A DNA stretch of 60,175 nucleotides from the NCBI GenBank assembly GCA_947649615.1, contig CANSSG010000016.1:1-60175 (forward strand), read 5' to 3'. The DNA comes from an uncultured Clostridia bacterium (GTDB taxonomy: Bacteria; Bacillota; Clostridia; Oscillospirales; Oscillospiraceae). This document shows positions 1 to 60,175 of this stretch, one piece after another. The notes under the pieces were generated by a model. It saw only the letters and a program-made list of their open reading frames with translations, was not told the DNA's origin and searched no databases. How positions within the stretch are numbered: position 1 is the stretch's first letter; the number at the start of each line of letters is the position of its first letter. The position numbers and the translations under genes were made by a program.

Positions 1-289
1 CATCGCTGGCCAGCAGCAGGGCGCGGGAGATGCCGTGGCGCAGGGCGCCGGCCTGTCCGCTGACGCCGCCACCCTTCACGGTAGCGACGATATCGACCTT
101 CCCCTCGTTAGCGGTAGCGACCAGGGGTTGGCGAACGATCATCTTCAGGGTGTCGAGACCGAAATACTCTTCGATATCACGGCCATTGATTGTGATAGCG
201 CCGGTGCCGCCGGGATAGACCTGGACGCGGGCGACAGAGGACTTTCTACGGCCGGTGCCGTACAGATAGGGCTTTTTAGACTGATACAT
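1..289 (-). CDS. rpsI: 30S ribosomal protein S9, partial (C-terminus outside window)
   Basis: Structural protein of the small ribosomal subunit, whose basic tail normally reaches the P-site tRNA. The first 96 or so residues are present and match the family: the start [20 protein letters not shown] and later GRDIEEYF and [18 protein letters not shown] are S9 hallmarks. The start ATG at 287-289 has a TAAGGAGG site upstream. It lies 14 bases after rplM, the usual L13-S9 operon, so it should share the rplM promoter and leader. The C-terminal part lies beyond base 1. Confidence 0.97.
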
Positions 290-303
290 ATTCCTCTACC
301 TCC

Positions 304-732
304 TTATTCGGCGTACAGTTCAGGCTTCTGGGCCTGCTGCTCATGGGTTTCGCCGGCATAGACGTGCAGGCGCTTGAGGGAATCCTTCGTAATGACGTTG
401 CGGGGCATCATGCCGCGCACGGCCACGCGCATAGCCAGTTCGGGCTTCTTTTCCATCATATCCTTGTACTTGGTCTCTTTGAGACCGCCCACCCAGCCGG
501 AGTGGGTGCGGTACATTTTCTGTTCCAGCTTTTTGCCGGAGAGGGTAGCCTTGGAAGCGTTGATAACGATCACGTTGTCGCCGCAGTCGGCGTGGGGGGT
601 GTAGGTAGGCTTACGCTTACCGCGCAGCAGGTCGGCAACGACGACGGCGGTGTGGCCCAGGGGCTTGCCGGCGGCGTCCACGACGTACCACTTGCGGACG
701 ATATTGCCCTTATTTGCCATAAAAGTGGACAT
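304..732 (-). CDS. rplM: 50S ribosomal protein L13
   Basis: Early-assembly protein of the large ribosomal subunit. The 142 residues match the usual length and carry L13 motifs (RKWYVVDAAGKPLG, LLRGKRKPTYTPH, GDNVIVINA, HSGWVGGLKETKY, MMPRN). The first codon at 730-732 gives the typical MSTFMANK start and has an AAAGGAG site. It is first gene of a two-gene operon with rpsI. A consensus promoter and a long hairpin lie upstream, consistent with autoregulation at the leader. Identity is certain; mode of regulation is inferred. Confidence 0.98.
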   Translation of the reverse strand: MSTFMANKGNIVRKWYVVDAAGKPLGHTAVVVADLLRGKRKPTYTPHADCGDNVIVINASKATLSGKKLEQKMYRTHSGWVGGLKETKYKDMMEKKPELAMRVAVRGMMPRNVITKDSLKRLHVYAGETHEQQAQKPELYAE

Positions 733-756
733 TGGCTTGCATCTCCTTTAGATATC

Positions 757-815
757 CTTCCTTCGATCACGAAAGAACAGGAGGATAAATCCTGCTTTCT
801 CGTTATCGAAGGAAG
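757..815 (-). promoter_or_regulatory. rplM leader hairpin (L13-leader-like)
   Basis: A 25-base left arm (757-781) and right arm (791-815) pair with only an internal mismatch region, closing a 9-base loop. It sits in the 5' UTR between the rplM promoter and start codon. L13 leader RNAs that mediate ribosomal-protein feedback are known before rplM in Firmicutes; assignment here rests on position and structure, not on a covariance search. Confidence 0.7.
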
Positions 816-866
816 CCTTGTATTTTTGCTCGAAATCAGGTACAATGACCTCAGCGAGCAGATATA

Positions 867-896
867 TTTATAGCACACTCCGGCCCGCGTTGTCAA
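867..896 (-). promoter_or_regulatory. Promoter of rplM-rpsI
   Basis: On the minus strand TTGACA (896-891) and TATAAA (872-867) are 18 bases apart, with an extended TG just before the -10 element. Transcription would start near 860, giving a leader of about 130 bases containing the hairpin. Confidence 0.8.
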
Positions 897-1001
897 CACC
901 GTTTTTATTTAGCAAACAGAATGCTCTGCAAAACGCGTGTTTTCTTTAGTTTTCTCGTGATATCTCTCGCCTGATTTTCATAATTCCGGAAGGAGCGGCC
1001 C

Positions 1002-1727
1002 ATGCAGCATATATTATCCTTAGTCCGCCGGTGTGTGGAGGACTACAATATGATAGAGGAAGGCGAGACGGTGGCGGTAGGCGTCAGCGGCGGGAAGGAC
1101 TCGGTATTGACGCTGGCGGCGCTGGCGAAGCTGCGGGAATTCTACCCCAAGCGGTTTGACGTCACGGCCTTGACCATAGACAGCGGGACGCCAGGGACGG
1201 ATTTCACGCCCATTGCCCGGCTGTGTGCGGAATTAGGGGTAACGTATCAACGCATACCGGTCCCGATTTACGAAATCGTATTTGTCTGCCGGAAGGAGAA
1301 GAATCCCTGCTCCCTGTGCGCGAAGCTGCGCCGCGGCGCATTAAGCACGGAGATGAACCGCTTAGGACTCAAAAAGATTGCCTTGGGGCATCACTACGAC
1401 GACGCGGTAGAGACCATGGTCATGTCGCTGTTTTTGGAAGGGCGGATCGGCTGTTTCCAGCCTGTGACCTATTTGGACCGCAGCCAGGTCACGCAAATTC
1501 GCCCTCTGCTGTATGTACAGGAGCGGGAAGTACGGGGCGCGGTACGGCGTCTGGACCTTCCTGTCGTAAAAAACCCATGTCCCGCCAATGGGACAACCAA
1601 GCGGGAGGAGACGAAGGCGCTGCTTCTCCAATTGGAGAAGCAGTTTCCCCAATTAAAAAAGAAGATATTTGGCGCAATACAGCGGTATCCGTTATACGGG
1701 TGGAGCCTGGAGGAAGAGCAGAGATAA
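1002..1727 (+). CDS. PP-loop tRNA 2-thiolation protein (TtcA/TtuA-like)
   Basis: ATP-dependent tRNA sulfur transferase of the adenine-nucleotide alpha-hydrolase superfamily, probably modifying tRNA in the cytoplasm. The P-loop SGGKDS is at residues 29-34. The pair CSLC (C103, C106) and C193 in NPCPANG fit the cysteine set that TtcA-type enzymes use for a 4Fe-4S cluster. GHHYDDAVETM is the usual family motif. The start ATG at 1002 follows GGAAGGAG. It stands alone between rplM (opposite strand) and a DUF2461 gene. TtcA (cytidine-32) and TtuA-type (uridine) specificity cannot be separated here. Confidence 0.88.
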   Translation: MQHILSLVRRCVEDYNMIEEGETVAVGVSGGKDSVLTLAALAKLREFYPKRFDVTALTIDSGTPGTDFTPIARLCAELGVTYQRIPVPIYEIVFVCRKEKNPCSLCAKLRRGALSTEMNRLGLKKIALGHHYDDAVETMVMSLFLEGRIGCFQPVTYLDRSQVTQIRPLLYVQEREVRGAVRRLDLPVVKNPCPANGTTKREETKALLLQLEKQFPQLKKKIFGAIQRYPLYGWSLEEEQR

Positions 1728-1763
1728 TCTTTCCCGCCTTCGGCTTGCGGGGGCGGATTCGAT

Positions 1764-1792
1764 AAAACAAAAAAGCCGCCCCGGCGGGCGGC
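1764..1792 (-). terminator. Terminator-like hairpin pointing leftward
   Basis: GCCGCCC (1775-1781) pairs with GGGCGGC (1786-1792). Only on the minus strand is it followed by a T-run (TTTTTTGTTTT). Both flanking genes are on the plus strand, so as a terminator it points the wrong way. It also abuts the ribosome binding site of the next gene at 1806, where it could hide it. Confidence 0.35.
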
Positions 1793-1805
1793 GGAAAGGG
1801 AATGC

Positions 1806-2483
1806 ATGTTTACCGGCTACTCAGAAAAAACGATAGATTTTATGTGGGGGATTCGGTTTAACAACAACCGTGACTGGTTTACCGCCCACAAGGAGGAATA
1901 CCTTCAGCACCTCTACCAGCCCACCATGGCCTTAGGCCAAGAGGTCTACGAAAAATTTATGGACAAGTTCCCCCAATTGGGATTAAACCTCCATGTCTGC
2001 CGCATTTACCGCGACGCCCGCCGCCTCCACGGCCAAGGCCCCTACAAGGACCACCTCTGGCTGACCATCCGGCCAGACAACGACATATGGAGCCAGCAGC
2101 CTGTTTTCTGGTTTGAAATCACGCCGGAGGAGTGGAGCTACGGCGTAGGCTTCTGGAACGCCGGCGCGCAGACCATGGCCGCCATGCGCCGCGACATGGA
2201 CAAGGACCCCAAGCGCCTGGAAAAGCTGGTCCGCCGGATGCAGAAAGACGGCCGTTTTTCCGTCCAGGGAACCGATTATGCCCGCAAAAAGGGCGAGACT
2301 ACCAAGCTGCTGGCGGACTGGTACAACAAGAAAGACATCTCCGTAGGCCGCTACAGCCCTGCGGACGAAACGCTCTTTACCCCGGAATTGGTAGATATTC
2401 TGGTAGACGGCTACGCGTTTTTGGAGCCATATTACCAATATTTTAAATCCTTTTCCAAGGCCGGATTGGAGGATTTGAAATGA
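1806..2483 (+). CDS. DUF2461 domain protein
   Basis: Protein of 225 residues matching the DUF2461 family (TIGR02453), which has no established biochemical role. Typical features are the N-terminal FNNNRDWFTAHKEEY segment, the central FGGGYxH-region equivalent (GQGPYKDHLWLTIRP) and EWSYGVGFWN. No signal peptide or membrane segment is seen, so it is probably cytoplasmic. The ATG at 1806 follows GAAAGGG, which overlaps a GC-rich hairpin. Confidence 0.85.
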   Translation: MFTGYSEKTIDFMWGIRFNNNRDWFTAHKEEYLQHLYQPTMALGQEVYEKFMDKFPQLGLNLHVCRIYRDARRLHGQGPYKDHLWLTIRPDNDIWSQQPVFWFEITPEEWSYGVGFWNAGAQTMAAMRRDMDKDPKRLEKLVRRMQKDGRFSVQGTDYARKKGETTKLLADWYNKKDISVGRYSPADETLFTPELVDILVDGYAFLEPYYQYFKSFSKAGLEDLK

Positions 2484-2529
2484 AATGGGCAGAATATCCG
2501 AAATTCTGCCTGGGAGCCGGTCTTACCGC

Positions 2530-2558
2530 TTGCGCTTCCCGGAAAAAGCTGATATAAT
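2530..2558 (+). promoter_or_regulatory. Promoter of the zinc-ribbon membrane protein
   Basis: TTGCGC (2530-2535) and a perfect TATAAT (2553-2558) with 17-base spacing, about 70 bases before the start codon. A small hairpin GGCAGAAT...ATTCTGCC lies just upstream at about 2488-2508. Confidence 0.65.
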
Positions 2559-2629
2559 GGAACGGCAAAGCGTTTTCCTCAGCCGCCGGAGGCTGCGGCG
2601 GAAATCCAGTGAAGAAAAGAGGCAAGTCC

Positions 2630-3511
2630 ATGAGCGAAAAAGAAAAAACCGAAAAGCCTGAAAAGGCTAAGAAAGAAAAAAAGCCCAAAAAGGAAAAAGC
2701 CGCCAAGACGAAGGTCTGCCCGTCCTGCAAAGCGGAAATACCTAAAAAATCGAAGATGTGTCCCCGCTGCGCCGCAAAGCAGCCGAAGAAGTTCCCGGTG
2801 GTCATTGCGGCGGTGCTGGCGGCGGTGCTGGCGGCGGTGCTGCTGCTGGCAGGCCTGTCGGTGTCAGTTTTTATGTTCCATTTCCCCATTGACCCGCCCT
2901 TCGAGCTGCCCTTTGGCAAGGCCCTTTCCGAGACGGAGCTGGGCCAGACCATGGAGGTCACCAGCAAACAGGAGGAAGCGATTCTCGCCATATTTGAGCA
3001 GTGCGGCATTTACCCGGTTCGGGAGGTAAAGCGGCTGGTATCCGATGATGAGAGCGCGACCTACGCCGTCAACGACGCGGAAACAGTTCATTTTTCAGAC
3101 ACCAAGGATGCGATTGTCGTAGAGTTGAACAACAAGGACAAGACGGTGCAGTCCATCGACTTCCAGAAGCATGCCGTTTACCGCAACGGCGCGGTGGTCG
3201 CCCAGGCTACGGACTTCTACCTCGGTTCCGCCCAGCGGGACCACTATCTGTCCATGTGCCTGACCGCCGTCAACGCCCGCCTGCCCCTGCCGGAAACGGC
3301 CAGCTACCCGGCCAAAAGCGGCTGGAACTACACCAGCGACGGCGATAAGGTGACAGTGGAATCCACCGTCACCACCAAGGACGCCAATGGTACGCCGGTG
3401 ACACAGGCGTTCACGGTGGAGTTTGAGGAAGGCAAATTGGTTTCCGCCACCATCGCGGCGCCCGTCTCCCAGGAAACGGACAGCGCCGCTGGGGAAACGG
3501 GCAATAACTGA
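2630..3511 (+). CDS. Zinc-ribbon, single-pass membrane protein of unknown function
   Basis: A 293-residue protein. Residues 1-28 are extremely lysine/glutamate rich. A zinc ribbon follows (C30, C33, C44, C47), then one membrane helix (about 56-80) and an extracytoplasmic domain of about 210 residues without recognised motifs. By topology the zinc ribbon faces the cytoplasm. The ATG at 2630 is preferred because AGAGG stands 7 bases upstream; an in-frame GTG at 2609 has no such site. The C-terminal domain repeats a pattern of strand-rich, threonine-rich sequence (VESTVTTKDANGTPV). Function is unknown. proS follows 62 bases later with no clear terminator, so the two may be co-transcribed. Confidence 0.75.
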   Translation: MSEKEKTEKPEKAKKEKKPKKEKAAKTKVCPSCKAEIPKKSKMCPRCAAKQPKKFPVVIAAVLAAVLAAVLLLAGLSVSVFMFHFPIDPPFELPFGKALSETELGQTMEVTSKQEEAILAIFEQCGIYPVREVKRLVSDDESATYAVNDAETVHFSDTKDAIVVELNNKDKTVQSIDFQKHAVYRNGAVVAQATDFYLGSAQRDHYLSMCLTAVNARLPLPETASYPAKSGWNYTSDGDKVTVESTVTTKDANGTPVTQAFTVEFEEGKLVSATIAAPVSQETDSAAGETGNN

Positions 3512-3573
3512 TGCGAAAAAGCCAGAGAATACGCTTTTATTGAAATAAACTTCAAATCAGGAGAGAAACTGCT

Positions 3574-5016
3574 ATGGCTAAAGATCAAAGACAGGTGGAC
3601 GCCATTACCGCCCGGGACGTGGATTTCGCCCAATGGTTCACCGATGTTTGCAAAAAAGCCGAATTGATCGACTATTCCAGCATTAAGGGCATGTTCATTT
3701 ACCGCCCCTACGGCTACGCCATCTGGGAAAACATGCAGAAGGAGCTGGACCGCCAGTTCAAGGCTACTGGCCATGAAAATGTGGCGATGCCGATGCTCAT
3801 TCCCGAGAGCCTGCTGCAAAAGGAAAAAGACCATGTGGAAGGCTTCGCGCCCGAGTGCGCCTGGGTTACCTACGGCGGCAGCGAAAAGCTGGAGGAGCGT
3901 TACTGCATCCGGCCTACCAGCGAGACGCTGTTCTGCGAGCACTATAAGAACATCATCCATTCCCACCGGGATCTGCCCAAGCTGTATAATCAGTGGTGCA
4001 GCGTTCTGCGCTGGGAGAAGACCAGCCGCCCCTTCCTGCGCCACCGGGAGTTCCTGTGGCAGGAAGGCCATACGATGCATGCCACCGCAGAGGAAGCGGT
4101 GGAGGAAACCGTGCGGATTTTGAACCTTTACGCCGCTTTCTGTGAGGATTATCTGGCTATGCCTGTGACGAAGGGGCGTAAGACCGATAAGGAAAAGTTC
4201 TCCGGCGCGGAGGATACCTATTGCGTGGAGTGCATGATGCACGACCGGAAAGCCTTGCAGGCCGGCACCAGCCATTACTTCGGCGACGGCTTTACCAAGG
4301 CATTCGACATCGCTTTCACCGGCGCGGATAATCAGCTTCATCATCCCCATCAGACAAGCTGGGGCGTTTCTACGCGGCTCATCGGCGGCATCATTATGAC
4401 CCACGGCGATGACAACGGCCTGGTGCTGCCCCCCCGGGTGGCGCCGGTTCAGGCAGTTGTGCTGCCGATCGCGATGCACAAGGGCGGCGTACTGGAAAAA
4501 GCGCGGGAGTTGAAGGAGCGGCTGGAAAAGGCCGGCCTGCGGGTTAAGCTGGATGACAGCGATAAGGCACCCGGCTGGAAGTTCGCCGAGTATGAAATGC
4601 GGGGCGTCCCCCTGCGTGTGGAAATCGGCCCGAAGGACATCGAGAAGGAGCAGTGCTGCGTCGCGCGGCGGGATACCGGGGAAAAGGTCTTTGTCCCCCT
4701 CGCCCAGATGGAGGAAGCGGCGGCAAAGCTGCTGGACGATATCCATGACAATATGTTCGCCATGGCCAAAAAGAACCTGGAGGACAATACCTTCGCGGCG
4801 GAAACCCTGGAGGAGGTCAAGGCCCTGGTGGAGAAGAACAGCGGCGGGTTTGTCCACACCAAATGGTGTGGGGAGCGGGCCTGCGAAATGGCCATGAAGG
4901 AAAAGGCGGGGGTCACCTCCCGCTGCATTCCCCTGGAACAATCCGGGACGGCGGGGAAATGCCCTGTCTGCGGGAAGGACTGCGCCACCGACATCATCTG
5001 GGGCGTGGCGTATTAA
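3574..5016 (+). CDS. proS: Prolyl-tRNA synthetase, eukaryote/archaeal type
   Basis: Class II aminoacyl-tRNA synthetase charging tRNA-Pro. The 480-residue length, lack of the bacterial editing insertion, and a C-terminal zinc-binding domain ending in a tyrosine (CPVCGKDC...VAY) mark the type-3 (archaeal/eukaryotic-like) form found in some Firmicutes. Visible are the substrate loop RPTSETLF, motif 2 around [14 protein letters not shown], and motif 3 ([19 protein letters not shown]). The start ATG at 3574 follows AGGAGAG. A strong terminator follows. Possession of this form rather than the bacterial one points to ancient transfer in the lineage, not recent import. Confidence 0.97.
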
Positions 5017-5025
5017 CTGTGCCTT

Positions 5026-5064
5026 GAGGGCGGACCATGCCGGTCCGCCCTCTGTGGTTTTTTC
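5026..5064 (+). terminator. Terminator after proS
   Basis: Perfect 11-bp stem GAGGGCGGACC / GGTCCGCCCTC with loop ATGCC, followed by TGTGGTTTTTT. Confidence 0.9.
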
Positions 5065-5084
5065 ACAAAAATAGCAAATTATTG

Positions 5085-5113
5085 TTGACTTTTCCTGTGG
5101 ATAGGCTTATACT
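5085..5113 (+). promoter_or_regulatory. Promoter of tdh
   Basis: TTGACT (5085-5090), 17-base spacer, TATACT (5108-5113), followed by a GGGAGG site before the tdh ATG at 5170. Confidence 0.8.
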
Positions 5114-5169
5114 GTCCATAGTAGAAGAACGAATAAAACAAAAATGTATTTTATGGGAGGACGATTGTA

Positions 5170-6204
5170 ATGCAGCTCATGGACGCTTTGGTAAAACCCG
5201 CAGCAGGTGTTGGTTTGGAGCTACGGCAGGTTCCCGTTCCCGAGCCTGGACCCGGAGAAGTGCTGATCAAGGTGCATAAAACCGCGATCTGCGGCACGGA
5301 CGTACATATTTATAATTGGGACCCTTGGGCTACGGAGCATATCCGGCCCCCTATGGTCATCGGCCATGAGTATGTGGGCGAGGTGGCTAAGCTGGGCGCC
5401 GGCGTGTCCGGGCTGCATGTGGGCCAGCGGGTCAGCGGCGAAGGGCATATTACCTGCGGCCGCTGCCGGAACTGCCATACCGGCAACATCCAGTGGTGCA
5501 AGGACACCAAGGGCGTGGGCGTAGACCGGGACGGCGCCTTCGCGGAGTATGTCTGCATTCCGGAAAGCAATGTCATTATTATTGACGAGAGCCTGCCGGA
5601 GGATGTGGTGTCCTTCTTTGACGCCTTCGGCAACGCGACCCATACCGCGCTGATGTGGAACCTGGTGGGCGAGGATGTGCTGATTACCGGCGCAGGACCC
5701 ATCGGCATCATCGCCGCGGGGATCTGCAAGTACGCCGGGGCGCGGCGGGTGGTTATCACCGATGTGAACGACTACCGGCTGGAGCTGGCCCGGAAAATGG
5801 GCGTGGACGCCGCCGTCAATGTCAAGAGCGAAGACCTGCCCTCCGTTATGCACAAGCAGGGATTGGTGGAAGGCTTTGACATCGGTCTCGAAATGAGCGG
5901 CAACGGCGCGGGCTTGCAGCAGATGATTTCCGTGATGCGCAACGGCGGCAAGATCAGCCTGCTGGGGATTTCCAATACGCCGGTGCCTATGGATATGAAC
6001 AAGATCATTACCAAGGGATTGACCTTGCAGGGGATTTATGGCCGGAAGATGGATAACTGGCATCAGATGTCCTATATGGTGCAGGGCGGCCTGGACCTGT
6101 CCCCCGTTATCACCCACCGGTTCCATTACACACAGTTCGAGGAGGGCTTTACCGCCATGAACAGCGGGAAGTCTGGGAAAGTGATTCTCGATTGGAGTAA
6201 ATAA
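5170..6204 (+). CDS. tdh: L-threonine 3-dehydrogenase
   Basis: Zinc- and NAD-dependent oxidation of threonine to 2-amino-3-ketobutyrate. The medium-chain dehydrogenase layout is clear: catalytic zinc residues C41 and H66-E67 (ICGTDVH, GHEYVGEV), the structural zinc cysteines C96, C99, C102 and C110, and the nucleotide fold TGAGPIGIIAAG. Its 344 residues match the family. kbl, for the next step, lies 263 bases downstream on the same strand. The pair yields glycine and acetyl-CoA, a likely feed for the glycine reductase encoded at 39-47 kb in this window. Threonine specificity is inferred from the kbl partner and overall Tdh resemblance. Confidence 0.95.
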   Translation: MQLMDALVKPAAGVGLELRQVPVPEPGPGEVLIKVHKTAICGTDVHIYNWDPWATEHIRPPMVIGHEYVGEVAKLGAGVSGLHVGQRVSGEGHITCGRCRNCHTGNIQWCKDTKGVGVDRDGAFAEYVCIPESNVIIIDESLPEDVVSFFDAFGNATHTALMWNLVGEDVLITGAGPIGIIAAGICKYAGARRVVITDVNDYRLELARKMGVDAAVNVKSEDLPSVMHKQGLVEGFDIGLEMSGNGAGLQQMISVMRNGGKISLLGISNTPVPMDMNKIITKGLTLQGIYGRKMDNWHQMSYMVQGGLDLSPVITHRFHYTQFEEGFTAMNSGKSGKVILDWSK

Positions 6205-6467
6205 ACCGCTTGTTATTCCGTTTTCAAGGTACAGCCGTTTGCAACCGGCGCCGGGGATGTTCCAGGGAGATCAACCCCTGTGAGCGTTTTTGTTTGAACG
6301 CGCGAAGTTCCGGTAGGTGACGCTCGCTACACTAGCAGGCCGCATTTGGCGGAAAGTTGCCGTGTTTTGTGCAACCTTTTGCAAAAAAATTTTTCCCGGC
6401 CCACTACCGCCCCCGCCGGTATAAAAACTTGCCCTGTGCGGCAGGAGATTATGAGGAGGAATTTACC
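6205..6467 (+). other. Intergenic leader between tdh and kbl, no gene seen
   Basis: These 263 bases hold no convincing reading frame. A short stem CAGGG...CCCTG at about 6264-6282, followed by a T-rich stretch, could be a weak terminator or attenuator of tdh. No known riboswitch core was recognised. The kbl ribosome site GAGGAGGA lies at 6453-6460. Confidence 0.4.
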
Positions 6468-7655
6468 ATGAAGCAGGCTTTGGAAAAATACCGCAAGGAA
6501 TTGGACGCCATTAAAGAGGCGGGAACCTGGAAGGGCGAACGGATTATTACGACCCCCCAGAAGTCCAGGATTGATACGACTGCCGCAAAGGAAGTCGTGA
6601 ATATGTGCGCGAACAACTACCTGGGCCTCTCAAACCGCCCGGAGCTGATCGCGGCCGCGAAGGAGAGCTACGATAAGTGGGGCTTCGGCCTCAGCTCCGT
6701 GCGGTTTATCTGCGGCACCCAGTCTATCCATAAGGAATTGGAAGGGAAATTGGCGGAGTTCCTGGGCATGGATGACGTTATCCTCTATTCCTCCTGCTTC
6801 GACGCCAACGGGGGCCTGTTTGAAACTCTCCTGGGGCCGGACGATGCCATTATCTCCGATGAGCTGAACCATGCCTCCATTATCGATGGCGTACGGCTCT
6901 GCAAGGCAAAGCGGTTCCGCTATAAGAACAATAACATGGAAGACCTGCGCGCGCAGTTGGAAGCCGCCAGGGACGCCGGGTGCCAGGTCAAGCTCATCGC
7001 GACCGACGGCGTGTTTTCCATGGATGGCTATGTCGCGAATTTGAAGGGGGTCTGCGACCTCGCTGACGAGTTCGATGCGCTGGTGATGGTCGATGACAGC
7101 CACGCCACCGGCTTTATGGGCGATACCGGACGGGGTACGCCGGAGTTCTGCGGCGTGCGGGACCGCGTTGATATTATTACCGGCACCTTTGGAAAGGCGC
7201 TGGGCGGCGCGTCCGGCGGCTTTACCGCCGCGCGGCAGGAAATCGTTGATTTGCTGCGGCAGAGAAGCCGGCCCTACCTCTTCTCCAATACCGTTGCCCC
7301 CGCTATCTGCGCCGCGACGATTAAGACCATTGAGTTGCTGTCCGCTTCTACGGAGCTGCGGGATAAGGTGCATGAAAATACCGCCTACTTCCGGGAGAAA
7401 GTCAGCGCACTGGGCTTCGATGTGCTGGAGGGGAACCACCCCATCGTGGCCGTGATGCTCTATGACGCCAAGGTGGCCGGGGAGTTTGCTTCCCGGATGC
7501 TGGAGAAGGGCGTGTATGTGGTCGGGTTCAGCTATCCCGTGGTACCCCAGGGGAAGGCCAGGATCCGGACCCAGGTGTCCGCCGGGCACACGAAGGAGGA
7601 TCTGGATTTTGCCGTCCAGTGCTTCAAGGAAGTTAAGGCCGAAATGGGGATTTGA
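6468..7655 (+). CDS. kbl: Glycine C-acetyltransferase (2-amino-3-ketobutyrate CoA ligase)
   Basis: PLP enzyme that splits 2-amino-3-ketobutyrate with CoA into glycine and acetyl-CoA, the second step after Tdh. The 395 residues are standard. Family motifs are the entry [10 protein letters not shown], the cofactor aspartate/histidine pair in MVDDSHATG (D210, H212) and the PLP lysine K243 in [10 protein letters not shown]. The ATG at 6468 is chosen for its GAGGAGG site; a longer in-frame form from 6357 has none. The gene is followed by a strong terminator. AOS-family relatives (KAS-type biotin and serine palmitoyl enzymes) are excluded mainly by the tdh neighbour and close overall match. Confidence 0.95.
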
Positions 7656-7665
7656 TCGGATTTTG

Positions 7666-7698
7666 AAAGAACCGCCCGCATTTTGCGGGCGGTTCTTT
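7666..7698 (+). terminator. Terminator after kbl
   Basis: Perfect 15-bp stem (7666-7680 with 7684-7698) around a TTT loop, ending in CTTT. The symmetric A/T flanks allow function in both directions. Confidence 0.88.
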
Positions 7699-7759
7699 AC
7701 GTGCTTAAAGCAATGTGCCTAATTTCTGGAAAATTAAGAGAACATTAAACATAGTTCTC

Positions 7760-7788
7760 TTGCGAACTTAAGGCAGATGGCTTATAAT
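7760..7788 (+). promoter_or_regulatory. Promoter of the GT2-GtrA/PlsC-like operon
   Basis: TTGCGA (7760-7765), 17-base spacer and TATAAT (7783-7788). Confidence 0.75.
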
Positions 7789-7808
7789 CTCTCTTACAGG
7801 GGAAAATA

Positions 7809-7886
7809 GCTGCGGAAGGCCTTCCGCAGCTCTGGACGGCCCGCCGTCCAGAATGGAACTGCTTCCCCGCAGTCCTTTATGAGGAC
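7809..7886 (+). promoter_or_regulatory. Three consecutive hairpins in the 5' UTR of the GT2-GtrA gene
   Basis: GCTGCGGAAGG/CCTTCCGCAGC (7809-7830), CTGGACGG-cccg-CCGTCCAG (7832-7851) and GTCCT-ttatg-AGGAC (7872-7886) follow one another between promoter and ribosome site. No T-run follows, so they are not terminators. They may stabilise or regulate the transcript. No known RNA family was recognised. Confidence 0.5.
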
Positions 7887-7903
7887 GGATAGGAGTTGTG
7901 CCT

Positions 7904-9007
7904 ATGTGTGTGGATGAGAGGGCCTTGGCCCGCTGCATCGTCGTCATTCCCGCGCTGGAGCCGGATGGGGCGCTGGCGGATTACGCGGCCGCCCTGCTGG
8001 AACGGGGGGCGGAGCAGGTGGTGGTCGTGGACGACGGAAGCTCGGATGCCTGCCGGGATGTTTTTGGGAGGATGGAAGGCCTTTCGGGCTGCACCGTCCT
8101 GCGCCACCAGGTCAACCAGGGCAAGGGACGGGCGATGAAGGACGCCTTCGCGTACATCCTGGGACAGACCCAATGGGAGGGCTGCGCCGTGGTGACGGCG
8201 GACGCCGACGGGCAGCACACCATAGAGGATGTCTGCGCCGTGGGCCGGGCCGCCTTGGAGAAGGCGGATGCCCTGGTGCTGGGCGTCAGGGATTTGTCTC
8301 TGCCCCAGGTGCCGCCCAAATCCAGGGTGGGAAACCGGATTTCCAGTTGGGCCTTTCGGACCCTTTACGGGCTGCGGCTGGGGGATACGCAGACCGGCCT
8401 GCGGGGAATTCCTTGGGAACTGCTGGACTGGTGCGGCAAAATCCGGGGGGAACGGTATGAGTATGAAATGAATCAGCTCATCCGCGCCGCGCGGGAAAAA
8501 ATAGAACTGCGGCAGGTGGGCATCCAGGTGGTCTATTACAACAATAATGAGGGAACCCATCTGCGGGCCGTCCGGGATTCCTGGCGGGTGGCCCTTATTT
8601 TGGTGTCTGGGCTGGGGTGGTATACCGTGTCCTCGGCGCTGTCGGCGGTGTCGGATGTGGCTGCGTTCTGGCTTTGCAGCGCGGTGGTCTTCCGCCCCTT
8701 GTCGGAATTGGCCTGCTACTGGTGGTCCACGCTGTCGGCGCGGGCGCTGTCGTCGGCGCTCAATTACAGCCTGAACCGGCGGTATGTCTTCGGCGGGAAT
8801 CCCAGTTGGAGGACGATGCTGCGGTACTACTGCCTGTGGGGCGGGCAGCTTATGTGCTCCTACCTGCTCCTGCTGCTGCTTGACTGGCTGCTGCCGGGAA
8901 TTTGGCCGGCGGTCAATAAGGCGGCGGGGGACATTATCCTCGCCATTTGCAGCTATCAAATCCAAATGCACTGGGTATTTCGAGAGGAGGGACCCCATGC
9001 GGGGTAA
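7904..9007 (+). CDS. Family 2 glycosyltransferase fused to a GtrA-like membrane domain
   Basis: A 367-residue two-part protein. Residues 10-200 form a dolichyl-phosphate-mannose-synthase-like GT2 domain with VVDDGSSD (43-48) and the metal-binding DADGQ (100-104). Residues about 205-365 form four hydrophobic segments of the GtrA type, with the family-like NYSLNRRYVF. Such proteins typically attach a sugar to a polyprenyl phosphate carrier and help present it across the membrane. The ATG at 7904 lies 8 bases after AGGAG; an upstream GTG at 7898 is too close. The next gene, a PlsC-like protein, overlaps its end by 11 bases, suggesting translational coupling. Sugar and carrier are not determinable. 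Confidence 0.85.
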   Translation: MCVDERALARCIVVIPALEPDGALADYAAALLERGAEQVVVVDDGSSDACRDVFGRMEGLSGCTVLRHQVNQGKGRAMKDAFAYILGQTQWEGCAVVTADADGQHTIEDVCAVGRAALEKADALVLGVRDLSLPQVPPKSRVGNRISSWAFRTLYGLRLGDTQTGLRGIPWELLDWCGKIRGERYEYEMNQLIRAAREKIELRQVGIQVVYYNNNEGTHLRAVRDSWRVALILVSGLGWYTVSSALSAVSDVAAFWLCSAVVFRPLSELACYWWSTLSARALSSALNYSLNRRYVFGGNPSWRTMLRYYCLWGGQLMCSYLLLLLLDWLLPGIWPAVNKAAGDIILAICSYQIQMHWVFREEGPHAG

Positions 9008-9680
9008 ACTCTTTTACTTCAGCCGGTTTTTCGTCCGGCTGTTTATCGGGCATTGGACGGCGGACGTGCCTGCGCGTAAAAAACCGGCGGTGTATGTGTG
9101 CAGCCACAATAACCTGCTTGGCCCGCTGGCGGCGATGTGCTGGCTCCCGGTTGATGCGCGGCCTTGGACGCTGCATGTGTTCATGGAGCGGAAAGTCTGT
9201 GAGAAGCAGTATCGGGAATATACCTTCTCGAAACGCTTCGGCATGCCGGGGGCGCTGGCTGCTGCGGCGGCCTGGGCTGCCGCAGGATATGTCAGCGCGC
9301 TGATGCGGTCTATGTCCGCAATCCCGGTTTACCGGGGGTCTGTGCGGATTGGGGCTACCTTTAAGGAAACCGTGGAGGCCCTCCAGGCGGGAGAGAGCGT
9401 CCTGATCTTCCCCGACGTGGACTACACGGACGATTCCGGCGGAATCGGCGAGGTGTATGACGGCTTCCTGCTCCTGGAACGGTTCTGGCGGAAAAAGTCG
9501 GAGGAACCGCTGGATTTCGTCCCCCTGCGGCTGGATGCCGCCGCAAGGCATATGACGGAGGGCAGGACGGTGCGATTCGACCGGAAGGCTGAGTGGAAAA
9601 CGGAAATGAACCGGGTCCGGGAATCCCTGCGGGCGGAAATCAACCGCGGGGAACAGACACAGCTCCGCGCGGAGGGATGA
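8997..9680 (+). CDS. PlsC-like acyltransferase with altered catalytic motif
   Basis: Resembles 1-acyl-glycerol-3-phosphate acyltransferases: SHNNLLGP near residue 36, IPVYRG near 104 and LIFPD near 132 correspond to family blocks I, II and III. The usual HX4D catalytic pair is changed, because the position four after the histidine holds a glycine rather than an aspartate, and block III reads FPDV instead of FPEG. The enzyme may therefore be inactive or act on another acceptor. The ATG at 8997 has AGAGGAGGG upstream and overlaps the end of the GT2-GtrA gene. No long N-terminal membrane helix is present. A terminator follows. Confidence 0.65.
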   Translation: MRGKLFYFSRFFVRLFIGHWTADVPARKKPAVYVCSHNNLLGPLAAMCWLPVDARPWTLHVFMERKVCEKQYREYTFSKRFGMPGALAAAAAWAAAGYVSALMRSMSAIPVYRGSVRIGATFKETVEALQAGESVLIFPDVDYTDDSGGIGEVYDGFLLLERFWRKKSEEPLDFVPLRLDAAARHMTEGRTVRFDRKAEWKTEMNRVRESLRAEINRGEQTQLRAEG

Positions 9681-9700
9681 CGCCGCGCCGTACACAAACC

Positions 9701-9741
9701 AAAAGCTGCTGAAAGGCGCCAAGGCCTTCCAGCAGCTTTTT
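9701..9741 (+). terminator. Terminator between PlsC-like gene and ldh (bidirectional)
   Basis: AAAAGCTGCTG (9701-9711) pairs with CAGCAGCTTTT (9730-9740), and an inner GGC-GCC strengthens the loop. T-runs occur on both sides, so it can serve the convergent ldh gene as well. Confidence 0.85.
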
Positions 9742-9802
9742 GCCCGCTATGCGGGATGGACGGGTTCGCGGCGCTGTGCGCTTCCGGCGGAAGCCGGTCC
9801 GG

Positions 9803-10750
9803 CTATAGCGCCAAGGTGGAAATCGCTTCCTTCATCTGGGCGGCGGAGGCCCGGAGGGCTTGTTCTTCGCTGGTATTGAGCGGGATTTCCAATATCTCCT
9901 CTAAACCGCCGCGGCCTACGATGGAAGGGATGCTCAGGGCCAGGCCGTTTAGGCCGTACTGCCCCTCCAAAACCACGGATATGGGGAGCACCGCATGCTC
10001 GTCCTTGACAATGGAAGCCGCAATGCGGCCTACCGCCATGGCTATGCCGTAGCAGGTGACGCCCTTGCGCCGGATGATCTCATAGGCGCTGTTGCGGACT
10101 TCCAGGTAGAGACGCTCCATGTCCGGGCGGCTGAGGGCCTGGCCGCGGATGCGGCAGAAGTCCTCCAGCGCCAGGCCGGAGACGTTCGCTTCGCTCCATA
10201 CCGCAAACTCGCTGTCCCCATGTTCGCCAGCGATGAAGGCGTGGATGTTGCGGCTGTCCACCCGCAGCTCTTCGCCTAAAAGCTGCTTGAGACGGCCGGT
10301 GTCCAGCACCGTGCCGGACCCGATTACCCGGTGGCGGGGATAGCCGGAGAGCTTCCAGGCGGCGTAGGTCAGGACGTCTACCGGGTTGGACACAATTAAG
10401 AGTATGCCGCCAAAGTCCCGGGCCTTGATCTCGTTGATGATGGAACGCATGATGGCGATGTTCCGGCCGATCAGGTCCAGACGGGTCTCCCCGGGCTTCT
10501 GGTTGGCTCCGGCGGTGATGACTGCCAGGGCGCAGTCGGACAGGCTGTCATATGTTCCCGCCGTGATCTCCATGGTGGAACCATAGGGGAGGCCGTCGCT
10601 CAGGTCCATGGCTTCGCCTTCGGCTTTATCCTGGTTGGCGTCCAGAAGAACCAGGTGTGAAAATAAGCCCTGCTGTAGGAAGCGGAAGGCTATGGACGCC
10701 CCGACAAACCCACAGCCAATTATGGCCGCTTTCCTGGGATTTACATTCAT
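9803..10750 (-). CDS. ldh: L-lactate dehydrogenase
   Basis: NAD-dependent interconversion of pyruvate and L-lactate, cytoplasmic. The 315 residues show the Rossmann motif GCGFVGAS (12-19), the mobile-loop motif NQKPGETR, the SNPVDVLTY stretch and the catalytic histidine H177 in AGEHGDSE. Glutamine 84 in the loop favours pyruvate/lactate over malate, where arginine is usual. The ATG at 10750 has AGGAG upstream. The gene is monocistronic and converges with the PlsC-like gene. Confidence 0.95.
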   Translation of the reverse strand: MNVNPRKAAIIGCGFVGASIAFRFLQQGLFSHLVLLDANQDKAEGEAMDLSDGLPYGSTMEITAGTYDSLSDCALAVITAGANQKPGETRLDLIGRNIAIMRSIINEIKARDFGGILLIVSNPVDVLTYAAWKLSGYPRHRVIGSGTVLDTGRLKQLLGEELRVDSRNIHAFIAGEHGDSEFAVWSEANVSGLALEDFCRIRGQALSRPDMERLYLEVRNSAYEIIRRKGVTCYGIAMAVGRIAASIVKDEHAVLPISVVLEGQYGLNGLALSIPSIVGRGGLEEILEIPLNTSEEQALRASAAQMKEAISTLAL

Positions 10751-10820
10751 GCTGCGTTACACTCCTGTTCCGGTTGATGGGATTAGTTGTGCCGCGTTTT
10801 GTGGATTTTATCCGTGCGTA

Positions 10821-10960
10821 CAGGGCGTGTTTTGAAAAAGTCTAAGCGTCTAAATGGAGGCCCTTTTCCTTTGGGCGGTTTCGCTGTTGGGCCGCAGGCC
10901 CATGGTTTGAAAAAGTGCATTTGTGTTTTTCAACTGCGCTGGCTATATCAAACATGCTTT
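10821..10960. repeat. Decayed copy of the TAGGGC repeat element
   Basis: Left end AGGGCGTGTTTTGAAAAA and right end ATATCAAACATGCTTT form imperfect terminal inverted repeats, and the first 60 bases align by eye to the intact copy at 25134-25298. It fills most of the gap between ldh and the MATE gene. No open frame lies in it. Confidence 0.6.
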
Positions 10961-12287
10961 AATACTGATATACCTTTTGGTATTTGACCAGAAGCACTGT
11001 TGTTACCGCCAGGGCGGCGGCTTCCGCTACGCTGATGGCAAGCCAAATGCCGTCTACATCCAGAAAAATAGGCAGGATCAGTACGCTGGCGCACTGGAAT
11101 ACCAGCGTACGCAGGAAGGATACCAGCGCGGACGCCAAGCCGTTGTTCAGCGCGGTGAAGAACGAGGAACCGAATATGTTGAAGCCGCAGAGCAAATAGG
11201 ATACAGCGTATAGCTGAAAGCCCCGGACCGTCAGTTCATATAAATCCCGGTCGTAGCCAACGAAAACCTGGGCCAACGGCACGGATACCGCCGCGCCAAT
11301 GGCTGCCATGGATATGCCCGCTATGGCGGTCAGGACTGTACTTTTATGCAAAAGACTGTGCAGCTCCTCCGAATGCCCTGCGCCGTAGTGGTAGCTGATG
11401 ACCGGGGCGCTGCCGACGGCGTAGCCTAAGAAAACGGCGGCAAAAATGAAGGAAACATACATGATCGCGCCGTAGGCCGCTACGCCGTCCTCTCCCGCCA
11501 GGCGCATGAGTTGGAAATTGTAAAGAATGCCCACCAGGGAGGAAGAGACGTTGCTCATCAACTCCGACGAGCCGTTTGTGCAGGTCTTGACCAGCACCCA
11601 GCCGGTGAATTTAGGTCTCGTCAGGCGAAGAAGGCTGTCGTTCTGCCGGAGGAAATACAGGATGGGGACGGCGCCGCCTACTACTTGGCTCATAGCCGTG
11701 GCGGCCGCAGCGCCAGCCAGCCCAAAGCGGAATACCGCTACCAGCAGCGCGTCCAGGATGATGTTGGTCATGCCTGCGCCTACGATGACCGCCAGGCCTA
11801 ATTTCGGCTTTTCCGCCGAGACGAAAAAGCTTTGAAATACCAGTTGCAGGACGAAAAATGGATTCACCGCTAAAATGATGCGCCCATAGAGGACGCAGTC
11901 TTCCAGCATGGTCCCCTGCGCCCCCAGAGCGATGGATATGGGGCGGATGAACAGCAGGCCTGCCAGTGAAAGCGCTGTCCCGCCTATGGCGGCGGCGCAG
12001 ACCAGGAGGGAGAAATGCTGGTTGGCTTCCTTGCGCTTGCCTTGGCCCAAGGTCTTGGCGACGATGGCCGTACCCCCTGCGCCGGTCATGAAGCCGAGGA
12101 CGCCGAAAATCATCAGTACCGGGTATACCAGATTGATGGCGGCAAAAGGCGTCTTGCCGGCAAAGTTGGACACAAATAAGCCGTCCACTACACTGTAGAT
12201 GGACGTGAAAATCATCATGACGATGGACGGGAAGGTGAAACGAAGAATTTTCCCGTATGTAAAATGCTCGGATAGTTGGATCCTCAT
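10959..12287 (-). CDS. MATE family multidrug efflux transporter
   Basis: A 442-residue inner-membrane protein with about 12 hydrophobic segments, probably exporting drugs or metabolites in exchange for sodium or protons. The N-terminal block (PSIVMMIFTSIYSVVDGLFV) and its second-half counterpart match clostridial MATE proteins. The gene's ATG overlaps the stop of the upstream MarR gene by four bases (ATGA), so it is translationally coupled and controlled by that regulator's promoter. Substrate unknown. Confidence 0.93.
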   Translation of the reverse strand: MRIQLSEHFTYGKILRFTFPSIVMMIFTSIYSVVDGLFVSNFAGKTPFAAINLVYPVLMIFGVLGFMTGAGGTAIVAKTLGQGKRKEANQHFSLLVCAAAIGGTALSLAGLLFIRPISIALGAQGTMLEDCVLYGRIILAVNPFFVLQLVFQSFFVSAEKPKLGLAVIVGAGMTNIILDALLVAVFRFGLAGAAAATAMSQVVGGAVPILYFLRQNDSLLRLTRPKFTGWVLVKTCTNGSSELMSNVSSSLVGILYNFQLMRLAGEDGVAAYGAIMYVSFIFAAVFLGYAVGSAPVISYHYGAGHSEELHSLLHKSTVLTAIAGISMAAIGAAVSVPLAQVFVGYDRDLYELTVRGFQLYAVSYLLCGFNIFGSSFFTALNNGLASALVSFLRTLVFQCASVLILPIFLDVDGIWLAISVAEAAALAVTTVLLVKYQKVYQY

Positions 12288-12751
12288 ACTGAGCCGTTCC
12301 CCTCTTTCTCTGCAAATTTTTGGTCAACCGCTGCGCAGAAACGTGCGGAAAAAAGTTCTATGGCGTCTACAAATTCTGGGCCGAACTGGGCGAGAACTTC
12401 CTCCATAGCCTGGTCCTCCAGCTCATGCAGCTCGGTCAGAGCGTCCCGGGCGCAGGCGCGGCCGGCCTCCGTGAGACAAAGGCGCTGCTGGCGGGGTTGG
12501 CCCGGCATTGGCTCCAGGGTGATGAAGCCTGCTTTGCGGCAGGCTTGGATGACGGTGTTCACCGTGGTCTTCGGCAGCGCCCACTCCTCGCAAATCTGCT
12601 TCTGGGAGCGGGGCTGGCCGTCTTCTAAAACGTAAAGCACGTCCAGGGTATGCAGCGTTACCTTGGACTGCTTCGCCCAGCGGTAGTAGGCGCCGTCGCT
12701 TCTGCTGCATGCGGAGGCGAGACGGTGGATATAGATGTGAAGATTGTTCAT
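12284..12751 (-). CDS. MarR family transcriptional regulator
   Basis: A 155-residue winged-helix protein. The helix-turn-helix region is around residues 50-75 (SQKQICEEWALPKTTVNTVIQ) with the wing at PGQPRQQRLCLTEAG. It is first gene in an operon with a MATE exporter, so the likely role is ligand-relieved repression of efflux. Its promoter holds two matching palindromes at 12766-12781 and 12802-12817, fitting autorepression. The ATG at 12751 follows AAAAGGAG. The effector is unknown. Confidence 0.92.
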   Translation of the reverse strand: MNNLHIYIHRLASACSRSDGAYYRWAKQSKVTLHTLDVLYVLEDGQPRSQKQICEEWALPKTTVNTVIQACRKAGFITLEPMPGQPRQQRLCLTEAGRACARDALTELHELEDQAMEEVLAQFGPEFVDAIELFSARFCAAVDQKFAEKEGNGSV

Positions 12752-12765
12752 GGGCGGCTCCTTTT

Positions 12766-12781
12766 GGTACGGTTTCGTACT
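12766..12781. promoter_or_regulatory. Operator 1 of the MarR-MATE operon
   Basis: On the minus strand AGTACGAAACCGTACC, an imperfect palindrome (GTACG/CGTAC arms) between the transcription start and the MarR start codon. Confidence 0.7.
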
Positions 12782-12796
12782 GAATGATGCGGGGTT

Positions 12797-12825
12797 ATTA
12801 TAGTACGAATCCGGACTGTTGTCAA
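12797..12825 (-). promoter_or_regulatory. Promoter of the MarR-MATE operon with operator 2 in its spacer
   Basis: Perfect TTGACA (12825-12820) and TATAAT (12802-12797) with 17 bases between. Within the spacer lies AGTACGAATCCGGACT (12802-12817), matching operator 1 in 11 of 16 positions. A repressor there would block polymerase directly. Confidence 0.85.
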
Positions 12826-12961
12826 GGGGGGATATTGGGGGGACCGTCCCTGGGGCAGACCCACTGGGATATCGAGGTAAACGGAGTATGCCGGTGGTTT
12901 TTTCGTCCAGGCAGGCTCCGGAGAATCTTGTGCGGTAATTTTTAGGATTCTCTTAAACCCC

Positions 12962-12990
12962 TTGCCCCGTGGAGTTGAATTTGCTATAAT
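12962..12990 (+). promoter_or_regulatory. Promoter of the GT4 gene
   Basis: TTGCCC (12962-12967), 17-base spacer and TATAAT (12985-12990). Confidence 0.7.
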
Positions 12991-13038
12991 CATACTGCTC
13001 ATCTCTGAACCTATTCTACCTTATTGAGAGGATGCTAT

Positions 13039-14208
13039 ATGAAAATTCTAATTACTTCGGATTGGTACGCCCCCATTATTAACGGCGTGGTCACGTCTGT
13101 CCTGCTCTTGCAGAGGGAACTGGAAGCCTTGGGCCATGAGGTGCGGGTCGTCACGCTGTCCAACAGCCTGCATTCCTACCGGGACCGGAACGTCTATTAT
13201 ATGGGCTCTGTCAGCGCGAATAAAATCTACCCCGGCGCGCGGTTCCGCGTTAACCGGACCCGCAGTATGCTGCAAGAACTGGTGGCTTGGGGACCGGATG
13301 TGATTCACTCGCAATGCGAGTTCAGCTCCTTCCGGGTGGCTTACGCTTTGTCCAACCGGTTGGGAGCGCCTATCGTCCATACGTATCACACCGTTTATGA
13401 GGATTATACCCACTACTTCTCCCCCAGCGTCCGGGTGGGCAAGGCGGTGGTGTCGGTATTCTCACGGTGGATTTGCGGGAGAACCGCCTGCGTGGTGGCT
13501 CCCAGCAAAAAAGTCGAGAAGCTCCTGCGGGCCTATAACGTGAGGTGCAGGATCGAAGTCATTCCCACCGGCGTGGACCTGCGGGCTTACCAGCAGGACG
13601 CAGACCCGGCGCGGATGGACAGCCTGCGCCGCCGCTGGGCGATCCCGGAAGGGCATACGGTGTTGCTGTACCTGGGGCGCATGGCCAAGGAGAAAAACCT
13701 AGAACTGTTGATTGACCAAATCGCAGACACGGGGCGGCGGGACGTGGCCCTGCTGCTGGTGGGCGACGGGCCAGACCGGGAAGACGTCCTTGAACATGCC
13801 AGGAGCAGGAACCTTCACGTTATCTTTACCGGGATGGTACCCCACGGCGAAGTGGCCGATTATTATAGGCTGGGCGACCTGTTCGTTACCGCTTCTACCA
13901 GCGAGACCCAGGGGTTGACTTACTTTGAAGCCCTGGCCGCCGGCGTACCCGTGCTGTGCCGGAAAGACCCCTGTGTGGATGGCGTTGTCGAAGACGGCGT
14001 TAACGGGTGGCAGTACGAGGACAGCGAAACCTTCGGGACCTGTCTGGCGGCGTTTTGCAGCGACGGCGCACTAAGGAGGCGGATGCGGGACGAAGCCAGA
14101 GCCTCGTCCGAAAAATTTTCTGCGGAAGCCTTCGGAAAGGCTGTGGAACAGCTCTACCTGTCTGTCCAGCGGGAAGCGGTGCCTGCCGCAGCGGGGGAAC
14201 GGTGGTAA
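13039..14208 (+). CDS. Family 4 glycosyltransferase, diacylglycerol glucosyltransferase-like
   Basis: A 389-residue GT-B fold enzyme. The N-terminal domain has the acceptor-side loop DWYAPIINGVVTSV and HTYHTVYEDYTHY. The C-terminal donor domain has VIPTGVDL, YLGRMAKEKNLELL and VGDGPDR, and the E-x7-E-type motif around TSETQGLTYFEALA. The pattern is close to MgdA/Alr-type 1,2-diacylglycerol 3-glucosyltransferases that make membrane glycolipids or lipoteichoic acid anchors. The ATG at 13039 follows GAGAGG. It is monocistronic, ending in a terminator. The lipid acceptor is inferred from similarity only. Confidence 0.85.
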   Translation: MKILITSDWYAPIINGVVTSVLLLQRELEALGHEVRVVTLSNSLHSYRDRNVYYMGSVSANKIYPGARFRVNRTRSMLQELVAWGPDVIHSQCEFSSFRVAYALSNRLGAPIVHTYHTVYEDYTHYFSPSVRVGKAVVSVFSRWICGRTACVVAPSKKVEKLLRAYNVRCRIEVIPTGVDLRAYQQDADPARMDSLRRRWAIPEGHTVLLYLGRMAKEKNLELLIDQIADTGRRDVALLLVGDGPDREDVLEHARSRNLHVIFTGMVPHGEVADYYRLGDLFVTASTSETQGLTYFEALAAGVPVLCRKDPCVDGVVEDGVNGWQYEDSETFGTCLAAFCSDGALRRRMRDEARASSEKFSAEAFGKAVEQLYLSVQREAVPAAAGERW

Positions 14209-14218
14209 TTTATTTTTT

Positions 14219-14257
14219 AAGCGGGACGGCGTCAGCCGTCCCGCTCCGTAATTTTTC
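14219..14257 (+). terminator. Terminator after the GT4 gene
   Basis: Stem AGCGGGACGGC / GCCGTCCCGCT with loop GTCA, followed by CCGTAATTTTT. Confidence 0.88.
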
Positions 14258-14287
14258 TGAGCGGCGGCGCTTTCGCTGTTTTGACGC

Positions 14288-14316
14288 TTGTCAACCCTGC
14301 CGCGTAATGGTATAAT
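14288..14316 (+). promoter_or_regulatory. Promoter of the solute-binding lipoprotein gene
   Basis: TTGTCA (14288-14293), 17-base spacer and TATAAT (14311-14316). Confidence 0.75.
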
Positions 14317-14348
14317 ACCTGCGGTAATACTTGGAAAGGCTGGTCGAT

Positions 14349-15584
14349 ATGAAAAAGAATTATTTCTTCTTGCTGCTATCCCTGTGCGTCCTGCTCCTGA
14401 CCGCCGCCTGCGGCGAACAGGAAGCGGATGCGCCCCCCGCTGAGACGGCGCCCTCGACGGTTTCCCTGACAGTCTGGGGCGCGGAGGAAGACGAGGCCCT
14501 TCTTCAGGAAATCTTTTCTTCTTTCCAGGCCCATTATGCGGGGGAAGCCGATTTCCAGATTTCTTTCCAGGCCCAGAGCGAGTCCCACTGCAAGGACGCG
14601 ATGCTGGGCGACCTGGAGGGCGGCGCGGACGTGTTCGCCTTCGCAGATGACCAGGTGGCGGCCCTGGCGGCCGCCGGGGGACTGGACCCCATCGGAAATG
14701 CGGCGGATATCCGCGCCGCCAACCTCTCCGCCGCTGTGGATGCCGCCAGCGTAGCCGGAGAGCTTTACGCCTATCCTTTGACGGCGGACAACGGGTATTT
14801 TCTCTACTACAACAAGGCCTACTTCTCCGAGGAGGATGTGGAAAGCCTGGAACGGATGCTGGCCGTGGCGGAAGAAGCGGAGCGGCTGGTGGTTATGGAC
14901 TGGACTTCGGCGTGGTATGTGTACGCCTTTTTCGGCAACACCGGGCTGGAAATCGGGCTGAATGAGGACGGCCTGACCAACTACTGCACATGGAACAGCA
15001 CGGAAAATTCCATCCGGGGGGTGGACGTAGCCCAGGCGATGCTGTCCATCTCCGCCAGCCCAGCCTTTGCCAGCATGACGGACGCCGCGTTCATGGAGGG
15101 CGTCCGGGACGGCTCCGTCATCGCCGGCATCAGCGGCGTGTGGAACGCGGTGGCCGTGGAGGAAGCATGGGGCCGCAACACAGGGGCCGCCAAGCTGCCT
15201 ACGTTCACCTGCAAAGGCCGGCAGGTGCAGATGGCCTCCTTTTCCGGCTGCAAGCTCATCGGTGTGAACGCCTATTCCAAGCATCCGGAGTGGGCGGCGC
15301 GGCTGGCTGAGTGGATCACCAACGAATCCAATCAACGCCTGCGCTTCCAGATGCGGGGGCAAGGCCCTGCCAATACCAGCGCCGCCAATTCCCAGGAAGT
15401 CCAGGCGTCCCCCGCTATCGCCGCGCTGCTGGCCCAGTCGGAGTTCTCCCAGCTTCAGCGGGTAGGGGGCAAGTTCTGGGACCCGGTGGCGGAATTTGCA
15501 GGCAGTATGGCGGAGGGGAATCCCTCCGGCGCGTCCCTCCAAGCCCAGCTTGACCGGCTGGTAGAGGGCGTGACGGCGCGGTAA
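14349..15584 (+). CDS. Extracellular solute-binding lipoprotein (family 1), no transporter partner
   Basis: A 411-residue lipoprotein with signal peptide and lipobox LTAAC (acyl cysteine C21). The mature part follows the family-1 sugar-binding fold: VSLTVWGAEEDE start, DVFAFADDQVAALAAAGGLDPI, and GISGVWNAVAVEEAWG. It would be anchored outside the membrane. The ATG at 14349 has GGAAAGG; an earlier TTG is less likely. No permease or ATPase genes adjoin it. Instead a chemoreceptor gene begins 21 bases downstream, so it may act as a sensor feeding chemotaxis. The ligand, probably sugar or similar, is unknown. Confidence 0.85.
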   Translation: MKKNYFFLLLSLCVLLLTAACGEQEADAPPAETAPSTVSLTVWGAEEDEALLQEIFSSFQAHYAGEADFQISFQAQSESHCKDAMLGDLEGGADVFAFADDQVAALAAAGGLDPIGNAADIRAANLSAAVDAASVAGELYAYPLTADNGYFLYYNKAYFSEEDVESLERMLAVAEEAERLVVMDWTSAWYVYAFFGNTGLEIGLNEDGLTNYCTWNSTENSIRGVDVAQAMLSISASPAFASMTDAAFMEGVRDGSVIAGISGVWNAVAVEEAWGRNTGAAKLPTFTCKGRQVQMASFSGCKLIGVNAYSKHPEWAARLAEWITNESNQRLRFQMRGQGPANTSAANSQEVQASPAIAALLAQSEFSQLQRVGGKFWDPVAEFAGSMAEGNPSGASLQAQLDRLVEGVTAR

Positions 15585-15605
15585 CAGGCTTAAGGAGGGA
15601 ATGGC

Positions 15606-17192
15606 ATGAAAGGAAAAATGACGCTTCAGCAGCGTTTGATTTTACCCATTGTCCTGCTGGGACTGGTCGCTCTGCTGTCCAATGTCCTGGCAGTGTTCAG
15701 CATCAACAATGTCCACGCCAACGCAGGCCATATCGTGGACGAATTTATGGTGGGGGAAACACGGCTGGCAGATATCCGCCGTTCCATGATGGACCTCCAC
15801 CGTCTGGCCCTGTCCCACATTGTAGCGGCGGACCACGCCACGATGATCCGGCTGGTCCAAGAAATCAAGGCGGAGGAAGCCGCCCTGGACGAACAGCTGG
15901 ACGCTTACCAGGAATTTGTGGCCGAGGGGGATATGGAGACGTACCGCTCCCTCCTGGCAGACTATGAGCAGTTCAAGCATGCGCTGGTCCACCTGGTTTG
16001 CGCCAGCGCGGACAGCAAGACCCAGGACGCTTACGCTACCGCCAATGGCGACGTAGCCCTTTGGAGCGGCTCCGTGGAAGAGGACATCGACGCGCTCCAC
16101 GCCTCCGTCACCGCGCAGACGGAAGCCGCCCGGGGCCGTCTCACGATCGTCTACATCATTTCCCTGATTACCAGCGCGGTGACGCTGACCCTTGGCATCG
16201 TGCTGGTGGCGGCGGCATTCCGCATCGTGCGCAAATCTGTCATCGCCCCGATCCACAGCGCCATGGAAACCTTGCAGGACAGCTCCGAGCGCATCAGCGG
16301 CGTGGTGGGGGATGTCCGCCAGCGGGTCCAGACCTCCAGCGGCAGCGTCCGCCAGCTTTCCGGGCTGACGGAGCAGCTTTCCGCCGCTTTGGAGGAAATC
16401 GCCGGAAGCGCGGCTTCCATCAGCGCAAGCGCCTCCGGCACCCAAGGCGACGCCCAAAGCATGGTAGAGGAATGCTCCGCCATTACCGTCTATTCCGCCG
16501 GTATGCGGGGCCGGGCGGAGGAGATGGAGCAGTCCGCGCTGGCGGAAATGGAGACCGTCCGCGCACGGACGGAGGAAATCATGGCCGTACTTCAGCAGGC
16601 CATTGCCAAAAGCCGCAGTGTGGACCAAATCAACAATCTGACCAAGGACATCCTCTCCATTTCCTCCTCAACAGACCTGATCGCCATTAACGCCTCCATC
16701 GAGGCCGCCCGGGCGGGCGCGGCGGGGAAGGGCTTCGCCGTGGTGGCCCAGGAAGTCCGGAAGCTGGCCGATTCCTGTGCCGAGACCGCCAACCATATCC
16801 AGGAGGTCAGCACGGTTGTCACCAGCGCGGTAGGCTACCTCGCCAGCAGTGCAGAGGAACTGGCGGACTATCTGGGGCAGGCCGTTGTCACCCAGCTTGA
16901 ACGGTCCGTCCAGGCTGGGCGGCAGTACCGGGAGGATTCGGCATATGTAGGCCGCTCTATGGAAGCGTTCAACCAGCGGGCGGACCGCCTGCGGGTTGCC
17001 ATGGATGAAATCGCAGGGGCAATCTCATCCATTTCCGGCGCGATTGACGGCGCGGCATCCGGCATAACCGGCGCAGCGGGCAGTACCAGGACGCTGGCGG
17101 ACGACATGGGCGGCGTGACCACCCGGATGGACACCAACCAGGAAATCGTTGAGGAATTGCAGCGGCAAATGGATGTGTTCGCCAATCTGTAG
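15606..17192 (+). CDS. Methyl-accepting chemotaxis protein
   Basis: A 528-residue transmembrane receptor. One membrane helix near 11-33, a four-helix-bundle-like extracytoplasmic sensor (about 35-180), a second membrane helix (about 183-205), then a cytoplasmic coiled-coil signalling domain. The conserved hairpin tip is present around INASIEAARAGAAGKGFAVV and AQEVRKLAD. It should pass signals to CheA/CheW. RBS GGAGGG precedes the ATG at 15606. It is the second gene after a solute-binding lipoprotein, suggesting ligand-loaded lipoprotein as input. No other chemotaxis gene is in the window. Confidence 0.93.
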   Translation: MKGKMTLQQRLILPIVLLGLVALLSNVLAVFSINNVHANAGHIVDEFMVGETRLADIRRSMMDLHRLALSHIVAADHATMIRLVQEIKAEEAALDEQLDAYQEFVAEGDMETYRSLLADYEQFKHALVHLVCASADSKTQDAYATANGDVALWSGSVEEDIDALHASVTAQTEAARGRLTIVYIISLITSAVTLTLGIVLVAAAFRIVRKSVIAPIHSAMETLQDSSERISGVVGDVRQRVQTSSGSVRQLSGLTEQLSAALEEIAGSAASISASASGTQGDAQSMVEECSAITVYSAGMRGRAEEMEQSALAEMETVRARTEEIMAVLQQAIAKSRSVDQINNLTKDILSISSSTDLIAINASIEAARAGAAGKGFAVVAQEVRKLADSCAETANHIQEVSTVVTSAVGYLASSAEELADYLGQAVVTQLERSVQAGRQYREDSAYVGRSMEAFNQRADRLRVAMDEIAGAISSISGAIDGAASGITGAAGSTRTLADDMGGVTTRMDTNQEIVEELQRQMDVFANL

Positions 17193-17222
17193 CCGTCCGG
17201 CGGTATGACAAGGAGGGTTCTC

Positions 17223-17693
17223 ATGAAAATGCTATTCAAACAGCGCTTTTTTTCCTGGTTCGACAGCTATGACATATACGACGAGTCCGGCGCCCCCCTG
17301 TTTACGGTGGAGGGCAAGCTAAGCTGGGGACACTGCCTGCATATCTTAGACGCTTCCGGGCAGCACATCGGCACCGTCCAAGAGAAAATCTTAACCTTCC
17401 TACCACAGTTTGAGTTGTATGCCTATGGAGAATATTTAGGGTGCCTAAAAAAGGAATTCAGCTTTTTCACACCGCACTTTACCTTCGATTGCAGCGATTG
17501 GGAGATCGAGGGGGAATGGATGGAGTGGGATTACTCCATTACCAGCCCAAGCCAGGGCTTGGTGGCCGTCATCGGCAAGGAACTGTTCCAATGGACGGAT
17601 ACCTACGTCATCGACGTGCCTGACCCGGGCAACGCGCTGTGCGCGCTGATGGCCGTACTGGCCATTGACGCAGAAAAGTGCGGCCGGGGCTAG
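17223..17693 (+). CDS. LURP-one-related / YxjI-like protein
   Basis: A 156-residue protein with the Tubby-like beta-barrel pattern of the LOR (LURP-one-related) family: FFSWFDSYDIYDESG, VEGKLSWGHCLHILD, then QWTDTYVIDV near the end. Biochemical role in bacteria is not established. The ATG at 17223 stands behind AAGGAGG, while an upstream ATG at 17205 lacks a site. It follows the chemoreceptor by 30 bases and is probably in the same transcript. Confidence 0.8.
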   Translation: MKMLFKQRFFSWFDSYDIYDESGAPLFTVEGKLSWGHCLHILDASGQHIGTVQEKILTFLPQFELYAYGEYLGCLKKEFSFFTPHFTFDCSDWEIEGEWMEWDYSITSPSQGLVAVIGKELFQWTDTYVIDVPDPGNALCALMAVLAIDAEKCGRG

Positions 17694-17796
17694 CTCGCAA
17701 AATACGCCCCCTGCCACCTTCCACCCCAATCGTCCAATAGGAGCACCCGCCAAACGGCTGCGGCCCATCGGGCGGGTAAAAAGTTTTTCTTTTGGT

Positions 17797-17822
17797 TCTT
17801 TTCTTTGTTCACAAAGAAAAGA
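17797..17822. repeat. AT-rich inverted repeat before rarA
   Basis: Perfect 11-base arms TCTTTTCTTTG / CAAAGAAAAGA around TTCA. No T-run follows on the plus strand. A different 11-base hairpin of similar TTTTTC/GAAAAA make-up precedes grdC at 42034-42060. Confidence 0.6.
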
Positions 17823-17854
17823 GCGCCCCCACACAGAAAGGAGTGACACCCCGC

Positions 17855-19126
17855 ATGGACCGTCCATTGGCAGACCGTATCCGGCCAGAAACCTTGGAGG
17901 ATGTGGTTGGGCAGCGGCATTTGCTGGGCGCAAATGCGCTGCTGCGCAGGTTTATCGAAAAGGGTACCGACGCTAACATGGTGTTCTATGGGCCGTCCGG
18001 GACTGGGAAAACTACCATCGCCAACATTATCGCTAAGCGGACGCAGCGTACGCTCTACAAACTCAATGCTACGACCGCCTCGCTTCAGGACGTGAGAAGC
18101 ATTATCGGCGATGTCGGAACTCTTATGGCGCCAGGCGGCGTACTGCTGTACTTGGACGAAATCCAGTACTTCAATAAAAAACAGCAGCAATCCCTGCTCG
18201 AATTCATGGAAAACGGCGAGATCACCCTGATCGCTTCCACTACCGAAAACCCATACTTCTACGTCTATGCCGCCCTTCTTAGCCGGAGCACCGTGTTTGA
18301 GTTTAAGCCTGTTACCGCTGCTGACATCAGGCCCGCTGTAGACAGGGCGCTGGCGCTGGTGCAGAAAGAAAGCCCGCTGCCCCTTACTTGGGAGGACGGC
18401 GTACCCGACTACATCTCCCATGCCTGCGGCGGGGACGTCAGGAAGGCTATGAATGCCGTCGAACTGCTCTATGAGGCCGCGCCCACGGAGGAAGGCAGGC
18501 TGATCCTCACCGTCTCCGACGCGGAACAAGTTTCCCAGAGAAGCGCCATGCGGTATGACCGGGGCGGGGACGCGATGTATGATCTGGCCTCCGCGCTGAT
18601 GAAATCGCTGCGGGGGAGCGACCCTGACGCCGCCCTTCACTACCTGGCCCGGTTTTTGGAAGCCGGGGACCTGATTACCCCGTGCCGGCGGCTGCTCTGC
18701 TCCGCCAGCGAGGATGTGGGCCTGGCTTACCCGCAAGCTATTGCCATCGTTAAGGCCTGCGTCGATACCGCAATGCAGCTTGGGCTTCCGGAAGCGCAGC
18801 TTCCGCTGGCGCAGGCGGCGGTGCTGCTGGCCACCGCGCCAAAATCCAACTCTATCATCAACGCCATCGGCGCAGCCTGGGCGGACGTAAAAAAAGGACG
18901 GACTGGGTCCGTCCCACGAGAATTGCAAAATGTCCACGCGGATTCCACCGGGCAGGAACGGGAACAGGGCTACCTCTATCCCCACGACTTCCCAGGCCAT
19001 TGGGTCAGGCAGCAATATCTGCCCGATGAGCTGGCCGGGTCCTGCTATTACCAGTTTGGGGATAATAAAAACGAACAGGCCGCGAAAAGCTATTGGCAAA
19101 AGTGGAAGGGCGAACCGCTTTCTTAG
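17855..19126 (+). CDS. rarA: Replication-associated recombination protein A (AAA ATPase)
   Basis: Clamp-loader-like ATPase (MgsA/RarA/WRNIP1 family) acting at stalled replication forks. Residues 46-53 are the Walker A GPSGTGKT, about 97-104 the Walker B LLYLDEIQ, and ASTTENPYFYVYAALLSRS is sensor 1 with the family-specific stretch. The C-terminal region shows SEDVGLAYPQA and the Rar-typical LPEAQLPLAQAAVLLATAPKSN. Length 423 is normal. The ATG at 17855 has AAGGAG. Its stop codon overlaps the stop of the convergent S1-domain gene. Confidence 0.95.
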   Translation: MDRPLADRIRPETLEDVVGQRHLLGANALLRRFIEKGTDANMVFYGPSGTGKTTIANIIAKRTQRTLYKLNATTASLQDVRSIIGDVGTLMAPGGVLLYLDEIQYFNKKQQQSLLEFMENGEITLIASTTENPYFYVYAALLSRSTVFEFKPVTAADIRPAVDRALALVQKESPLPLTWEDGVPDYISHACGGDVRKAMNAVELLYEAAPTEEGRLILTVSDAEQVSQRSAMRYDRGGDAMYDLASALMKSLRGSDPDAALHYLARFLEAGDLITPCRRLLCSASEDVGLAYPQAIAIVKACVDTAMQLGLPEAQLPLAQAAVLLATAPKSNSIINAIGAAWADVKKGRTGSVPRELQNVHADSTGQEREQGYLYPHDFPGHWVRQQYLPDELAGSCYYQFGDNKNEQAAKSYWQKWKGEPLS

Positions 19127-20004
19127 TAAACCCAGTTTTCTATGGGACCGCCGGTAACGTAATACTTCAACTCCTTTGCCGGGGCGGCGGAGCCGAGGGT
19201 TTGGATGATTTGCAGCTTGATTTTGCGGGTGTCCGGAGATATGGACTTTATGTAAACCGACACCGCGTCGCCGGGGGCTATGCCGCCGCGCCATTCCGCC
19301 AGCCCCGACAGGTTCGGGGTCAGCTCCACAAAGATGCCGTATTCCTTTATGCCCCGCACAATGCCTGGAACCGCTTCGCCGGGGGCGAAGGCCGCCGCGT
19401 TCTCCAGCCAGGTGCCTAGCAGCTCCTTGTGGGTCAGATAAAAACGGCAGGCAGGGGCGTCGATTTCCGTGACCGCCGCTAAAATCTCCTGGCCTACGTG
19501 GAAACGGTCTGCGGGGTGGGCTACGCGGGATACCGATATGTTCTCCAAAGGAATCAGCGAGGTTATGCCGCAGCCTAAGTCTACAAACGCGCCAAAGCTT
19601 TCCAGATGGGTTACCTTCGCAGGCAGCACCGTCCCGGGAGCGCTGTGATCCAGCAGATAGGCTATAGCCTGCTCTTGGGCGGCGCGGCGGGATAGTGTCA
19701 AACGCGGCCTGCCGCCGCCGTCCACCGTCACGCCGGTAATCGTAAAACAGGTGGGCTTCCCTACGCGGGAGAGGACCGCAATGTCGCGCTCCGCGCCGCT
19801 GATGGCGGGGTGGATGGCGTCCTGGCGGGGAATCGTCCCCTCGTAGCCGCCAAACCGAATGGTCAGGTCCCGCCGGGCGTCACAGCGGATGGCCATGCCT
19901 TCCAGCACCGCCTGCTCCTCCATGGCCTGCTCCAATACGCTGAGGGGTTGGTTATCCGGGAATTGGGGGCCTACGCCTTCCGGCAAATATTCGTTCCTGC
20001 GCAT
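19123..20004 (-). CDS. S1-domain RNA-binding protein
   Basis: A 293-residue cytoplasmic protein with at least two S1 (OB-fold) RNA-binding repeats. One is around residues 125-190 (GTVLPAKVTHLESFGAFVDL), another around 205-270 (EAVPGIVRGIKEYGIFVELT). The N-terminal part is a diverged additional repeat. Similar to rpsA-like proteins of Clostridia that are shorter than true S1. Start at ATG 20004 with AAGGA 10 bases upstream; a GTG at 20013 is too near the site. Role probably translation or RNA metabolism; details unknown. Confidence 0.85.
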   Translation of the reverse strand: MRRNEYLPEGVGPQFPDNQPLSVLEQAMEEQAVLEGMAIRCDARRDLTIRFGGYEGTIPRQDAIHPAISGAERDIAVLSRVGKPTCFTITGVTVDGGGRPRLTLSRRAAQEQAIAYLLDHSAPGTVLPAKVTHLESFGAFVDLGCGITSLIPLENISVSRVAHPADRFHVGQEILAAVTEIDAPACRFYLTHKELLGTWLENAAAFAPGEAVPGIVRGIKEYGIFVELTPNLSGLAEWRGGIAPGDAVSVYIKSISPDTRKIKLQIIQTLGSAAPAKELKYYVTGGPIENWVY

Positions 20005-20088
20005 GTAATACACCGTCCTTGCTTTTCTTGATATAAAACAGTGTATGCGGCCCGGTGCTTGACCGGTGAAACAAATGAGGTGTTTTTT

Positions 20089-20280
20089 ATGGACTTGAAG
20101 CTGAACAGCCGGGTGGAATTAAAAAAGCAGCATCCTTGCGGCGGGAAAACCTGGGTCGTCCTGCGGCTGGGCATGGATATCAAGCTGAAATGTGAAACCT
20201 GCGGCCATGAGCTGATGCTCCCAAGAAGCAAGGCCGAAAAAGCGATCAAAAAAATCTTGGACGGGGAGGTGGCGCAGTGA
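20089..20280 (+). CDS. DUF951 family small zinc-ribbon-like protein
   Basis: A 63-residue protein matching DUF951 (conserved in Firmicutes, function unknown). Features are the N-terminal LNSRVELKKQHPCGGKTW and the CETCGHELMLPRSK segment, with C22, C40 and C43 a possible metal site. Start ATG 20089 follows TGAGGTG. The next small gene overlaps its stop codon. Confidence 0.85.
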   Translation: MDLKLNSRVELKKQHPCGGKTWVVLRLGMDIKLKCETCGHELMLPRSKAEKAIKKILDGEVAQ

Positions 20281-20372
20281 GTCCTAAAATGGTCAAGATT
20301 ATTTCACGCGTGATTATCGGTATTCTGGTGGTTACTATGCTGGCTGGCCTGATTCTGCCAATACTGGGATGA
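20277..20372 (+). CDS. 31-residue single-helix membrane protein
   Basis: A GTG start at 20277 overlaps the DUF951 stop (GTGA) and has GGGAGG 8 bases upstream. The product has a short basic N-terminus (SPKMVKIISR) and then one hydrophobic helix (VIIGILVVTMLAGLILPIL). A strong terminator follows 12 bases after the stop. Tight coupling, a good ribosome site and the clean helix argue for a real gene. It resembles the small one-helix proteins (DUF4044-like) seen in Firmicutes; function unknown. Confidence 0.7.
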   Translation: MSPKMVKIISRVIIGILVVTMLAGLILPILG

Positions 20373-20384
20373 TGCGCACAAAGG

Positions 20385-20416
20385 AATCCCCCCGCGCGTA
20401 TGCGCGGGGGGATTTT
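20385..20416 (+). terminator. Terminator shared by the DUF951 operon and the SLH gene
   Basis: Perfect 13-bp stem AATCCCCCCGCGC / GCGCGGGGGGATT around GTAT, followed by TT. It lies between convergent genes. Confidence 0.85.
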
Positions 20417-20442
20417 GCTATGCATTGCCGGGGTTCTGCGGC

Positions 20443-23400
20443 TTAGATGCCGTCGGGCATCTGGTTGGAGCTGTTGTTCGTGTAGTACTGGTTGACACGG
20501 TAGATTACCGCGCAAATCTGCTCGCGCTTCAGGGAGTCGCCGCCGTTGAAGTACAGCTTGCCGTCCTTGCCGGTCTCGCCGTTGAAAATCCTCGGGTTGG
20601 TGTTGTACAGGGCGACGGCGTAGCCGTTGGCGGTGTCAGCGAAGGGGGACGCCGCGCCGGAGGACGCAACACCCAGGACCTTCGCTACCAGGTCGGCCAT
20701 AGCCGCACGGCTGATGGCGTTGGTCAGGACGATGCTGTTGTCAATCCAGCCCTTGCTGACCGCGAGGTTCTTGTAGTTAATGGCCCAGTTGTTGCCGGTG
20801 GCTTCCTCAGCGGTGTGGCCGGCGGCGCGGAGGACCATCTTTAACGCTTCGCCATAGGTCACGTTGTCGCGGGGGGCGAAGCTGGTGGCGCTCTTGCCCT
20901 TGATGATGCCCTTGCTTACCAGGTCGGCAAGCTCCGTGCGGTACCAAGCCGTAGCGGGTACATCCTTGAACTGGCTGATGCTGGACGCGCCGGTGTTGCC
21001 GCCGGGATTGGTGGTGCTGGGATTGCCGGCTACCACAAAGTTCACGGTGCCGCTGCCGGTCAGGTTGCCGGAAGCGTCATAGGCCATGAACAGGCACTTG
21101 TCAGAGCCGTTAAAGCCAGCCTTGGGCCGGTAGCTGACGCTGCCAAGATTGCTGGGGAAGATGTCTACGCCCACAGCGGTGGTAGCGCCGTTGAGCAGCA
21201 GGCTGCCGTTCGTGGGAGTCGTGAAACGCATGCGGTAGGTCTTGCCCATTACCGTGGCGTTGGCCGTGGTGAAGGCCGCGGTGCTCATGGTGGCCGGGCT
21301 GCCGTTGGTGCTGGTGAAGGTCACGCTCAGATTCGTGGGAGCGGTGGGCGCACCGTTGAATACGATCTTGCCCGTGAACTGGGCGGAGTTGCCGGAATAG
21401 GCGGTGTACTCAATGGTGTCGGTGCCGGAATTGCCGGAATAGGAAATATCGTTGATCTGGTTCGTGCCGCTGGAACGGGTGGTGAAGCTGCGGTTTTTGA
21501 TATTGCTGCTGGTCAGCTTCAGGTCTGTGGGCCGGCTCTTGCTGCTGTCCGTGTAGGTCAGGGTGCCGTTGCGGGGGACGCTCTTGAGAATGATGGTCAT
21601 GCCGCTGGGCGCGTTGCTGCCGGTGGCCTCCTTATAGGCCGCAGTGAAGTCGCTGGCTTTCAGATTTACAGAGCCGTTGGCGTTTACCGTGTAGGAGATG
21701 TCCTTCGGGCTGCCGGCCATATAGGTGATGGACACCGTACCCGTCTTGGTGGTGCTCTTGCTGCTGTTGCGGGCGTAGCCCGTGGCGGTGAAGGTGAACT
21801 TCACCGTGCCGGCCTTCTTGCTGGTGGTGCTGTTCGGCTCAAAGTATACGCCGTCCAGGTCGATCTGGCTGCGGGTGGGGCTGACATAGCATTCCTTGGA
21901 GCCAACGGTCTTGCCGTCGCTGTCGCGGAGGGTGCCGCCGGATACCTTAAAGCTGACGGACTCCAGCTCGCCGCGGGAATACATGTCGTCCCAGAAGTCC
22001 TCAAAGTCGCTGGCGCTGAAGGGAACGTCTTCGCCCAGGGCGGCAGTGTATTCCACGTCGCCGCCGGATGCTTCGCCTTCCTTCACCTTAAAAGTAATGG
22101 TGCAGGAAACAGCCTCGGTTCTGCTGGTGCTGGTGCCGCTGACATAGGCATACACAGTAAGAGAAAAGACAGCAGAACCAGTCTTGTTGGAACGGGGGGA
22201 GAAGGTTACGTCAGAGAGTTCGTTATAACGGCTGGAAGAAGAGCCGTCAACATAATATCTCCCGCTGGTCTTAGCATCCAACGTGCCATAATCGTGAGAA
22301 ACCGTTTCGAATTCCACGTAATCAATGCCATAGTAACCGCTGCTCTTCTTGTTGAAGTAGGTCTCCAACTGGTCAATGATGGAATCATCACCCTCGTCAT
22401 CGGGGTCATCCAGGTTGTAGTTGTCAGTAGAGTTGTAGATGGTTACAGTGGCAACATTGTAGGCGGAGAAGGAAATAGAAAGGGTCACAGAATCGCTATA
22501 TTCTACGCCGCCAGTTGTGTATTTTACACTAATTTTCGTGCTGGTTGTTCTGGCAACGGGGGTCGCGATAATCGTATTGTTGCTGCCTTCGTTCAAGTCG
22601 ATGTAGTTGCGGTCGTAACTCCACTTCACATCGTCCGGGTCAAGGGTCTTCCCATTAAATTTTACGCGCAGAGTCGCTTCAGAATCGTAAGAGGTCAGCT
22701 TGGTTGTGGAAGTCTCGAGAACCAAGGGATTGGATACGGTAACGGTGCAAGTTGCAGGGGTTGCATTAGCAGAAGATGCGGTGATTGTCGTTGTACCGGA
22801 GCCTTTGGCCGTGACGAGACCGTTTTGGTCCACGGTAGCAACGCTAGTATTGTTAGATTTCCAAGTAATAGTGGGGGTGGGCGTCACAATATCGTTGCCA
22901 TTTTTTACTTTGGCAGTAAGCTGCTTCTGTTGGCCGACAGAAGCAAGGCTAACCTGTGTCGGGCTAATCTCGACAGTGTAGGAATCGGTGACGGTGACGG
23001 TGCAGCTAGCAGTTTCACCGCCAGCGGTGGCAGTAATGGTGGCCGTTCCTGCCTTTACAGCAGTAACGGTAACGGAAGTACCCGTGCCGGAAATTGTAAC
23101 TACATCGTTATTCACACTCCAACTCACGGCTGTACCTGCGGGGCTTACTGTTGCAGTCAGAGTACCCGTCTTACCAACGGCCAGACTGAGCGTAGAGGGC
23201 AGAGAAATGGTGACCGATTGCTCGAATCCACAAAGATTGCATACGTTGTTTGCAAAATTATGGTTTTCAAGCTGCTCTTGCCCACAAATAGCACATTCCC
23301 AAATATGTTGCTTATTATCCTTGGCTCTGTATTCTGGAGTAGGGCCTTTAGTATGTTCACTCGTCTTAGGAATCGTTCTTGACTGTTCATAGCCACAGAC

Positions 23401-23745
23401 AGAACAGGTTCCCTTTTCCAGTCCTTCGTCTTTGCAGGTAGCTTCCTTTTCTACTGTCCATGTGGAAACCGTGTGCGTTCCATAGTCCACCCTGCCATTA
23501 TCAGGGCAATTGGCGGCAGTACACTCATGCCAATGGCCTTTTTCATCATTCTTCCACGTATTGTTATTGTTATGTTCATGCGCCGGAGGATCTACAGGAT
23601 CACCCGGCTCCGGGGTTTCAACCGGCGGTGGATCTACTGGCGGTTGCTCGTCGCCGTTCCCCTCCGCCAGCGCGGTGGGGAGCAGGGAGAATACCATTAC
23701 CATCGCCATAAACAGCGACAGCAATCTGCGCTTTGTTGTTTTCAT
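20443..23745 (-). CDS. S-layer homology (SLH) surface protein with Ig-like domains
   Basis: A 1100-residue secreted protein with a signal peptide (MKTTKRRLLSLFMAMVMVFS, cleavage near ALA-EG). A Pro/Glu-rich linker is followed by a Cys/His-rich region (about 50-160) with CxxC pairs (CSVCGY, CAICGQ, CNLCGF), then two BIG2-type immunoglobulin-like domains (about 165-340), several strand-rich Thr/Ser modules, and three SLH motifs at the C-terminus (about 945-1095, beginning FKDVPATAWY). SLH domains bind pyruvylated cell-wall polymers, so it is probably an S-layer or envelope protein. The ATG at 23745 has GGAAGG 7 bases upstream; an ATG at 23751 is too close. Regulation may involve repeats at 23862-23889. 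Confidence 0.92.
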   Translation of the reverse strand: MKTTKRRLLSLFMAMVMVFSLLPTALAEGNGDEQPPVDPPPVETPEPGDPVDPPAHEHNNNNTWKNDEKGHWHECTAANCPDNGRVDYGTHTVSTWTVEKEATCKDEGLEKGTCSVCGYEQSRTIPKTSEHTKGPTPEYRAKDNKQHIWECAICGQEQLENHNFANNVCNLCGFEQSVTISLPSTLSLAVGKTGTLTATVSPAGTAVSWSVNNDVVTISGTGTSVTVTAVKAGTATITATAGGETASCTVTVTDSYTVEISPTQVSLASVGQQKQLTAKVKNGNDIVTPTPTITWKSNNTSVATVDQNGLVTAKGSGTTTITASSANATPATCTVTVSNPLVLETSTTKLTSYDSEATLRVKFNGKTLDPDDVKWSYDRNYIDLNEGSNNTIIATPVARTTSTKISVKYTTGGVEYSDSVTLSISFSAYNVATVTIYNSTDNYNLDDPDDEGDDSIIDQLETYFNKKSSGYYGIDYVEFETVSHDYGTLDAKTSGRYYVDGSSSSRYNELSDVTFSPRSNKTGSAVFSLTVYAYVSGTSTSRTEAVSCTITFKVKEGEASGGDVEYTAALGEDVPFSASDFEDFWDDMYSRGELESVSFKVSGGTLRDSDGKTVGSKECYVSPTRSQIDLDGVYFEPNSTTSKKAGTVKFTFTATGYARNSSKSTTKTGTVSITYMAGSPKDISYTVNANGSVNLKASDFTAAYKEATGSNAPSGMTIILKSVPRNGTLTYTDSSKSRPTDLKLTSSNIKNRSFTTRSSGTNQINDISYSGNSGTDTIEYTAYSGNSAQFTGKIVFNGAPTAPTNLSVTFTSTNGSPATMSTAAFTTANATVMGKTYRMRFTTPTNGSLLLNGATTAVGVDIFPSNLGSVSYRPKAGFNGSDKCLFMAYDASGNLTGSGTVNFVVAGNPSTTNPGGNTGASSISQFKDVPATAWYRTELADLVSKGIIKGKSATSFAPRDNVTYGEALKMVLRAAGHTAEEATGNNWAINYKNLAVSKGWIDNSIVLTNAISRAAMADLVAKVLGVASSGAASPFADTANGYAVALYNTNPRIFNGETGKDGKLYFNGGDSLKREQICAVIYRVNQYYTNNSSNQMPDGI

Positions 23746-23847
23746 GTTCATTCCTTCCTTTCTCACTTACACGGGTCCTTTCGCCCCGCACGTCCGGCGG
23801 CCTGCTTGTCCGCCTGGGAATCTTTCGTTACAACATGATACCAGGAC

Positions 23848-23889
23848 ATTGTAAAGTCTTCGTATCAAACTTGTATCCTTTTTGTATCA
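23848..23889 (-). promoter_or_regulatory. Promoter with three 11-base direct repeats for the SLH gene
   Basis: On the plus strand GTATC[AC] occurs at 23862, 23873 and 23884, exactly 11 bases apart. On the minus strand a TACAAT -10 element lies at 23853-23848, with no good -35. This layout is typical of promoters activated by OmpR/PhoB-type response regulators. Inference only. Confidence 0.5.
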
Positions 23890-24002
23890 TTCCTTAATTC
23901 CAGCTATGGGGAACCGCTCACCGCCCTTCTGGTACTATGACGCGTTTCTTGCCCGAAAAGTTCCCTCCGGAATGATTTTTTCACAGGGAATTTTTCCCTG
24001 CC

Positions 24003-25028
24003 CTACACAAACCGGAATTCCGTCGTGTAGTCGTACCGCCGCCCAGGCCGCAGGACGACGTCCCCCCATTCGGGATGGTTGGGGCTGTCCGGGACGAACT
24101 GGGTCTCTAAACAGACCCCCATGCGGGGCGTGTAATCCACCCCGCCCTTGCCGCCGGGTCCGTTTAGGAAATTGCCGCTATAGAACTGGACCGCCGGCTT
24201 CTCCGTCCAGACCTCCATGGAGACGCCGCTGGCCTCGCCTGTCAGCCGCGCCGCTAAGCGCAGGCCTTGGGCCGGGTTCAGCAAGAAATTGTGGTCATAG
24301 CCTCCTACGTTGCGAAGCTGCTCCCAGTCCGCGCCAATATCCCGGGCGATCGGTTTTTCCGATGTGAAGTCTAACGGCGTGCCTTGGACGTCCTCCCACA
24401 TGCGCAGCGGGATGCTGTCCGGGCCTACCGGCGTGAAACGCGCCGCGTCTACCCAGAGACGGTGGCCCATGGCGTCCCCGCCGCCGTTCAGATTGAAATA
24501 GGCGTGGTTGGTGATGTTGCAGTGGGTTGGCTTGTTGGCAACCGCTTCGTACCGGATGCCCAGGGCGCTGTCCGTGAGATAATACGTCACCCGCAGCGCC
24601 AGCTCCCCCGGCCAGCCGTCTTGGCCATCCGGCGCGGTGCTGGCCAGCGTCACGCTGTCCCCGCTTTGCTCCGCCACCGTGAATACCTGCCTGGAAAAGC
24701 CGTGTGGCCCACCGTGGAGCTGCTTGGACCCTTCATTGGGTACCAGGGTTACCGGCCGCCCGTCGATGGTACAGCCTGCGCCCGCGATGCGGTTGGCGTA
24801 ACGCCCTACTACCGCGCCCACGTAGCCGCCGTTGTCCTCATAGGCGGACACCGCGTCGTAGCCTAGCACCACGTCCAGCCTGCCGCCCCTGCCGTCCGGC
24901 ACATGCAATGCGCGCAGCGCAGCGCCGTATGTTATCACCTCCGCTTCCAATCCACCCCGGCGCAGGATGAGCTTTTCCACGGGACGTCCGTCCCGGACGG
25001 AGCCAAATGGCTCCGCATGTACTGCCAT
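24003..25028 (-). CDS. galM: Aldose 1-epimerase (galactose mutarotase)
   Basis: Interconverts alpha and beta anomers of hexoses, cytoplasmic. Its 341 residues carry GRYANRIA, LHGGPHGFSRQVF, the catalytic-histidine motif NITNHAYFNL, and the C-terminal CLETQFVPDSPN with the catalytic glutamate. The ATG at 25028 is selected because GGAGG stands 8 bases upstream; a GTG at 25037 lies inside that site. It is monocistronic, not next to other sugar genes. Promoter at 25067-25095. Confidence 0.95.
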   Translation of the reverse strand: MAVHAEPFGSVRDGRPVEKLILRRGGLEAEVITYGAALRALHVPDGRGGRLDVVLGYDAVSAYEDNGGYVGAVVGRYANRIAGAGCTIDGRPVTLVPNEGSKQLHGGPHGFSRQVFTVAEQSGDSVTLASTAPDGQDGWPGELALRVTYYLTDSALGIRYEAVANKPTHCNITNHAYFNLNGGGDAMGHRLWVDAARFTPVGPDSIPLRMWEDVQGTPLDFTSEKPIARDIGADWEQLRNVGGYDHNFLLNPAQGLRLAARLTGEASGVSMEVWTEKPAVQFYSGNFLNGPGGKGGVDYTPRMGVCLETQFVPDSPNHPEWGDVVLRPGRRYDYTTEFRFV

Positions 25029-25066
25029 GGCCGTCACCTCCTTATGTTTAAAGCATTCCAGTCTTT

Positions 25067-25095
25067 AGTATACCATAGTTTCCTTGGAAAGACAA
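25067..25095 (-). promoter_or_regulatory. Promoter of galM
   Basis: TTGTCT (25095-25090) and TATACT (25072-25067), 17 bases apart on the minus strand. Confidence 0.75.
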
Positions 25096-25133
25096 GGCGG
25101 GATTTCAGGCGGGGAAAAATTTCCATTCCGCCC

Positions 25134-25298
25134 TAGGGCGTGTTTGAAAAATGTCAAAACGCCCAAACAGCGGATCTTTTTCCGCTGTACAGCGTTAAAA
25201 AATCTTGAAATACACAAAGTATTCCTGCGATTTTTTGCCTTGTCCATCGAAAAAATCTCTCGCTTTTGGTCATTCCGCCATTTATCAAACAAGCCCTA
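25134..25298. mobile_element. MITE-like element, 165 bp, with 20-bp terminal inverted repeats
   Basis: Left end TAGGGCGTGTTTGAAAAATG and right end CATTTATCAAACAAGCCCTA are inverted copies matching in 17 of 20 bases. Both ends begin with TA, consistent with a TA target site as used by IS630/Tc1-mariner elements. No open frame inside. Related decayed copies lie at 10821-10960 and 58713-58770. Confidence 0.7.
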
Positions 25299-25415
25299 TT
25301 CTCCCATGCCCTGCGAGTATGGTCTAGTATGCGTTTTGGGTATTTGATATTTTGCAAGGTTGGGAGTATGATAAGCGGAACGCTCTGCAAAATCAGGGGA
25401 AAAGAGGGAAATGTC

Positions 25416-27182
25416 ATGAGGGAGCTGAAATTCTCCGGCGGCTACGTGAAACGCTATTGGGCCAGATATGCCGCCGGCATCATCGCCCTGGCGGCGGTGG
25501 ACTTGATGAATGTTTACATCCCGCAGTTTACCGGGGAAATTACCGACGGCCTCCGGGCGGGGACGATCGGCATGGACGGCGTCTGGCGGCTGGTGGGGCT
25601 GATCATTGCCATGGGCGCGGGGATGGCCGTAGGCCGCTTCGGGTGGCGGTTCTTTATCTTCGGCACCTGTCTCGCCATTGAGAACGACATGCGGGGGGAT
25701 TTGTTCGCGCACCTGGAGACGCTCTCCACCCACTATTTCAACGAGCATAAGACCGGGGATTTGATGGCGCACTTTACCAACGACCTCCACGCCGTACGGA
25801 TGCTCATGGGTCCTACCATCGTCACCGCTTTCGACGCGACCGTTATGCTGGTGATGGTGCTGGGCAAAATGATGTTCTACGTGGACATGCGCCTAACGCT
25901 GGTGGCTGTGGTCCCGCTGCTGCTCATTATGTACGGGGACTACTTCTACGGCAAGGTCATGCACCGGAAGTTCTTTGCTAAACAGCGGGCTTTCTCCGAA
26001 CTGACAGACCAGGTCCAGGAAGCCGTCAGCGGCATCCGCGTCATCAAGGCCTTCGTCCAGGAGCGGAAGGAATTGGCCGCCTTCGCTAAGGTCAACCGGC
26101 TCAACCAGGAGAAAAACCTGGACGTAGCAAAGACGCAGGCCTTCTTCCTGCCGTTTCTCGATTTCGTTATCGGCCTGAGCGGGCTGTTTACCCTGCTCTA
26201 CGGCGGATACCTCACCATTGCGGGGGAAATCACCCTGGGGCAGTTCGAAGCCTTTAATCTGTATGTGGCGATGCTGGTTTGGCCGATGCTGGCGGCAGGA
26301 GAGTGTATGACAACGATTTCCCAGGGTCTCGCCAGCGTGAAGCGGATCAAGGTCATTATGGACGAGCAGCCGGAAATCGTAGACAGCCCCGAAGCGCACG
26401 ATGCCGGCGCCCTGCGGGGAGAGATTGATTTGAAAGACCTCACCTTCGCTTATCCGGGCCACGAGGGGACCGCCGCGCTGGAGCATATCAGCGTCCATGT
26501 AAAGGAGGGCGAGACCCTGGCCGTCCTGGGGCGGACCGGCAGCGGGAAAACGACCCTGGCAAACCTGCTGCTGCGGCTCTATGATACCAAAAGCAGCATG
26601 ATCCGCATCGACGGCAGGCCGCTCTACCAGATTCCTTTGGCCGTCCTGCGGCGGGACATCGCGTATGTACCCCAGGACAGCTTCCTGTTCTCCGATACCC
26701 TGGCCCGGAACATCGCCTTCGGCGCGGACGGGAAGAGCCTGGAAGAAATCCAGCAGGCCGCGAAGGACGCCTGCATCCATGACAATATCATGGATTTCCC
26801 GGAAAAATACGAAACCATGGTGGGCGAGCGGGGCGTCACCCTCTCCGGCGGGCAGAAGCAGCGCAGCGCCATCGCCCGGGCCTTGCTGAAAAATTCGCCG
26901 GTGCTGATTCTCGACGATGCGCTTTCGGCGGTGGACACCGACACCGAGGAGCAGATTTTGCACAACCTGAAGACAAACCGGGCAGGCCGGACGACGATCA
27001 TAATTGCCCACCGGATTTCTACGATCCAACACGCGGATCATATCCTGGTACTGGATGACGGCAAGGCCGCCGAGTATGGGCGTCACGATGAGCTGATGGC
27101 CCTGGGCGGTATTTACCGCAGCGTCTACGAAAAACAGCAGTTGGAAAAACAGCTTCGTGAGGAAGGAGGGGCGGCATCTTGA
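25416..27182 (+). CDS. ABC exporter half, BmrC/LmrC-like (degenerate ATP site subunit)
   Basis: A 588-residue half-transporter: six-helix membrane domain (about 15-310) and a C-terminal ATPase domain. Walker A GRTGSGKTT lies near 370, the Q-loop VPQDSFLF near 416, the signature LSGGQKQR near 475. After Walker B the catalytic glutamate is replaced by aspartate (D501 in LILDDALS), the change known from BmrC/TM287-type subunits of heterodimeric exporters. The partner gene overlaps its stop by four bases. Together they probably export drugs or lipids. The ATG at 25416 follows AGAGGG. Confidence 0.92.
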   Translation: MRELKFSGGYVKRYWARYAAGIIALAAVDLMNVYIPQFTGEITDGLRAGTIGMDGVWRLVGLIIAMGAGMAVGRFGWRFFIFGTCLAIENDMRGDLFAHLETLSTHYFNEHKTGDLMAHFTNDLHAVRMLMGPTIVTAFDATVMLVMVLGKMMFYVDMRLTLVAVVPLLLIMYGDYFYGKVMHRKFFAKQRAFSELTDQVQEAVSGIRVIKAFVQERKELAAFAKVNRLNQEKNLDVAKTQAFFLPFLDFVIGLSGLFTLLYGGYLTIAGEITLGQFEAFNLYVAMLVWPMLAAGECMTTISQGLASVKRIKVIMDEQPEIVDSPEAHDAGALRGEIDLKDLTFAYPGHEGTAALEHISVHVKEGETLAVLGRTGSGKTTLANLLLRLYDTKSSMIRIDGRPLYQIPLAVLRRDIAYVPQDSFLFSDTLARNIAFGADGKSLEEIQQAAKDACIHDNIMDFPEKYETMVGERGVTLSGGQKQRSAIARALLKNSPVLILDDALSAVDTDTEEQILHNLKTNRAGRTTIIIAHRISTIQHADHILVLDDGKAAEYGRHDELMALGGIYRSVYEKQQLEKQLREEGGAAS

Positions 27183-28975
27183 GCCTGTTTCATAAAACCC
27201 CCGAGGATGCGGCGGACATCCACTACAAGGGCAGCGCGGTCCTGCGAATGCTCTCCTATTTGAAGCCCCATGCGGCAAAAATGGCGGTCTGCCTGGTTCT
27301 GGTGCTTGTCCTGACCGGGCTGGAACTATACCGCCCGCTGATTACCGGCGGCGCGATTGACCTCTACATCGCCGGGGACTATGCCCCCGGGGAAGCCGTG
27401 GACGAGCGGTTCCGCGGGCTGCTGCTGGCGGCGGCGAAATACGCCGGGGCGCTGCTGGTCACCTTTTTCTGCAACAACCGGATGATGAACCTGCTGCAAA
27501 AAATCGGCCAGAGCATCGTCTATGAAATGCGGCGGGAATTGTTCGCGCATATTGAAAGCTTGTCTATGCGGTTTTTTGACCTGACGCCGGTAGGCAAAAT
27601 CGTTACCAGGGTGAGCAACGATGTGGAAGCCGTCCATGAGCTGTACGCCAACATCCTGGTCAAATTGTTCCGGAACACCGTGAAAATCATCGGGCTGGCC
27701 GCAGTCATGCTCATGCTGGATGTGCGCATGGCGCTGCTAAGCTTCGTGATGGTGCCGCTGGTCAGCGTACTCACGCTGGTAACCAGGTCCCTCTCCCTGC
27801 GGGCCAACCGCGCAAACCGGACTTGCCTGACGGCGCTGAACACCTTCCTGTCGGAACACCTTTCCGGCATGAAGATCATCCAAATCTTCAACCGTGAAAA
27901 GGAAAAATACCAGGAGTTTTCCCAGCATAACCAGGATTACTACCGCACCAGCTTCCGGGCAATCATGGTCAACGCCGTGTTCCGGCCCATTATCGTGCTG
28001 ACCAGCGTCATCGCCATGGCTATCGTTATCGCCGGGGGCAGTCATGGGGTGCTGGCCGGGACGCTGTCTTTCGGAACCATGTATATCTTCCTGCAATACA
28101 TCAAGACCTTCTTTGAGCCGATTCAGGATTTGGCCGAGCAGCTTTCCACCCTCCAATCCGCCGTGGCTTCCGCCGAGAAAATCTTTACCCTGCTGGATGA
28201 GGAGCCTTTGATTCATGACCCGGCGCAGCCGGTAAAGCTGGAGAAAATCCGGGGCCGCATTGAGTTCAAGCACGTCTGGTTCGCTTATGATAACGAAAAC
28301 TTTATCCTTCGGGACGTCAGCTTCGTTATTGAGCCAGGTCAGAAGGTAGCCTTCGTAGGCGCTACCGGCGCGGGGAAAAGCTCTATTCTGAACCTTATTG
28401 GACGGTATTATGATATCCAAAAGGGCGAAATCCTGATCGACGGTGTGAACATCAAGGAGCTGACCAGAGACCAAATCCGCGCCGCTATTGGGCAGGTTCA
28501 GCAGGATGTGTTCATCTTTACCGGCGATATCCGCAGCAATATCCGTCTCCGGGAAGACCGCATCTCTAACGAGGAAATCGAAAAGGCCGCGCAGGAAGTC
28601 AATGCCAGCCGGTTTATCGACCGCCTGCCGGACGGTTACGGTGAGCGGGTCACAGAACGCGGCTCCACCTTCTCGGCGGGGCAGCGGCAGCTTTTGAGCT
28701 TCGCGCGGACGCTGGCCTTTGACCCTGCCATCCTGATCCTGGACGAGGCCACCGCCAACATCGACACCGAGACAGAGCAATGGATTCAGGAAGCCTTGGA
28801 AACCCTGATGCAGGGACGGACTACGATTATGGTCGCCCACCGGCTGTCTACTATCCAGCATGCCGATAAGATTATTGTGATGCACAAAGGCCAAATCCGG
28901 GAAAGCGGCACCCACCAGGAGTTGCTGGACCAGGACGGGATTTATCGGAAGCTGTACCAGTTACAGTTGGCGTGA
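27179..28975 (+). CDS. ABC exporter half, BmrD/LmrD-like (catalytic subunit)
   Basis: A 598-residue half-transporter, membrane domain about 35-330 and ATPase domain after about 360. Walker A is GATGAGKSS, the signature FSAGQRQ, and the catalytic glutamate is intact (E523 in LILDEATANID). Combined with the degenerate partner this gives one active and one weak ATP site, as in BmrCD, LmrCD and TM287/288. It starts with TTG at 27179, overlapping the partner's stop (TTGA), with GGAAGGAGG upstream. Substrate unknown. The gene ends five bases from the convergent radical SAM gene. Confidence 0.93.
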   Translation: MSLFHKTPEDAADIHYKGSAVLRMLSYLKPHAAKMAVCLVLVLVLTGLELYRPLITGGAIDLYIAGDYAPGEAVDERFRGLLLAAAKYAGALLVTFFCNNRMMNLLQKIGQSIVYEMRRELFAHIESLSMRFFDLTPVGKIVTRVSNDVEAVHELYANILVKLFRNTVKIIGLAAVMLMLDVRMALLSFVMVPLVSVLTLVTRSLSLRANRANRTCLTALNTFLSEHLSGMKIIQIFNREKEKYQEFSQHNQDYYRTSFRAIMVNAVFRPIIVLTSVIAMAIVIAGGSHGVLAGTLSFGTMYIFLQYIKTFFEPIQDLAEQLSTLQSAVASAEKIFTLLDEEPLIHDPAQPVKLEKIRGRIEFKHVWFAYDNENFILRDVSFVIEPGQKVAFVGATGAGKSSILNLIGRYYDIQKGEILIDGVNIKELTRDQIRAAIGQVQQDVFIFTGDIRSNIRLREDRISNEEIEKAAQEVNASRFIDRLPDGYGERVTERGSTFSAGQRQLLSFARTLAFDPAILILDEATANIDTETEQWIQEALETLMQGRTTIMVAHRLSTIQHADKIIVMHKGQIRESGTHQELLDQDGIYRKLYQLQLA

Positions 28976-28979
28976 CACA

Positions 28980-30035
28980 TCAGCGGATAATATTTGTGGG
29001 GACGCCCATTTCCGCCAGCCCGCGATAAATCGCGCTGGGGAGGTCGCCGTATATCTGGCCGGGTGGAAGCTTCTCCAACGTCTCTATCAGCGCACCGTCT
29101 TCGGGCAGACGGCCTGCGTCATAGTATGCGCCGTAGTCACGGTTGCCCGGTAAAGATCGTATTTGTTCCGCCGCTGCCTTGAGGTCTATGCTCCGCAGAT
29201 CGCCAAGGCAGCGGCTTTCCGCGCCGGAATTGCCTACATACAGCTTGCAGTCCGGATGCAGCGTCAGGTACAGTTCGTCCTGGGCCTGGGAAAACCGCTC
29301 ACGCAGGCCCGGGCCGCAGCGCAAATGCGCAATGGCGGCGGAAATTGTGCTTTGTTCGGCTTTTTTCAGAATGGCAGCCTCGTCCTGCCGCCATTCGAGC
29401 AAATATCCACGGAGTTGGCGCAGGGTTTCCATGGAGGCACGATACGGCTCGAAATCCAGCATGTTCCGGTGGGGCGTAAAAATGGGAATGGCGAAGTAGA
29501 TGTAGTCGGGCTGCAAATCTTCCATCGCCGCCGTAAGCATATCTGCATCTGCCGGGAAAAAGCGGTTTAGCATCAGGGATACATCCAGCTTCGCCCCGTG
29601 GGCTTTCAAAAATTTTCCAGCAGCAATGGCAGCTTCATAGGCGTTCCTGCGGCGGACAATTTCATTATGATGGGCCGGACCGCCGTGGAGCGTCACGCCG
29701 AAGGTCTCGTATCCGCATTCCAGATAGGCTTGCACCACCGCCGCCTTGTCCGGCCGGGCCATTAGTCCCACGCCGGTAGTCATGCCGTGGTGGTAATTTT
29801 CGATATGGCGGGTTTGGGCGGCCATGCGGAGAATTTGGCCTAAACAGGGGTGGTTCACCGGTTCGTGGTCCAGCGTGAAGCTGACGTCCCCCGGCAGGTG
29901 CGCCGCCAAAGCGTCCAGCCGCTCTATACACGCCAGCGCATCCCCGACAGGCATCATCGGGCCGGGGCCTCCGTTGACGTAGCAGTGCTTGCAGCGGGTG
30001 TTGCAGCTCGCTAACAGGAAATCCACGTTGATCAT
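28980..30035 (-). CDS. Radical SAM protein, substrate unknown
   Basis: A 351-residue protein with the cluster motif CNTRCKHC near residues 11-18, followed by YVNGGPG. No C-terminal SPASM cysteine set is evident, although single cysteines occur near 239, 265 and 278. Such enzymes cleave S-adenosylmethionine to start radical chemistry; target here cannot be read from sequence. The neighbours (ABC exporter convergent, transglutaminase operon separated by a terminator) give no firm hint. A short peptide substrate was searched for nearby and not seen. ATG at 30035 follows GAGGAGG. Confidence 0.85.
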   Translation of the reverse strand: MINVDFLLASCNTRCKHCYVNGGPGPMMPVGDALACIERLDALAAHLPGDVSFTLDHEPVNHPCLGQILRMAAQTRHIENYHHGMTTGVGLMARPDKAAVVQAYLECGYETFGVTLHGGPAHHNEIVRRRNAYEAAIAAGKFLKAHGAKLDVSLMLNRFFPADADMLTAAMEDLQPDYIYFAIPIFTPHRNMLDFEPYRASMETLRQLRGYLLEWRQDEAAILKKAEQSTISAAIAHLRCGPGLRERFSQAQDELYLTLHPDCKLYVGNSGAESRCLGDLRSIDLKAAAEQIRSLPGNRDYGAYYDAGRLPEDGALIETLEKLPPGQIYGDLPSAIYRGLAEMGVPTNIIR

Positions 30036-30063
30036 ACTGCCTCCTCATTAAATAAGACTGCTG

Positions 30064-30101
30064 AAAACGGGCCGCGCCAGCCAGGATGCGCGGCCCGTTT
30101 T
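30064..30101 (-). terminator. Terminator of the MoxR-DUF58-transglutaminase operon
   Basis: Perfect 14-bp stem AAAACGGGCCGCGC / GCGCGGCCCGTTTT around a 10-base loop. Confidence 0.88.
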
Positions 30102-30172
30102 GCTCTCTTATTGCGTTTAGCCGCCTTCCTCCTTGCCTGGCAGCTTGTCAGGTTCCGTACGTTTTTCCTTCC

Positions 30173-32602
30173 TTACAGCAGCGGCTTAACCAAGAAGAAC
30201 AGCCAGCGGCGCCACCTGGGCTGGCGGGTTCGTGCGGTTTCTGCTGCCGCGTCCAGGCGGCTCCAAGCGGATTCACGCTCCTCCGCCGTTAAGGTATGCT
30301 GGCTGAACTTGGCCTTGCGGCCCAGCATTTCCAGGACTTCGTCCTCTGCGCCGCCCATGTCTGCCGCCCTGCGGTAGCGGCAGTAGGCGTTTATCACCGA
30401 ACGATTGATATCTGTACTGCCCTGCGCCGCCCTTCGGGGCAGAAAGCTGAGGAAGTATATCCCGCACAAAATCGCCGCCGCCAGCAGGAGACGGCCGGCG
30501 TGGCTTTCCGCTGTGCCGGAAGGATCGTCCGCTTCCTCCGCGCCGTCTTGGTCTCCGGCGGCGGGGTCCCCGGCCTGCTCGGAATCGTCCGGGGCGGTTT
30601 CTTCCGGCGTTTCAGGCGTTTCATCCGGGGCAGTTCCTTCTCCGGACGGGTCCTGGGCCTCAGGTGCGCCGGACAGCTCTACGCCGCTGCTGCCGCCAGT
30701 GTAGCCCGGAGTCATCTCTACCGGGTGCCAGCCAAAACCGTCAATGTAGACCTCTACCCAAGCGTGGGCGTCGCTGTCCATGACCGTCCCGCGGCCTTGG
30801 CTGTTCAGTTGGACTGTGTAGCCTGTCACATACCGGGCGGGAATTCCCTGCGCCCGCAGCATCAAGGCCCCTGCTGTGGCAAAGTGGACGCAGTAGCCGC
30901 GCCCCTCCGTTAGAAAATGTTGGAGGAAATCTCCCCCCGGTGCCATAGCCGGGGTATGCGGGTCGTAGACCGCGATGGACGCAAGCAGCTCCGCCGTCCG
31001 GGACGCGGCGTCCAGAATGGTTTCAAACCGCTCCGGGACGCTCATATCGTCCGTCAGATCCACCGTACCGCCAAAATCTTCCAGGGTGACGGCATTTTCG
31101 TATGCCGCTCGAAATTGCGCCAGGTTTTGCTCCAAGCTTTCCCGCTCTTCGCCTTCCGCCCCGTCCAGCGAGCTTTCAAGCGATTCTATTATCAGCAGCA
31201 GACGCTCCTGACCCAGCAAATTTTCGACTCGGTTGCGTGTATAGCTGTCCAGGTCCAGATATGCCGGGACGGCTTCCTGGCGGTAGACGCGCTCCTGCTC
31301 CGCTGCCGCCCCCTCCAAAGGCGCAAAGACTTCCCGTGGGTCGCTGGGCATGTAGCCCACCTCGTATTCCTCGCTGCCGGGGATCAGGATGTCATCCCAC
31401 TCGCCGCCGCCCGGCAGGCGCAGCCAGCCGGCTTCGTCCGTACTGCCATAGCCTGCCGCCAGTTGGTAGGGATAGAAATATACGCCGCGGAACGAGACGT
31501 CGCGGATGGACATGGTGTATTCTTCAGGACGGCCTGCCGTCTCATAGGGAAACAGCGTGGGGGATATGCCCAGCTCCGCGCCAACCGTCTCCCAGGCGTC
31601 TCCCGTGTAGACGCCCAGCGCGCCGCCCCGCAGGTATATCCGGCCTGCCGCAGGCTGGCTGGACCGCACGGTCAGAACCCGGCGGCCTGCGTAGCGGCGG
31701 GGACCTGCCGCTTGCAGGTTCTCACGCCGTCCGGGTGCGCCGCCGGGTCCGCCGGCTTCCCCGGTGAGACCGCCGTCCAGGGTCAGTTCGCCCCCGCCTT
31801 CCATAGGGATGGTAAAGTCTATGCCCAACTCCTCGAAGGCTGCGTTTAGTTCGCCTATGTCAAAAAAGCGCTCCGCCTGCCGGGTCACACGCCGCAAAAG
31901 CCCGTCCCGGGCGTCAGAAGCCCATGGGGGATGCGTGTAGCTGTCCATGGGCAGCGCCATTACCAGCGCCAGCACCATCAGCGACATCCCCGCGAGATGG
32001 AAAAGCTGGGCGCGGGCCAGGCTTCCGGGGTCCTTCCGGCCAAACAGGGCCGTGAGAAGCATCGTCCCCCATCCCGTGAATATCGCCAGCACCGCTCCCC
32101 AAGCGGGCAGGACGCCCATTAGTATGGCGGGAAGTATCAGCGCTGTGCTCAGCAGCGCAGCCAGATACCAGCGCCTTGCCCGGGCGGTAATCCAACCGTT
32201 GACCCAGGCCAGGGCCGCGCTTAGCAGCAGGAGGACTGCCAGCGGTTTTCCCTCCACGGTCCTGGACTGCGGAAAGGGAAGCCCTGTCAGGACGGGAAGG
32301 AGGTTCATCTTCTGCCCCAGCCACTTTAGGAGCGGCAGGGCGTCCTCTCGAAGCAGCCAAAGCCCCCAGGCAATCCCCGCCGCCGCCAGCAGCGCCCACC
32401 AGGGATGGGACTGCCTGTGCAATAGCACGGAAACAGCGGAACTAAATACGCAGCAGGCCAGTATAGCCCCCGTATCCGTTACAACGGAGTACCCCGACAG
32501 GAAGGATAGGGCGCAGCCTGCCGTCAGAAGCGCGGCAATCAGGAAATCCCCCGCCAGCAGCAGAAGTTTTCCCTCTGCGTGGACGTCGTCAAGCTTCCCC
32601 AT
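30173..32602 (-). CDS. Membrane transglutaminase-like protein with C-terminal DUF4129-type region
   Basis: An 809-residue membrane protein. The N-terminal third has about six hydrophobic segments, followed by a large extracytoplasmic domain with a transglutaminase core: catalytic cysteine in [12 protein letters not shown], histidine in [10 protein letters not shown], and a third residue in WHPVEMTP, where Glu stands in place of the usual Asp. A Pro/Glu-rich linker and one last membrane helix ([16 protein letters not shown]) precede a cytoplasmic tail. Typical partner of MoxR and DUF58 proteins. ATG at 32602 has GGAGG; it overlaps the DUF58 gene end by 14 bases. Physiological role unproven. 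Confidence 0.88.
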
Positions 32603-33590
32603 TGGGAACCTCCTTCCCGGATACATGAATCTGATACACCGGCGATCCTGGGCCTTGGACAATGGCCTGCTCCAGGATGGACTTGCCGCCCATGGGCGCA
32701 GGGTCCGACAGCACCGCCGCCAAGCAGGCCTCCCAGTCCCGCGGCGCGGTTACCCGGTATACGCGCACTGCGCCCGTCTCCGGGTGGCGCCAGCGGACTT
32801 CGTGGACGCGCTCCTGCTCCAGCAGGGCCATGCTCCAGCCTTCCAGGCGGTCCAGGGTGCGGTCTACTTCCGCCAGCAGGCCAAAATGATTGAATGTCAG
32901 CACCGGCAAAGGGCGGGTGTCATCCGGCGGCTCCCGGGTCACTAACTCATCGCGCTTTGCGGTCATCTTCCAATGAATCATCCGCAGGCTGTCCCCCTCC
33001 CGGTACGGACGCAGTTCGTAGTTTTCGCCAAAAACCGCCTTGCCCTTCATCGACGGCGCGGCGGACCCTACGCCGTCCGGCAGTTCAATCGGGCCGGGGT
33101 GCTCAGGACGCGGGGCGATTATCAGCGTCATGGTGGGCGGCTTCCGCAGGGGCAGGGCGAACAGGCCCAGGCAGTCGCAAGCCCACAGGCGGTCTACCCT
33201 GCACTCCACCAGGCCGCAGTGATCGGTTTCCAGCGTCCAGGCCCGGTCCTCCTCCGGCATGGCGCGGCGGAGGGTGGTTTTTGCGGAATGGACTTCGCCG
33301 GACATGCGGTTTATTATCCGCAGGCGGTAGGACATGCGGGCTACGGGCAGATGGAAGCGGTTGTGGAGGGATATCGTCCAGACAGCCGCCTCCCCGCGCA
33401 GGACGCGGGGGGAGGAGACTTCCAGTACCGCCCTGCTCCCCAGTATAGCGGGCAGGCTGACCAGCAGGCCTAAAACCGGGAAGCTCAGCGCGGCAAAAAA
33501 GATAAAATGAAATAAGTAGCCTACGTCGAAAAGCTGGCCCATGTAGGCCAAAATCAAAGCGACGGCGTACAAAATCCTCCTTCTCAGCAT
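32589..33590 (-). CDS. DUF58 domain protein
   Basis: A 333-residue protein with two N-terminal membrane helices (about 7-48) and a cytoplasmic DUF58 region, recognised by [24 protein letters not shown]. Always found with MoxR ATPases; the ATPase probably acts as chaperone for it, perhaps through a von Willebrand-like fold. ATG at 33590 lacks a clear ribosome site, and lies 4 bases after the MoxR stop, so translation is probably coupled. Confidence 0.9.
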
Positions 33591-33594
33591 GGCG

Positions 33595-34530
33595 TTACTG
33601 GATTTTCGGCGAATCCACCTGCCGCAGGGCCGCGTGGGCGATTTCCTGGACGTTGGCGGAACGCTCCGCGCCGGGAACCATCAGCAGGCGGTGGGCAACG
33701 GCGTCCACCCAGATGGTCTGCACGTCCTCCGGCACCACATAATCACGGGAGCGGAGGAAGGCTACGGACCGGCTTACCGCCGTGACGGCCAGCGTGGCCC
33801 GCGGGCTTGCGCCTTGGAGAAGCTGGGGATGCTTGCGGGTGGCGTTGACTAATTTGATGATGTACTGCATAATCGGTTCACTGACGTGGACGCGGCCTGC
33901 GGCTTGGCGCATTTGCTCCAGGGCGTCCCGGTCCACTATCTTCTGGACGCCGTCCATAGCTTGGCCGAATTGGCGGCGGCGAAGCATCTCCAGCTCTTCC
34001 GCAGGCGAGGGGTAGCCCATGCTCAGGCGCAGGAGGAAGCGGTCTAATTGGCTGTCCGGCAGCTTTTGGGTGCCGGACGCGCCGGCGGGGTTTTGGGTGG
34101 CGATTACCATAAAGGGCTGGGGGACAGGGCGGGTGACGCCGTCTACGGTGACTTGGTTTTCCTCCATGGCTTCCAGCAGGGCGGACTGGGTGCGGCTGGT
34201 GGCGCGGTTAAGCTCGTCAGCCAGAAAGAGGTTGCACATGACCGCGCCGGTCTGGTATTCCATTTTCCCGGTCTCCTTATTATATATAGAGAAGCCGGTC
34301 ACGTCGGAGGGCATGACGTCCGGTGTAAACTGCACCCTCGAAAACTGGAGATCTAACGCTTTGGCGAAGGCCAGGGCGAGGGTGGTTTTTCCTACGCCGG
34401 GGATGTCTTCCAGAAGGATATGGCCCCGGGCCAAAATCGCGGCCAGCACCTTCACCAATATGGGGTCTTTGCCCACGATAGCTTTTTTTACTTCCGTAAC
34501 GACGTTAGCGGCTAAATTTCGTTCGTTCAT
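33595..34530 (-). CDS. MoxR family AAA ATPase
   Basis: A 311-residue ATPase, first gene of a three-gene operon. Walker A is in LEDIPGVGKTTLA, Walker B in LFLADELNRA, followed by TQSALLEAMEE, and sensor 1 is ATQNP. MoxR proteins remodel or activate partner proteins. The DUF58 and transglutaminase proteins downstream are the usual partners. ATG at 34530 is preferred to an earlier in-frame ATG (34554) because AAGGGG precedes it. Confidence 0.94.
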   Translation of the reverse strand: MNERNLAANVVTEVKKAIVGKDPILVKVLAAILARGHILLEDIPGVGKTTLALAFAKALDLQFSRVQFTPDVMPSDVTGFSIYNKETGKMEYQTGAVMCNLFLADELNRATSRTQSALLEAMEENQVTVDGVTRPVPQPFMVIATQNPAGASGTQKLPDSQLDRFLLRLSMGYPSPAEELEMLRRRQFGQAMDGVQKIVDRDALEQMRQAAGRVHVSEPIMQYIIKLVNATRKHPQLLQGASPRATLAVTAVSRSVAFLRSRDYVVPEDVQTIWVDAVAHRLLMVPGAERSANVQEIAHAALRQVDSPKIQ

Positions 34531-34917
34531 GGTTTTCCCCTTTTTATGTGCCATATTGCGCCGGCTTCATATCGGGAACGTCCCCATGCGCCGGGAGTCC
34601 CCGGAGCAAAAAGGGCGGGCGCATGAAGTACGCGCATCACCGGCGGCGTACCATCCGGCAAAATAATTACATTTCGTAATAAGCAGGGTATTCCTAAACC
34701 CCATGTTTAGGCACGGCATTCAGGGCATCGGAGACCTGGGGATTGATAAAAAATTCCCCTTTCATTCCCGAAAGCCTCAAAGATTGCTGCCGTCTCTTTT
34801 GCAATTATACGGGTTTCTGCTTTAACCGTCAATAAGTTTTTCTGGAAATACCCCCGATGTATATCTCCTCCTCCCAGGGGCAAAATAGTTAAAACCCCGT
34901 AAAAGGAGAAAAATTTC
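34531..34917. other. Intergenic stretch between moxR and pdaA
   Basis: 387 bases between divergent genes. It holds a clear leftward promoter at 34804-34832, giving the moxR operon a leader of about 265 bases with no recognised riboswitch, and the pdaA ribosome site. A 70-codon frame on the minus strand is judged non-coding. Confidence 0.5.
34804..34832 (-). promoter_or_regulatory. Promoter of the moxR operon
   Basis: On the minus strand TTGACG (34832-34827) and TATAAT (34809-34804) with a 17-base spacer. Confidence 0.8.
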
Positions 34918-35745
34918 ATGTCATCTGCTCATAAAAAATCCATCCTCATTTTTGCTGCCGCAGCGGCAGTCCTGCTGGCTGCCGCCGTGCTTCTCTCCCT
35001 CCGGGACAGTGGGGAGTCCATTCCTGCGTCTTCTGATGCTGCCATTCCCGTTTCTGTTGGTAATTGGGGGCTTTCCTTCCCCAAGGAGGGGGACGCGCCG
35101 AACGGGAACGCTTCTGTTTCCGATTTGGCAAAATACGACGCGTATTATTTAGGCAATACTTCTCAAAAAGTTATCTACTTGACCTTCGACTGCGGCTACG
35201 AAAACGGATTTACTGAACCGATTCTGGATGCGCTGAAAAAGCACAATGCCCCCGCCGCCTTTTTCGTGGTGGGGCATATGATTGAATCCGCGCCGGACAT
35301 CGTCCGCCGCATGGCGGCGGAGGGCCATGTGGTGGGAAACCATACTTTTCATCACCCCGACATGTCCAGCATCTCCGAACAAGCCGCCTTTCAGCAGGAG
35401 TTGGACAGTCTTGCTGAACTCTATCAAAAAACCGTGGGAAAGCCCCTCTCCCATTTCTACCGTCCCCCACAGGGGAAATATAGCGAGGAAAATTTGAAGC
35501 AGGCGCAGGCTTTAGGCTATAAAACCGTCTTTTGGAGTCTGGCATACGTTGACTGGAACACCGACAGCCAGCCCACCCACGATCAGGCCTACGCCAAGCT
35601 TCTGCCGAGAATCCATGACGGCGCTATCGTGCTGCTTCACTCTACCTCGCGGACGAACGCTGAAATCTTGGACGAGCTGCTGAGCAAGTGGGAGGAGATG
35701 GGGTATACCTTTAAATCCTTGAACGATTTGCCTGGGGTTGTTTGA
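34918..35745 (+). CDS. pdaA: PdaA-like polysaccharide deacetylase (delta-lactam pathway)
   Basis: A 275-residue exported enzyme with an N-terminal signal anchor (about 8-28) and a NodB-type deacetylase domain. The sequence NWGLSFPKEGDAPNG before the domain, and YLTFDCGYENGFT in place of the common TFDDG, are typical of PdaA, which removes N-acetyl groups from muramic acid during spore cortex formation. Metal histidines are in GNHTFHHPDMSS, the second motif in FYRPPQGKYS, the C-terminal motif in IVLLHSTS. ATG at 34918 follows AAAGGAG. Its presence supports a spore-former. Confidence 0.93.
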   Translation: MSSAHKKSILIFAAAAAVLLAAAVLLSLRDSGESIPASSDAAIPVSVGNWGLSFPKEGDAPNGNASVSDLAKYDAYYLGNTSQKVIYLTFDCGYENGFTEPILDALKKHNAPAAFFVVGHMIESAPDIVRRMAAEGHVVGNHTFHHPDMSSISEQAAFQQELDSLAELYQKTVGKPLSHFYRPPQGKYSEENLKQAQALGYKTVFWSLAYVDWNTDSQPTHDQAYAKLLPRIHDGAIVLLHSTSRTNAEILDELLSKWEEMGYTFKSLNDLPGVV

Positions 35746-35758
35746 GACAATACGGTTA

Positions 35759-35796
35759 TATAGCCAGCGCAGCCGAAAAAGCGCTGGCTATAATTT
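35759..35796 (+). terminator. Terminator after pdaA
   Basis: Perfect 12-bp stem TATAGCCAGCGC / GCGCTGGCTATA followed by ATTT; T-run short. Confidence 0.65.
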
Positions 35797-35811
35797 GTGC
35801 GAAAAATACAG

Positions 35812-35852
35812 GATATAATTAAACGGAGCGGACCGGCTTTGCCAGTCCGCTC
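35812..35852 (-). terminator. Terminator of the desulfurase-like gene
   Basis: GAGCGGAC (35826-35833) pairs with GTCCGCTC (35845-35852); on the minus strand it is followed by CGTTTAATTATAT. Confidence 0.6.
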
Positions 35853-35880
35853 TGCTTGGCTATTCTATACGGTTCCCCGC

Positions 35881-37038
35881 TCACCCCTGTCCCGCAGCGA
35901 TTTTACCTATGGCTGCTGCCGCCGACGAAATCTCCTCAGAGGTGGTGTACCAGCCAGGGCTGAAGCGCACGGTGCCTTGCGGGAACGTACCCAGGGTTCT
36001 ATGGGCGGCAGGGGCGCAGTGCAGGCCGCAGCGGGTGAGGATGCCGAATTGCTGCTCCAGGCAGAACGCCGCTTCCGCATTGTCCTGCTCTAAAAAGTCT
36101 ATGGAAATCACGCCCGCGCGGTTTTCCAGCGACCACGGTCCCGCCAGCCGGATGTTGGGAATATCCCGCAGCTCCGCCAGGAATTGGCCGGCCAATTCTT
36201 CTTCCCGCCGCCGAAAGGCCTCAACGCCGGTTTCCAGAATAAACTCCACAGCGGCGTGAAAGCCGTAGATGCCCGGCAGATTCGGCGTACCGGACTCCAA
36301 ACTGTCCGGCATGTAGGCGGGCTGGCGTTCGGAATCCGATGCGCTGCCTGTGCCGCCGGTAATGAGCGGCGTCAGGCCCTTTGCAAATTCTGGCGACAAC
36401 AGCAGTGCGCCAATCCCAGAAGGACCCATCAGGCCCTTGTGTCCCGGCACCGACAGCGCCGATAGGCCCCAGCCTTCGAAATCTATGTCCCAATGCCCCG
36501 CCGTCTGGGCGGCGTCCAGCAGGAGGGGAATCCCACGCTCACGGCAGATTTTCCCAATTGCGGCTGCGTCTTGTATGCCACCGCCTACGTTGGAGCTGTG
36601 GGCTATTACTACCAGCCGCGTGTTGGGGCGGAGCAGCGGCAGAAGGTCTGCCGGGTCCAGATACCCCTCCCCATTGCAGGGAATGCGGTCAAAGGTTACC
36701 CCCTGGTCTGCCAGGCTGTGCAGCGGGCGCATGACGGCGTTGTGCTCCATGCTGCTGGTAATGCAGTGGTCTCCGGGCTTCAGCCAGCCCCGGAGCGCCA
36801 TATTCAGCCCCATCGTGTTGCCGCTGGTCAAAATGCAGTGGGTGGGGTCGCTGTGGTGGAACAGCTTGCACAGCCCTTCCCGCAGCAGCAGCGTAGTCAT
36901 GCCCGCGTCCTGTGCGCTGGCATAAACGCCGCGATTGATGGACGCTCCCACCTCTGTCAAATAGCGTGCCATGGAAGCGGCTACGGCAGGGGGCTTAGGA
37001 AAAGAAGTGGCGGCGTTATCTAGGTATATCTGGCTCAT
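35881..37038 (-). CDS. Selenium-associated aminotransferase class V / cysteine desulfurase-like protein
   Basis: A 385-residue PLP enzyme of the family modelled on E. faecalis EF2568 (TIGR01977), which tracks with YedE/YedF-type selenium genes. Signs are YLDNAATSFPKP at the start, the PLP lysine in VPGHKGLMGPSG, and the sulfur/selenium-carrying cysteine in LTRCGLHCAP. It may release selenium from selenocysteine or sulfur from cysteine for selenophosphate synthesis. It lies divergent from yedE-yedF-DUF3343. ATG at 37038 has GGAGA 7 bases upstream; a Met nine codons earlier is less likely. Confidence 0.9.
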   Translation of the reverse strand: MSQIYLDNAATSFPKPPAVAASMARYLTEVGASINRGVYASAQDAGMTTLLLREGLCKLFHHSDPTHCILTSGNTMGLNMALRGWLKPGDHCITSSMEHNAVMRPLHSLADQGVTFDRIPCNGEGYLDPADLLPLLRPNTRLVVIAHSSNVGGGIQDAAAIGKICRERGIPLLLDAAQTAGHWDIDFEGWGLSALSVPGHKGLMGPSGIGALLLSPEFAKGLTPLITGGTGSASDSERQPAYMPDSLESGTPNLPGIYGFHAAVEFILETGVEAFRRREEELAGQFLAELRDIPNIRLAGPWSLENRAGVISIDFLEQDNAEAAFCLEQQFGILTRCGLHCAPAAHRTLGTFPQGTVRFSPGWYTTSEEISSAAAAIGKIAAGQG

Positions 37039-37345
37039 ATCGCTGTCTCCTATAGAAGTATTCAATCAGTAAAAGCCATTGCAATCCAAATCACAATAGG
37101 CTATTTCTGAAAGCATTTAGCGCAAAAGCCGCGCTTTTTCGCCTGTTTTTACAATTTTACTGTACCACAAAATTTTTCTTGATGCAACTGTTTTCTCGCC
37201 GGGAAGGCAAAAAGGAAATTCATCTTGCTTTTGGCAATGAAAAACGATATATTGGGTGTCAGGATAGGGCGATTTGCCCACATCCCCGTGGCCGTCATTA
37301 GAGCCGCGCCAGAATTTTTCGGAGAATCGAGAGGAGAAAACATTT
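37039..37345. promoter_or_regulatory. Divergent control region of the desulfurase-like gene and yedE
   Basis: 307 bases without a gene. Leftward promoter: TTGCAT (37187-37182), 17-base spacer, TACAGT (37164-37159). Rightward promoter: TTGCTT (37225-37230), 17-base spacer, TATATT (37248-37253). A small stem GGGC-gattt-GCCC lies at about 37267-37279 in the yedE leader. Confidence 0.6.
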
Positions 37346-38443
37346 ATGCCAAAAGAAAGCTTTATCAAGCGCTATGGCCTGCTCATTGGGACAGGCCTGG
37401 TGGTGGGAGCGGCGGCGGTGCTGCTGACAGCCCTGGGCAATCCGGCCAACATGGGCTTCTGCATCGCCTGCTTCCTGCGGGACATCGCCGGAGCCTTGAA
37501 CTTCCAGCGGGCCGGATTTGACGCCGAGGCCGGCACCGGCATCGTCCAGTACATCCGCCCTGAGATTATCGGCCTGGTGCTGGGGTCCACCGCGATTGCC
37601 TTCGCCAAGAAGGAATTTCGCCCCAAAGGGGGTTCTTCCCCTATGATCCGCTTCATCGTGGCGGTTTTCGTCATGATTGGCGCGCTGGTGTTCCTGGGCT
37701 GCCCCCTGCGCATGGTTATCCGTATCGGCGGCGGCGACCTGAACGCGGTTGTCGGCCTGGTGGGCTTCGCCCTGGGTATTCTCCTTGGCATCGCGTTCCT
37801 GAAGAAGGGCTTCAGCCTGCGCCGTGCGTATCAGCAGTCCATGGCGGAGGGCCTGATTTTCCCGGTCCTGATGGTGGGACTGCTGGTTCTGCTGATGATG
37901 CGTCCGGACTTCATCATTTTCAGTGCCAAAGGCCCCGGCTCCATGGCGGCTCCCGTCCTGGCCGCCCTGCTGGTTGCCGTGATTGTGGGCATTCTGGCCC
38001 AGCGTTCCCGCCTGTGCATGGTGGGCGGCATCCGTGACGCGGTGATGTTCAAGGATTTCCGTCTGATTTCCGCCTTCATCGCCATCATTGTGGCGGTGCT
38101 TATCGGCAATCTGGCCCTGAGCAAGTTCAGTCTGGGCTTCGTTGATCAGCCCATCGCCCATTCCGAAGCCACCTGGAACCTGATGGGCATGGTCCTGGTA
38201 GGCTGGGGTTCCGTCCTGCTGGGCGGCTGCCCCCTGCGCCAATTGATCCTGGCCGGTGAGGGCAATACCGACTCTGCCGTCACCGTTACCGGCTACATCG
38301 TCGGCGCGGCGGTGTCCCATAACTTCGGCCTGGCCTCTTCCGCTACCGGCATCGGCACTGGCCCTGTCGCTATTGCGGTTGTGGTTGGCTTTGTGGTTCT
38401 GGCAGTTATTTCCTTGATGAATATGCAGAAATTGGAGGGTTAA
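37346..38443 (+). CDS. yedE: YedE-type putative selenium transporter
   Basis: A 365-residue membrane protein with about nine to ten hydrophobic segments, YeeE/YedE fold. The conserved thiol motifs are GFCIACFLRD (near 31-40), GCPLRM (near 121), RLCMVGGIRDA and a second GCPLRQ, as expected for sulfur/selenium-ion carriers. With the 67-residue YedF and the DUF3343 protein directly downstream it fits the selenium-specific branch (TIGR04112). Transport of a selenium species is inferred from this context. The ATG at 37346 has GAGGAGA upstream. Confidence 0.9.
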   Translation: MPKESFIKRYGLLIGTGLVVGAAAVLLTALGNPANMGFCIACFLRDIAGALNFQRAGFDAEAGTGIVQYIRPEIIGLVLGSTAIAFAKKEFRPKGGSSPMIRFIVAVFVMIGALVFLGCPLRMVIRIGGGDLNAVVGLVGFALGILLGIAFLKKGFSLRRAYQQSMAEGLIFPVLMVGLLVLLMMRPDFIIFSAKGPGSMAAPVLAALLVAVIVGILAQRSRLCMVGGIRDAVMFKDFRLISAFIAIIVAVLIGNLALSKFSLGFVDQPIAHSEATWNLMGMVLVGWGSVLLGGCPLRQLILAGEGNTDSAVTVTGYIVGAAVSHNFGLASSATGIGTGPVAIAVVVGFVVLAVISLMNMQKLEG

Positions 38444-38447
38444 TGGT

Positions 38448-38651
38448 ATGATTGATGCGCGTGGATATTCCTGCCCCACCCCTGTGGTGATGGTGCAGAA
38501 GGCCGTCAAGGACGGCGGACCCTCCAAGCTGGAGGTGGCTGTAGACAACCAGTGCTCCGTAGAGAATGTGACCCGGTTCGCCCGGAACGCCGGTTATCAG
38601 GTGAAGGTAGTGGATTTCGAGGGCGATTTTAAGCTGCTGCTGTCAAAGTAA
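38448..38651 (+). CDS. yedF: YedF/TusA-like sulfurtransferase (selenium delivery)
   Basis: A 67-residue protein of the SirA/TusA/YedF fold. The active cysteine sits in RGYSCPTPVVMVQKA, followed by the helix and the C-terminal strands. It likely accepts a persulfide or perselenide group on that cysteine. Four bases separate it from yedE, and the start of the DUF3343 gene shares its last base. Full-length YedF proteins are about 200 residues; this is the single-domain form. Confidence 0.88.
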   Translation: MIDARGYSCPTPVVMVQKAVKDGGPSKLEVAVDNQCSVENVTRFARNAGYQVKVVDFEGDFKLLLSK

Positions 38652-38896
38652 TGGAACAGTATGTGGCTACCTTTCACACCCACCTGGCGGCGCTGCGGAG
38701 CTGCAACGCGCTGAAAAAGGCCGGGGTCGATGGCGCCTGCCTGGCGCCTGTCCCCCGGCGGCTGAGTTCTTCCTGCGGCACCTGTGTTTTCTATGGCGCA
38801 GAGGACGCCATGCTTGCCTGCATGGACGCCGACCTGGAAGCGGTCTACCGGCGGGAGGAGGCTTCGTTTGCCTTGGTACACCAGGGGGACGATTGA
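38651..38896 (+). CDS. DUF3343 protein (putative Se/S carrier)
   Basis: An 81-residue protein of the DUF3343 family, often called putative Se/S carrier-like. Cysteines C18, C30, C42, C45 and C57 are visible; CGTCVFYG (from 42) is the likely reactive site. It overlaps yedF by one base and ends before a strong terminator. Co-occurrence with YedE and YedF implies a selenium relay. No biochemical role is proven. Confidence 0.85.
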   Translation: MEQYVATFHTHLAALRSCNALKKAGVDGACLAPVPRRLSSSCGTCVFYGAEDAMLACMDADLEAVYRREEASFALVHQGDD

Positions 38897-38919
38897 CAGC
38901 GGAAAACGAACATAGCTTA

Positions 38920-38954
38920 AGGGGCTGCGCCACTGGCGCAGCCCCTCGCTTTTT
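38920..38954 (+). terminator. Terminator of yedE-yedF-DUF3343
   Basis: Perfect 12-bp stem AGGGGCTGCGCC / GGCGCAGCCCCT with loop ACT, then CGCTTTTT. Confidence 0.9.
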
Positions 38955-38980
38955 GTTCGCCTGCCTGCATACGCAGGGAA

Positions 38981-39274
38981 TCAGCCTAAACGAACCTCCT
39001 GGGCTTCCTCCGGAAGGAAGCAGCCCTTCATGTCATACTTGTTGTAGCCGCTATAATCAGAAAGCGCACGGCCTTGCAGGAAATAACTGCGGATAAACCG
39101 CTTGCCGTCTACACAGGTCCAGTTCTCCTGGTCCCAGCTCAGGTAGCCGTCCTCATCCGTGCGTTTTTCCGCGAAAATCAGGTCTACCTGGCGGTTATGG
39201 TTGGCGACCAGGTCTATTAGCTGCTCTACTGTCAGGTCAAGGTCTGCCTTGTTGACAATATCAATGACTTTCAT
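38981..39274 (-). CDS. 97-residue protein of unknown function ending the grd operon
   Basis: I do not recognise this family. It begins MKVIDIVNKADLDLTVEQLI, is acidic with many aromatics (WDQENW, YSGYNKYD), has two cysteines (C54, C85) and no signal or membrane segment. It starts 12 bases after grdD on the same strand, so it is the ninth gene of the glycine reductase operon, and ends near the convergent selenium genes' terminator. The ribosome site (GGCAGG) is weak. Position suggests a role tied to the reductase or acetyl phosphate use; no function can be assigned. Confidence 0.75.
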   Translation of the reverse strand: MKVIDIVNKADLDLTVEQLIDLVANHNRQVDLIFAEKRTDEDGYLSWDQENWTCVDGKRFIRSYFLQGRALSDYSGYNKYDMKGCFLPEEAQEVRLG

Positions 39275-39286
39275 CCTGCCGCCCCC

Positions 39287-40435
39287 TTATCCGATATATC
39301 CGGCGGCTTTCAGGATTTCCTGGGCCTTGGCGTGGTTCGCTTCGCTCATCATCACCAGCGGGCCGGTGCAGCCCATCCCAGTCTCCGCGTAGATTCCAGC
39401 CTTCCAGAGGGCCTTGGCGGCGTCCTCCAGATCCATCACCTCAATGCCGGGGATGCTGGCGGTACATGGCTCGGCGGGAGGGGCCTTGACCTCTTCCTCA
39501 CCGGCGGGCTTGGCAGCGGACTTGCGGTCTGCCAGTATCTTGCTCAGCCCCGCCTTCTCTGCGGCGGCGAACTCCTGGGCGGCAATGGCAAAGACCTTGC
39601 CCCGCACCAGCTGGGCGGCAAACTCCAGGGCGTTGGCTACCAGGGGCGCGCCGCTGGCCCGGGAGACGATCAGCACCAGCTTGTCATAGCCGGGGCCAAT
39701 GCCCGGGCCATAGCCGTATCCGGCGGACTCAAAGCTGCCGCCAGTGGTGTAGGCGGAGAGCATCTTCACCAGCACGTTTCCGGTGAGACTGTCGCACACC
39801 AGGACGTCGGGGGTGCCTTGCAGTACGTCGTTGCCGCGAAGCACCGCACCGCCGTCGGAACGGGCGGATTCCGCCCAGCGGAAAGCGTAGCCGTTCTTTT
39901 GCAGTTGGTTCAGCGCCATCTCTGTTTGCCGCGCACCGTCTACATTCAGGATGCCCACCGTGGGATCCTGTACGCCGCAGGCTTTGGCCGTGATGATGCC
40001 GTACACCGCGTTTTTGATCATCCCCTCAATCCGGTCCGCGCTGGCGGTGCCGGTAGAGGTGGCAATGAACATCTCTTTTCCCTTGGCGGGTGTGACAACG
40101 CGGCCTACGGTGGACACGCCGATGGAGAAGGGGAAGTGCATGGTGACGGCGCCGTCTACCTCGCCGGTTTCCACCATCTGCTCCATCTTTTTGTGGCCCT
40201 CGTCCTCGCTGCCTACATGGACGGTGGTGACCCCTTCCGCTTCCAGGGTGCCGATATAGCGCACGTCTACCCCGCGGCGGGCGGCGGCTACGGCGGCGGC
40301 CATAGCGTTCTCCTCGCCGTGCTCACTGCCCATGCCGGTCAGGGCAATCCGGGGCTTGGGTCCGAAAGACCCGGTTTCCAGGCCCTCCGCCATTTCCAGA
40401 AACGCCTTGGCAATGGTTTTTTCCAGATTACTCAT
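39287..40435 (-). CDS. grdD: Glycine reductase complex protein C, alpha subunit
   Basis: The 382-residue GrdD works with GrdC to release acetyl phosphate from the Se-carboxymethyl group of GrdA. Motifs include IALTGMGSEHGEENAM, a PlsX/phosphotransacetylase-like DSLTGNVLVKMLSAYTTGGSF and a C-terminal TGMGCTGPLVMMSE with a conserved cysteine. Start ATG 40435 has GGGAGG 7 bases before it; an ATG two codons earlier touches the site. Follows grdC by 15 bases. Confidence 0.96.
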   Translation of the reverse strand: MSNLEKTIAKAFLEMAEGLETGSFGPKPRIALTGMGSEHGEENAMAAAVAAARRGVDVRYIGTLEAEGVTTVHVGSEDEGHKKMEQMVETGEVDGAVTMHFPFSIGVSTVGRVVTPAKGKEMFIATSTGTASADRIEGMIKNAVYGIITAKACGVQDPTVGILNVDGARQTEMALNQLQKNGYAFRWAESARSDGGAVLRGNDVLQGTPDVLVCDSLTGNVLVKMLSAYTTGGSFESAGYGYGPGIGPGYDKLVLIVSRASGAPLVANALEFAAQLVRGKVFAIAAQEFAAAEKAGLSKILADRKSAAKPAGEEEVKAPPAEPCTASIPGIEVMDLEDAAKALWKAGIYAETGMGCTGPLVMMSEANHAKAQEILKAAGYIG

Positions 40436-40450
40436 AGCCATCCTCCCGCC

Positions 40451-41995
40451 TTATTCGGCCTGGGCCAGCAGTGTGGCGGCAAAGTCCTTCATGGCCTTGG
40501 CAATCATGCCCTTCACCTCGTCCTCGCTGACCCCGGCTTCCGCTTTCTCCGCGCCGGTGTTGGCCTGGATGACAAAGGATACGCCGTCAAAGAGGTTGGT
40601 CATGCGGCCCAGGAACAGGGAGCCTTTGCCGATGATCATAACCCGGTTCAGCTTCCCGGCCATGATGTCGTTGCGGGCAAACCCGATATAGGGTACGCCG
40701 GAGGGGATATGGCCCTGGGTAGGCGCCCAGCCGGTGAGGCCGTGCTTTACCGGGAAGGTGGCCAGGTCCGTCTTTTGCAGCTCGCCCCGCTTCACCGCCA
40801 GGGCGGCAATCATTTTATAGTTGGACAGCGGCACGTCGCCTGCGCCGGCGGGCTTGGTGATATCCGGGTTCTGCATTTCCGGGGAATATTTGTCGATGTC
40901 CGTGATCTTCAGGCCGTGCTTGTCCAGGGGATTGGTCACCAGGCTGGAGATAACCGCCTGAGGCGCGGAGCCGGTGCCTACTGTGTGGCGGCCCAGCATA
41001 TCCAGGTTAACCTCCGGGCTTACGCCGTCGTCCTGGGTCAGCACTACCGCGAAACCGCCAACCATGTCCTCCATGATGGGCAGGCCCTTCTTCACATGGT
41101 CCTTGCCGTTCATGCCCAGCTTGGCGGTGCAGCCGCCGGCGGTAACCACGACGGTCTTGTACGCGCCGGATGCCACCAGGGCGGCGGCTTCAATCATGGC
41201 GTGGGCAGGCGCCGCGCAGAAGCCACGGGCGTCGGAGCCGGTGGCGTTGGCAAGGCCGGCGATCTCCGCAGCGGACTTGGCGAAGTTGCCGCCGCCCCGC
41301 TGGTTCATGTCGCCGCAGGCTTCCTCGGCGCAGTCCACCACGTATTCTACGTCTTCCTTGGCGATGCCCGCGTTCTTCACGGCGGACAGCAGCGCCATCA
41401 CGGAGCTGGCTTTGCTCACCAGGTTCTCATGCATGACGTGGGCGGAGAGGTTCACGTCGATATCGTGGGCGCGGTTGACGCAGCCAACCAGCGCACCGTT
41501 GTGGTAAAGGCCCTCAGAGTGCTCCTCATTGACCAGACGGGCAATCTCTTCCCCGGCAGTCTGGGCCTCGGGAATCCGGGCCAGGATGGTTTCATCCATG
41601 ATGGGGTTGGCTGCCAAGGCAGCACGGTGGGCGTCGGCAAAGCCCTGCTCCAGCTTCACCAGGCCGAACACATCGCAGGCCTGCATCAGCAGCAGGAACT
41701 CTTCCTGGGGCATCATCTGCCCGAAGGGGCCGAAACGGTCTGAAACATCGCAGGCCTTGTCGCACCAGGGCTGGGCCACTTCCGCCAGCTCGTCAGGGTG
41801 CTTATTGCCGATATAGACCTGGTTGGGCCAATAGGAGAGGGCCTGGTCAAAGCTGCGGATATGGCTGGGCAGCTCCTTGAGATACTCGCTCTCCGGGTTC
41901 ACAATGCGCTCTGTGGTCTGCGTGGTCCCGTTGTGCAGGACCATGTCGGGGGTATGCACCAGGATGTACCCGGCGCCCTTGATAACGCTTTTCAT
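40451..41995 (-). CDS. grdC: Glycine reductase complex protein C, beta subunit
   Basis: The 514-residue GrdC is a ketoacyl-synthase-III-like protein that forms an acetyl-thioester from the selenoprotein A intermediate. Visible are the typical start (SVIKGAGYILVHTPDMVLHNGTTQTTER), an active-site cysteine in RGFCAAPAHAMIEAA, and SGAYKTVVVTAGGCTAKLGM. The ATG at 41995 is preferred over a GTG three codons earlier that is crowded by the AAAGG site. Between grdA and grdC lies a strong terminator, so expression may be lower than that of grdA. Confidence 0.96.
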   Translation of the reverse strand: MKSVIKGAGYILVHTPDMVLHNGTTQTTERIVNPESEYLKELPSHIRSFDQALSYWPNQVYIGNKHPDELAEVAQPWCDKACDVSDRFGPFGQMMPQEEFLLLMQACDVFGLVKLEQGFADAHRAALAANPIMDETILARIPEAQTAGEEIARLVNEEHSEGLYHNGALVGCVNRAHDIDVNLSAHVMHENLVSKASSVMALLSAVKNAGIAKEDVEYVVDCAEEACGDMNQRGGGNFAKSAAEIAGLANATGSDARGFCAAPAHAMIEAAALVASGAYKTVVVTAGGCTAKLGMNGKDHVKKGLPIMEDMVGGFAVVLTQDDGVSPEVNLDMLGRHTVGTGSAPQAVISSLVTNPLDKHGLKITDIDKYSPEMQNPDITKPAGAGDVPLSNYKMIAALAVKRGELQKTDLATFPVKHGLTGWAPTQGHIPSGVPYIGFARNDIMAGKLNRVMIIGKGSLFLGRMTNLFDGVSFVIQANTGAEKAEAGVSEDEVKGMIAKAMKDFAATLLAQAE

Positions 41996-42033
41996 AATGT
42001 CCACAGCCTTTCTTTTATTGGTAAATTTTGGCG

Positions 42034-42060
42034 CATGCTTTTTCTGAAAGAAAAAGCATG
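42034..42060. repeat. Inverted repeat in the grdC leader
   Basis: Perfect 11-base arms CATGCTTTTTC / GAAAAAGCATG around TGAAA, about 40 bases upstream of grdC. Could protect the 5' end of a processed grdCD message. Confidence 0.6.
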
Positions 42061-42121
42061 AAAAAGAACCTTAACCTTGAGACAATACTGCATCAGAGGA
42101 AGAAGCGGTACGCGAAAATAC

Positions 42122-42153
42122 AAAAAAGGGCGGCGGCTAACCAGCCGCCGCCC
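42122..42153 (-). terminator. Strong terminator between grdA and grdC
   Basis: Minus strand: perfect 10-bp GC stem GGGCGGCGGC / GCCGCCGCCC around TGGTTA, followed by TTTTTTG. It lies 13 bases after the grdA stop, inside the grd operon. Confidence 0.9.
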
Positions 42154-42166
42154 TTACCTGCGTCGA

Positions 42167-42643
42167 TCAGCCCAGGTACTTGCAGTGTTCATCGCGAATG
42201 GCGCTCATCTCATTGATGATGTCATCCACATCCAGAACCATCTCCATCATGGAGACCTGCTCGTCATAGACGGCGTCGTCAAACTCCGCCTTCACTTCGG
42301 GCTCGCACACATGGTAAACCGTGAGTCCCAACGAGACTCCTGTCAACGGACCGGCATAAGTGGGGTCACCGGCGGTCACTGTCTCAGCGGCCAGGCCGGA
42401 GGCTTCGCCCTCAGCAGCGCCCAGGAGAACAACAATGTTCTCGGGGCCGTACTGCTCAGCGAACTCCTTGACTCTCTTCTGATTTTCCAGATCCATTGCA
42501 CCAGCGGCCGTTCAGACGAAGCACTCCGTGGAGGAAAACACCACTTCGGCACCAGCAGACTGGGCGCAGGCCTCAATAGCCATGCCGGGAATGCCGTCGC
42601 GGTCACCAATGATGATGACCTTCTTGCCAGCTAAGATGCTCAT
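42167..42643 (-). CDS. grdA: Glycine reductase selenoprotein A (UGA = selenocysteine 44)
   Basis: The 158-residue small selenoprotein common to all glycine, sarcosine and betaine reductases. Its selenol takes the carboxymethyl group from protein B and passes it to protein C. An in-frame UGA at 42514-42512 falls in CFV[14 protein letters not shown], the invariant active site with the C41...Sec44 pair. Reading through gives exactly family length, with no other stop until 42167. Starts at ATG 42643 behind AGAAGGAGGT, a near-perfect ribosome site fitting high expression. The stretch after the UGA can form a SECIS-type hairpin. An automated caller would truncate it to a 109-residue piece starting at 42496. 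Confidence 0.97.
42475..42514 (-). promoter_or_regulatory. grdA UGA codon and predicted SECIS
   Basis: The UGA is followed by a weak hairpin in the next 30 bases, CCGC-TGGT-GC with a bulge before GG, exposing GGU in its loop. GGU loops are the feature read by SelB. The stem is short and the exact fold uncertain. Confidence 0.6.
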
Positions 42644-42707
42644 GTCACATACCTCCTTCTTCAGTTTTTATAGAATCCTTCCGGAATCTAACGATGGGGG
42701 ATACGCC

Positions 42708-43025
42708 TTAGGCGTACTTCTTGATCATGGCCTCTACGTTCTCGGGGGTGGCGTCCTCCTTGACGCAGGAGTCGATCATCTCGCCGTTCTCGTAGATAGC
42801 GATGACGGGCAGGCCCAGAATTTTCTGGCTGATGGCCAGGCGGCGGGCCTTGGTGGTGTTCAGGGCGCAGAACTTGATTTTCTCGCCGTAGGTCTCCGCA
42901 AAGGCGTGGACATGGGGCATAAGGGCCGCGCAGGGAATGCAGCCATCGCCGTAAAAGTCCACCAGCACCTTGCCCTCGGCCTTGAGGACCTCGGCCTCAA
43001 AGGTTGTTTTATCCAGCTCAAGCAT
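42708..43025 (-). CDS. trxA: Thioredoxin of the glycine reductase system
   Basis: A 105-residue thioredoxin with the unusual active site GCIPC (near 26-30) in place of WCGPC, a substitution typical of thioredoxins in glycine reductase clusters. It reduces the mixed selenide-sulfide of GrdA after each cycle. The cis-proline is in GLPVIAIY. ATG at 43025 lies 8 bases after TAGGAGG. It sits between trxB and grdA. Confidence 0.95.
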   Translation of the reverse strand: MLELDKTTFEAEVLKAEGKVLVDFYGDGCIPCAALMPHVHAFAETYGEKIKFCALNTTKARRLAISQKILGLPVIAIYENGEMIDSCVKEDATPENVEAMIKKYA

Positions 43026-43082
43026 GGTCATGGCCTCCTATTGTGTAAGATGAGAACATTATATCTCATTTTCAGTCAAAAA

Positions 43083-44021
43083 TCAATGGTTGCTGACATA
43101 ATGCTCCGCCTGCATGGCGGCAATCGCGCCGTCCGCAGCGGCGGTGACCACCTGGCGCAGGCTCTTGACACGGATGTCCCCTGCGGCGAATACGCCGGGG
43201 ATGTTGGTGTGCATGTTGTCATCCGTCTTGATATAGCCGTTCTCCATCTCCAGCATGCCCTCGAAGAGCTTGGAGTTGGGGTTATACCCGATGAAGCCGA
43301 ACAGGCCGAACAGGCCGTCCTCCTCGTCCGCTTCCACCGTGGTCAGTTCGCCGGTCTTTACGTTTTTCACCGTCATGGAATTGAGCAGGTCGTCGCCGTC
43401 TACACGGACTACCACGCTGTCCCACATGAAAGCGATCTTGGGATTGGCGAAAGCCTTCTCCTGAATGGACTTAGCCGCCCGCAGCTCGTCCCGGCGGTGG
43501 ATAATGGTCACCTTCCGGGCAAACTTGGTCAGGTACATGGCCTCCTCCACCGCGCTGTCGCCGCCGCCCACCACGTAGACCTCGAAGTCCTCGAAGAACG
43601 CCGCGTCGCAGGTAGCGCAGAAGGAAATGCCCTTGCCGGTAAACTTGCCTTCGTTCTCGCAGCCAATGGGCTTGGGGAATGCGCCGGTGGCGATAATGAC
43701 GCACTTGGCCAGGTATTCGCCCTTGGTACCCACCAGCTTCTTGACCTCGCCTTCCAGTTCCACGCTCTTGATGGCGTCCGTGCAGCGCTCCGCGCCGAAC
43801 TTCTTGGCCTGCTCGGTCATGCGGGCGATCAGGCTGGGTCCGCTCTCGCCCTCCACCATCTGGCCGGGATAGTTCTCAATCTCGTCCGTAATGGCGATCT
43901 GGCCGCCATCCTGCCCCTTTTCGATAATAAGGGTGCTCAGGCGGCTGCGTCCGGCGTAAAGGCCGGCCGTCAGGCCGGCGGGGCCGCCGCCCAAAATGAT
44001 TACATCATAAATCTTGCTCAT
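43083..44021 (-). CDS. trxB: Thioredoxin reductase
   Basis: A 312-residue FAD/NADPH flavoprotein. FAD motif GGGPAGLTAGLYAGR (about 11-25), redox pair CATC (near 135), NADPH motif GGGDSAVEEA and C-terminal GVFAAGDIR. It passes electrons from NADPH to the neighbouring TrxA and so to selenoprotein A. Same gene order as in other grd operons. ATG at 44021 follows AGGAGC. Confidence 0.96.
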   Translation of the reverse strand: MSKIYDVIILGGGPAGLTAGLYAGRSRLSTLIIEKGQDGGQIAITDEIENYPGQMVEGESGPSLIARMTEQAKKFGAERCTDAIKSVELEGEVKKLVGTKGEYLAKCVIIATGAFPKPIGCENEGKFTGKGISFCATCDAAFFEDFEVYVVGGGDSAVEEAMYLTKFARKVTIIHRRDELRAAKSIQEKAFANPKIAFMWDSVVVRVDGDDLLNSMTVKNVKTGELTTVEADEEDGLFGLFGFIGYNPNSKLFEGMLEMENGYIKTDDNMHTNIPGVFAAGDIRVKSLRQVVTAAADGAIAAMQAEHYVSNH

Positions 44022-44051
44022 AGCTTTTATAAGCTCCTGTATTCAGGAAGT

Positions 44052-44081
44052 CCGGGGCGGAGCCGGACGGCCCCGCCCCGG
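44052..44081. repeat. Intercistronic GC hairpin between grdB and trxB
   Basis: CCGGGGCGG pairs with CCGCCCCGG around a 12-base loop. No T-run, so a role in mRNA stability is more likely than termination. Confidence 0.55.
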
Positions 44082-44096
44082 CGGAATCGCCTGGAA

Positions 44097-45401
44097 TCAG
44101 ACCTCGAAGATGGTCTGATCGTCGACCTCAGTGGTCAGTGCCTCCAGGGCGCGCTCCACCAGCTTGCGCCGGATGGCCTTCTCTTCCTCAAGGGAGAGGG
44201 CGGGGTTGCCCAGGGGGTGGGGGATTGCAATAGTGGGGACGATACGGTTCGCGCCCACCGTCATGGAGATAGGCGTAACTGTACACATATGCACCACGGG
44301 AATGCCCGCGCGCTCGATCTCTTTTACCATCGTTGCACCGCAACGCGTACAAGTCCCTCACGTACTGGTCATGATAACGGCATGAACACCGGCCTGAAGG
44401 AGTTTCTGTGCATACTCCGCGGCAAATTTTTTGGCGTTGGCGACGGAGGTCCCGTTGCCGACAGTGGTATAGAAGAAGTCATGGAGTTTGCCGATCTTGC
44501 CCTCGCGCTCCATCTCCCGCAGGATGTCCACGGGCAGGACGCGGTCCGCGTCGGCATTGGCGTATACCGGGTCATAACCGCCGTGGGCGGTTTCATAGGT
44601 CTCCGCCGTCAGATCATCCACGCCGGCGATGGAATATTCGCCGTAGTGGGAGGCGGAGGAGGACTCGATATGATCCGGGTTGCCCTTGGGGACAATGCCG
44701 CCGGAAGTACACAGGGCGATGGTCGCCTTGCTCAGATCCTTAACGGCCTTGTTGGGGGCCACGCGGTCAAAGGAGGGCATGGGATACTCGGTGGTGAAGG
44801 GCTTGTCGCTGAGCTTGGCAATCAGCATGTCCACCGCGCGCTTAGCGCCCACTTCCTTCTCAAAGAAGTTGCGGCGGATGCCGTTGGGCATATAGCCCTC
44901 CTCGGCGGAAGCGCCGATCTTCTCGCCCTTCATGATCTTCAGCGCCAGCTTTGCCATAACCGGGGCGGCCTTGCGCATGCCGGCGGCGCTGTTGGCGGTG
45001 GCGACAATCAGAACCTTGTTTTTCAGGTCGGCGCCGGGGTTCTCCTCGTACATACCGGTCAGCACGGGGATGCCCAGTTCCTCCTGCACCGCGTTGGCGA
45101 TGGTGGCGCAGGCATAGCCGTAACGGCCGGCGTTAAAAGCGGGGCCGGCGATGAACATGTCGGGCTTCTGCTCCTTGACCCAGGCCAGCACCTTCTCCTT
45201 GGCATCCGCCTCGTGCTCGGCGAAGTAGGAGTCGCCGCAGACGATGGTGGCGGTAATCTCAGCCTCGCCCTTCCAGGCGGTGTTGAGGGCCATACCGGGG
45301 CCAACGAAGCCTTCCCGCAGTTCGGGGGCTACGTGGGCCATTTCCTCGCCGCCGATGTTGGCGAAGAACTGGTTGATATAGTGTACAACTTTATAGCTCA
45401 C
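44097..45401 (-). CDS. grdB: Glycine reductase protein B, gamma subunit (UGA = selenocysteine 348)
   Basis: The 434-residue substrate-specific selenoprotein that binds glycine together with the pyruvoyl subunits from GrdE. The in-frame UGA at 44360-44358 falls in TST-Sec-GTCTRCGATMVKEIE, the invariant UxxC active site of GrdB/GrdF/GrdH. Reading through joins a 347-residue part and an 86-residue part in one frame. Starts with GTG at 45401, nine bases after AAGGAGG. The adjacent grdE and glycine riboswitch argue for glycine rather than sarcosine or betaine. Without recoding the gene would be miscalled as two. Confidence 0.97.
44331..44360 (-). promoter_or_regulatory. grdB UGA codon and SECIS hairpin
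   Basis: Twelve bases after the UGA a perfect six-pair stem CGTTGC / GCAACG closes a GGT loop (44345-44331). Position and GGU loop match bacterial SECIS elements bound by SelB. Confidence 0.8.
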
Positions 45402-45432
45402 AGATAATTTCCTCCTTTCCTTTGTTTTCGGG

Positions 45433-46731
45433 TCAGCGGGCGCTCAGGCGGTTGAAGCCCATCTCGTTGGTAGCGCCGGTGATGACCTGCAATTCCGCCT
45501 CGATGGTGCCGTCAGGCCGCAGGGACCCGGCATGGCCGCCTGCAATGACGTCCACATAGTCCAGGGTGCCGATGACCTTGTCCATTTTCGGCAGAATGAT
45601 AACCTCGTTGGCGTTGCCACCGGTGACCACGGCGTCCGCCAGGGGGTCGGCGTCCGCCAGGGATTGGCTCTTGCCGTCCTGGCCGGCGTACTCGTCGGTA
45701 ATGATGACGGTCTTGACGCCTTGCAGTTCGATCTTCTTGCAGTTCATGATGAGGTCGGTATCCGGGTTGCCGAAGCCTTCCTGGCTCACCAGAGCGCCGT
45801 CCAGGTCCAGCAGGCGGCACAGCTTGGCGGTCCAGTCGGAGGAACGCTGCTTGTCGGCCAGATACACGTTCTCGTTGGTGATGATATTGCAGACGTAGTT
45901 GAGGGTCTTGCCATGGGCCGCGAACAGGTTGGCCACCACGGGGTTGTTCTGATGGTGGTAGGTCGTGTTCTTATCACAGGCGGACACGCAGTTGCCGCTG
46001 ATGATGGCGCCGTCCATGGTTTCGGTGGGGCAGAGAATGGTGGTCAGGCTCCGCTTGGCGTCCACGCCGTAGACGTAGGTGTCATGGAGCAAGCCCTGGC
46101 TTTGCAGCATGTGGACGTAAGCCACGCGGGGCAGGTTGGGCAGCTTCTCAAGCCCCTCCTTGATGCCGTAGGTCTCGAACTCGGCGGTCTCATCGGGGGT
46201 AACGCTGCGGCCCAGCTCGCCGATATAGGTGGCGGCCCGGAGACCCGCGATGCGCACCGCATGCTCATACTCGTGCTTGTGGTCCTGATAGCCCTCATTT
46301 GGCTCCGCCACGACCACCAGGTTGTTCAGCTTGGAGAACGGGGTATACTCCGCGCCGGGTCCGGACATGTCGATGATGCCCTCCTGGAAGCCCACAATCT
46401 TACCGGCGGTGACCACGGCCATGCCGCGCAGGACGTGGGTCTTGCCGCTGCCGACGGTCTCCACCTTGCTGATGACGCCGGGGAACACGCCGCCGGGTCC
46501 TTCCACCTTTACCCGCGGCTCGATGACGTCCTTAACGGGGGTGATCCGGACGCTCTCGCCGGGCTTGGCGATGTCGAAGCCGAAATCCTTGACCCACGCC
46601 TTGACGTCGTCATCCTCATATAAATAGGCTTTGACGGCGTCGGGGTCAACATACAGGGTACCGTTGTCTACCTTGCATTCCTTTGAAAACTGGATGTCTT
46701 TAATCTGGATGTAGCCCAGTTCCAATTTCAA
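45433..46731 (-). CDS. grdE: Glycine reductase protein B, alpha/beta proprotein (pyruvoyl-forming)
   Basis: A 432-residue precursor that is cut at a cysteine to give two subunits, the new N-terminus becoming the pyruvoyl group that binds glycine as a Schiff base. The processing site is in SGN-CVSACDKNTTYHH, Cys 248 with this start. MKLELGYIQIKDIQF matches the family N-terminus when TTG at 46731 is the start, ten bases after GGAGG; a GTG three codons earlier (46740) is almost in contact with that site. Precedes grdB by 31 bases. Confidence 0.95.
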   Translation of the reverse strand: MKLELGYIQIKDIQFSKECKVDNGTLYVDPDAVKAYLYEDDDVKAWVKDFGFDIAKPGESVRITPVKDVIEPRVKVEGPGGVFPGVISKVETVGSGKTHVLRGMAVVTAGKIVGFQEGIIDMSGPGAEYTPFSKLNNLVVVAEPNEGYQDHKHEYEHAVRIAGLRAATYIGELGRSVTPDETAEFETYGIKEGLEKLPNLPRVAYVHMLQSQGLLHDTYVYGVDAKRSLTTILCPTETMDGAIISGNCVSACDKNTTYHHQNNPVVANLFAAHGKTLNYVCNIITNENVYLADKQRSSDWTAKLCRLLDLDGALVSQEGFGNPDTDLIMNCKKIELQGVKTVIITDEYAGQDGKSQSLADADPLADAVVTGGNANEVIILPKMDKVIGTLDYVDVIAGGHAGSLRPDGTIEAELQVITGATNEMGFNRLSAR

Positions 46732-46757
46732 AGCGAACACCTCCTCCTTCTAACGAT

Positions 46758-47177
46758 TTATTTACTAAGACCCGCCTGGGCGTCAAAACCGATGGCGCCG
46801 GCCAGCAGGGTATAGTCAATGAGTTGAAAGTCCTCCAGCACGGACGGACCAAGGGAACGCTGCAATGGCTTGAATTTGTCGAACACGGCGATGGCGTTGG
46901 CGATCATCTCCCCATGCTGGGCGTCGAAGCCGTGCGGCTCCATGGAGACCACCAGGGATTTATAGGGCGTCTCATTGGGCTTGACGCTGCCGGCCAGGGG
47001 GTGGGTATAGAGGATATGCCCTGCGTAAACCATGTCCCGGGCTTCCACCAGAATCTCCCGAAAACTCCGCTCCGGCTGGAAGCGGATGGTATAAAGGCCC
47101 CGCCCCTCCATGCAGGTGGGTACCAGGGGGTTATTCGTGAGGATCAGAAAATCCCGGGGATTATATGCAGTAGCCAT
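46758..47177 (-). CDS. grdX: GrdX protein
   Basis: A 139-residue protein matching GrdX, first gene of many glycine reductase operons, with no proven role. Motifs are DFLILTNNPLV, an FREILVEARDMVYAGH stretch and the GHILYTHPLAGSVKPNETPYKS core. ATG at 47177 follows GGGAGG; it comes directly after the glycine riboswitch. Confidence 0.92.
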   Translation of the reverse strand: MATAYNPRDFLILTNNPLVPTCMEGRGLYTIRFQPERSFREILVEARDMVYAGHILYTHPLAGSVKPNETPYKSLVVSMEPHGFDAQHGEMIANAIAVFDKFKPLQRSLGPSVLEDFQLIDYTLLAGAIGFDAQAGLSK

Positions 47178-47218
47178 ACTATCCTCCCAACCGCCGCGCC
47201 GGCCTTGGTACAAAATAA

Positions 47219-47425
47219 AGAGCAAGGCGCTGCAAATCCTGCTGCCTTGCTCTGTTTTCAGCCTGAGAGATTCTTCGGGGGTTCCCCGAATTGCTCCGTC
47301 GGCGCTTACGCTCTCCAGAGTGTTGTCAGTCCTCAGTCTGTTTGCCTGAGATCTTCACGGCAGGCTTGGCATGTCCACGCGCTTATTCCTTCGGCCCCGC
47401 TAAAGCGGATCTCCTGAGGACTTCA
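47219..47425 (-). promoter_or_regulatory. Tandem glycine riboswitch with terminator, grd operon leader
   Basis: Two glycine aptamers in series on the minus strand. The first (47421-47341) has GGAGATC, GCCGAAGGA and closing GATCTCAGGC. The second (47325-47259) has GGAGAGCG, GCGCCGACGGAGCAA and closing CTCTCAGGC. A 10-pair stem AGAGCAAGGC / GCCTTGCTCT (47253-47219) followed by TTTATTTT lies directly after it, acting as expression platform. By analogy with gcvT leaders glycine should switch transcription on. It controls grdX and the entire operon. Confidence 0.93.
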
Positions 47426-47566
47426 TCCAACAATATTCATAAATCCTGGGGCTGAAAACAGCCTCGCTTCGGTATATAGTCTACATGTATGCTTGGATTT
47501 TTACAAGAAAAAAAGCAAAATATACGGATATACAATAGCTGCCCTATTATCGAAAATATCAATAAA

Positions 47567-48493
47567 TCACCGGTTAAGGCCTCTGCCCTTGCTGTAGAAC
47601 CCGGAAGCGTACTCATAAAACGCCTGGGCCACGGGGGAAAGGATGCTGTTTTTATGCCGGACCAGGTAGAGCTTCCGCCGCAGCTTCACACTGTCAAAGT
47701 TAAACGCCAGAAGCTTCTTGAACTTGCAGTAGTCCTCACAGGCGCTCTGGGAGATGACCGCGATGCCCAGGCCCTCGCTGACCATCTGCTTGATGCTCTC
47801 AGGGGAGCGGACCTCCACGGCGGTGCGGATGGCGGCTACGTCTACCCCCATCTCCCGCAGGAAATTTTCCGTCTCCAGCCGGGTGCCGCTGCCCGGCTCG
47901 CGGCTGATGAACGGTTCCCTGGTAAGCTGCCCCGTGGGAAAGCCGGTGGCCTGGTAGCCCTGGTATTTCGGCGTATTGGGGGTGATGACCACCAGCCGGT
48001 CCTCCGCAAAGGGCTGGTAGACGCACTTGGGCAGATTGACCACCGTGCCGGTAAAGCCGATCTCCACCTTCCTGGCCGCAATCTGGTTGGCAACCTCGGT
48101 GCTGTCCAAAAGCTGCAAGCTAAAACTGACGTCCGGATACTCCGCCCGGAAGCCCTGGATAAGCTTGGGCAGAAAATACTGTCCGGGAATGGTGGATGCG
48201 GCGACATGGATGGAGCCTTGCATATCGTGGGTAAAGGCGTGGAGCGCCTGGACGGCCCGTTCCCGCAATTGCAGGATCTCCTTGGCGTATCCGTAGAGTA
48301 TCTTCCCCGCATCGGAGGGATAGACCTCCTTCGTAGTCCGTACCAGCAGCTTGATGCCCAGCTTCCGCTCCAGGACAGCCACATGGGTGCTGACAGTGGG
48401 CTGGGTCAGGTATAAGCTTTTGGCGGCGCGGGAAAAACTGCCCTGGTCCACCACAGCAACAAAGGCTTCCAATTCCTTGATATCAATATCCAT
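47567..48493 (-). CDS. Selenium-metabolism-associated LysR regulator
   Basis: A 308-residue LysR-type regulator: winged helix-turn-helix at 5-60 (FSRAAKSLYLTQPTVSTHVAVLERKLG), then a CysB-like effector domain with SREPGSGTR near 200 and a C-terminal LYLVRHKNSILSP. LysR proteins of this type accompany selenium genes in Clostridia. It is on the same strand as the grd operon, just upstream of the riboswitch, and after tRNA-Sec, so it may regulate grd or sel genes. Effector unknown; sulfur or selenium compound is a guess from CysB likeness. Confidence 0.87.
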   Translation of the reverse strand: MDIDIKELEAFVAVVDQGSFSRAAKSLYLTQPTVSTHVAVLERKLGIKLLVRTTKEVYPSDAGKILYGYAKEILQLRERAVQALHAFTHDMQGSIHVAASTIPGQYFLPKLIQGFRAEYPDVSFSLQLLDSTEVANQIAARKVEIGFTGTVVNLPKCVYQPFAEDRLVVITPNTPKYQGYQATGFPTGQLTREPFISREPGSGTRLETENFLREMGVDVAAIRTAVEVRSPESIKQMVSEGLGIAVISQSACEDYCKFKKLLAFNFDSVKLRRKLYLVRHKNSILSPVAQAFYEYASGFYSKGRGLNR

Positions 48494-48522
48494 GCTCGCC
48501 CCTCCCTACTGCGCCGCGCAAA

Positions 48523-48562
48523 CGGAAAAAGACCGGAGATACACATGCGCGCACCTCCGGCC
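48523..48562 (-). terminator. Terminator after tRNA-Sec
   Basis: Minus strand: GGCCGGAG pairs with CTCCGGTC, followed by TTTTTCC, directly after the CCA end. Confidence 0.75.
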
Positions 48563-48659
48563 TGGCGGGAATATGTGGGAATCGAACCCACCTAAGGAGC
48601 TTTTCACCCCTATCACTGGTTTTGAAGACCAGGGGGCACACCAGCACCCGTCTACTCCC
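48563..48659 (-). tRNA. selC: tRNA-Sec (anticodon UCA)
   Basis: A 97-base tRNA. Acceptor GGGAGTA pairs with TATTCCC, followed by discriminator G and an encoded CCA. The anticodon arm CTGGT-CTTCAAA-ACCAG gives UCA. The long variable arm (TAGGGGTGAAAAGCTCCTTA) and T-arm GTGGG-TTCGATT-CCCAC fit a selenocysteine tRNA. It reads the UGA codons in grdA and grdB, and lies 51 bases after selB. Confidence 0.97.
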
Positions 48660-48710
48660 ATTTGCGCGTCTATTCTACTATATTCTCAAGAAATTAGCAA
48701 CTGTAAACCC

Positions 48711-50663
48711 TTACGGATTGATTTTTTCTATAGCGTAAGATGCCGCCAGCCCCGAAAACGCAGGGCCGGGGCGGCGGACGTCGCCCTCTTTCTTCAGCAC
48801 CTTGTTCTTATCCCAATACTCCAACAGAGCCAAGGCGTATTTGCGGGAAGTACCCAATTGGTCGCGGAACGCCGCCAAGGTCAGTTCCTCCTGCCTGCCG
48901 AAGTGTTCCGCCAGACGGCGGGAAACCTCCTCATACACCGCCCGGTGGACGCATATCTGGGGCGTGAGCATCACCAGCCCGCCGCCGGATACCAGGCTCT
49001 CCACCACCTGCTTGCAGTCGGCCTGCTCGTTGGCGGAGAACAGACCGGAAATTTCGTCCAGCCCCGGCGTTTCCAGACCCGCCTTGCGGTAGGTTTGCAG
49101 CAGCTTGTCCCGAATGCCCTTCTGCCGCTTGGTCAGCTGGACGGTGAAGCCCGCCAGGGCGTACCGGTCTGCCACGCTTTGCAGCTTCCCCTCCCGTACC
49201 AGGGCCGCAAGCATGGCGTCCGCCACCGGCTGGTCCGTATTTTTGAATAGCTTCTGCCGCAGCTCCGCCGCCTTCATGCCCGCATGAAGGGGGTTTTGCT
49301 GATGGTATTTCCCCAGCAGGCCCCGGCAGGTTTCCCAAATCTCATCGAATACGCCGCCGGCCAGGTACCGCCCCGGCAGCGGCTCCAGCACTTCCCCGGC
49401 GGCGCACAGCGCCGCCAGTTCTCCTTCCAGCTCCGGCGCCTCCCGGTTCAGCGCCGCCGCAATTTTCGCCAGGGTGGGCAGCGTATGCCCCTCCCGGGCC
49501 ACCGCCTGTAGCAAACGCTGGCCCCCGGAGCCGCTCTCGCGGATGGCCAAGGCGTCCAGCGTCCGCTGGTCTCCCCTTCTGTGCCGGACCGGGCAGTCGT
49601 CCAAGACCACCCCGCCGCCGATCGTCTCCAGCGGGGAGTAAAAGCGCACCACGAACCGGTCGCCGCATTTGACCGCCAGATCCTCGGTCATCCGAAGCTG
49701 TGCAAAACAGTTCCCGCCCGGCTGCAAGGCATCCCGGTCCAGCAGCACCACCTTGCAAAGGCGCACGGACGAGCCGTGGTAGAGATGGAGCTGGGACCCG
49801 GAAAGGATGGTCCGCTGGGAGCTTTTCAGGTTTTGCAGCTTCACGTCCAGCATCAGGGACTTGCGTACGGACCCCGGCTTCGCGATGGTGTCTCCCCGGG
49901 CCAAGTCAGACTTCTTCGTCCCGGCCAGATTGACCGCTACCCGCTGCCCGGCGTAGGCGGCGGCCACATCCTTTCCGTGTACCTGCAAATTCCGGACGCG
50001 GGCCTGGAAGCCCGTCGGCAGCACTTCCGCCATATCTCCCGCCGCCAGAGAACCTTCAATCAGTGTGCCGGTGACGACGGTGCCGAATCCCTCCACGGAG
50101 AACACACGGTCGATGGGCAGGCGGAAAGGGACCCGCAGATTCTTTTCCGCCGCCTGCCGTACCAGCTCCCGCAGGTTTTGCCGCAGCTCCGCGACGCCCT
50201 CGCCGGTCCGGGCGGAAACGGTGTGGATGGGCTTTCCCTCCAGGAAGGTGCCAGCCGTCTGGGCCTTCACATCCTCGCGGACCATTTCCACCCAATCCGG
50301 GTCCACCATGTCGCACTTGGTCAGCACCACCAGGCCATCCCGGATGCCCAGCAGCGAGAGGATGCCCAGATGTTCCACCGTCTGGGGCATAAAGCCCTCG
50401 TCGGCAGCTACTACCAGCATGGCAAGGTCGATGCCGCCCGCTCCGGCCAGCATGTTTTTGATAAATTTTTCGTGTCCCGGCACGTCCACGATGCCCGCTT
50501 GGGTGCCGTCGTCGAAGTCCAGGTGGGCAAACCCCAGTTCGATGGTGATGCCCCGCTTCTTCTCCTCCGTCAGGCGGTCTGTGTCAATGCCGGTCAAGGC
50601 CTTGACCAGCAGGGTCTTGCCGTGGTCTACATGGCCCGCCGTGCCGATGATCACATGCTTCAC
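48711..50663 (-). CDS. selB: Selenocysteine-specific elongation factor SelB
   Basis: A 650-residue GTPase that brings Sec-tRNA to UGA codons bearing a SECIS. G-motifs are GHVDHGKT (10-17), DVPGHEKF and TKCD; domains 2 and 3 follow ([15 protein letters not shown]). The C-terminal part (about 370-650) has the winged-helix repeats that bind SECIS RNA, including the [19 protein letters not shown] terminal wing. ATG overlaps the selA stop by four bases. Confidence 0.97.
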
Positions 50664-52039
50664 GAGAGCACCTCCCTTACCGCCGTCTCAATGTATGCAA
50701 AATCCTCAACCCGCAGTGTACGCACGTCCAGCAGGTAGCGCCCCTGGCTGATCCGGCCGATAATGGGGCGCTCGCGCCGCCGCAGGGCGCTCTCCAACGC
50801 GTCTGCCGTCAGCTTCCCCGGCTCCACAGCCACCGCCCAGGACGGGAGCGTCTGGGCCGGGCAGCTTCCGCCCCCCACCTGGCTTTCCGTCTCCACCACT
50901 TGGGCGGCGCAGCCCTGGCCCATGAGCTGCTGGCACAGCAGCGCCGCCTTGCTGTGGAGCATGTGCGGCGGTTCGCCGAGCATGGACAGCACCGGGATTT
51001 CCTTCCGGGCGCGGGCCGGGTCCAGATAGGCGTATAAGGTTTCCCGCAGGGCGGCGATGGTCATTTTATCCACCCGCACCGCCCGGGCCAGCGGATGCTT
51101 CTTCAATTGGTCGATGTAAGCTTTTTTCCCCAGGATCAGTCCGGCCTGGGGTCCGCCCAGCAGCTTGTCGCCGCTGAAGGAAATCAGGTCCACGCCGGCC
51201 TTCACGCTCTGCTGCACGGTAGGCTCGTCATGGATGCCGAAAGCGTTTAAATCCGCCAGGGAGCCGCTGCCCAGGTCCTCAATCACCGGCAGGCCGTGCC
51301 TATGCCCCAACTCTACCAGCTCCGCCAGGGCGGGCCGCTCGGAAAATCCTACGATGCGGTAGTTGCTGGTATGGACCCGCAGCAGGGCCTTGGTTTCCGG
51401 GCCGATAGCGTTTTCGTAGTCGTACAGGTGGGTTTTGTTGGTGGTCCCCACCTCCCGCAGGGCGCAGCCGCACTGGGTCATGATATCCGGAATGCGGAAG
51501 GAACCGCCGATCTCCACCATTTCCCCCCGGGACGCGGCCACCTCGCCCCCCTTGCCGATGGCGCTGAGGATCAGCAGCACGGCGGCGGCGTTGTTGTTGA
51601 CGGCCATGGCCGCTTCCGCCCCCGTGGCCTGGGCAAGCAGCGTCTCGATATGGCTGTGCCGGGACCCCCGGCAGCCCTGCGCCACGTCGTATTCCAAGGT
51701 GGAGTATCCGCCCGCCACGGCGGCCACGGCTTCCACCGCCCTCTGGGACAGGCACGATCTGCCTAAGTTGGTGTGCAGCACCACGCCGGTGCCGTTAATG
51801 ACGGGGCGGAGGGAGGGCAGCGCCTCCCGTCTGGCCCTCTCCCCGGCCGCTGCGGCGATGGACGCCTTGTCCGGGAGCACATCCAATGCGCCGGAGAGGA
51901 CTTGGCCGCGCAGCGCCTCCAGATCCTCCCGCACGGCGGCGCGGATGCTCCCGGCGGGCAGGTCCAGCGCCAAGAGCGCAGGATGGTTCAGCAGCTCGTC
52001 CACCTTGGGGATATTGCGCAGGACGCTTTGTTTTTCCAT
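50660..52039 (-). CDS. selA: L-seryl-tRNA(Sec) selenium transferase
   Basis: A 459-residue PLP enzyme that converts Ser-tRNA-Sec to Sec-tRNA-Sec using selenophosphate from SelD. Visible are the N-terminal [23 protein letters not shown], and the PLP lysine in [15 protein letters not shown]. Decameric in known cases. First gene of a selA-selB-(tRNA-Sec) unit; promoter at 52124-52152. It is divergent from selD, so both are served from the 276-base gap. Confidence 0.97.
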
Positions 52040-52123
52040 GCAGTCACACTCCCAATTTCAAGACCGCCGCCCTATGGCGGGAAAGGCGTCAGGTCCTATT
52101 ATTTATTGCTCATTTTACAAAAT

Positions 52124-52152
52124 ATGTTACCATGACGCCACCTGGTTGTCAA
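52124..52152 (-). promoter_or_regulatory. Promoter of selA-selB
   Basis: TTGACA (52152-52147) and TAACAT (52129-52124), 17-base spacing on the minus strand. Confidence 0.7.
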
Positions 52153-52241
52153 GTTTCGGGATAGGATTTTCCGGCCGGGCGGCGGCACGGGGCAGGCGTT
52201 CCGGCATTTCGCAAATTGCAGAAAAGAAAATGCGATAATTG

Positions 52242-52270
52242 CTGACAGCGGGGAAATTATCTGTTATAAT
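52242..52270 (+). promoter_or_regulatory. Promoter of selD
   Basis: CTGACA (52242-52247), 17-base spacer, TATAAT (52265-52270); selD starts 46 bases later with GGAGG. Confidence 0.75.
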
Positions 52271-52315
52271 GAAGGCGTATATTTTGATGGAAGCTATCCC
52301 AAAAGGAGGAACGAT

Positions 52316-53353
52316 ATGGAAAACGAAGTGAAGCTGACAAAGCTTGCCAACTGCGCCGGCTGCGGCGCCAAGGTGGGGGCTGGGGTGCTGGCCCAGCTTT
52401 TGGAGGGCATCCAGGTTCACAGCGATCCCAACCTGCTGGTAGGATTTGACAAGAGCGACGACGCCTCGGTCTACAAAATCTCTGACGAGCTGGCCCTTGT
52501 GCAGACGGTGGATTTCTTCCCGCCCATTGCCGACGACCCTTACCTGTTCGGCCAGATCGCCGCGACCAACGCCCTCAGCGACGTCTACGCCATGGGCGGC
52601 GAGCCGAAGCTGGCGCTGAACCTGATGTGCGTCCCCAAGGACATGCCCTCGGAGGCCGTCCACCAAATGCTGCGGGGCGGCTACGACAAGGTATATGAAG
52701 CGGGCTGCCTGATTACCGGCGGCCACAGCATCTTTGACAGCGAACCCAAATACGGCCTGGCGGTGACCGGTTTTGTCCATCCGGATCATATCCTGACCAA
52801 CAGCGGGGCCAGGGAAGGCGACGTGTTGATTCTGACCAAGCCCCTGGGCATCGGCGTCCTCACAACCGCGTTTAAGGGCGGGCTGGCTTCCCAGGAGGGA
52901 ATGGAGCTGGCGTACCGGCTGATGACCACCCTGAACAAAAGCGCGCGTGACGTCCTGGTGAAATACCGGGTTCACGCCTGCACGGACGTTACGGGCTTCT
53001 CCCTGCTGGGCCACCTGCTGGAAATGGCCCAGGGCAGCGATGTGCAGGCCGTGCTCCATGTAGACCAGATCGACCTGATCCCCGAGGCGCTGGAGATGGC
53101 TAAAATAGGCGTCCTGCCCGAGGGCATGTACCGCAACCGGACCTTTGCGGAGTCCTCTGTGGACATGGGCGATACGCCGCTGTATAAGCAGGACGTGCTC
53201 TTTGACCCCCAGACCGCCGGAGGGCTTCTGGCGTCGGTGCATCCCGAAGACGCGGACGCGCTCTTTGCGGAAATAAAGGCGTGTGTACCCAGCGCCCAGC
53301 GGATCGGGGAGGTTCGGTGCAGGCAAGATGGCGCAAGGATTCTCCTGCGGTGA
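52316..53353 (+). CDS. selD: Selenide, water dikinase (selenophosphate synthetase)
   Basis: A 345-residue enzyme that makes selenophosphate from ATP and selenide. C16 and K19 in AGCGAK align with catalytic Cys17/Lys20 of E. coli, so this is a cysteine form and not a selenoprotein. Other motifs are VGFDKSDDAS, VQTVDFFPP, NALSDVYAMGG and the C-terminal DPQTAGGLL. Divergently transcribed from selA, directly linking donor synthesis with tRNA loading. Confidence 0.97.
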   Translation: MENEVKLTKLANCAGCGAKVGAGVLAQLLEGIQVHSDPNLLVGFDKSDDASVYKISDELALVQTVDFFPPIADDPYLFGQIAATNALSDVYAMGGEPKLALNLMCVPKDMPSEAVHQMLRGGYDKVYEAGCLITGGHSIFDSEPKYGLAVTGFVHPDHILTNSGAREGDVLILTKPLGIGVLTTAFKGGLASQEGMELAYRLMTTLNKSARDVLVKYRVHACTDVTGFSLLGHLLEMAQGSDVQAVLHVDQIDLIPEALEMAKIGVLPEGMYRNRTFAESSVDMGDTPLYKQDVLFDPQTAGGLLASVHPEDADALFAEIKACVPSAQRIGEVRCRQDGARILLR

Positions 53354-53375
53354 GAACCAGCCCCCTCAAAAAACA

Positions 53376-53436
53376 GCGCAGCCGTTTTTAGGACATGCCC
53401 CGGAAGCCGGCCGCTTCCGGGGCATGTCCTCTGCGC
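53376..53436. repeat. Large nested inverted repeat after selD
   Basis: An 18-base perfect stem (53390-53407 with 53413-53430, around CGGCC) is nested in an outer GCGCAG / CTGCGC pair. No T-run follows in either direction, so it does not look like an intrinsic terminator despite its position. Confidence 0.65.
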
Positions 53437-53548
53437 GTCAAAAAAGATGCTCTGCATTTTTGGAGAAAAGGACCGGGCCGGGTGCGGCCCGCGCAAATCT
53501 CCCGAATGCCCTGTCCCTTTCCCGCATATCTTCTATGGGTGATATGCA

Positions 53549-54445
53549 ATGAAGAAATTTTTACCTGCCGCCGCCGTGCTGGGTGCAGCGGCCCTCCTCC
53601 TGCTGCGGCCGCAGGAAGCGGCGGGGGCGGTCCGGGAGGGCCTGCGCCTTTGCGCCGGGACGGTAATTCCGTCGCTGTTCCCTTTTTTCGCCGTCATTTC
53701 CCTCCTGCTGCAATTAGGCCTGACAGAATCGCTCCAAGGGGTCTGCGGGCCGCTTATGAAGCCCCTGTTCCGGATGCGGGGGATATGCGCGCTGCCTCTG
53801 CTGGCGGGATTGCTGGGCGGCTATCCCAGCGGTGCGCAGACGGCCGCGGAGCTATACCGGCAAGGCGGCGTCTCCCGGCAGGAAGCAGAATTGCTGCTGG
53901 GCTTCTGCGACAACTGCGGCCCCGCATTTTTGCTGGGGTATGTGGGTGCGGGCGTATTGGGGGACCTGCGGGCCGGGGCGGCATTGTTCGCCGTCCACGC
54001 ATTGGCGGCGGTACTCACCGGGGCATTCCTCTGCCGGGCCGCCGGGGAACGGGGCCAGGTGATGCCGGGGCGCAGAATTCCGGCGAAGCCCGTCCCCTTC
54101 GCGCAGGCGTTGACCGCGTCCGTAACCGGCGCTGCGGGGGCTATGCTGAATATTTGCGCCTTCGTGGTCCTGTTCCAAGTGCTGGCCGCATTGCCGCCGT
54201 CGCCGCTTCCACTCCCGGCGCTGGGGGCGCTGGAAATGGTTTCGGGCATGGCCGCGCTGCCCTCGGGCAAGGCTGGCTTTATCGCTGCCGCCGCAATTGC
54301 CGGCTGGGGCGGGCTGTCGGTCCATTGTCAGGCGTTGTCCTGCGCCGCCCCGGCGGGGCTGTCCTTTCGCTGGCACTGGGCTGGCAAGGCTTTGCAGGCC
54401 GTGCTGTCGGCTTTGCTGGCGGTGGGGGCGTGGATGCTGATATAA
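53549..54445 (+). CDS. YlbJ-like sporulation integral membrane protein
   Basis: A 298-residue protein with about seven membrane segments and nucleoside-recognition (Gate) motifs. Matches the YlbJ pattern: GTVIPSLFPFFA, LLGGYPSGAQTAAELY, LLLGFCDNCGPAFLLG and GWGGLSVHCQ. YlbJ is needed for spore cortex formation in B. subtilis. B. subtilis YlbJ is about 400 residues, so this is a shorter version. ATG at 53549. It stands alone between selD and a terminator shared with the convergent HNH gene. Confidence 0.85.
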   Translation: MKKFLPAAAVLGAAALLLLRPQEAAGAVREGLRLCAGTVIPSLFPFFAVISLLLQLGLTESLQGVCGPLMKPLFRMRGICALPLLAGLLGGYPSGAQTAAELYRQGGVSRQEAELLLGFCDNCGPAFLLGYVGAGVLGDLRAGAALFAVHALAAVLTGAFLCRAAGERGQVMPGRRIPAKPVPFAQALTASVTGAAGAMLNICAFVVLFQVLAALPPSPLPLPALGALEMVSGMAALPSGKAGFIAAAAIAGWGGLSVHCQALSCAAPAGLSFRWHWAGKALQAVLSALLAVGAWMLI

Positions 54446-54522
54446 AAAGCTTGTATTTACAGATGTTGGACGCCGTCTGGCCGGGCCTTTTGCCGCTTTC
54501 CCCGCCTATGAAGGCAAGTCCT

Positions 54523-54566
54523 AAAACGCCCGGCGGAGAGCAGCCTGCATCTCCGCCGGGCGTTTT
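54523..54566. terminator. Bidirectional terminator between YlbJ-like and EVE-HNH genes
   Basis: Perfect 17-bp stem AAAACGCCCGGCGGAGA / TCTCCGCCGGGCGTTTT around a 10-base loop. It reaches into the stop codon of the HNH gene. Confidence 0.92.
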
Positions 54567-55350
54567 ATTCGTTTTCTAATTTCCTCCGCAGCGCGAAGAC
54601 GTCCCCAGGGTCTTGCACAACATGCATTTTCCTGTGGCAGTTGGGACACAGCGCGGCCGTATTAGCCGCCGTGTCTCCGCCGCCCCTGGACAGCCATTGG
54701 ACGTGGTGGGCCTCCAGGTAAGGCCTGCCGTACCGGTCCAGAAAAGGAGCCGGTTGGCCGCACAATTCGCATTTTCCATCCGCCCTCTTCTTCGCGTATT
54801 CAGCTACCAGCGGGGAGCGGACGTACTGTCTGGCCCGGACTGCCCTGGCCGTTGGACACGCCAGGGAATGCTTCCCGGCAAGCTCCCTAAGTTCCAGCAG
54901 GGAAGCCTGCGCGGCAAGTCCGGCAAGCCCCGGCTCGGAGGTCTGGATTTTCTCAACCTTATGCAGGTATCCGGCCAAACCGCGATAGCTGGAGACCTGG
55001 CACGGTCCCTGCATGCTGCCCTTGTAGCCGTGTTTCCGTAAAGCTTCAAGGGAAAGCTGGCGGTAGAATGGATACGCATACACGGCTTCCATTTCCAGAT
55101 GCGGGCCGGTATATTCTACAGGATCATCAGAATAGGCGGAGTCGTCAATAACACAGACTGTCCGGTTCACCGCTGTGATCCGGCATTTCCACCGGATGGC
55201 CTTGACCGGATCGCATTCGTAAATATAGGCAATGTCCCCTACGGCGGCATCTCGCAGCTTAGCATTCTGCCCCCACTCGATTGTTTGCAGATCCCGCAGC
55301 GCATCATACGCGCGATAAGACCGGTTGGCCGGAAGAATCCATTCCGTCAT
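54565..55350 (-). CDS. EVE-like/HNH endonuclease, candidate modification-dependent nuclease
   Basis: A 261-residue protein. Residues 1-95 look like a PUA-superfamily (EVE-type) domain (EWILPANRSYRAYDAL, KLRDAAVGDIAYIYE, KCRITAVNRT). Residues 190-242 are an HNH nuclease with zinc cysteines C194, C197, C235, C238, the histidine pair H215-H216 and N230. EVE/SRA-type readers joined to HNH nucleases are known as restriction enzymes cutting modified DNA. ATG 55350 lies 8 bases after the chromate-transporter stop, so it is the last gene of a five-gene run. Domain call of the N-terminus is by pattern only. Confidence 0.75.
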   Translation of the reverse strand: MTEWILPANRSYRAYDALRDLQTIEWGQNAKLRDAAVGDIAYIYECDPVKAIRWKCRITAVNRTVCVIDDSAYSDDPVEYTGPHLEMEAVYAYPFYRQLSLEALRKHGYKGSMQGPCQVSSYRGLAGYLHKVEKIQTSEPGLAGLAAQASLLELRELAGKHSLACPTARAVRARQYVRSPLVAEYAKKRADGKCELCGQPAPFLDRYGRPYLEAHHVQWLSRGGGDTAANTAALCPNCHRKMHVVQDPGDVFALRRKLENE

Positions 55351-55358
55351 GCTGCCGG

Positions 55359-55982
55359 TTACATCCCCAGCACGATCCCCACCACGGCGGACGCGCCGAT
55401 AAAGATAATGGGATGGAGTTTCTTCGTCTGTTTGACCTTGTTGGTCAGCACCCACAGCACAGCCGCCAGCACGATGCCCTTCCAATTGAAGAACGCCAGG
55501 GAGAAGCCGCCCGCCAGGGTTTCCGTAAAGAACAGGTTCGCAACGATCACCGACAGCCCCGCCGCCGCAATCAGGCCGGTGGAGGCGGGCCGCAGGCCGT
55601 AGAACGCGCTCTCCACATAGCGGTTGTCCCGGAAACTCTTGAGGAACGACGCAATAATCAGAATCACGATAATCGACGGCGTAATCAGCCCCAGCGTCGC
55701 AACCACCGCGCCCAGGATGGCAAGGGGCAGCCCGCCCTCGCCGGACCCGGTGATGTACCCCACATAGGTAGCCATATTCACGCCGATGGGTCCGGGGGTG
55801 GATTCGCCTACGGCGATCATATTGTCCACGTCCATGCGGGTGAACCAGCCTGTGGAATCCGCCATGTTATAGAGGAAGGGAATGGTCGCCATGCCGCCGC
55901 CCACGGCGAACAGGCCGGTTTTGAAAAACTCAAAAAACAGGCGCAAAAACAGCATCACGCGAACAGAAAGTACACTCATCAT
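55359..55982 (-). CDS. Chromate transporter family protein, second half
   Basis: A 207-residue six-helix protein of the CHR family, with FFKTGLFAVGGGMATIPFLY and the signature ESTPGPIGVNMATYVGY. In split systems two such halves form one transporter. Overlaps the preceding half by four bases (ATGA). Chromate itself may not be the natural ion. ATG at 55982 follows GGGAGGGAAGAAGG. Confidence 0.92.
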   Translation of the reverse strand: MMSVLSVRVMLFLRLFFEFFKTGLFAVGGGMATIPFLYNMADSTGWFTRMDVDNMIAVGESTPGPIGVNMATYVGYITGSGEGGLPLAILGAVVATLGLITPSIIVILIIASFLKSFRDNRYVESAFYGLRPASTGLIAAAGLSVIVANLFFTETLAGGFSLAFFNWKGIVLAAVLWVLTNKVKQTKKLHPIIFIGASAVVGIVLGM

Positions 55983-56521
55983 GCCTTCTTCCCTCCCAGG
56001 TTCTTCAGAATAATGCCCGCCACAGCCGCCAGCAGCACGAACCATACCGGGCTGAGGGAGGTGAAATAGGCGCACAGCGCCACGGCGGCGAACAGAATGC
56101 CGGCCGGTACGTCAATCACGGATTTTTTCAGCAGCTTGATGACCGCGTTGAGAATCAGAATGCACACGCAGACCCGGATGCCTGCGAAGGCGTGGTTCAC
56201 CCACGCCAGATGGGAAAAGGTGGTAATAACCCCCGCCAGCAGGGAAATGATGACCAGGGACGGGAATACCAGCCCCAAGGTGGACACGATGCCGCCTAAA
56301 ACCCCCCGCTGCTTCTGGCCGATGAAGGTGGCTGTATTGACGGCGATAATGCCGGGGGTGCATTGGCCAATGGCGAAGTAGTCCACCAGCTCTTCCTCCG
56401 TGGCCCAGCCCTTGTTGTCCACAACCTCCCTCTGGAGGATGGGCAGCATGGCGTAGCCGCCGCCGAAGGTCATGACGCCCACCTTGGCAAAGGTGGCGAA
56501 CAGGTCAGGATAGATGCTCAT
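55979..56521 (-). CDS. Chromate transporter family protein, first half
   Basis: A 180-residue CHR protein. FAKVGVMTFGGGYAMLPIL and the signature GQCTPGIIAVNTATFIG are the family motifs. It is translationally coupled to the second half and follows the Ntn hydrolase gene by 19 bases. RBS AAAGGAG precedes ATG 56521. Confidence 0.92.
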   Translation of the reverse strand: MSIYPDLFATFAKVGVMTFGGGYAMLPILQREVVDNKGWATEEELVDYFAIGQCTPGIIAVNTATFIGQKQRGVLGGIVSTLGLVFPSLVIISLLAGVITTFSHLAWVNHAFAGIRVCVCILILNAVIKLLKKSVIDVPAGILFAAVALCAYFTSLSPVWFVLLAAVAGIILKNLGGKKA

Positions 56522-56540
56522 AAATTTCTCCTTTCAGTAT

Positions 56541-57659
56541 TCAACGGCTGTGGCTGTCCGGCAGGATGGGCAGCGTGACGCCGTTGGAAAAATCGCCTTG
56601 GAAATACCAGGTCACAAAGGGGGCGCTCTGGTCGTAAACCATGGTCCACTGGGTAGCGCCGTCCGCATCGTCCTGCGCCACATGGGACATGGCGGTCTTG
56701 ACGCGCTTCGCCGTGGCAGCCTGGCTGTCCAGGAAAAAGCCCATAAGGGCGTTGTACCGCGCTTGCGAGCTTTCCCCGCCGGCGGCGGTGTCGCCGTTGG
56801 CCAGATTGAAGTTGGTTGCCACGGGGGTATCTACGGCGGTAAAGCCGTCCGCCGTAAATTCCACGCACACGGACCGGCCCGACGCATCGGAAATTGCCAG
56901 ATGATGGCTGATGCCGCCGGAGGGGTGGATGTCGTACTGCGCCAGCAGCGCCAGGGCTTCCTCCACGTCAGCCGCCTTGTTCAGCAGCAGGCGGATGGCG
57001 GTGGTAACGGTCAGGTCCGGCTTTTCCGTGCCGGGGTCGGGCATTCCGCCCTCGTTGACCTGCAAGTCCGCCACGCACAGCCCCGCCTCGTTTACCCCGT
57101 CCAGAGGGACGTAGAGGGCCGCAATAGCCAGGAACTTGTTCATCACGCCCTCCGGCGTGGCCTTTGCGTTCAAGGTAATATGCCGGAAATCGCAGGTGGA
57201 CAGGGATGTGTAGCCATCCGCCGGCATATGCCGGACGATGATGGGTACGGAGTCCGTCCAATCGTAATTCCTGCCCCACAGGTGGGCGCCGCCGCCGGAT
57301 ACGGCGCTTAGGACGCTGCACCCTTCCCGGTACTCTCCCACCGGGGCTTCGTAGAAGCCCTTGGAAATCTTTTTGGACAGGAACCCGCTGACCCCGGCGT
57401 CGGAGGACCCGCCGCCGGAAGCCAGAAACTCCTCAAAATAGTAGTCGCCCTTTACCTCCATAAACCAGGCGGGAGAAGGGGCGTCCAGCTTCCGGATGGT
57501 TCCGGTAATGGACAATTCCCGGCGGAACATCAGCCATCCTGCCAACGCCGCCAGAACGGCCAGGGCCGCCAGAACCGCTGCCGCCAGCAGAAGCCACCGC
57601 TTCCATGGCCGTTTGCCGTGGTAGCCGTGATAGGTTTTATTATACGCTCTAATTTTCAT
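56541..57659 (-). CDS. Membrane-anchored Ntn amidohydrolase (choloylglycine hydrolase / C45-like)
   Basis: A 372-residue protein with one N-terminal membrane helix (about 21-46) and an extracytoplasmic domain of the Ntn hydrolase type. C114 (in EGCSVLSAV), R130 and D133 (in GRNYDW) keep the spacing seen between C2, R18 and D21 of bile-salt hydrolases. The nucleophile would have to be freed by cleavage at Gly113-Cys114, which would also release it from its anchor. Substrate might be bile salts, acyl-homoserine-like or other linear amides. ATG 57659 starts 5 bases after birA; RBS GGAG. Confidence 0.8.
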   Translation of the reverse strand: MKIRAYNKTYHGYHGKRPWKRWLLLAAAVLAALAVLAALAGWLMFRRELSITGTIRKLDAPSPAWFMEVKGDYYFEEFLASGGGSSDAGVSGFLSKKISKGFYEAPVGEYREGCSVLSAVSGGGAHLWGRNYDWTDSVPIIVRHMPADGYTSLSTCDFRHITLNAKATPEGVMNKFLAIAALYVPLDGVNEAGLCVADLQVNEGGMPDPGTEKPDLTVTTAIRLLLNKAADVEEALALLAQYDIHPSGGISHHLAISDASGRSVCVEFTADGFTAVDTPVATNFNLANGDTAAGGESSQARYNALMGFFLDSQAATAKRVKTAMSHVAQDDADGATQWTMVYDQSAPFVTWYFQGDFSNGVTLPILPDSHSR

Positions 57660-57664
57660 CGCTT

Positions 57665-58657
57665 TTACTCCACATATCCATACAGTCCCCGGACGGAGAC
57701 CTCGCCTGTGCGCACGATTTGCTCACCGCCGTCCGGAAAGCGGACGATCAGCCCGAACTGGCTGTCGATATCCAACGCGTCCGCCTGGGTCTGGCCACCG
57801 GTCCACAGCAGGCGCACCGGCTTCCCCAGGGTTACGCAGTCCCGCCGGTAGGCGTCCACCCACGGCCCGATATCCCCGCCCAAGGCCTCGCCCAAGCGGT
57901 TGAACTCCTCAATCATCGCGGCAGCCAGGGCGGACCGGGAGACCGCATAGCCCTCCTGGGCCAGGGAAGTGGCCATTTTTGCCACCTCCGGGCCGAAGTC
58001 CGCATCGGTGTGGCCGACGTTGACCCCTGCGCCGATTACCAGGGATTGGGTCAGCCCCGACTCACCCTCCAATGCCATTTCCGTCAGAATGCCGCAAATT
58101 TTCCTGCCGTTCAGCACCAGGTCGTTCGTCCATTTGATCTGAGGGCGGACCCCCGCCGTCTTTTCTACGGCGGCGCACACCGCCACGGCGGTCATGCCCG
58201 TCACGCCCAGCAGTTCCTCCGGCGGAAGCTGTGGCCGCAGGAGGATGGAGAGGTATACGCCCTTGCCTGGCGGAGACTGGAAGGAGCGGGTCATGCGCCC
58301 CCGTCCAGCGGTCTGGCAGTTTGCCACCACCACCGTGCCATGGGGCGCCCCCGCCAAGGCTTCTCTTTTCAGGTAGGAGTTGGTGGAATCCACCTCCTCC
58401 AGGCACCGCAGGTCCGGGCAGTCCAGGCCGGGAGGGAAAGCATTGCGAATCTCCCGCTCTGCCACGGAATCCGGCGTGCCGGTGAGACGGTAGCCAAGCC
58501 CTGTGCGGGCGTCTACGGTGTAGCCGTCCCGGCGGAGACTGTCGATGGCTTTCCAAACCGCCGCCCGGCTGATGCCCAGGGTGCGGCTCAACTCCTGGCC
58601 GGATATATAGGATGCGCCGGCGGTGCGCAACAGATGGTACACTTTTTCCTTGCTCAA
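57665..58657 (-). CDS. birA: Bifunctional biotin ligase/repressor BirA
   Basis: A 330-residue protein with an N-terminal winged helix (about 1-60, SRTLGISRAAVWKAIDSLR) and a biotin-protein ligase domain (EVDSTNSYLK, NCQTAGRGRMTRSF, KWTNDLVLNGRKICGILTE, GAGVNV). Attaches biotin to carboxylases and may repress biotin genes. Starts with TTG at 58657 behind GGGGTG. It heads the leftward run through the chromate transporter and EVE-HNH genes. Confidence 0.94.
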   Translation of the reverse strand: MSKEKVYHLLRTAGASYISGQELSRTLGISRAAVWKAIDSLRRDGYTVDARTGLGYRLTGTPDSVAEREIRNAFPPGLDCPDLRCLEEVDSTNSYLKREALAGAPHGTVVVANCQTAGRGRMTRSFQSPPGKGVYLSILLRPQLPPEELLGVTGMTAVAVCAAVEKTAGVRPQIKWTNDLVLNGRKICGILTEMALEGESGLTQSLVIGAGVNVGHTDADFGPEVAKMATSLAQEGYAVSRSALAAAMIEEFNRLGEALGGDIGPWVDAYRRDCVTLGKPVRLLWTGGQTQADALDIDSQFGLIVRFPDGGEQIVRTGEVSVRGLYGYVE

Positions 58658-58712
58658 AATGTCACCCCGCTTTCTCGCAAGCAGTATACCACCCCCGGCA
58701 GGATTTGTAAAC

Positions 58713-58770
58713 TAGGGTATTGTCAAAACGCCGGAATGGCGGCCCTTTTTTCGCCGGGCGGGGTTAAAGC
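58713..58770. repeat. Partial copy of the TAGGGC repeat element
   Basis: TAGGG followed by TGTCAAAACGCCGGAATGG and CCCTTTTTTCGCCGGGCGGGGTTAAA aligns by eye to bases 1-70 of the intact copy at 25134, with about 11 bases missing near the end. The right half is replaced by insertion-sequence remnants. Confidence 0.55.
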
Positions 58771-58859
58771 AACACCGCACAAAAGGGATGCAAGAGGAGC
58801 AGCGTTGCTGTAGACCGAGGACATGGATAAGCAAATGAAGTCTTATCCGGACTGCTGAG

Positions 58860-58948
58860 GACGGGAAGCACCTGGCGCTTCGGCTATAAGGCCACATTGG
58901 CGTCGACAAGGACGCTGGGGTTATAGTAAAACCATCTGAAAAAAGGTA
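58860..58948 (+). pseudogene. IS5-family transposase remnant, frameshifted
   Basis: Across three frames the translation reads DGKHLA (58860 on), FGYKA, then GHIGVDKDAGVIVKPS (58890-58937). Together this resembles the conserved FGYKAHIGVDKD segment of IS5-type (DDE) transposases. Two frameshifts and loss of the rest mean it is dead. Confidence 0.6.
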
Positions 58949-58970
58949 GGACAACGAGTAGAATAAGAAC

Positions 58971-59192
58971 ATGAACTATTCAAAAAGATATAGGGAACAC
59001 ACAATAGAATACCGGCAGGTAGGACATAACTTGGAAGCGACCCACCAAGTCTTCAAGGTTTCCAAATCGACGATACAAAAGTGGGAAAAGCAGCTGAAAG
59101 AAACGAGAAATTTGGAAAAGAAAGATCTGCATAGAAGTTTCCGAAAGATCAATCCGGAAAAACTGAAGACATATGTTGCGGCCCACCTATGA
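58971..59192 (+). pseudogene. IS630-family transposase, N-terminal remnant
   Basis: 73 codons matching the helix-turn-helix start of IS630 transposases (YSKRYREHTIEY, VFKVSKSTIQKWEKQLKET, KINPEKLKTYVAAH). The match stops where the family continues PDAYLSEIA; two stop codons follow and the catalytic domain is missing. IS630 elements insert at TA, like the MITE-like repeat in this window. Confidence 0.75.
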
Positions 59193-59297
59193 TGATGCCC
59201 CCTCTACCGCTTTTCAACTGTGGTGACTATACAATTAAATTGTACATAGACGGTTTTAACTTAACCATAAGCTATATTTCTCCTAATCTTTGTATAT

Positions 59298-60086
59298 TTA
59301 CTGTTTCAACACCCACTCCAACACGCTGTCCTTTCCCTGACGGATATCCTCGATATCCTGATAGACGTACACATCCGGGAGAATCGTGTTTTCCCATGGG
59401 TAGAGCCTGCCCGTTTCGTCGTAATACTCCTCCGCAATCGGTTGCGCGCCCCAGCGGGCCAATTCTTCCACTGGATTCCACCAGAGGTCTGCAATCTGTA
59501 CGCCAATCTGAGGATGGGGCAAAATAGATGGCTCAATTTTTCCATAGAAAAAGGAGGAAAACTGTCCTGCTGGTTCGCCAACCGTTACCGCGTCCAGCGC
59601 ATCCTTGAAATAGGCCATATACAACATGGCAGAAGAACCGGTTGTGCCGCCAGTCAGCACATAGACCTGTTCAGCCTTTAGCTGTTCGATTCCTTTGGCA
59701 AACACCCCCATACATTGATGACTTCCCCCAGGATGCTCCCGAAGATCAATGACCATCTTATGACATTCCGGGTTGGCGGCAAGATGATAGGCGGTATCGT
59801 TTACCAAACGCTCGATAGAGCTTACATATGTTCTTGGATTTTTAAAGGACCTGCAGACACAGCCGCCATTTGCACCATCGATGTACTTCACCCAATTCTC
59901 GTCCCTCTTGTAGATGAGCTGTTCCCAATTTTCCGGATAAATCCATTCTTTCCCTTCTCTCTCCACGTTGGAAGTATCAGGAACCTCAATGGATTCCATC
60001 TCGCCGTTTTCGTTCAAGATTTGAAAAGTATAGCTCTTCTTGTAATTGCATCCCGCCCAATCAAAAAAAGCCGGAAGAAAGTACAT
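59298..60086 (-). CDS. S41-like peptidase, C-terminal part; 5' end interrupted
   Basis: 262 residues resembling the protease core of S41 (tail-specific protease-like) proteins: VIDLREHPGG (113-121) and the nucleophile region LTGGTTGSSAMLY (S151 or S152). The N-terminal half of a normal S41 protein is absent. The frame continues sensibly upstream of the ATG (LNSWAGREAFDT) and then meets a TGA at 60140-60138. So the gene is probably broken by a stop or frameshift near the window end, next to transposon debris. Also possible is a short real gene from 60086; no ribosome site supports it well. Confidence 0.6.
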   Translation of the reverse strand: MYFLPAFFDWAGCNYKKSYTFQILNENGEMESIEVPDTSNVEREGKEWIYPENWEQLIYKRDENWVKYIDGANGGCVCRSFKNPRTYVSSIERLVNDTAYHLAANPECHKMVIDLREHPGGSHQCMGVFAKGIEQLKAEQVYVLTGGTTGSSAMLYMAYFKDALDAVTVGEPAGQFSSFFYGKIEPSILPHPQIGVQIADLWWNPVEELARWGAQPIAEEYYDETGRLYPWENTILPDVYVYQDIEDIRQGKDSVLEWVLKQ

Positions 60087-60175
60087 GGTATCAAAAGCCT
60101 CCCGGCCTGCCCAACTGTTGAGTCCAGCTAATAAAAGTCAAGAAGGGAAGTGAGAAAAAACAGGGAACAGATGCG

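Follow-up and report, generated by a model that had tools for sequence, protein, structure and literature searches.

The window, by which we mean the whole stretch of 60,175 nucleotides analysed here from an uncultured gut bacterium of the Oscillospiraceae, very probably carries between positions 35881 and 53353 a complete selenocysteine-plus-glycine-reductase locus that is built of three modules and whose SelD feeds both selenium uses of the organism. The block runs without a gap of more than 389 nt between genes from the end of a desulfurase-like gene to the end of selD, and comprises a selenium supply cluster, a conserved orf (orf97), the glycine reductase genes with their thioredoxin partners, a glycine riboswitch, a LysR regulator, tRNA-Sec, selB, selA and selD (Table 1). 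NCBIfam and Pfam profiles, ARAGORN and Rfam placed every gene where the sequence-only reading had put it, and the contiguity of the selenium genes that it had described was borne out. With SelA, SelB, SelD and tRNA-Sec all present, the block encodes the full selenocysteine-decoding trait. The glycine riboswitch and the 97-residue orf had gone unnamed in that reading.

Table 1. Features of the selenium block, in window positions
Feature	Position	Strand	Evidence
Cysteine desulfurase/selenocysteine lyase-like PLP enzyme	35881..37038	-	TIGR01977 392 bits, cut-off 377
yedE, putative selenium transporter	37346..38443	+	TIGR04112 478 bits, cut-off 200
TusA-like carrier (short 'YedF')	38448..38651	+	PF01206 63.9 bits
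DUF3343/Se_S_carrier	38651..38896	+	PF11823 42.3 bits, cut-off 25
orf97, uncharacterised conserved protein at 3' end of grd genes	38981..39274	-	18-row alignment, 22 invariant columns
grdD, component C alpha	39287..40441	-	NF040747 557.5 bits, cut-off 350
grdC, component C beta	40451..41995	-	NF040746 792.8 bits, cut-off 450
Terminator-like hairpin after grdA	42126..42155	-	13-pair stem and T run
grdA, selenoprotein A	42167..42643	-	NF040748 275.7 bits, cut-off 130; UGA codon 44 at 42514-42512
trxA, grd type	42708..43025	-	NF047697 156 bits, cut-off 140
trxB, thioredoxin reductase	43083..44021	-	TIGR01292 364 bits, cut-off 343
grdB, selenoprotein B	44097..45401	-	TIGR01917 692 bits, cut-off 602; UGA codon 348 at 44360-44358
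SECIS_4 directly behind GrdB UGA	44320..44357	-	RF01990 60.5 bits
grdE, component B proprotein	45433..46731	-	PF09338 675 bits, full length
grdX	46758..47177	-	NF038093 98 bits, cut-off 40
Glycine riboswitch, probably tandem	47248..47430	-	RF00504 51.6 bits at 47324-47426, gathering score 32
LysR regulator, selenium type (LysR_Sec_metab)	47567..48493	-	NF040786 349 bits, cut-off 250
tRNA-Sec (selC), anticodon UCA	48563..48659	-	ARAGORN; RF01852 71.1 bits
selB	48711..50663	-	TIGR00475 374 bits, cut-off 242
selA	50660..52039	-	TIGR00474 584 bits, cut-off 268; overlaps selB by 4 nt
selD, divergent from selA, no in-frame stop	52316..53353	+	TIGR00476 404 bits, cut-off 125

Analysis of the glycine reductase genes revealed the GrdE proprotein together with GrdC and GrdD, a GrdB of the glycine type with its UGA codon, and a GrdA whose UGA lies in a CFVU motif. 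The selenocysteine codon was TGA in 50 of 51 GrdA loci and 82 of 83 GrdB loci compared; a Coriobacteriia MAG (contig JAUNNF010000009.1) has UAG at both codons. The Rfam search gave no match to a SECIS element for GrdA. Consensus folds behind the two UGA codons were no better than those of codon-column shuffles (25 of 100 as low for grdA, 27 of 100 for grdB), and the single-strand folds there were not unusual. The hairpin behind grdA is a pattern match only, of a kind found 22 times in the region against 17.8 expected. Pfam and NCBIfam searches with the window copy of orf97 gave no match, and its structure model reached a pLDDT of 94.6. The tandem glycine riboswitch model RF03166 scored 68.3 bits (E 3e-14) over a match spanning 47430-47248, below its gathering score of 110, and RF00504 precedes grdX in all six related loci scanned.

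In the supply cluster, the earlier naming stood for YedE and DUF3343 and failed for 'YedF'. This protein has 67 residues and reached 53 bits against a cut-off of 110 for the two-domain YedF (TusA plus DsrE, TIGR03527), matching residues 1-61 of 194, which is the TusA half only. The desulfurase-like gene, a member of TIGR01977, scored 358.6 bits for SclA (NF040779), below the cut-off of 525. Because of these two results, selenium-specific supply roles are less sure.

The genes, RNA elements, UGA codons and gene order observed here suggest how the locus may work. YedE would bring a selenium compound into the cell, and selenium would reach SelD from the desulfurase/Sec-lyase-like enzyme by way of two putative carriers, TusA and DUF3343. 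Selenophosphate made by SelD would then allow SelA to load tRNA-Sec, and SelB with SECIS elements would decode UGA 44 of GrdA and UGA 348 of GrdB. GrdB/E, GrdA, GrdC/D and TrxA/B would reduce glycine to acetyl phosphate. By analogy with Clostridioides difficile as described (PMC11477304), glycine may act on the riboswitch to induce grd expression, and the LysR protein is a probable route by which selenium status could act.

SelD probably serves two selenium systems, and the supply genes perhaps do so too. Other contigs of the same genome encode YqeC, YqeB and a xanthine dehydrogenase of the selenium-dependent type (TIGR03311 1293.8 bits, cut-off 830), which together with SelD make up the selenium-dependent molybdenum hydroxylase (SDMH) trait. 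The yqeC-yqeB locus of this genome, on contig C14, lacks selD, with ~180 bases between YqeB and a recombinase compared with ~1,330 in G163, where SelD lies between them. Since selD is absent from this locus and present in the island, its product probably supplies selenium for selenocysteine and for the labile-selenium cofactor alike. The suggestion that this organism uses selenium chiefly for glycine reductase therefore needs dividing. It fits selenocysteine, within the selenoprotein families searched (GrdA, GrdB and the PF00384 formate dehydrogenases): of 25 genus genomes, the 8 in which GrdB exceeds its cut-off are also those in which SelB does. It does not fit selenium overall, given the YqeB, YqeC and xanthine dehydrogenase of the same genome. 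This genome has one GrdB-family match and no match to PF00384, hence no formate dehydrogenase of that family. From a grd locus alone one should not conclude that glycine reductase takes up all or most of the selenium.

Comparison within the genus suggests that the island was put together from three parts: a sel-grd cassette reaching from selA to orf97, a supply cluster reaching from the desulfurase gene to DUF3343, and selD. The seven other GrdB-positive genomes have one gene order throughout the selA-to-orf97 stretches recovered. The outer neighbours of the cassette are common to G163, G162, G154 and G161 and have no counterpart in G150, G157, G164 and G168; such differences prove little, because the genes around the yedE cluster likewise vary from genome to genome in the genus. 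Within the genus the complete joint was seen intact only in the genome studied here (G000), the contigs of several relatives ending too early to show it. G164 has half of the joint, between orf97 and DUF3343. Of the relatives lacking grd, G158 retains a collinear desulfurase-trxB-selD remnant and G169 a trxB-lysR remnant.

Gene trees judged against rpoB hint that the cassette was transferred, and the other genes gave mixed signals. The cassette tree joined G000 with G164 (support 100/100), and G158 was grouped with these two in the SelD (97/99) and desulfurase (99/98) trees. The rpoB data rejected both G000 plus G164 (p-AU 0.0083) and this pair plus G158 (p-AU 0.0035), in a species tree that rests on this one core marker, with the G164 sequence filling 49% of columns and an odd letter make-up in both G164 and G000. 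It is this conflict that hints at transfer of the cassette. G164 was also the nearest relative for 9 of the 14 island proteins compared (with one tie, the desulfurase). One possible reading is that selenium use in the genus is modular and mobile: a lineage whose sole use of selenium was the molybdenum-hydroxylase cofactor may have received the sel-grd cassette, perhaps with the supply genes and selD, from a relative like G164, so that selD is now in the island rather than beside yqeB; other species would have lost the cassette and kept selD; and the same island would have arisen independently in other Oscillospiraceae and in Lachnospiraceae. Several proteins fit this reading less well. For YedE, TusA, DUF3343 and SelB, G157 was slightly nearer than G164, and of the three genes at the YqeB locus of G000 YqeB alone puts G164 far off, with YqeC at 63% (best 64%) and the recombinase at 71% (best of four).

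Alternatively, the full island could date back to the ancestor of this part of the genus and have been passed down vertically, its patchiness being due to loss alone and the tree conflict to rpoB or to MAG binning, errors in which could fake such conflict. This is a possible account, and the remnants in G158 and G169 indicate that loss does happen. It also agrees with the position of G158 as the first branch of the rpoB clade holding G000, and with the genes flanking yqeB, YqeC and the recombinase, which do not set G164 far from G000. It is harder to reconcile with the six genomes nearest to G000 by rpoB (G029, G151, G152, G153, G155 and G167), all of which lack GrdB and SelB matches over cut-off. 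Three of these (G152, G153 and G167) keep SelD beside YqeB, a contig of G151 begins with part of SelD, and no SelD is among the matches listed for G029 and G155. In addition, G164, the relative closest for most island proteins, ranks with the most distant ones by rpoB and is the most distant of nine by YqeB.

We consider it unlikely that the selenium-dependent molybdenum hydroxylases are the main users of SelD and the supply genes, with the glycine reductase neighbourhood incidental. Such a role would agree with the wider spread of YqeB, found in 18 of the 25 genus genomes, 10 of which have no SelB above cut-off, compared with 8 of 25 for SelB. SelD adjoins YqeB in 12 of the 18 YqeB-bearing genomes, or 12 of the 17 others than G000 (G152, G153, G154, G157, G159, G161, G162, G163, G167, G168, G170 and G171), where it would serve the hydroxylases; it is not beside YqeB in G000, G122, G158, G164 and G169, and adjacency was not seen for G150. 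YedE DNA matches occur in at least 16 of the 25 genomes, at least 8 of which lack GrdB. Against this, all 8 GrdB-positive genomes have a YedE match, and none is among the matches listed for the YqeB-bearing G122, G158, G159 and G171. YedE is thus only loosely tied to either selenium use. Furthermore, the same supply genes adjoin selenocysteine genes on a Pusillibacter plasmid and occur in a number of grd loci from other genera.

The claim that the contiguous unit would be transferable gained indirect support, amid mixed signals, from the conflict of the cassette, SelD and desulfurase trees with rpoB and from comparable selenocysteine packages on the plasmids pTG1 and pMM59_01. That the 17.5-kb block is one self-moving integrative element is very unlikely: its outer neighbours are unshared in four of the seven grd-bearing relatives and parts of it have plasmid-borne counterparts, but a scan of 32 window proteins (a subset of the window ORFs) turned up no recombinase, and the block has no convincing flanking repeat and no odd base composition (G+C 60.4% compared with 58.3% in the rest of the window). 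Finally, the window coincides with a single contig (C16) of a draft genome in 70 contigs, but an assembly or binning artefact, of which assembly error was part of a refuting case named in the sequence-only reading, is highly improbable because the orf97-DUF3343 joint recurs in G164 and the collinear desulfurase-trxB-selD order in G158, and full blocks of comparable kind occur in other genera.

The clustering of selenium genes is genuine, but its kind is already known, since such co-localization was reported by Lin et al. 2015 (PMC5322559) and Terrisporobacter plasmids carry selenocysteine genes with proline reductase. Lin et al. described Sec-decoding genes with a Sec lyase, SirA-like, YedE, DUF3343 and LysR_Se proteins in one or two small regions of Coprococcus comes, Lachnospiraceae 1_4_56FAA and Slackia, and proposed recent transfer. 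The present block resembles those regions in placing selenocysteine genes with supply genes and LysR_Se and, going by their description, differs in containing a full glycine reductase operon with its riboswitch and in the putative move of selD between the SDMH locus and the island. The 21-kb Terrisporobacter plasmids (PMC10564238; pTG1, NZ_CP117524) likewise unite on one small replicon a selenoenzyme and the genes that serve it (selA, selB, selD, tRNA-Sec, desulfurase, DUF3343 and LysR_Se), but there the enzyme is D-proline reductase and the replicon a plasmid. Pusillibacter faecalis pMM59_01 (NZ_AP023421), also listed under Oscillospiraceae, carries desulfurase-yedE-TusA-DUF3343-selA-selB-tRNA-Sec-selD-LysR within ~9 kb, but this 504-kb plasmid, typed as conjugative, has no grd genes in the stretch examined. 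The grd operon of C. difficile (PMC11477304, PMC10880999) similarly has grdX, grdE/A/B/C/D and trxA/B behind a glycine riboswitch, but those descriptions do not place sel genes beside grd. Transfer units of selABC plus fdhA (PMC1794560) also show selenocysteine machinery travelling with one selenoprotein gene, but as described they involve formate dehydrogenase in Proteobacteria, with supply genes unmentioned.

If this interpretation is correct, gain and loss of selenocysteine would be visible among close relatives, in which one island is whole, half-joined or decayed, and a shared SelD would link the selenocysteine and labile-selenium traits. Such relatives would also allow a test of when the supply genes track one selenium trait or the other.

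All genes that the sequence-only reading had named at 35881-53353 were recovered with curated family models in the source genome (G000), a 2.65-Mb draft of 70 contigs (95.8% complete) in which the window is the entire contig C16 (60,175 bases). tRNA-Sec was detected by two programs, and SECIS_4 lies immediately behind the GrdB UGA. Gaps are small: selA and selB overlap by 4 nt, selB is separated from tRNA-Sec by 51 nt and tRNA-Sec from lysR by 69 nt, and the 389 nt between lysR and grdX include a leader containing a glycine riboswitch. Together with the family and RNA matches, these distances bear out the contiguous selenium island proposed from sequence. The island is a fresh example of an already known kind of system; co-localisation and transfer of such genes were proposed earlier (PMC5322559; PMC1794560). 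Our additions are the riboswitch, a second selenium system probably sharing SelD, an apparently modular composition of which related genomes keep remnants, and a phylogenetic conflict hinting at transfer.

The riboswitch, absent from the earlier account, matched RF00504 at 51.6 bits, and the tandem model RF03166 matched below gathering. RF00504 also precedes grdX in all six related loci scanned, and in C. difficile, too, the grd genes are preceded by a glycine riboswitch (PMC11477304, PMC10880999). At its 3' end, the grd operon of this genus and its relatives closes with a conserved frame, orf97, which was also seen in two grd loci whose records are titled, respectively, Lachnospiraceae (L080) and Faecalimonas (L083). 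The window copy matched no Pfam or NCBIfam family; its predicted structure is confident and beta-rich (pLDDT 94.6), with no clear structural relative found.

The Sec codons of GrdA and GrdB are conserved, with TGA in 50 of 51 and 82 of 83 loci, respectively (with the window included and certain contigs entering the count twice). With the GrdB UGA counted as codon 1, codons 6 to 11, in the region of the SECIS loop, were 0.82 to 1.00 uniform at their third positions. Consensus folds behind both UGAs were no better than shuffles (25 of 100 as low for grdA, 27 of 100 for grdB); the GrdA SECIS is therefore putative, and the GrdB SECIS rests on the Rfam match. Separately, in a locus from a MAG titled Coriobacteriia bacterium (L081), TAG replaces TGA at the Sec codon of both grdA and grdB, with SECIS_4 right behind the grdB TAG (E 4.5e-11). 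TAG also occurs as a stop in this locus, closing the grdE frame and a frame of 395 codons in the position of grdD; selA, selB and yedE are present too, and the 14.9 kb of contig examined yielded no tRNA. This pattern looks like selenocysteine encoded by UAG, a usage described in Geodermatophilaceae (PMC5330540); among the paper titles listed, none pointed to a case in glycine reductase.

Coordinates of features in the window and in related loci
Feature	Sequence	Position	Remark
orf97	window	38981-39274	97-aa family, 22 invariant columns in 18 sequences (alignment A1)
RF03166 match	window	47430-47248	
Inverted repeat behind selD	window	53390-53430	18 nt, perfect
Stretch adjoining the repeat	window	53429-53496	~65 bases
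HNH endonuclease domain protein (PF01844)	window	54565-55485	second gene past selD
Segments matched by G158	window	35912-37026, 43069-44058, 52240-53351	spacers in G158 ~20 and ~140 bases
trxB-lysR matched by G169	window	43091-44028, 47601-48507	
Tyrosine-recombinase-like gene	L119 (G000, C14)	10946-12121	directly behind yqeB
Interspersed repeat	L036 (G168)	12302-12355	~45-50 bp, between grdA and grdC
Selenium supply and Sec gene set	L201 (NZ_AP023421.1)	19532-51418	
grdB Sec-site codon	L081 (JAUNNF010000009.1)	5945-5947	TAG
grdA match	L081	10319-10789	TAG at Sec codon

Across the genus, GrdB exceeded the cut-off in eight of 25 genomes, and SelB in the same eight. Because G161 (75% complete) carries orf97-grdD-grdC across two contigs with neither GrdB nor SelB over cut-off, eight should be read as a minimum where grd genes are concerned. 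In the seven other GrdB genomes, the recovered parts of the cassette from selA to orf97 keep one constant order, and selD and the yedE cluster do not adjoin it on the GrdB stretches, of which several stop short. G164 departs from this pattern: a separate contig there links orf97 to DUF3343-yedF-yedE-desulfurase, as in the window. Two further relatives carry stretches that look like decayed islands. In G158, which lacks a GrdB match and has no SelB passing the cut-off, desulfurase, trxB and selD retain island order and orientation; in G169 the stretch is trxB-lysR. G169 has, in addition, pdaA-desulfurase-yedE-yedF-DUF3343 arranged as in the window.

Among 150 sampled family genomes, 28 had a tRNA-Sec match above 53 bits by our reading of the scores (47 passed the curated cut-off, many of these looking like other long-armed tRNAs). 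All ten genomes with GrdB-family matches over cut-off, including a partial match barely above it in G005, fell within the 28; the other 18 lacked a GrdB match, so glycine reductase is not the main Sec user in the family at large. At 27 fetched family tRNA-Sec loci, many of them short, grd genes were present in two. At least 587 grdE matches were confirmed, and 35 of the loci of the best 80 reach 20 kb. Three of the 35 (L051, L083, L090) combine selA, selB, selD, yedE, desulfurase and five grd genes, seven have selA, selB, yedE and grd genes, and 20 lack any sel or supply gene tested. Complete islands thus occur in other genera, in differing orders, yet are not the rule.

The proposal that the island is transferable gains indirect support from plasmid-borne counterparts and a gene-tree conflict, although no mobile-element marks were seen in the window. 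In Terrisporobacter, 21-kb plasmids combine prd genes with selA, selB, selD and tRNA-Sec (PMC10564238). The 504-kb plasmid pMM59_01 of Pusillibacter faecalis (listed under Oscillospiraceae, typed conjugative) carries desulfurase-yedE-TusA-DUF3343-selA-selB-tRNA-Sec-selD-LysR, a full supply and Sec set, with no grd genes in that stretch. Of 72,556 plasmid records, 22 had GrdE-like matches; among the 20 matches listed, 12 are annotated prdA. The stretch adjoining the inverted repeat behind selD may be a small interspersed element, having 82-88% copies at seven other places of the genome (among the matches listed) and in relatives; another interspersed repeat, in G168, has 91-98% copies in many genus genomes. 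A faecal scaffold of 4.8 kb (L202, MT838886.1), whose record is named 'Bacteriophage sp.', holds one selB end, tRNA-Sec, grdX, grdE (87% identical), grdB and trxB, and is probably bacterial DNA inside a virome record.

In the joint tree of selA, selB, lysR, grdX and grdE, G000 grouped with G164 (100/100), and G158 joined this pair in the SelD tree (97/99; bootstrap not fully settled, one outgroup row very long) and the desulfurase tree (99/98). In contrast, the rpoB tree of 18 genomes placed G000 with six genomes lacking GrdB and SelB over cut-off and rejected both G000+G164 (p-AU 0.0083) and G000+G164+G158 (p-AU 0.0035). Among the genus genomes compared, G164 was closest to G000 for nine of 14 island proteins (orf97, grdD, grdC, grdB, grdE, grdX, lysR, selA, selD) and tied for desulfurase, whereas YqeB of G000 was closest to G152 (83%) and farthest from G164 (71%; nine compared). 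On balance, the conflict leans towards transfer within the genus. Against this reading, the species tree is one core marker, with G164 rpoB half filled; G000 and G164 are of odd letter make-up; and the genomes are draft bins. Signals are also mixed: G164 lies 1 to 3 points below G157 for YedE, TusA, DUF3343 and SelB, its YqeC, unlike YqeB, is near the best (63% versus 64%), and the recombinase beside YqeB is closest to G164 (71%; four compared).

Glycine reductase had also been proposed as the main selenium use. As main or sole use of Sec, this agrees with the genus-wide SelB-GrdB coupling, the single GrdB match in the genome and the absence of PF00384 enzymes there. The fit does not extend to selenium overall. 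YqeC and YqeB are adjacent on contig C14, and one of four molybdenum hydroxylase matches is a selenium-dependent xanthine dehydrogenase (TIGR03311, 1293.8 bits versus a cut-off of 830). TIGR03309 (yqeB) near an orphan selD was proposed as a marker of the selenium-dependent hydroxylase trait (PMC2276186), and selD and yqeB mutants of C. difficile show poor growth on xanthine and uric acid (PMC11448449). YqeB occurs in 18 of the 25 genus genomes, including all eight with GrdB, and SelD adjoins it in 12 of the 18; no selenouridine synthase exceeded the cut-off among the 25. G163 has yqeC-yqeB-selD-recombinase-ABC genes; in G000 selD is located in the island instead, and yqeB and the recombinase gene lie ~180 bases apart, versus ~1,330 in G163. 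The recombinase-like gene also stands beside selD in G163 and G164. Because YqeC, YqeB and the selenium-dependent xanthine dehydrogenase accompany the Sec genes, selenium use in this organism is at least twofold.
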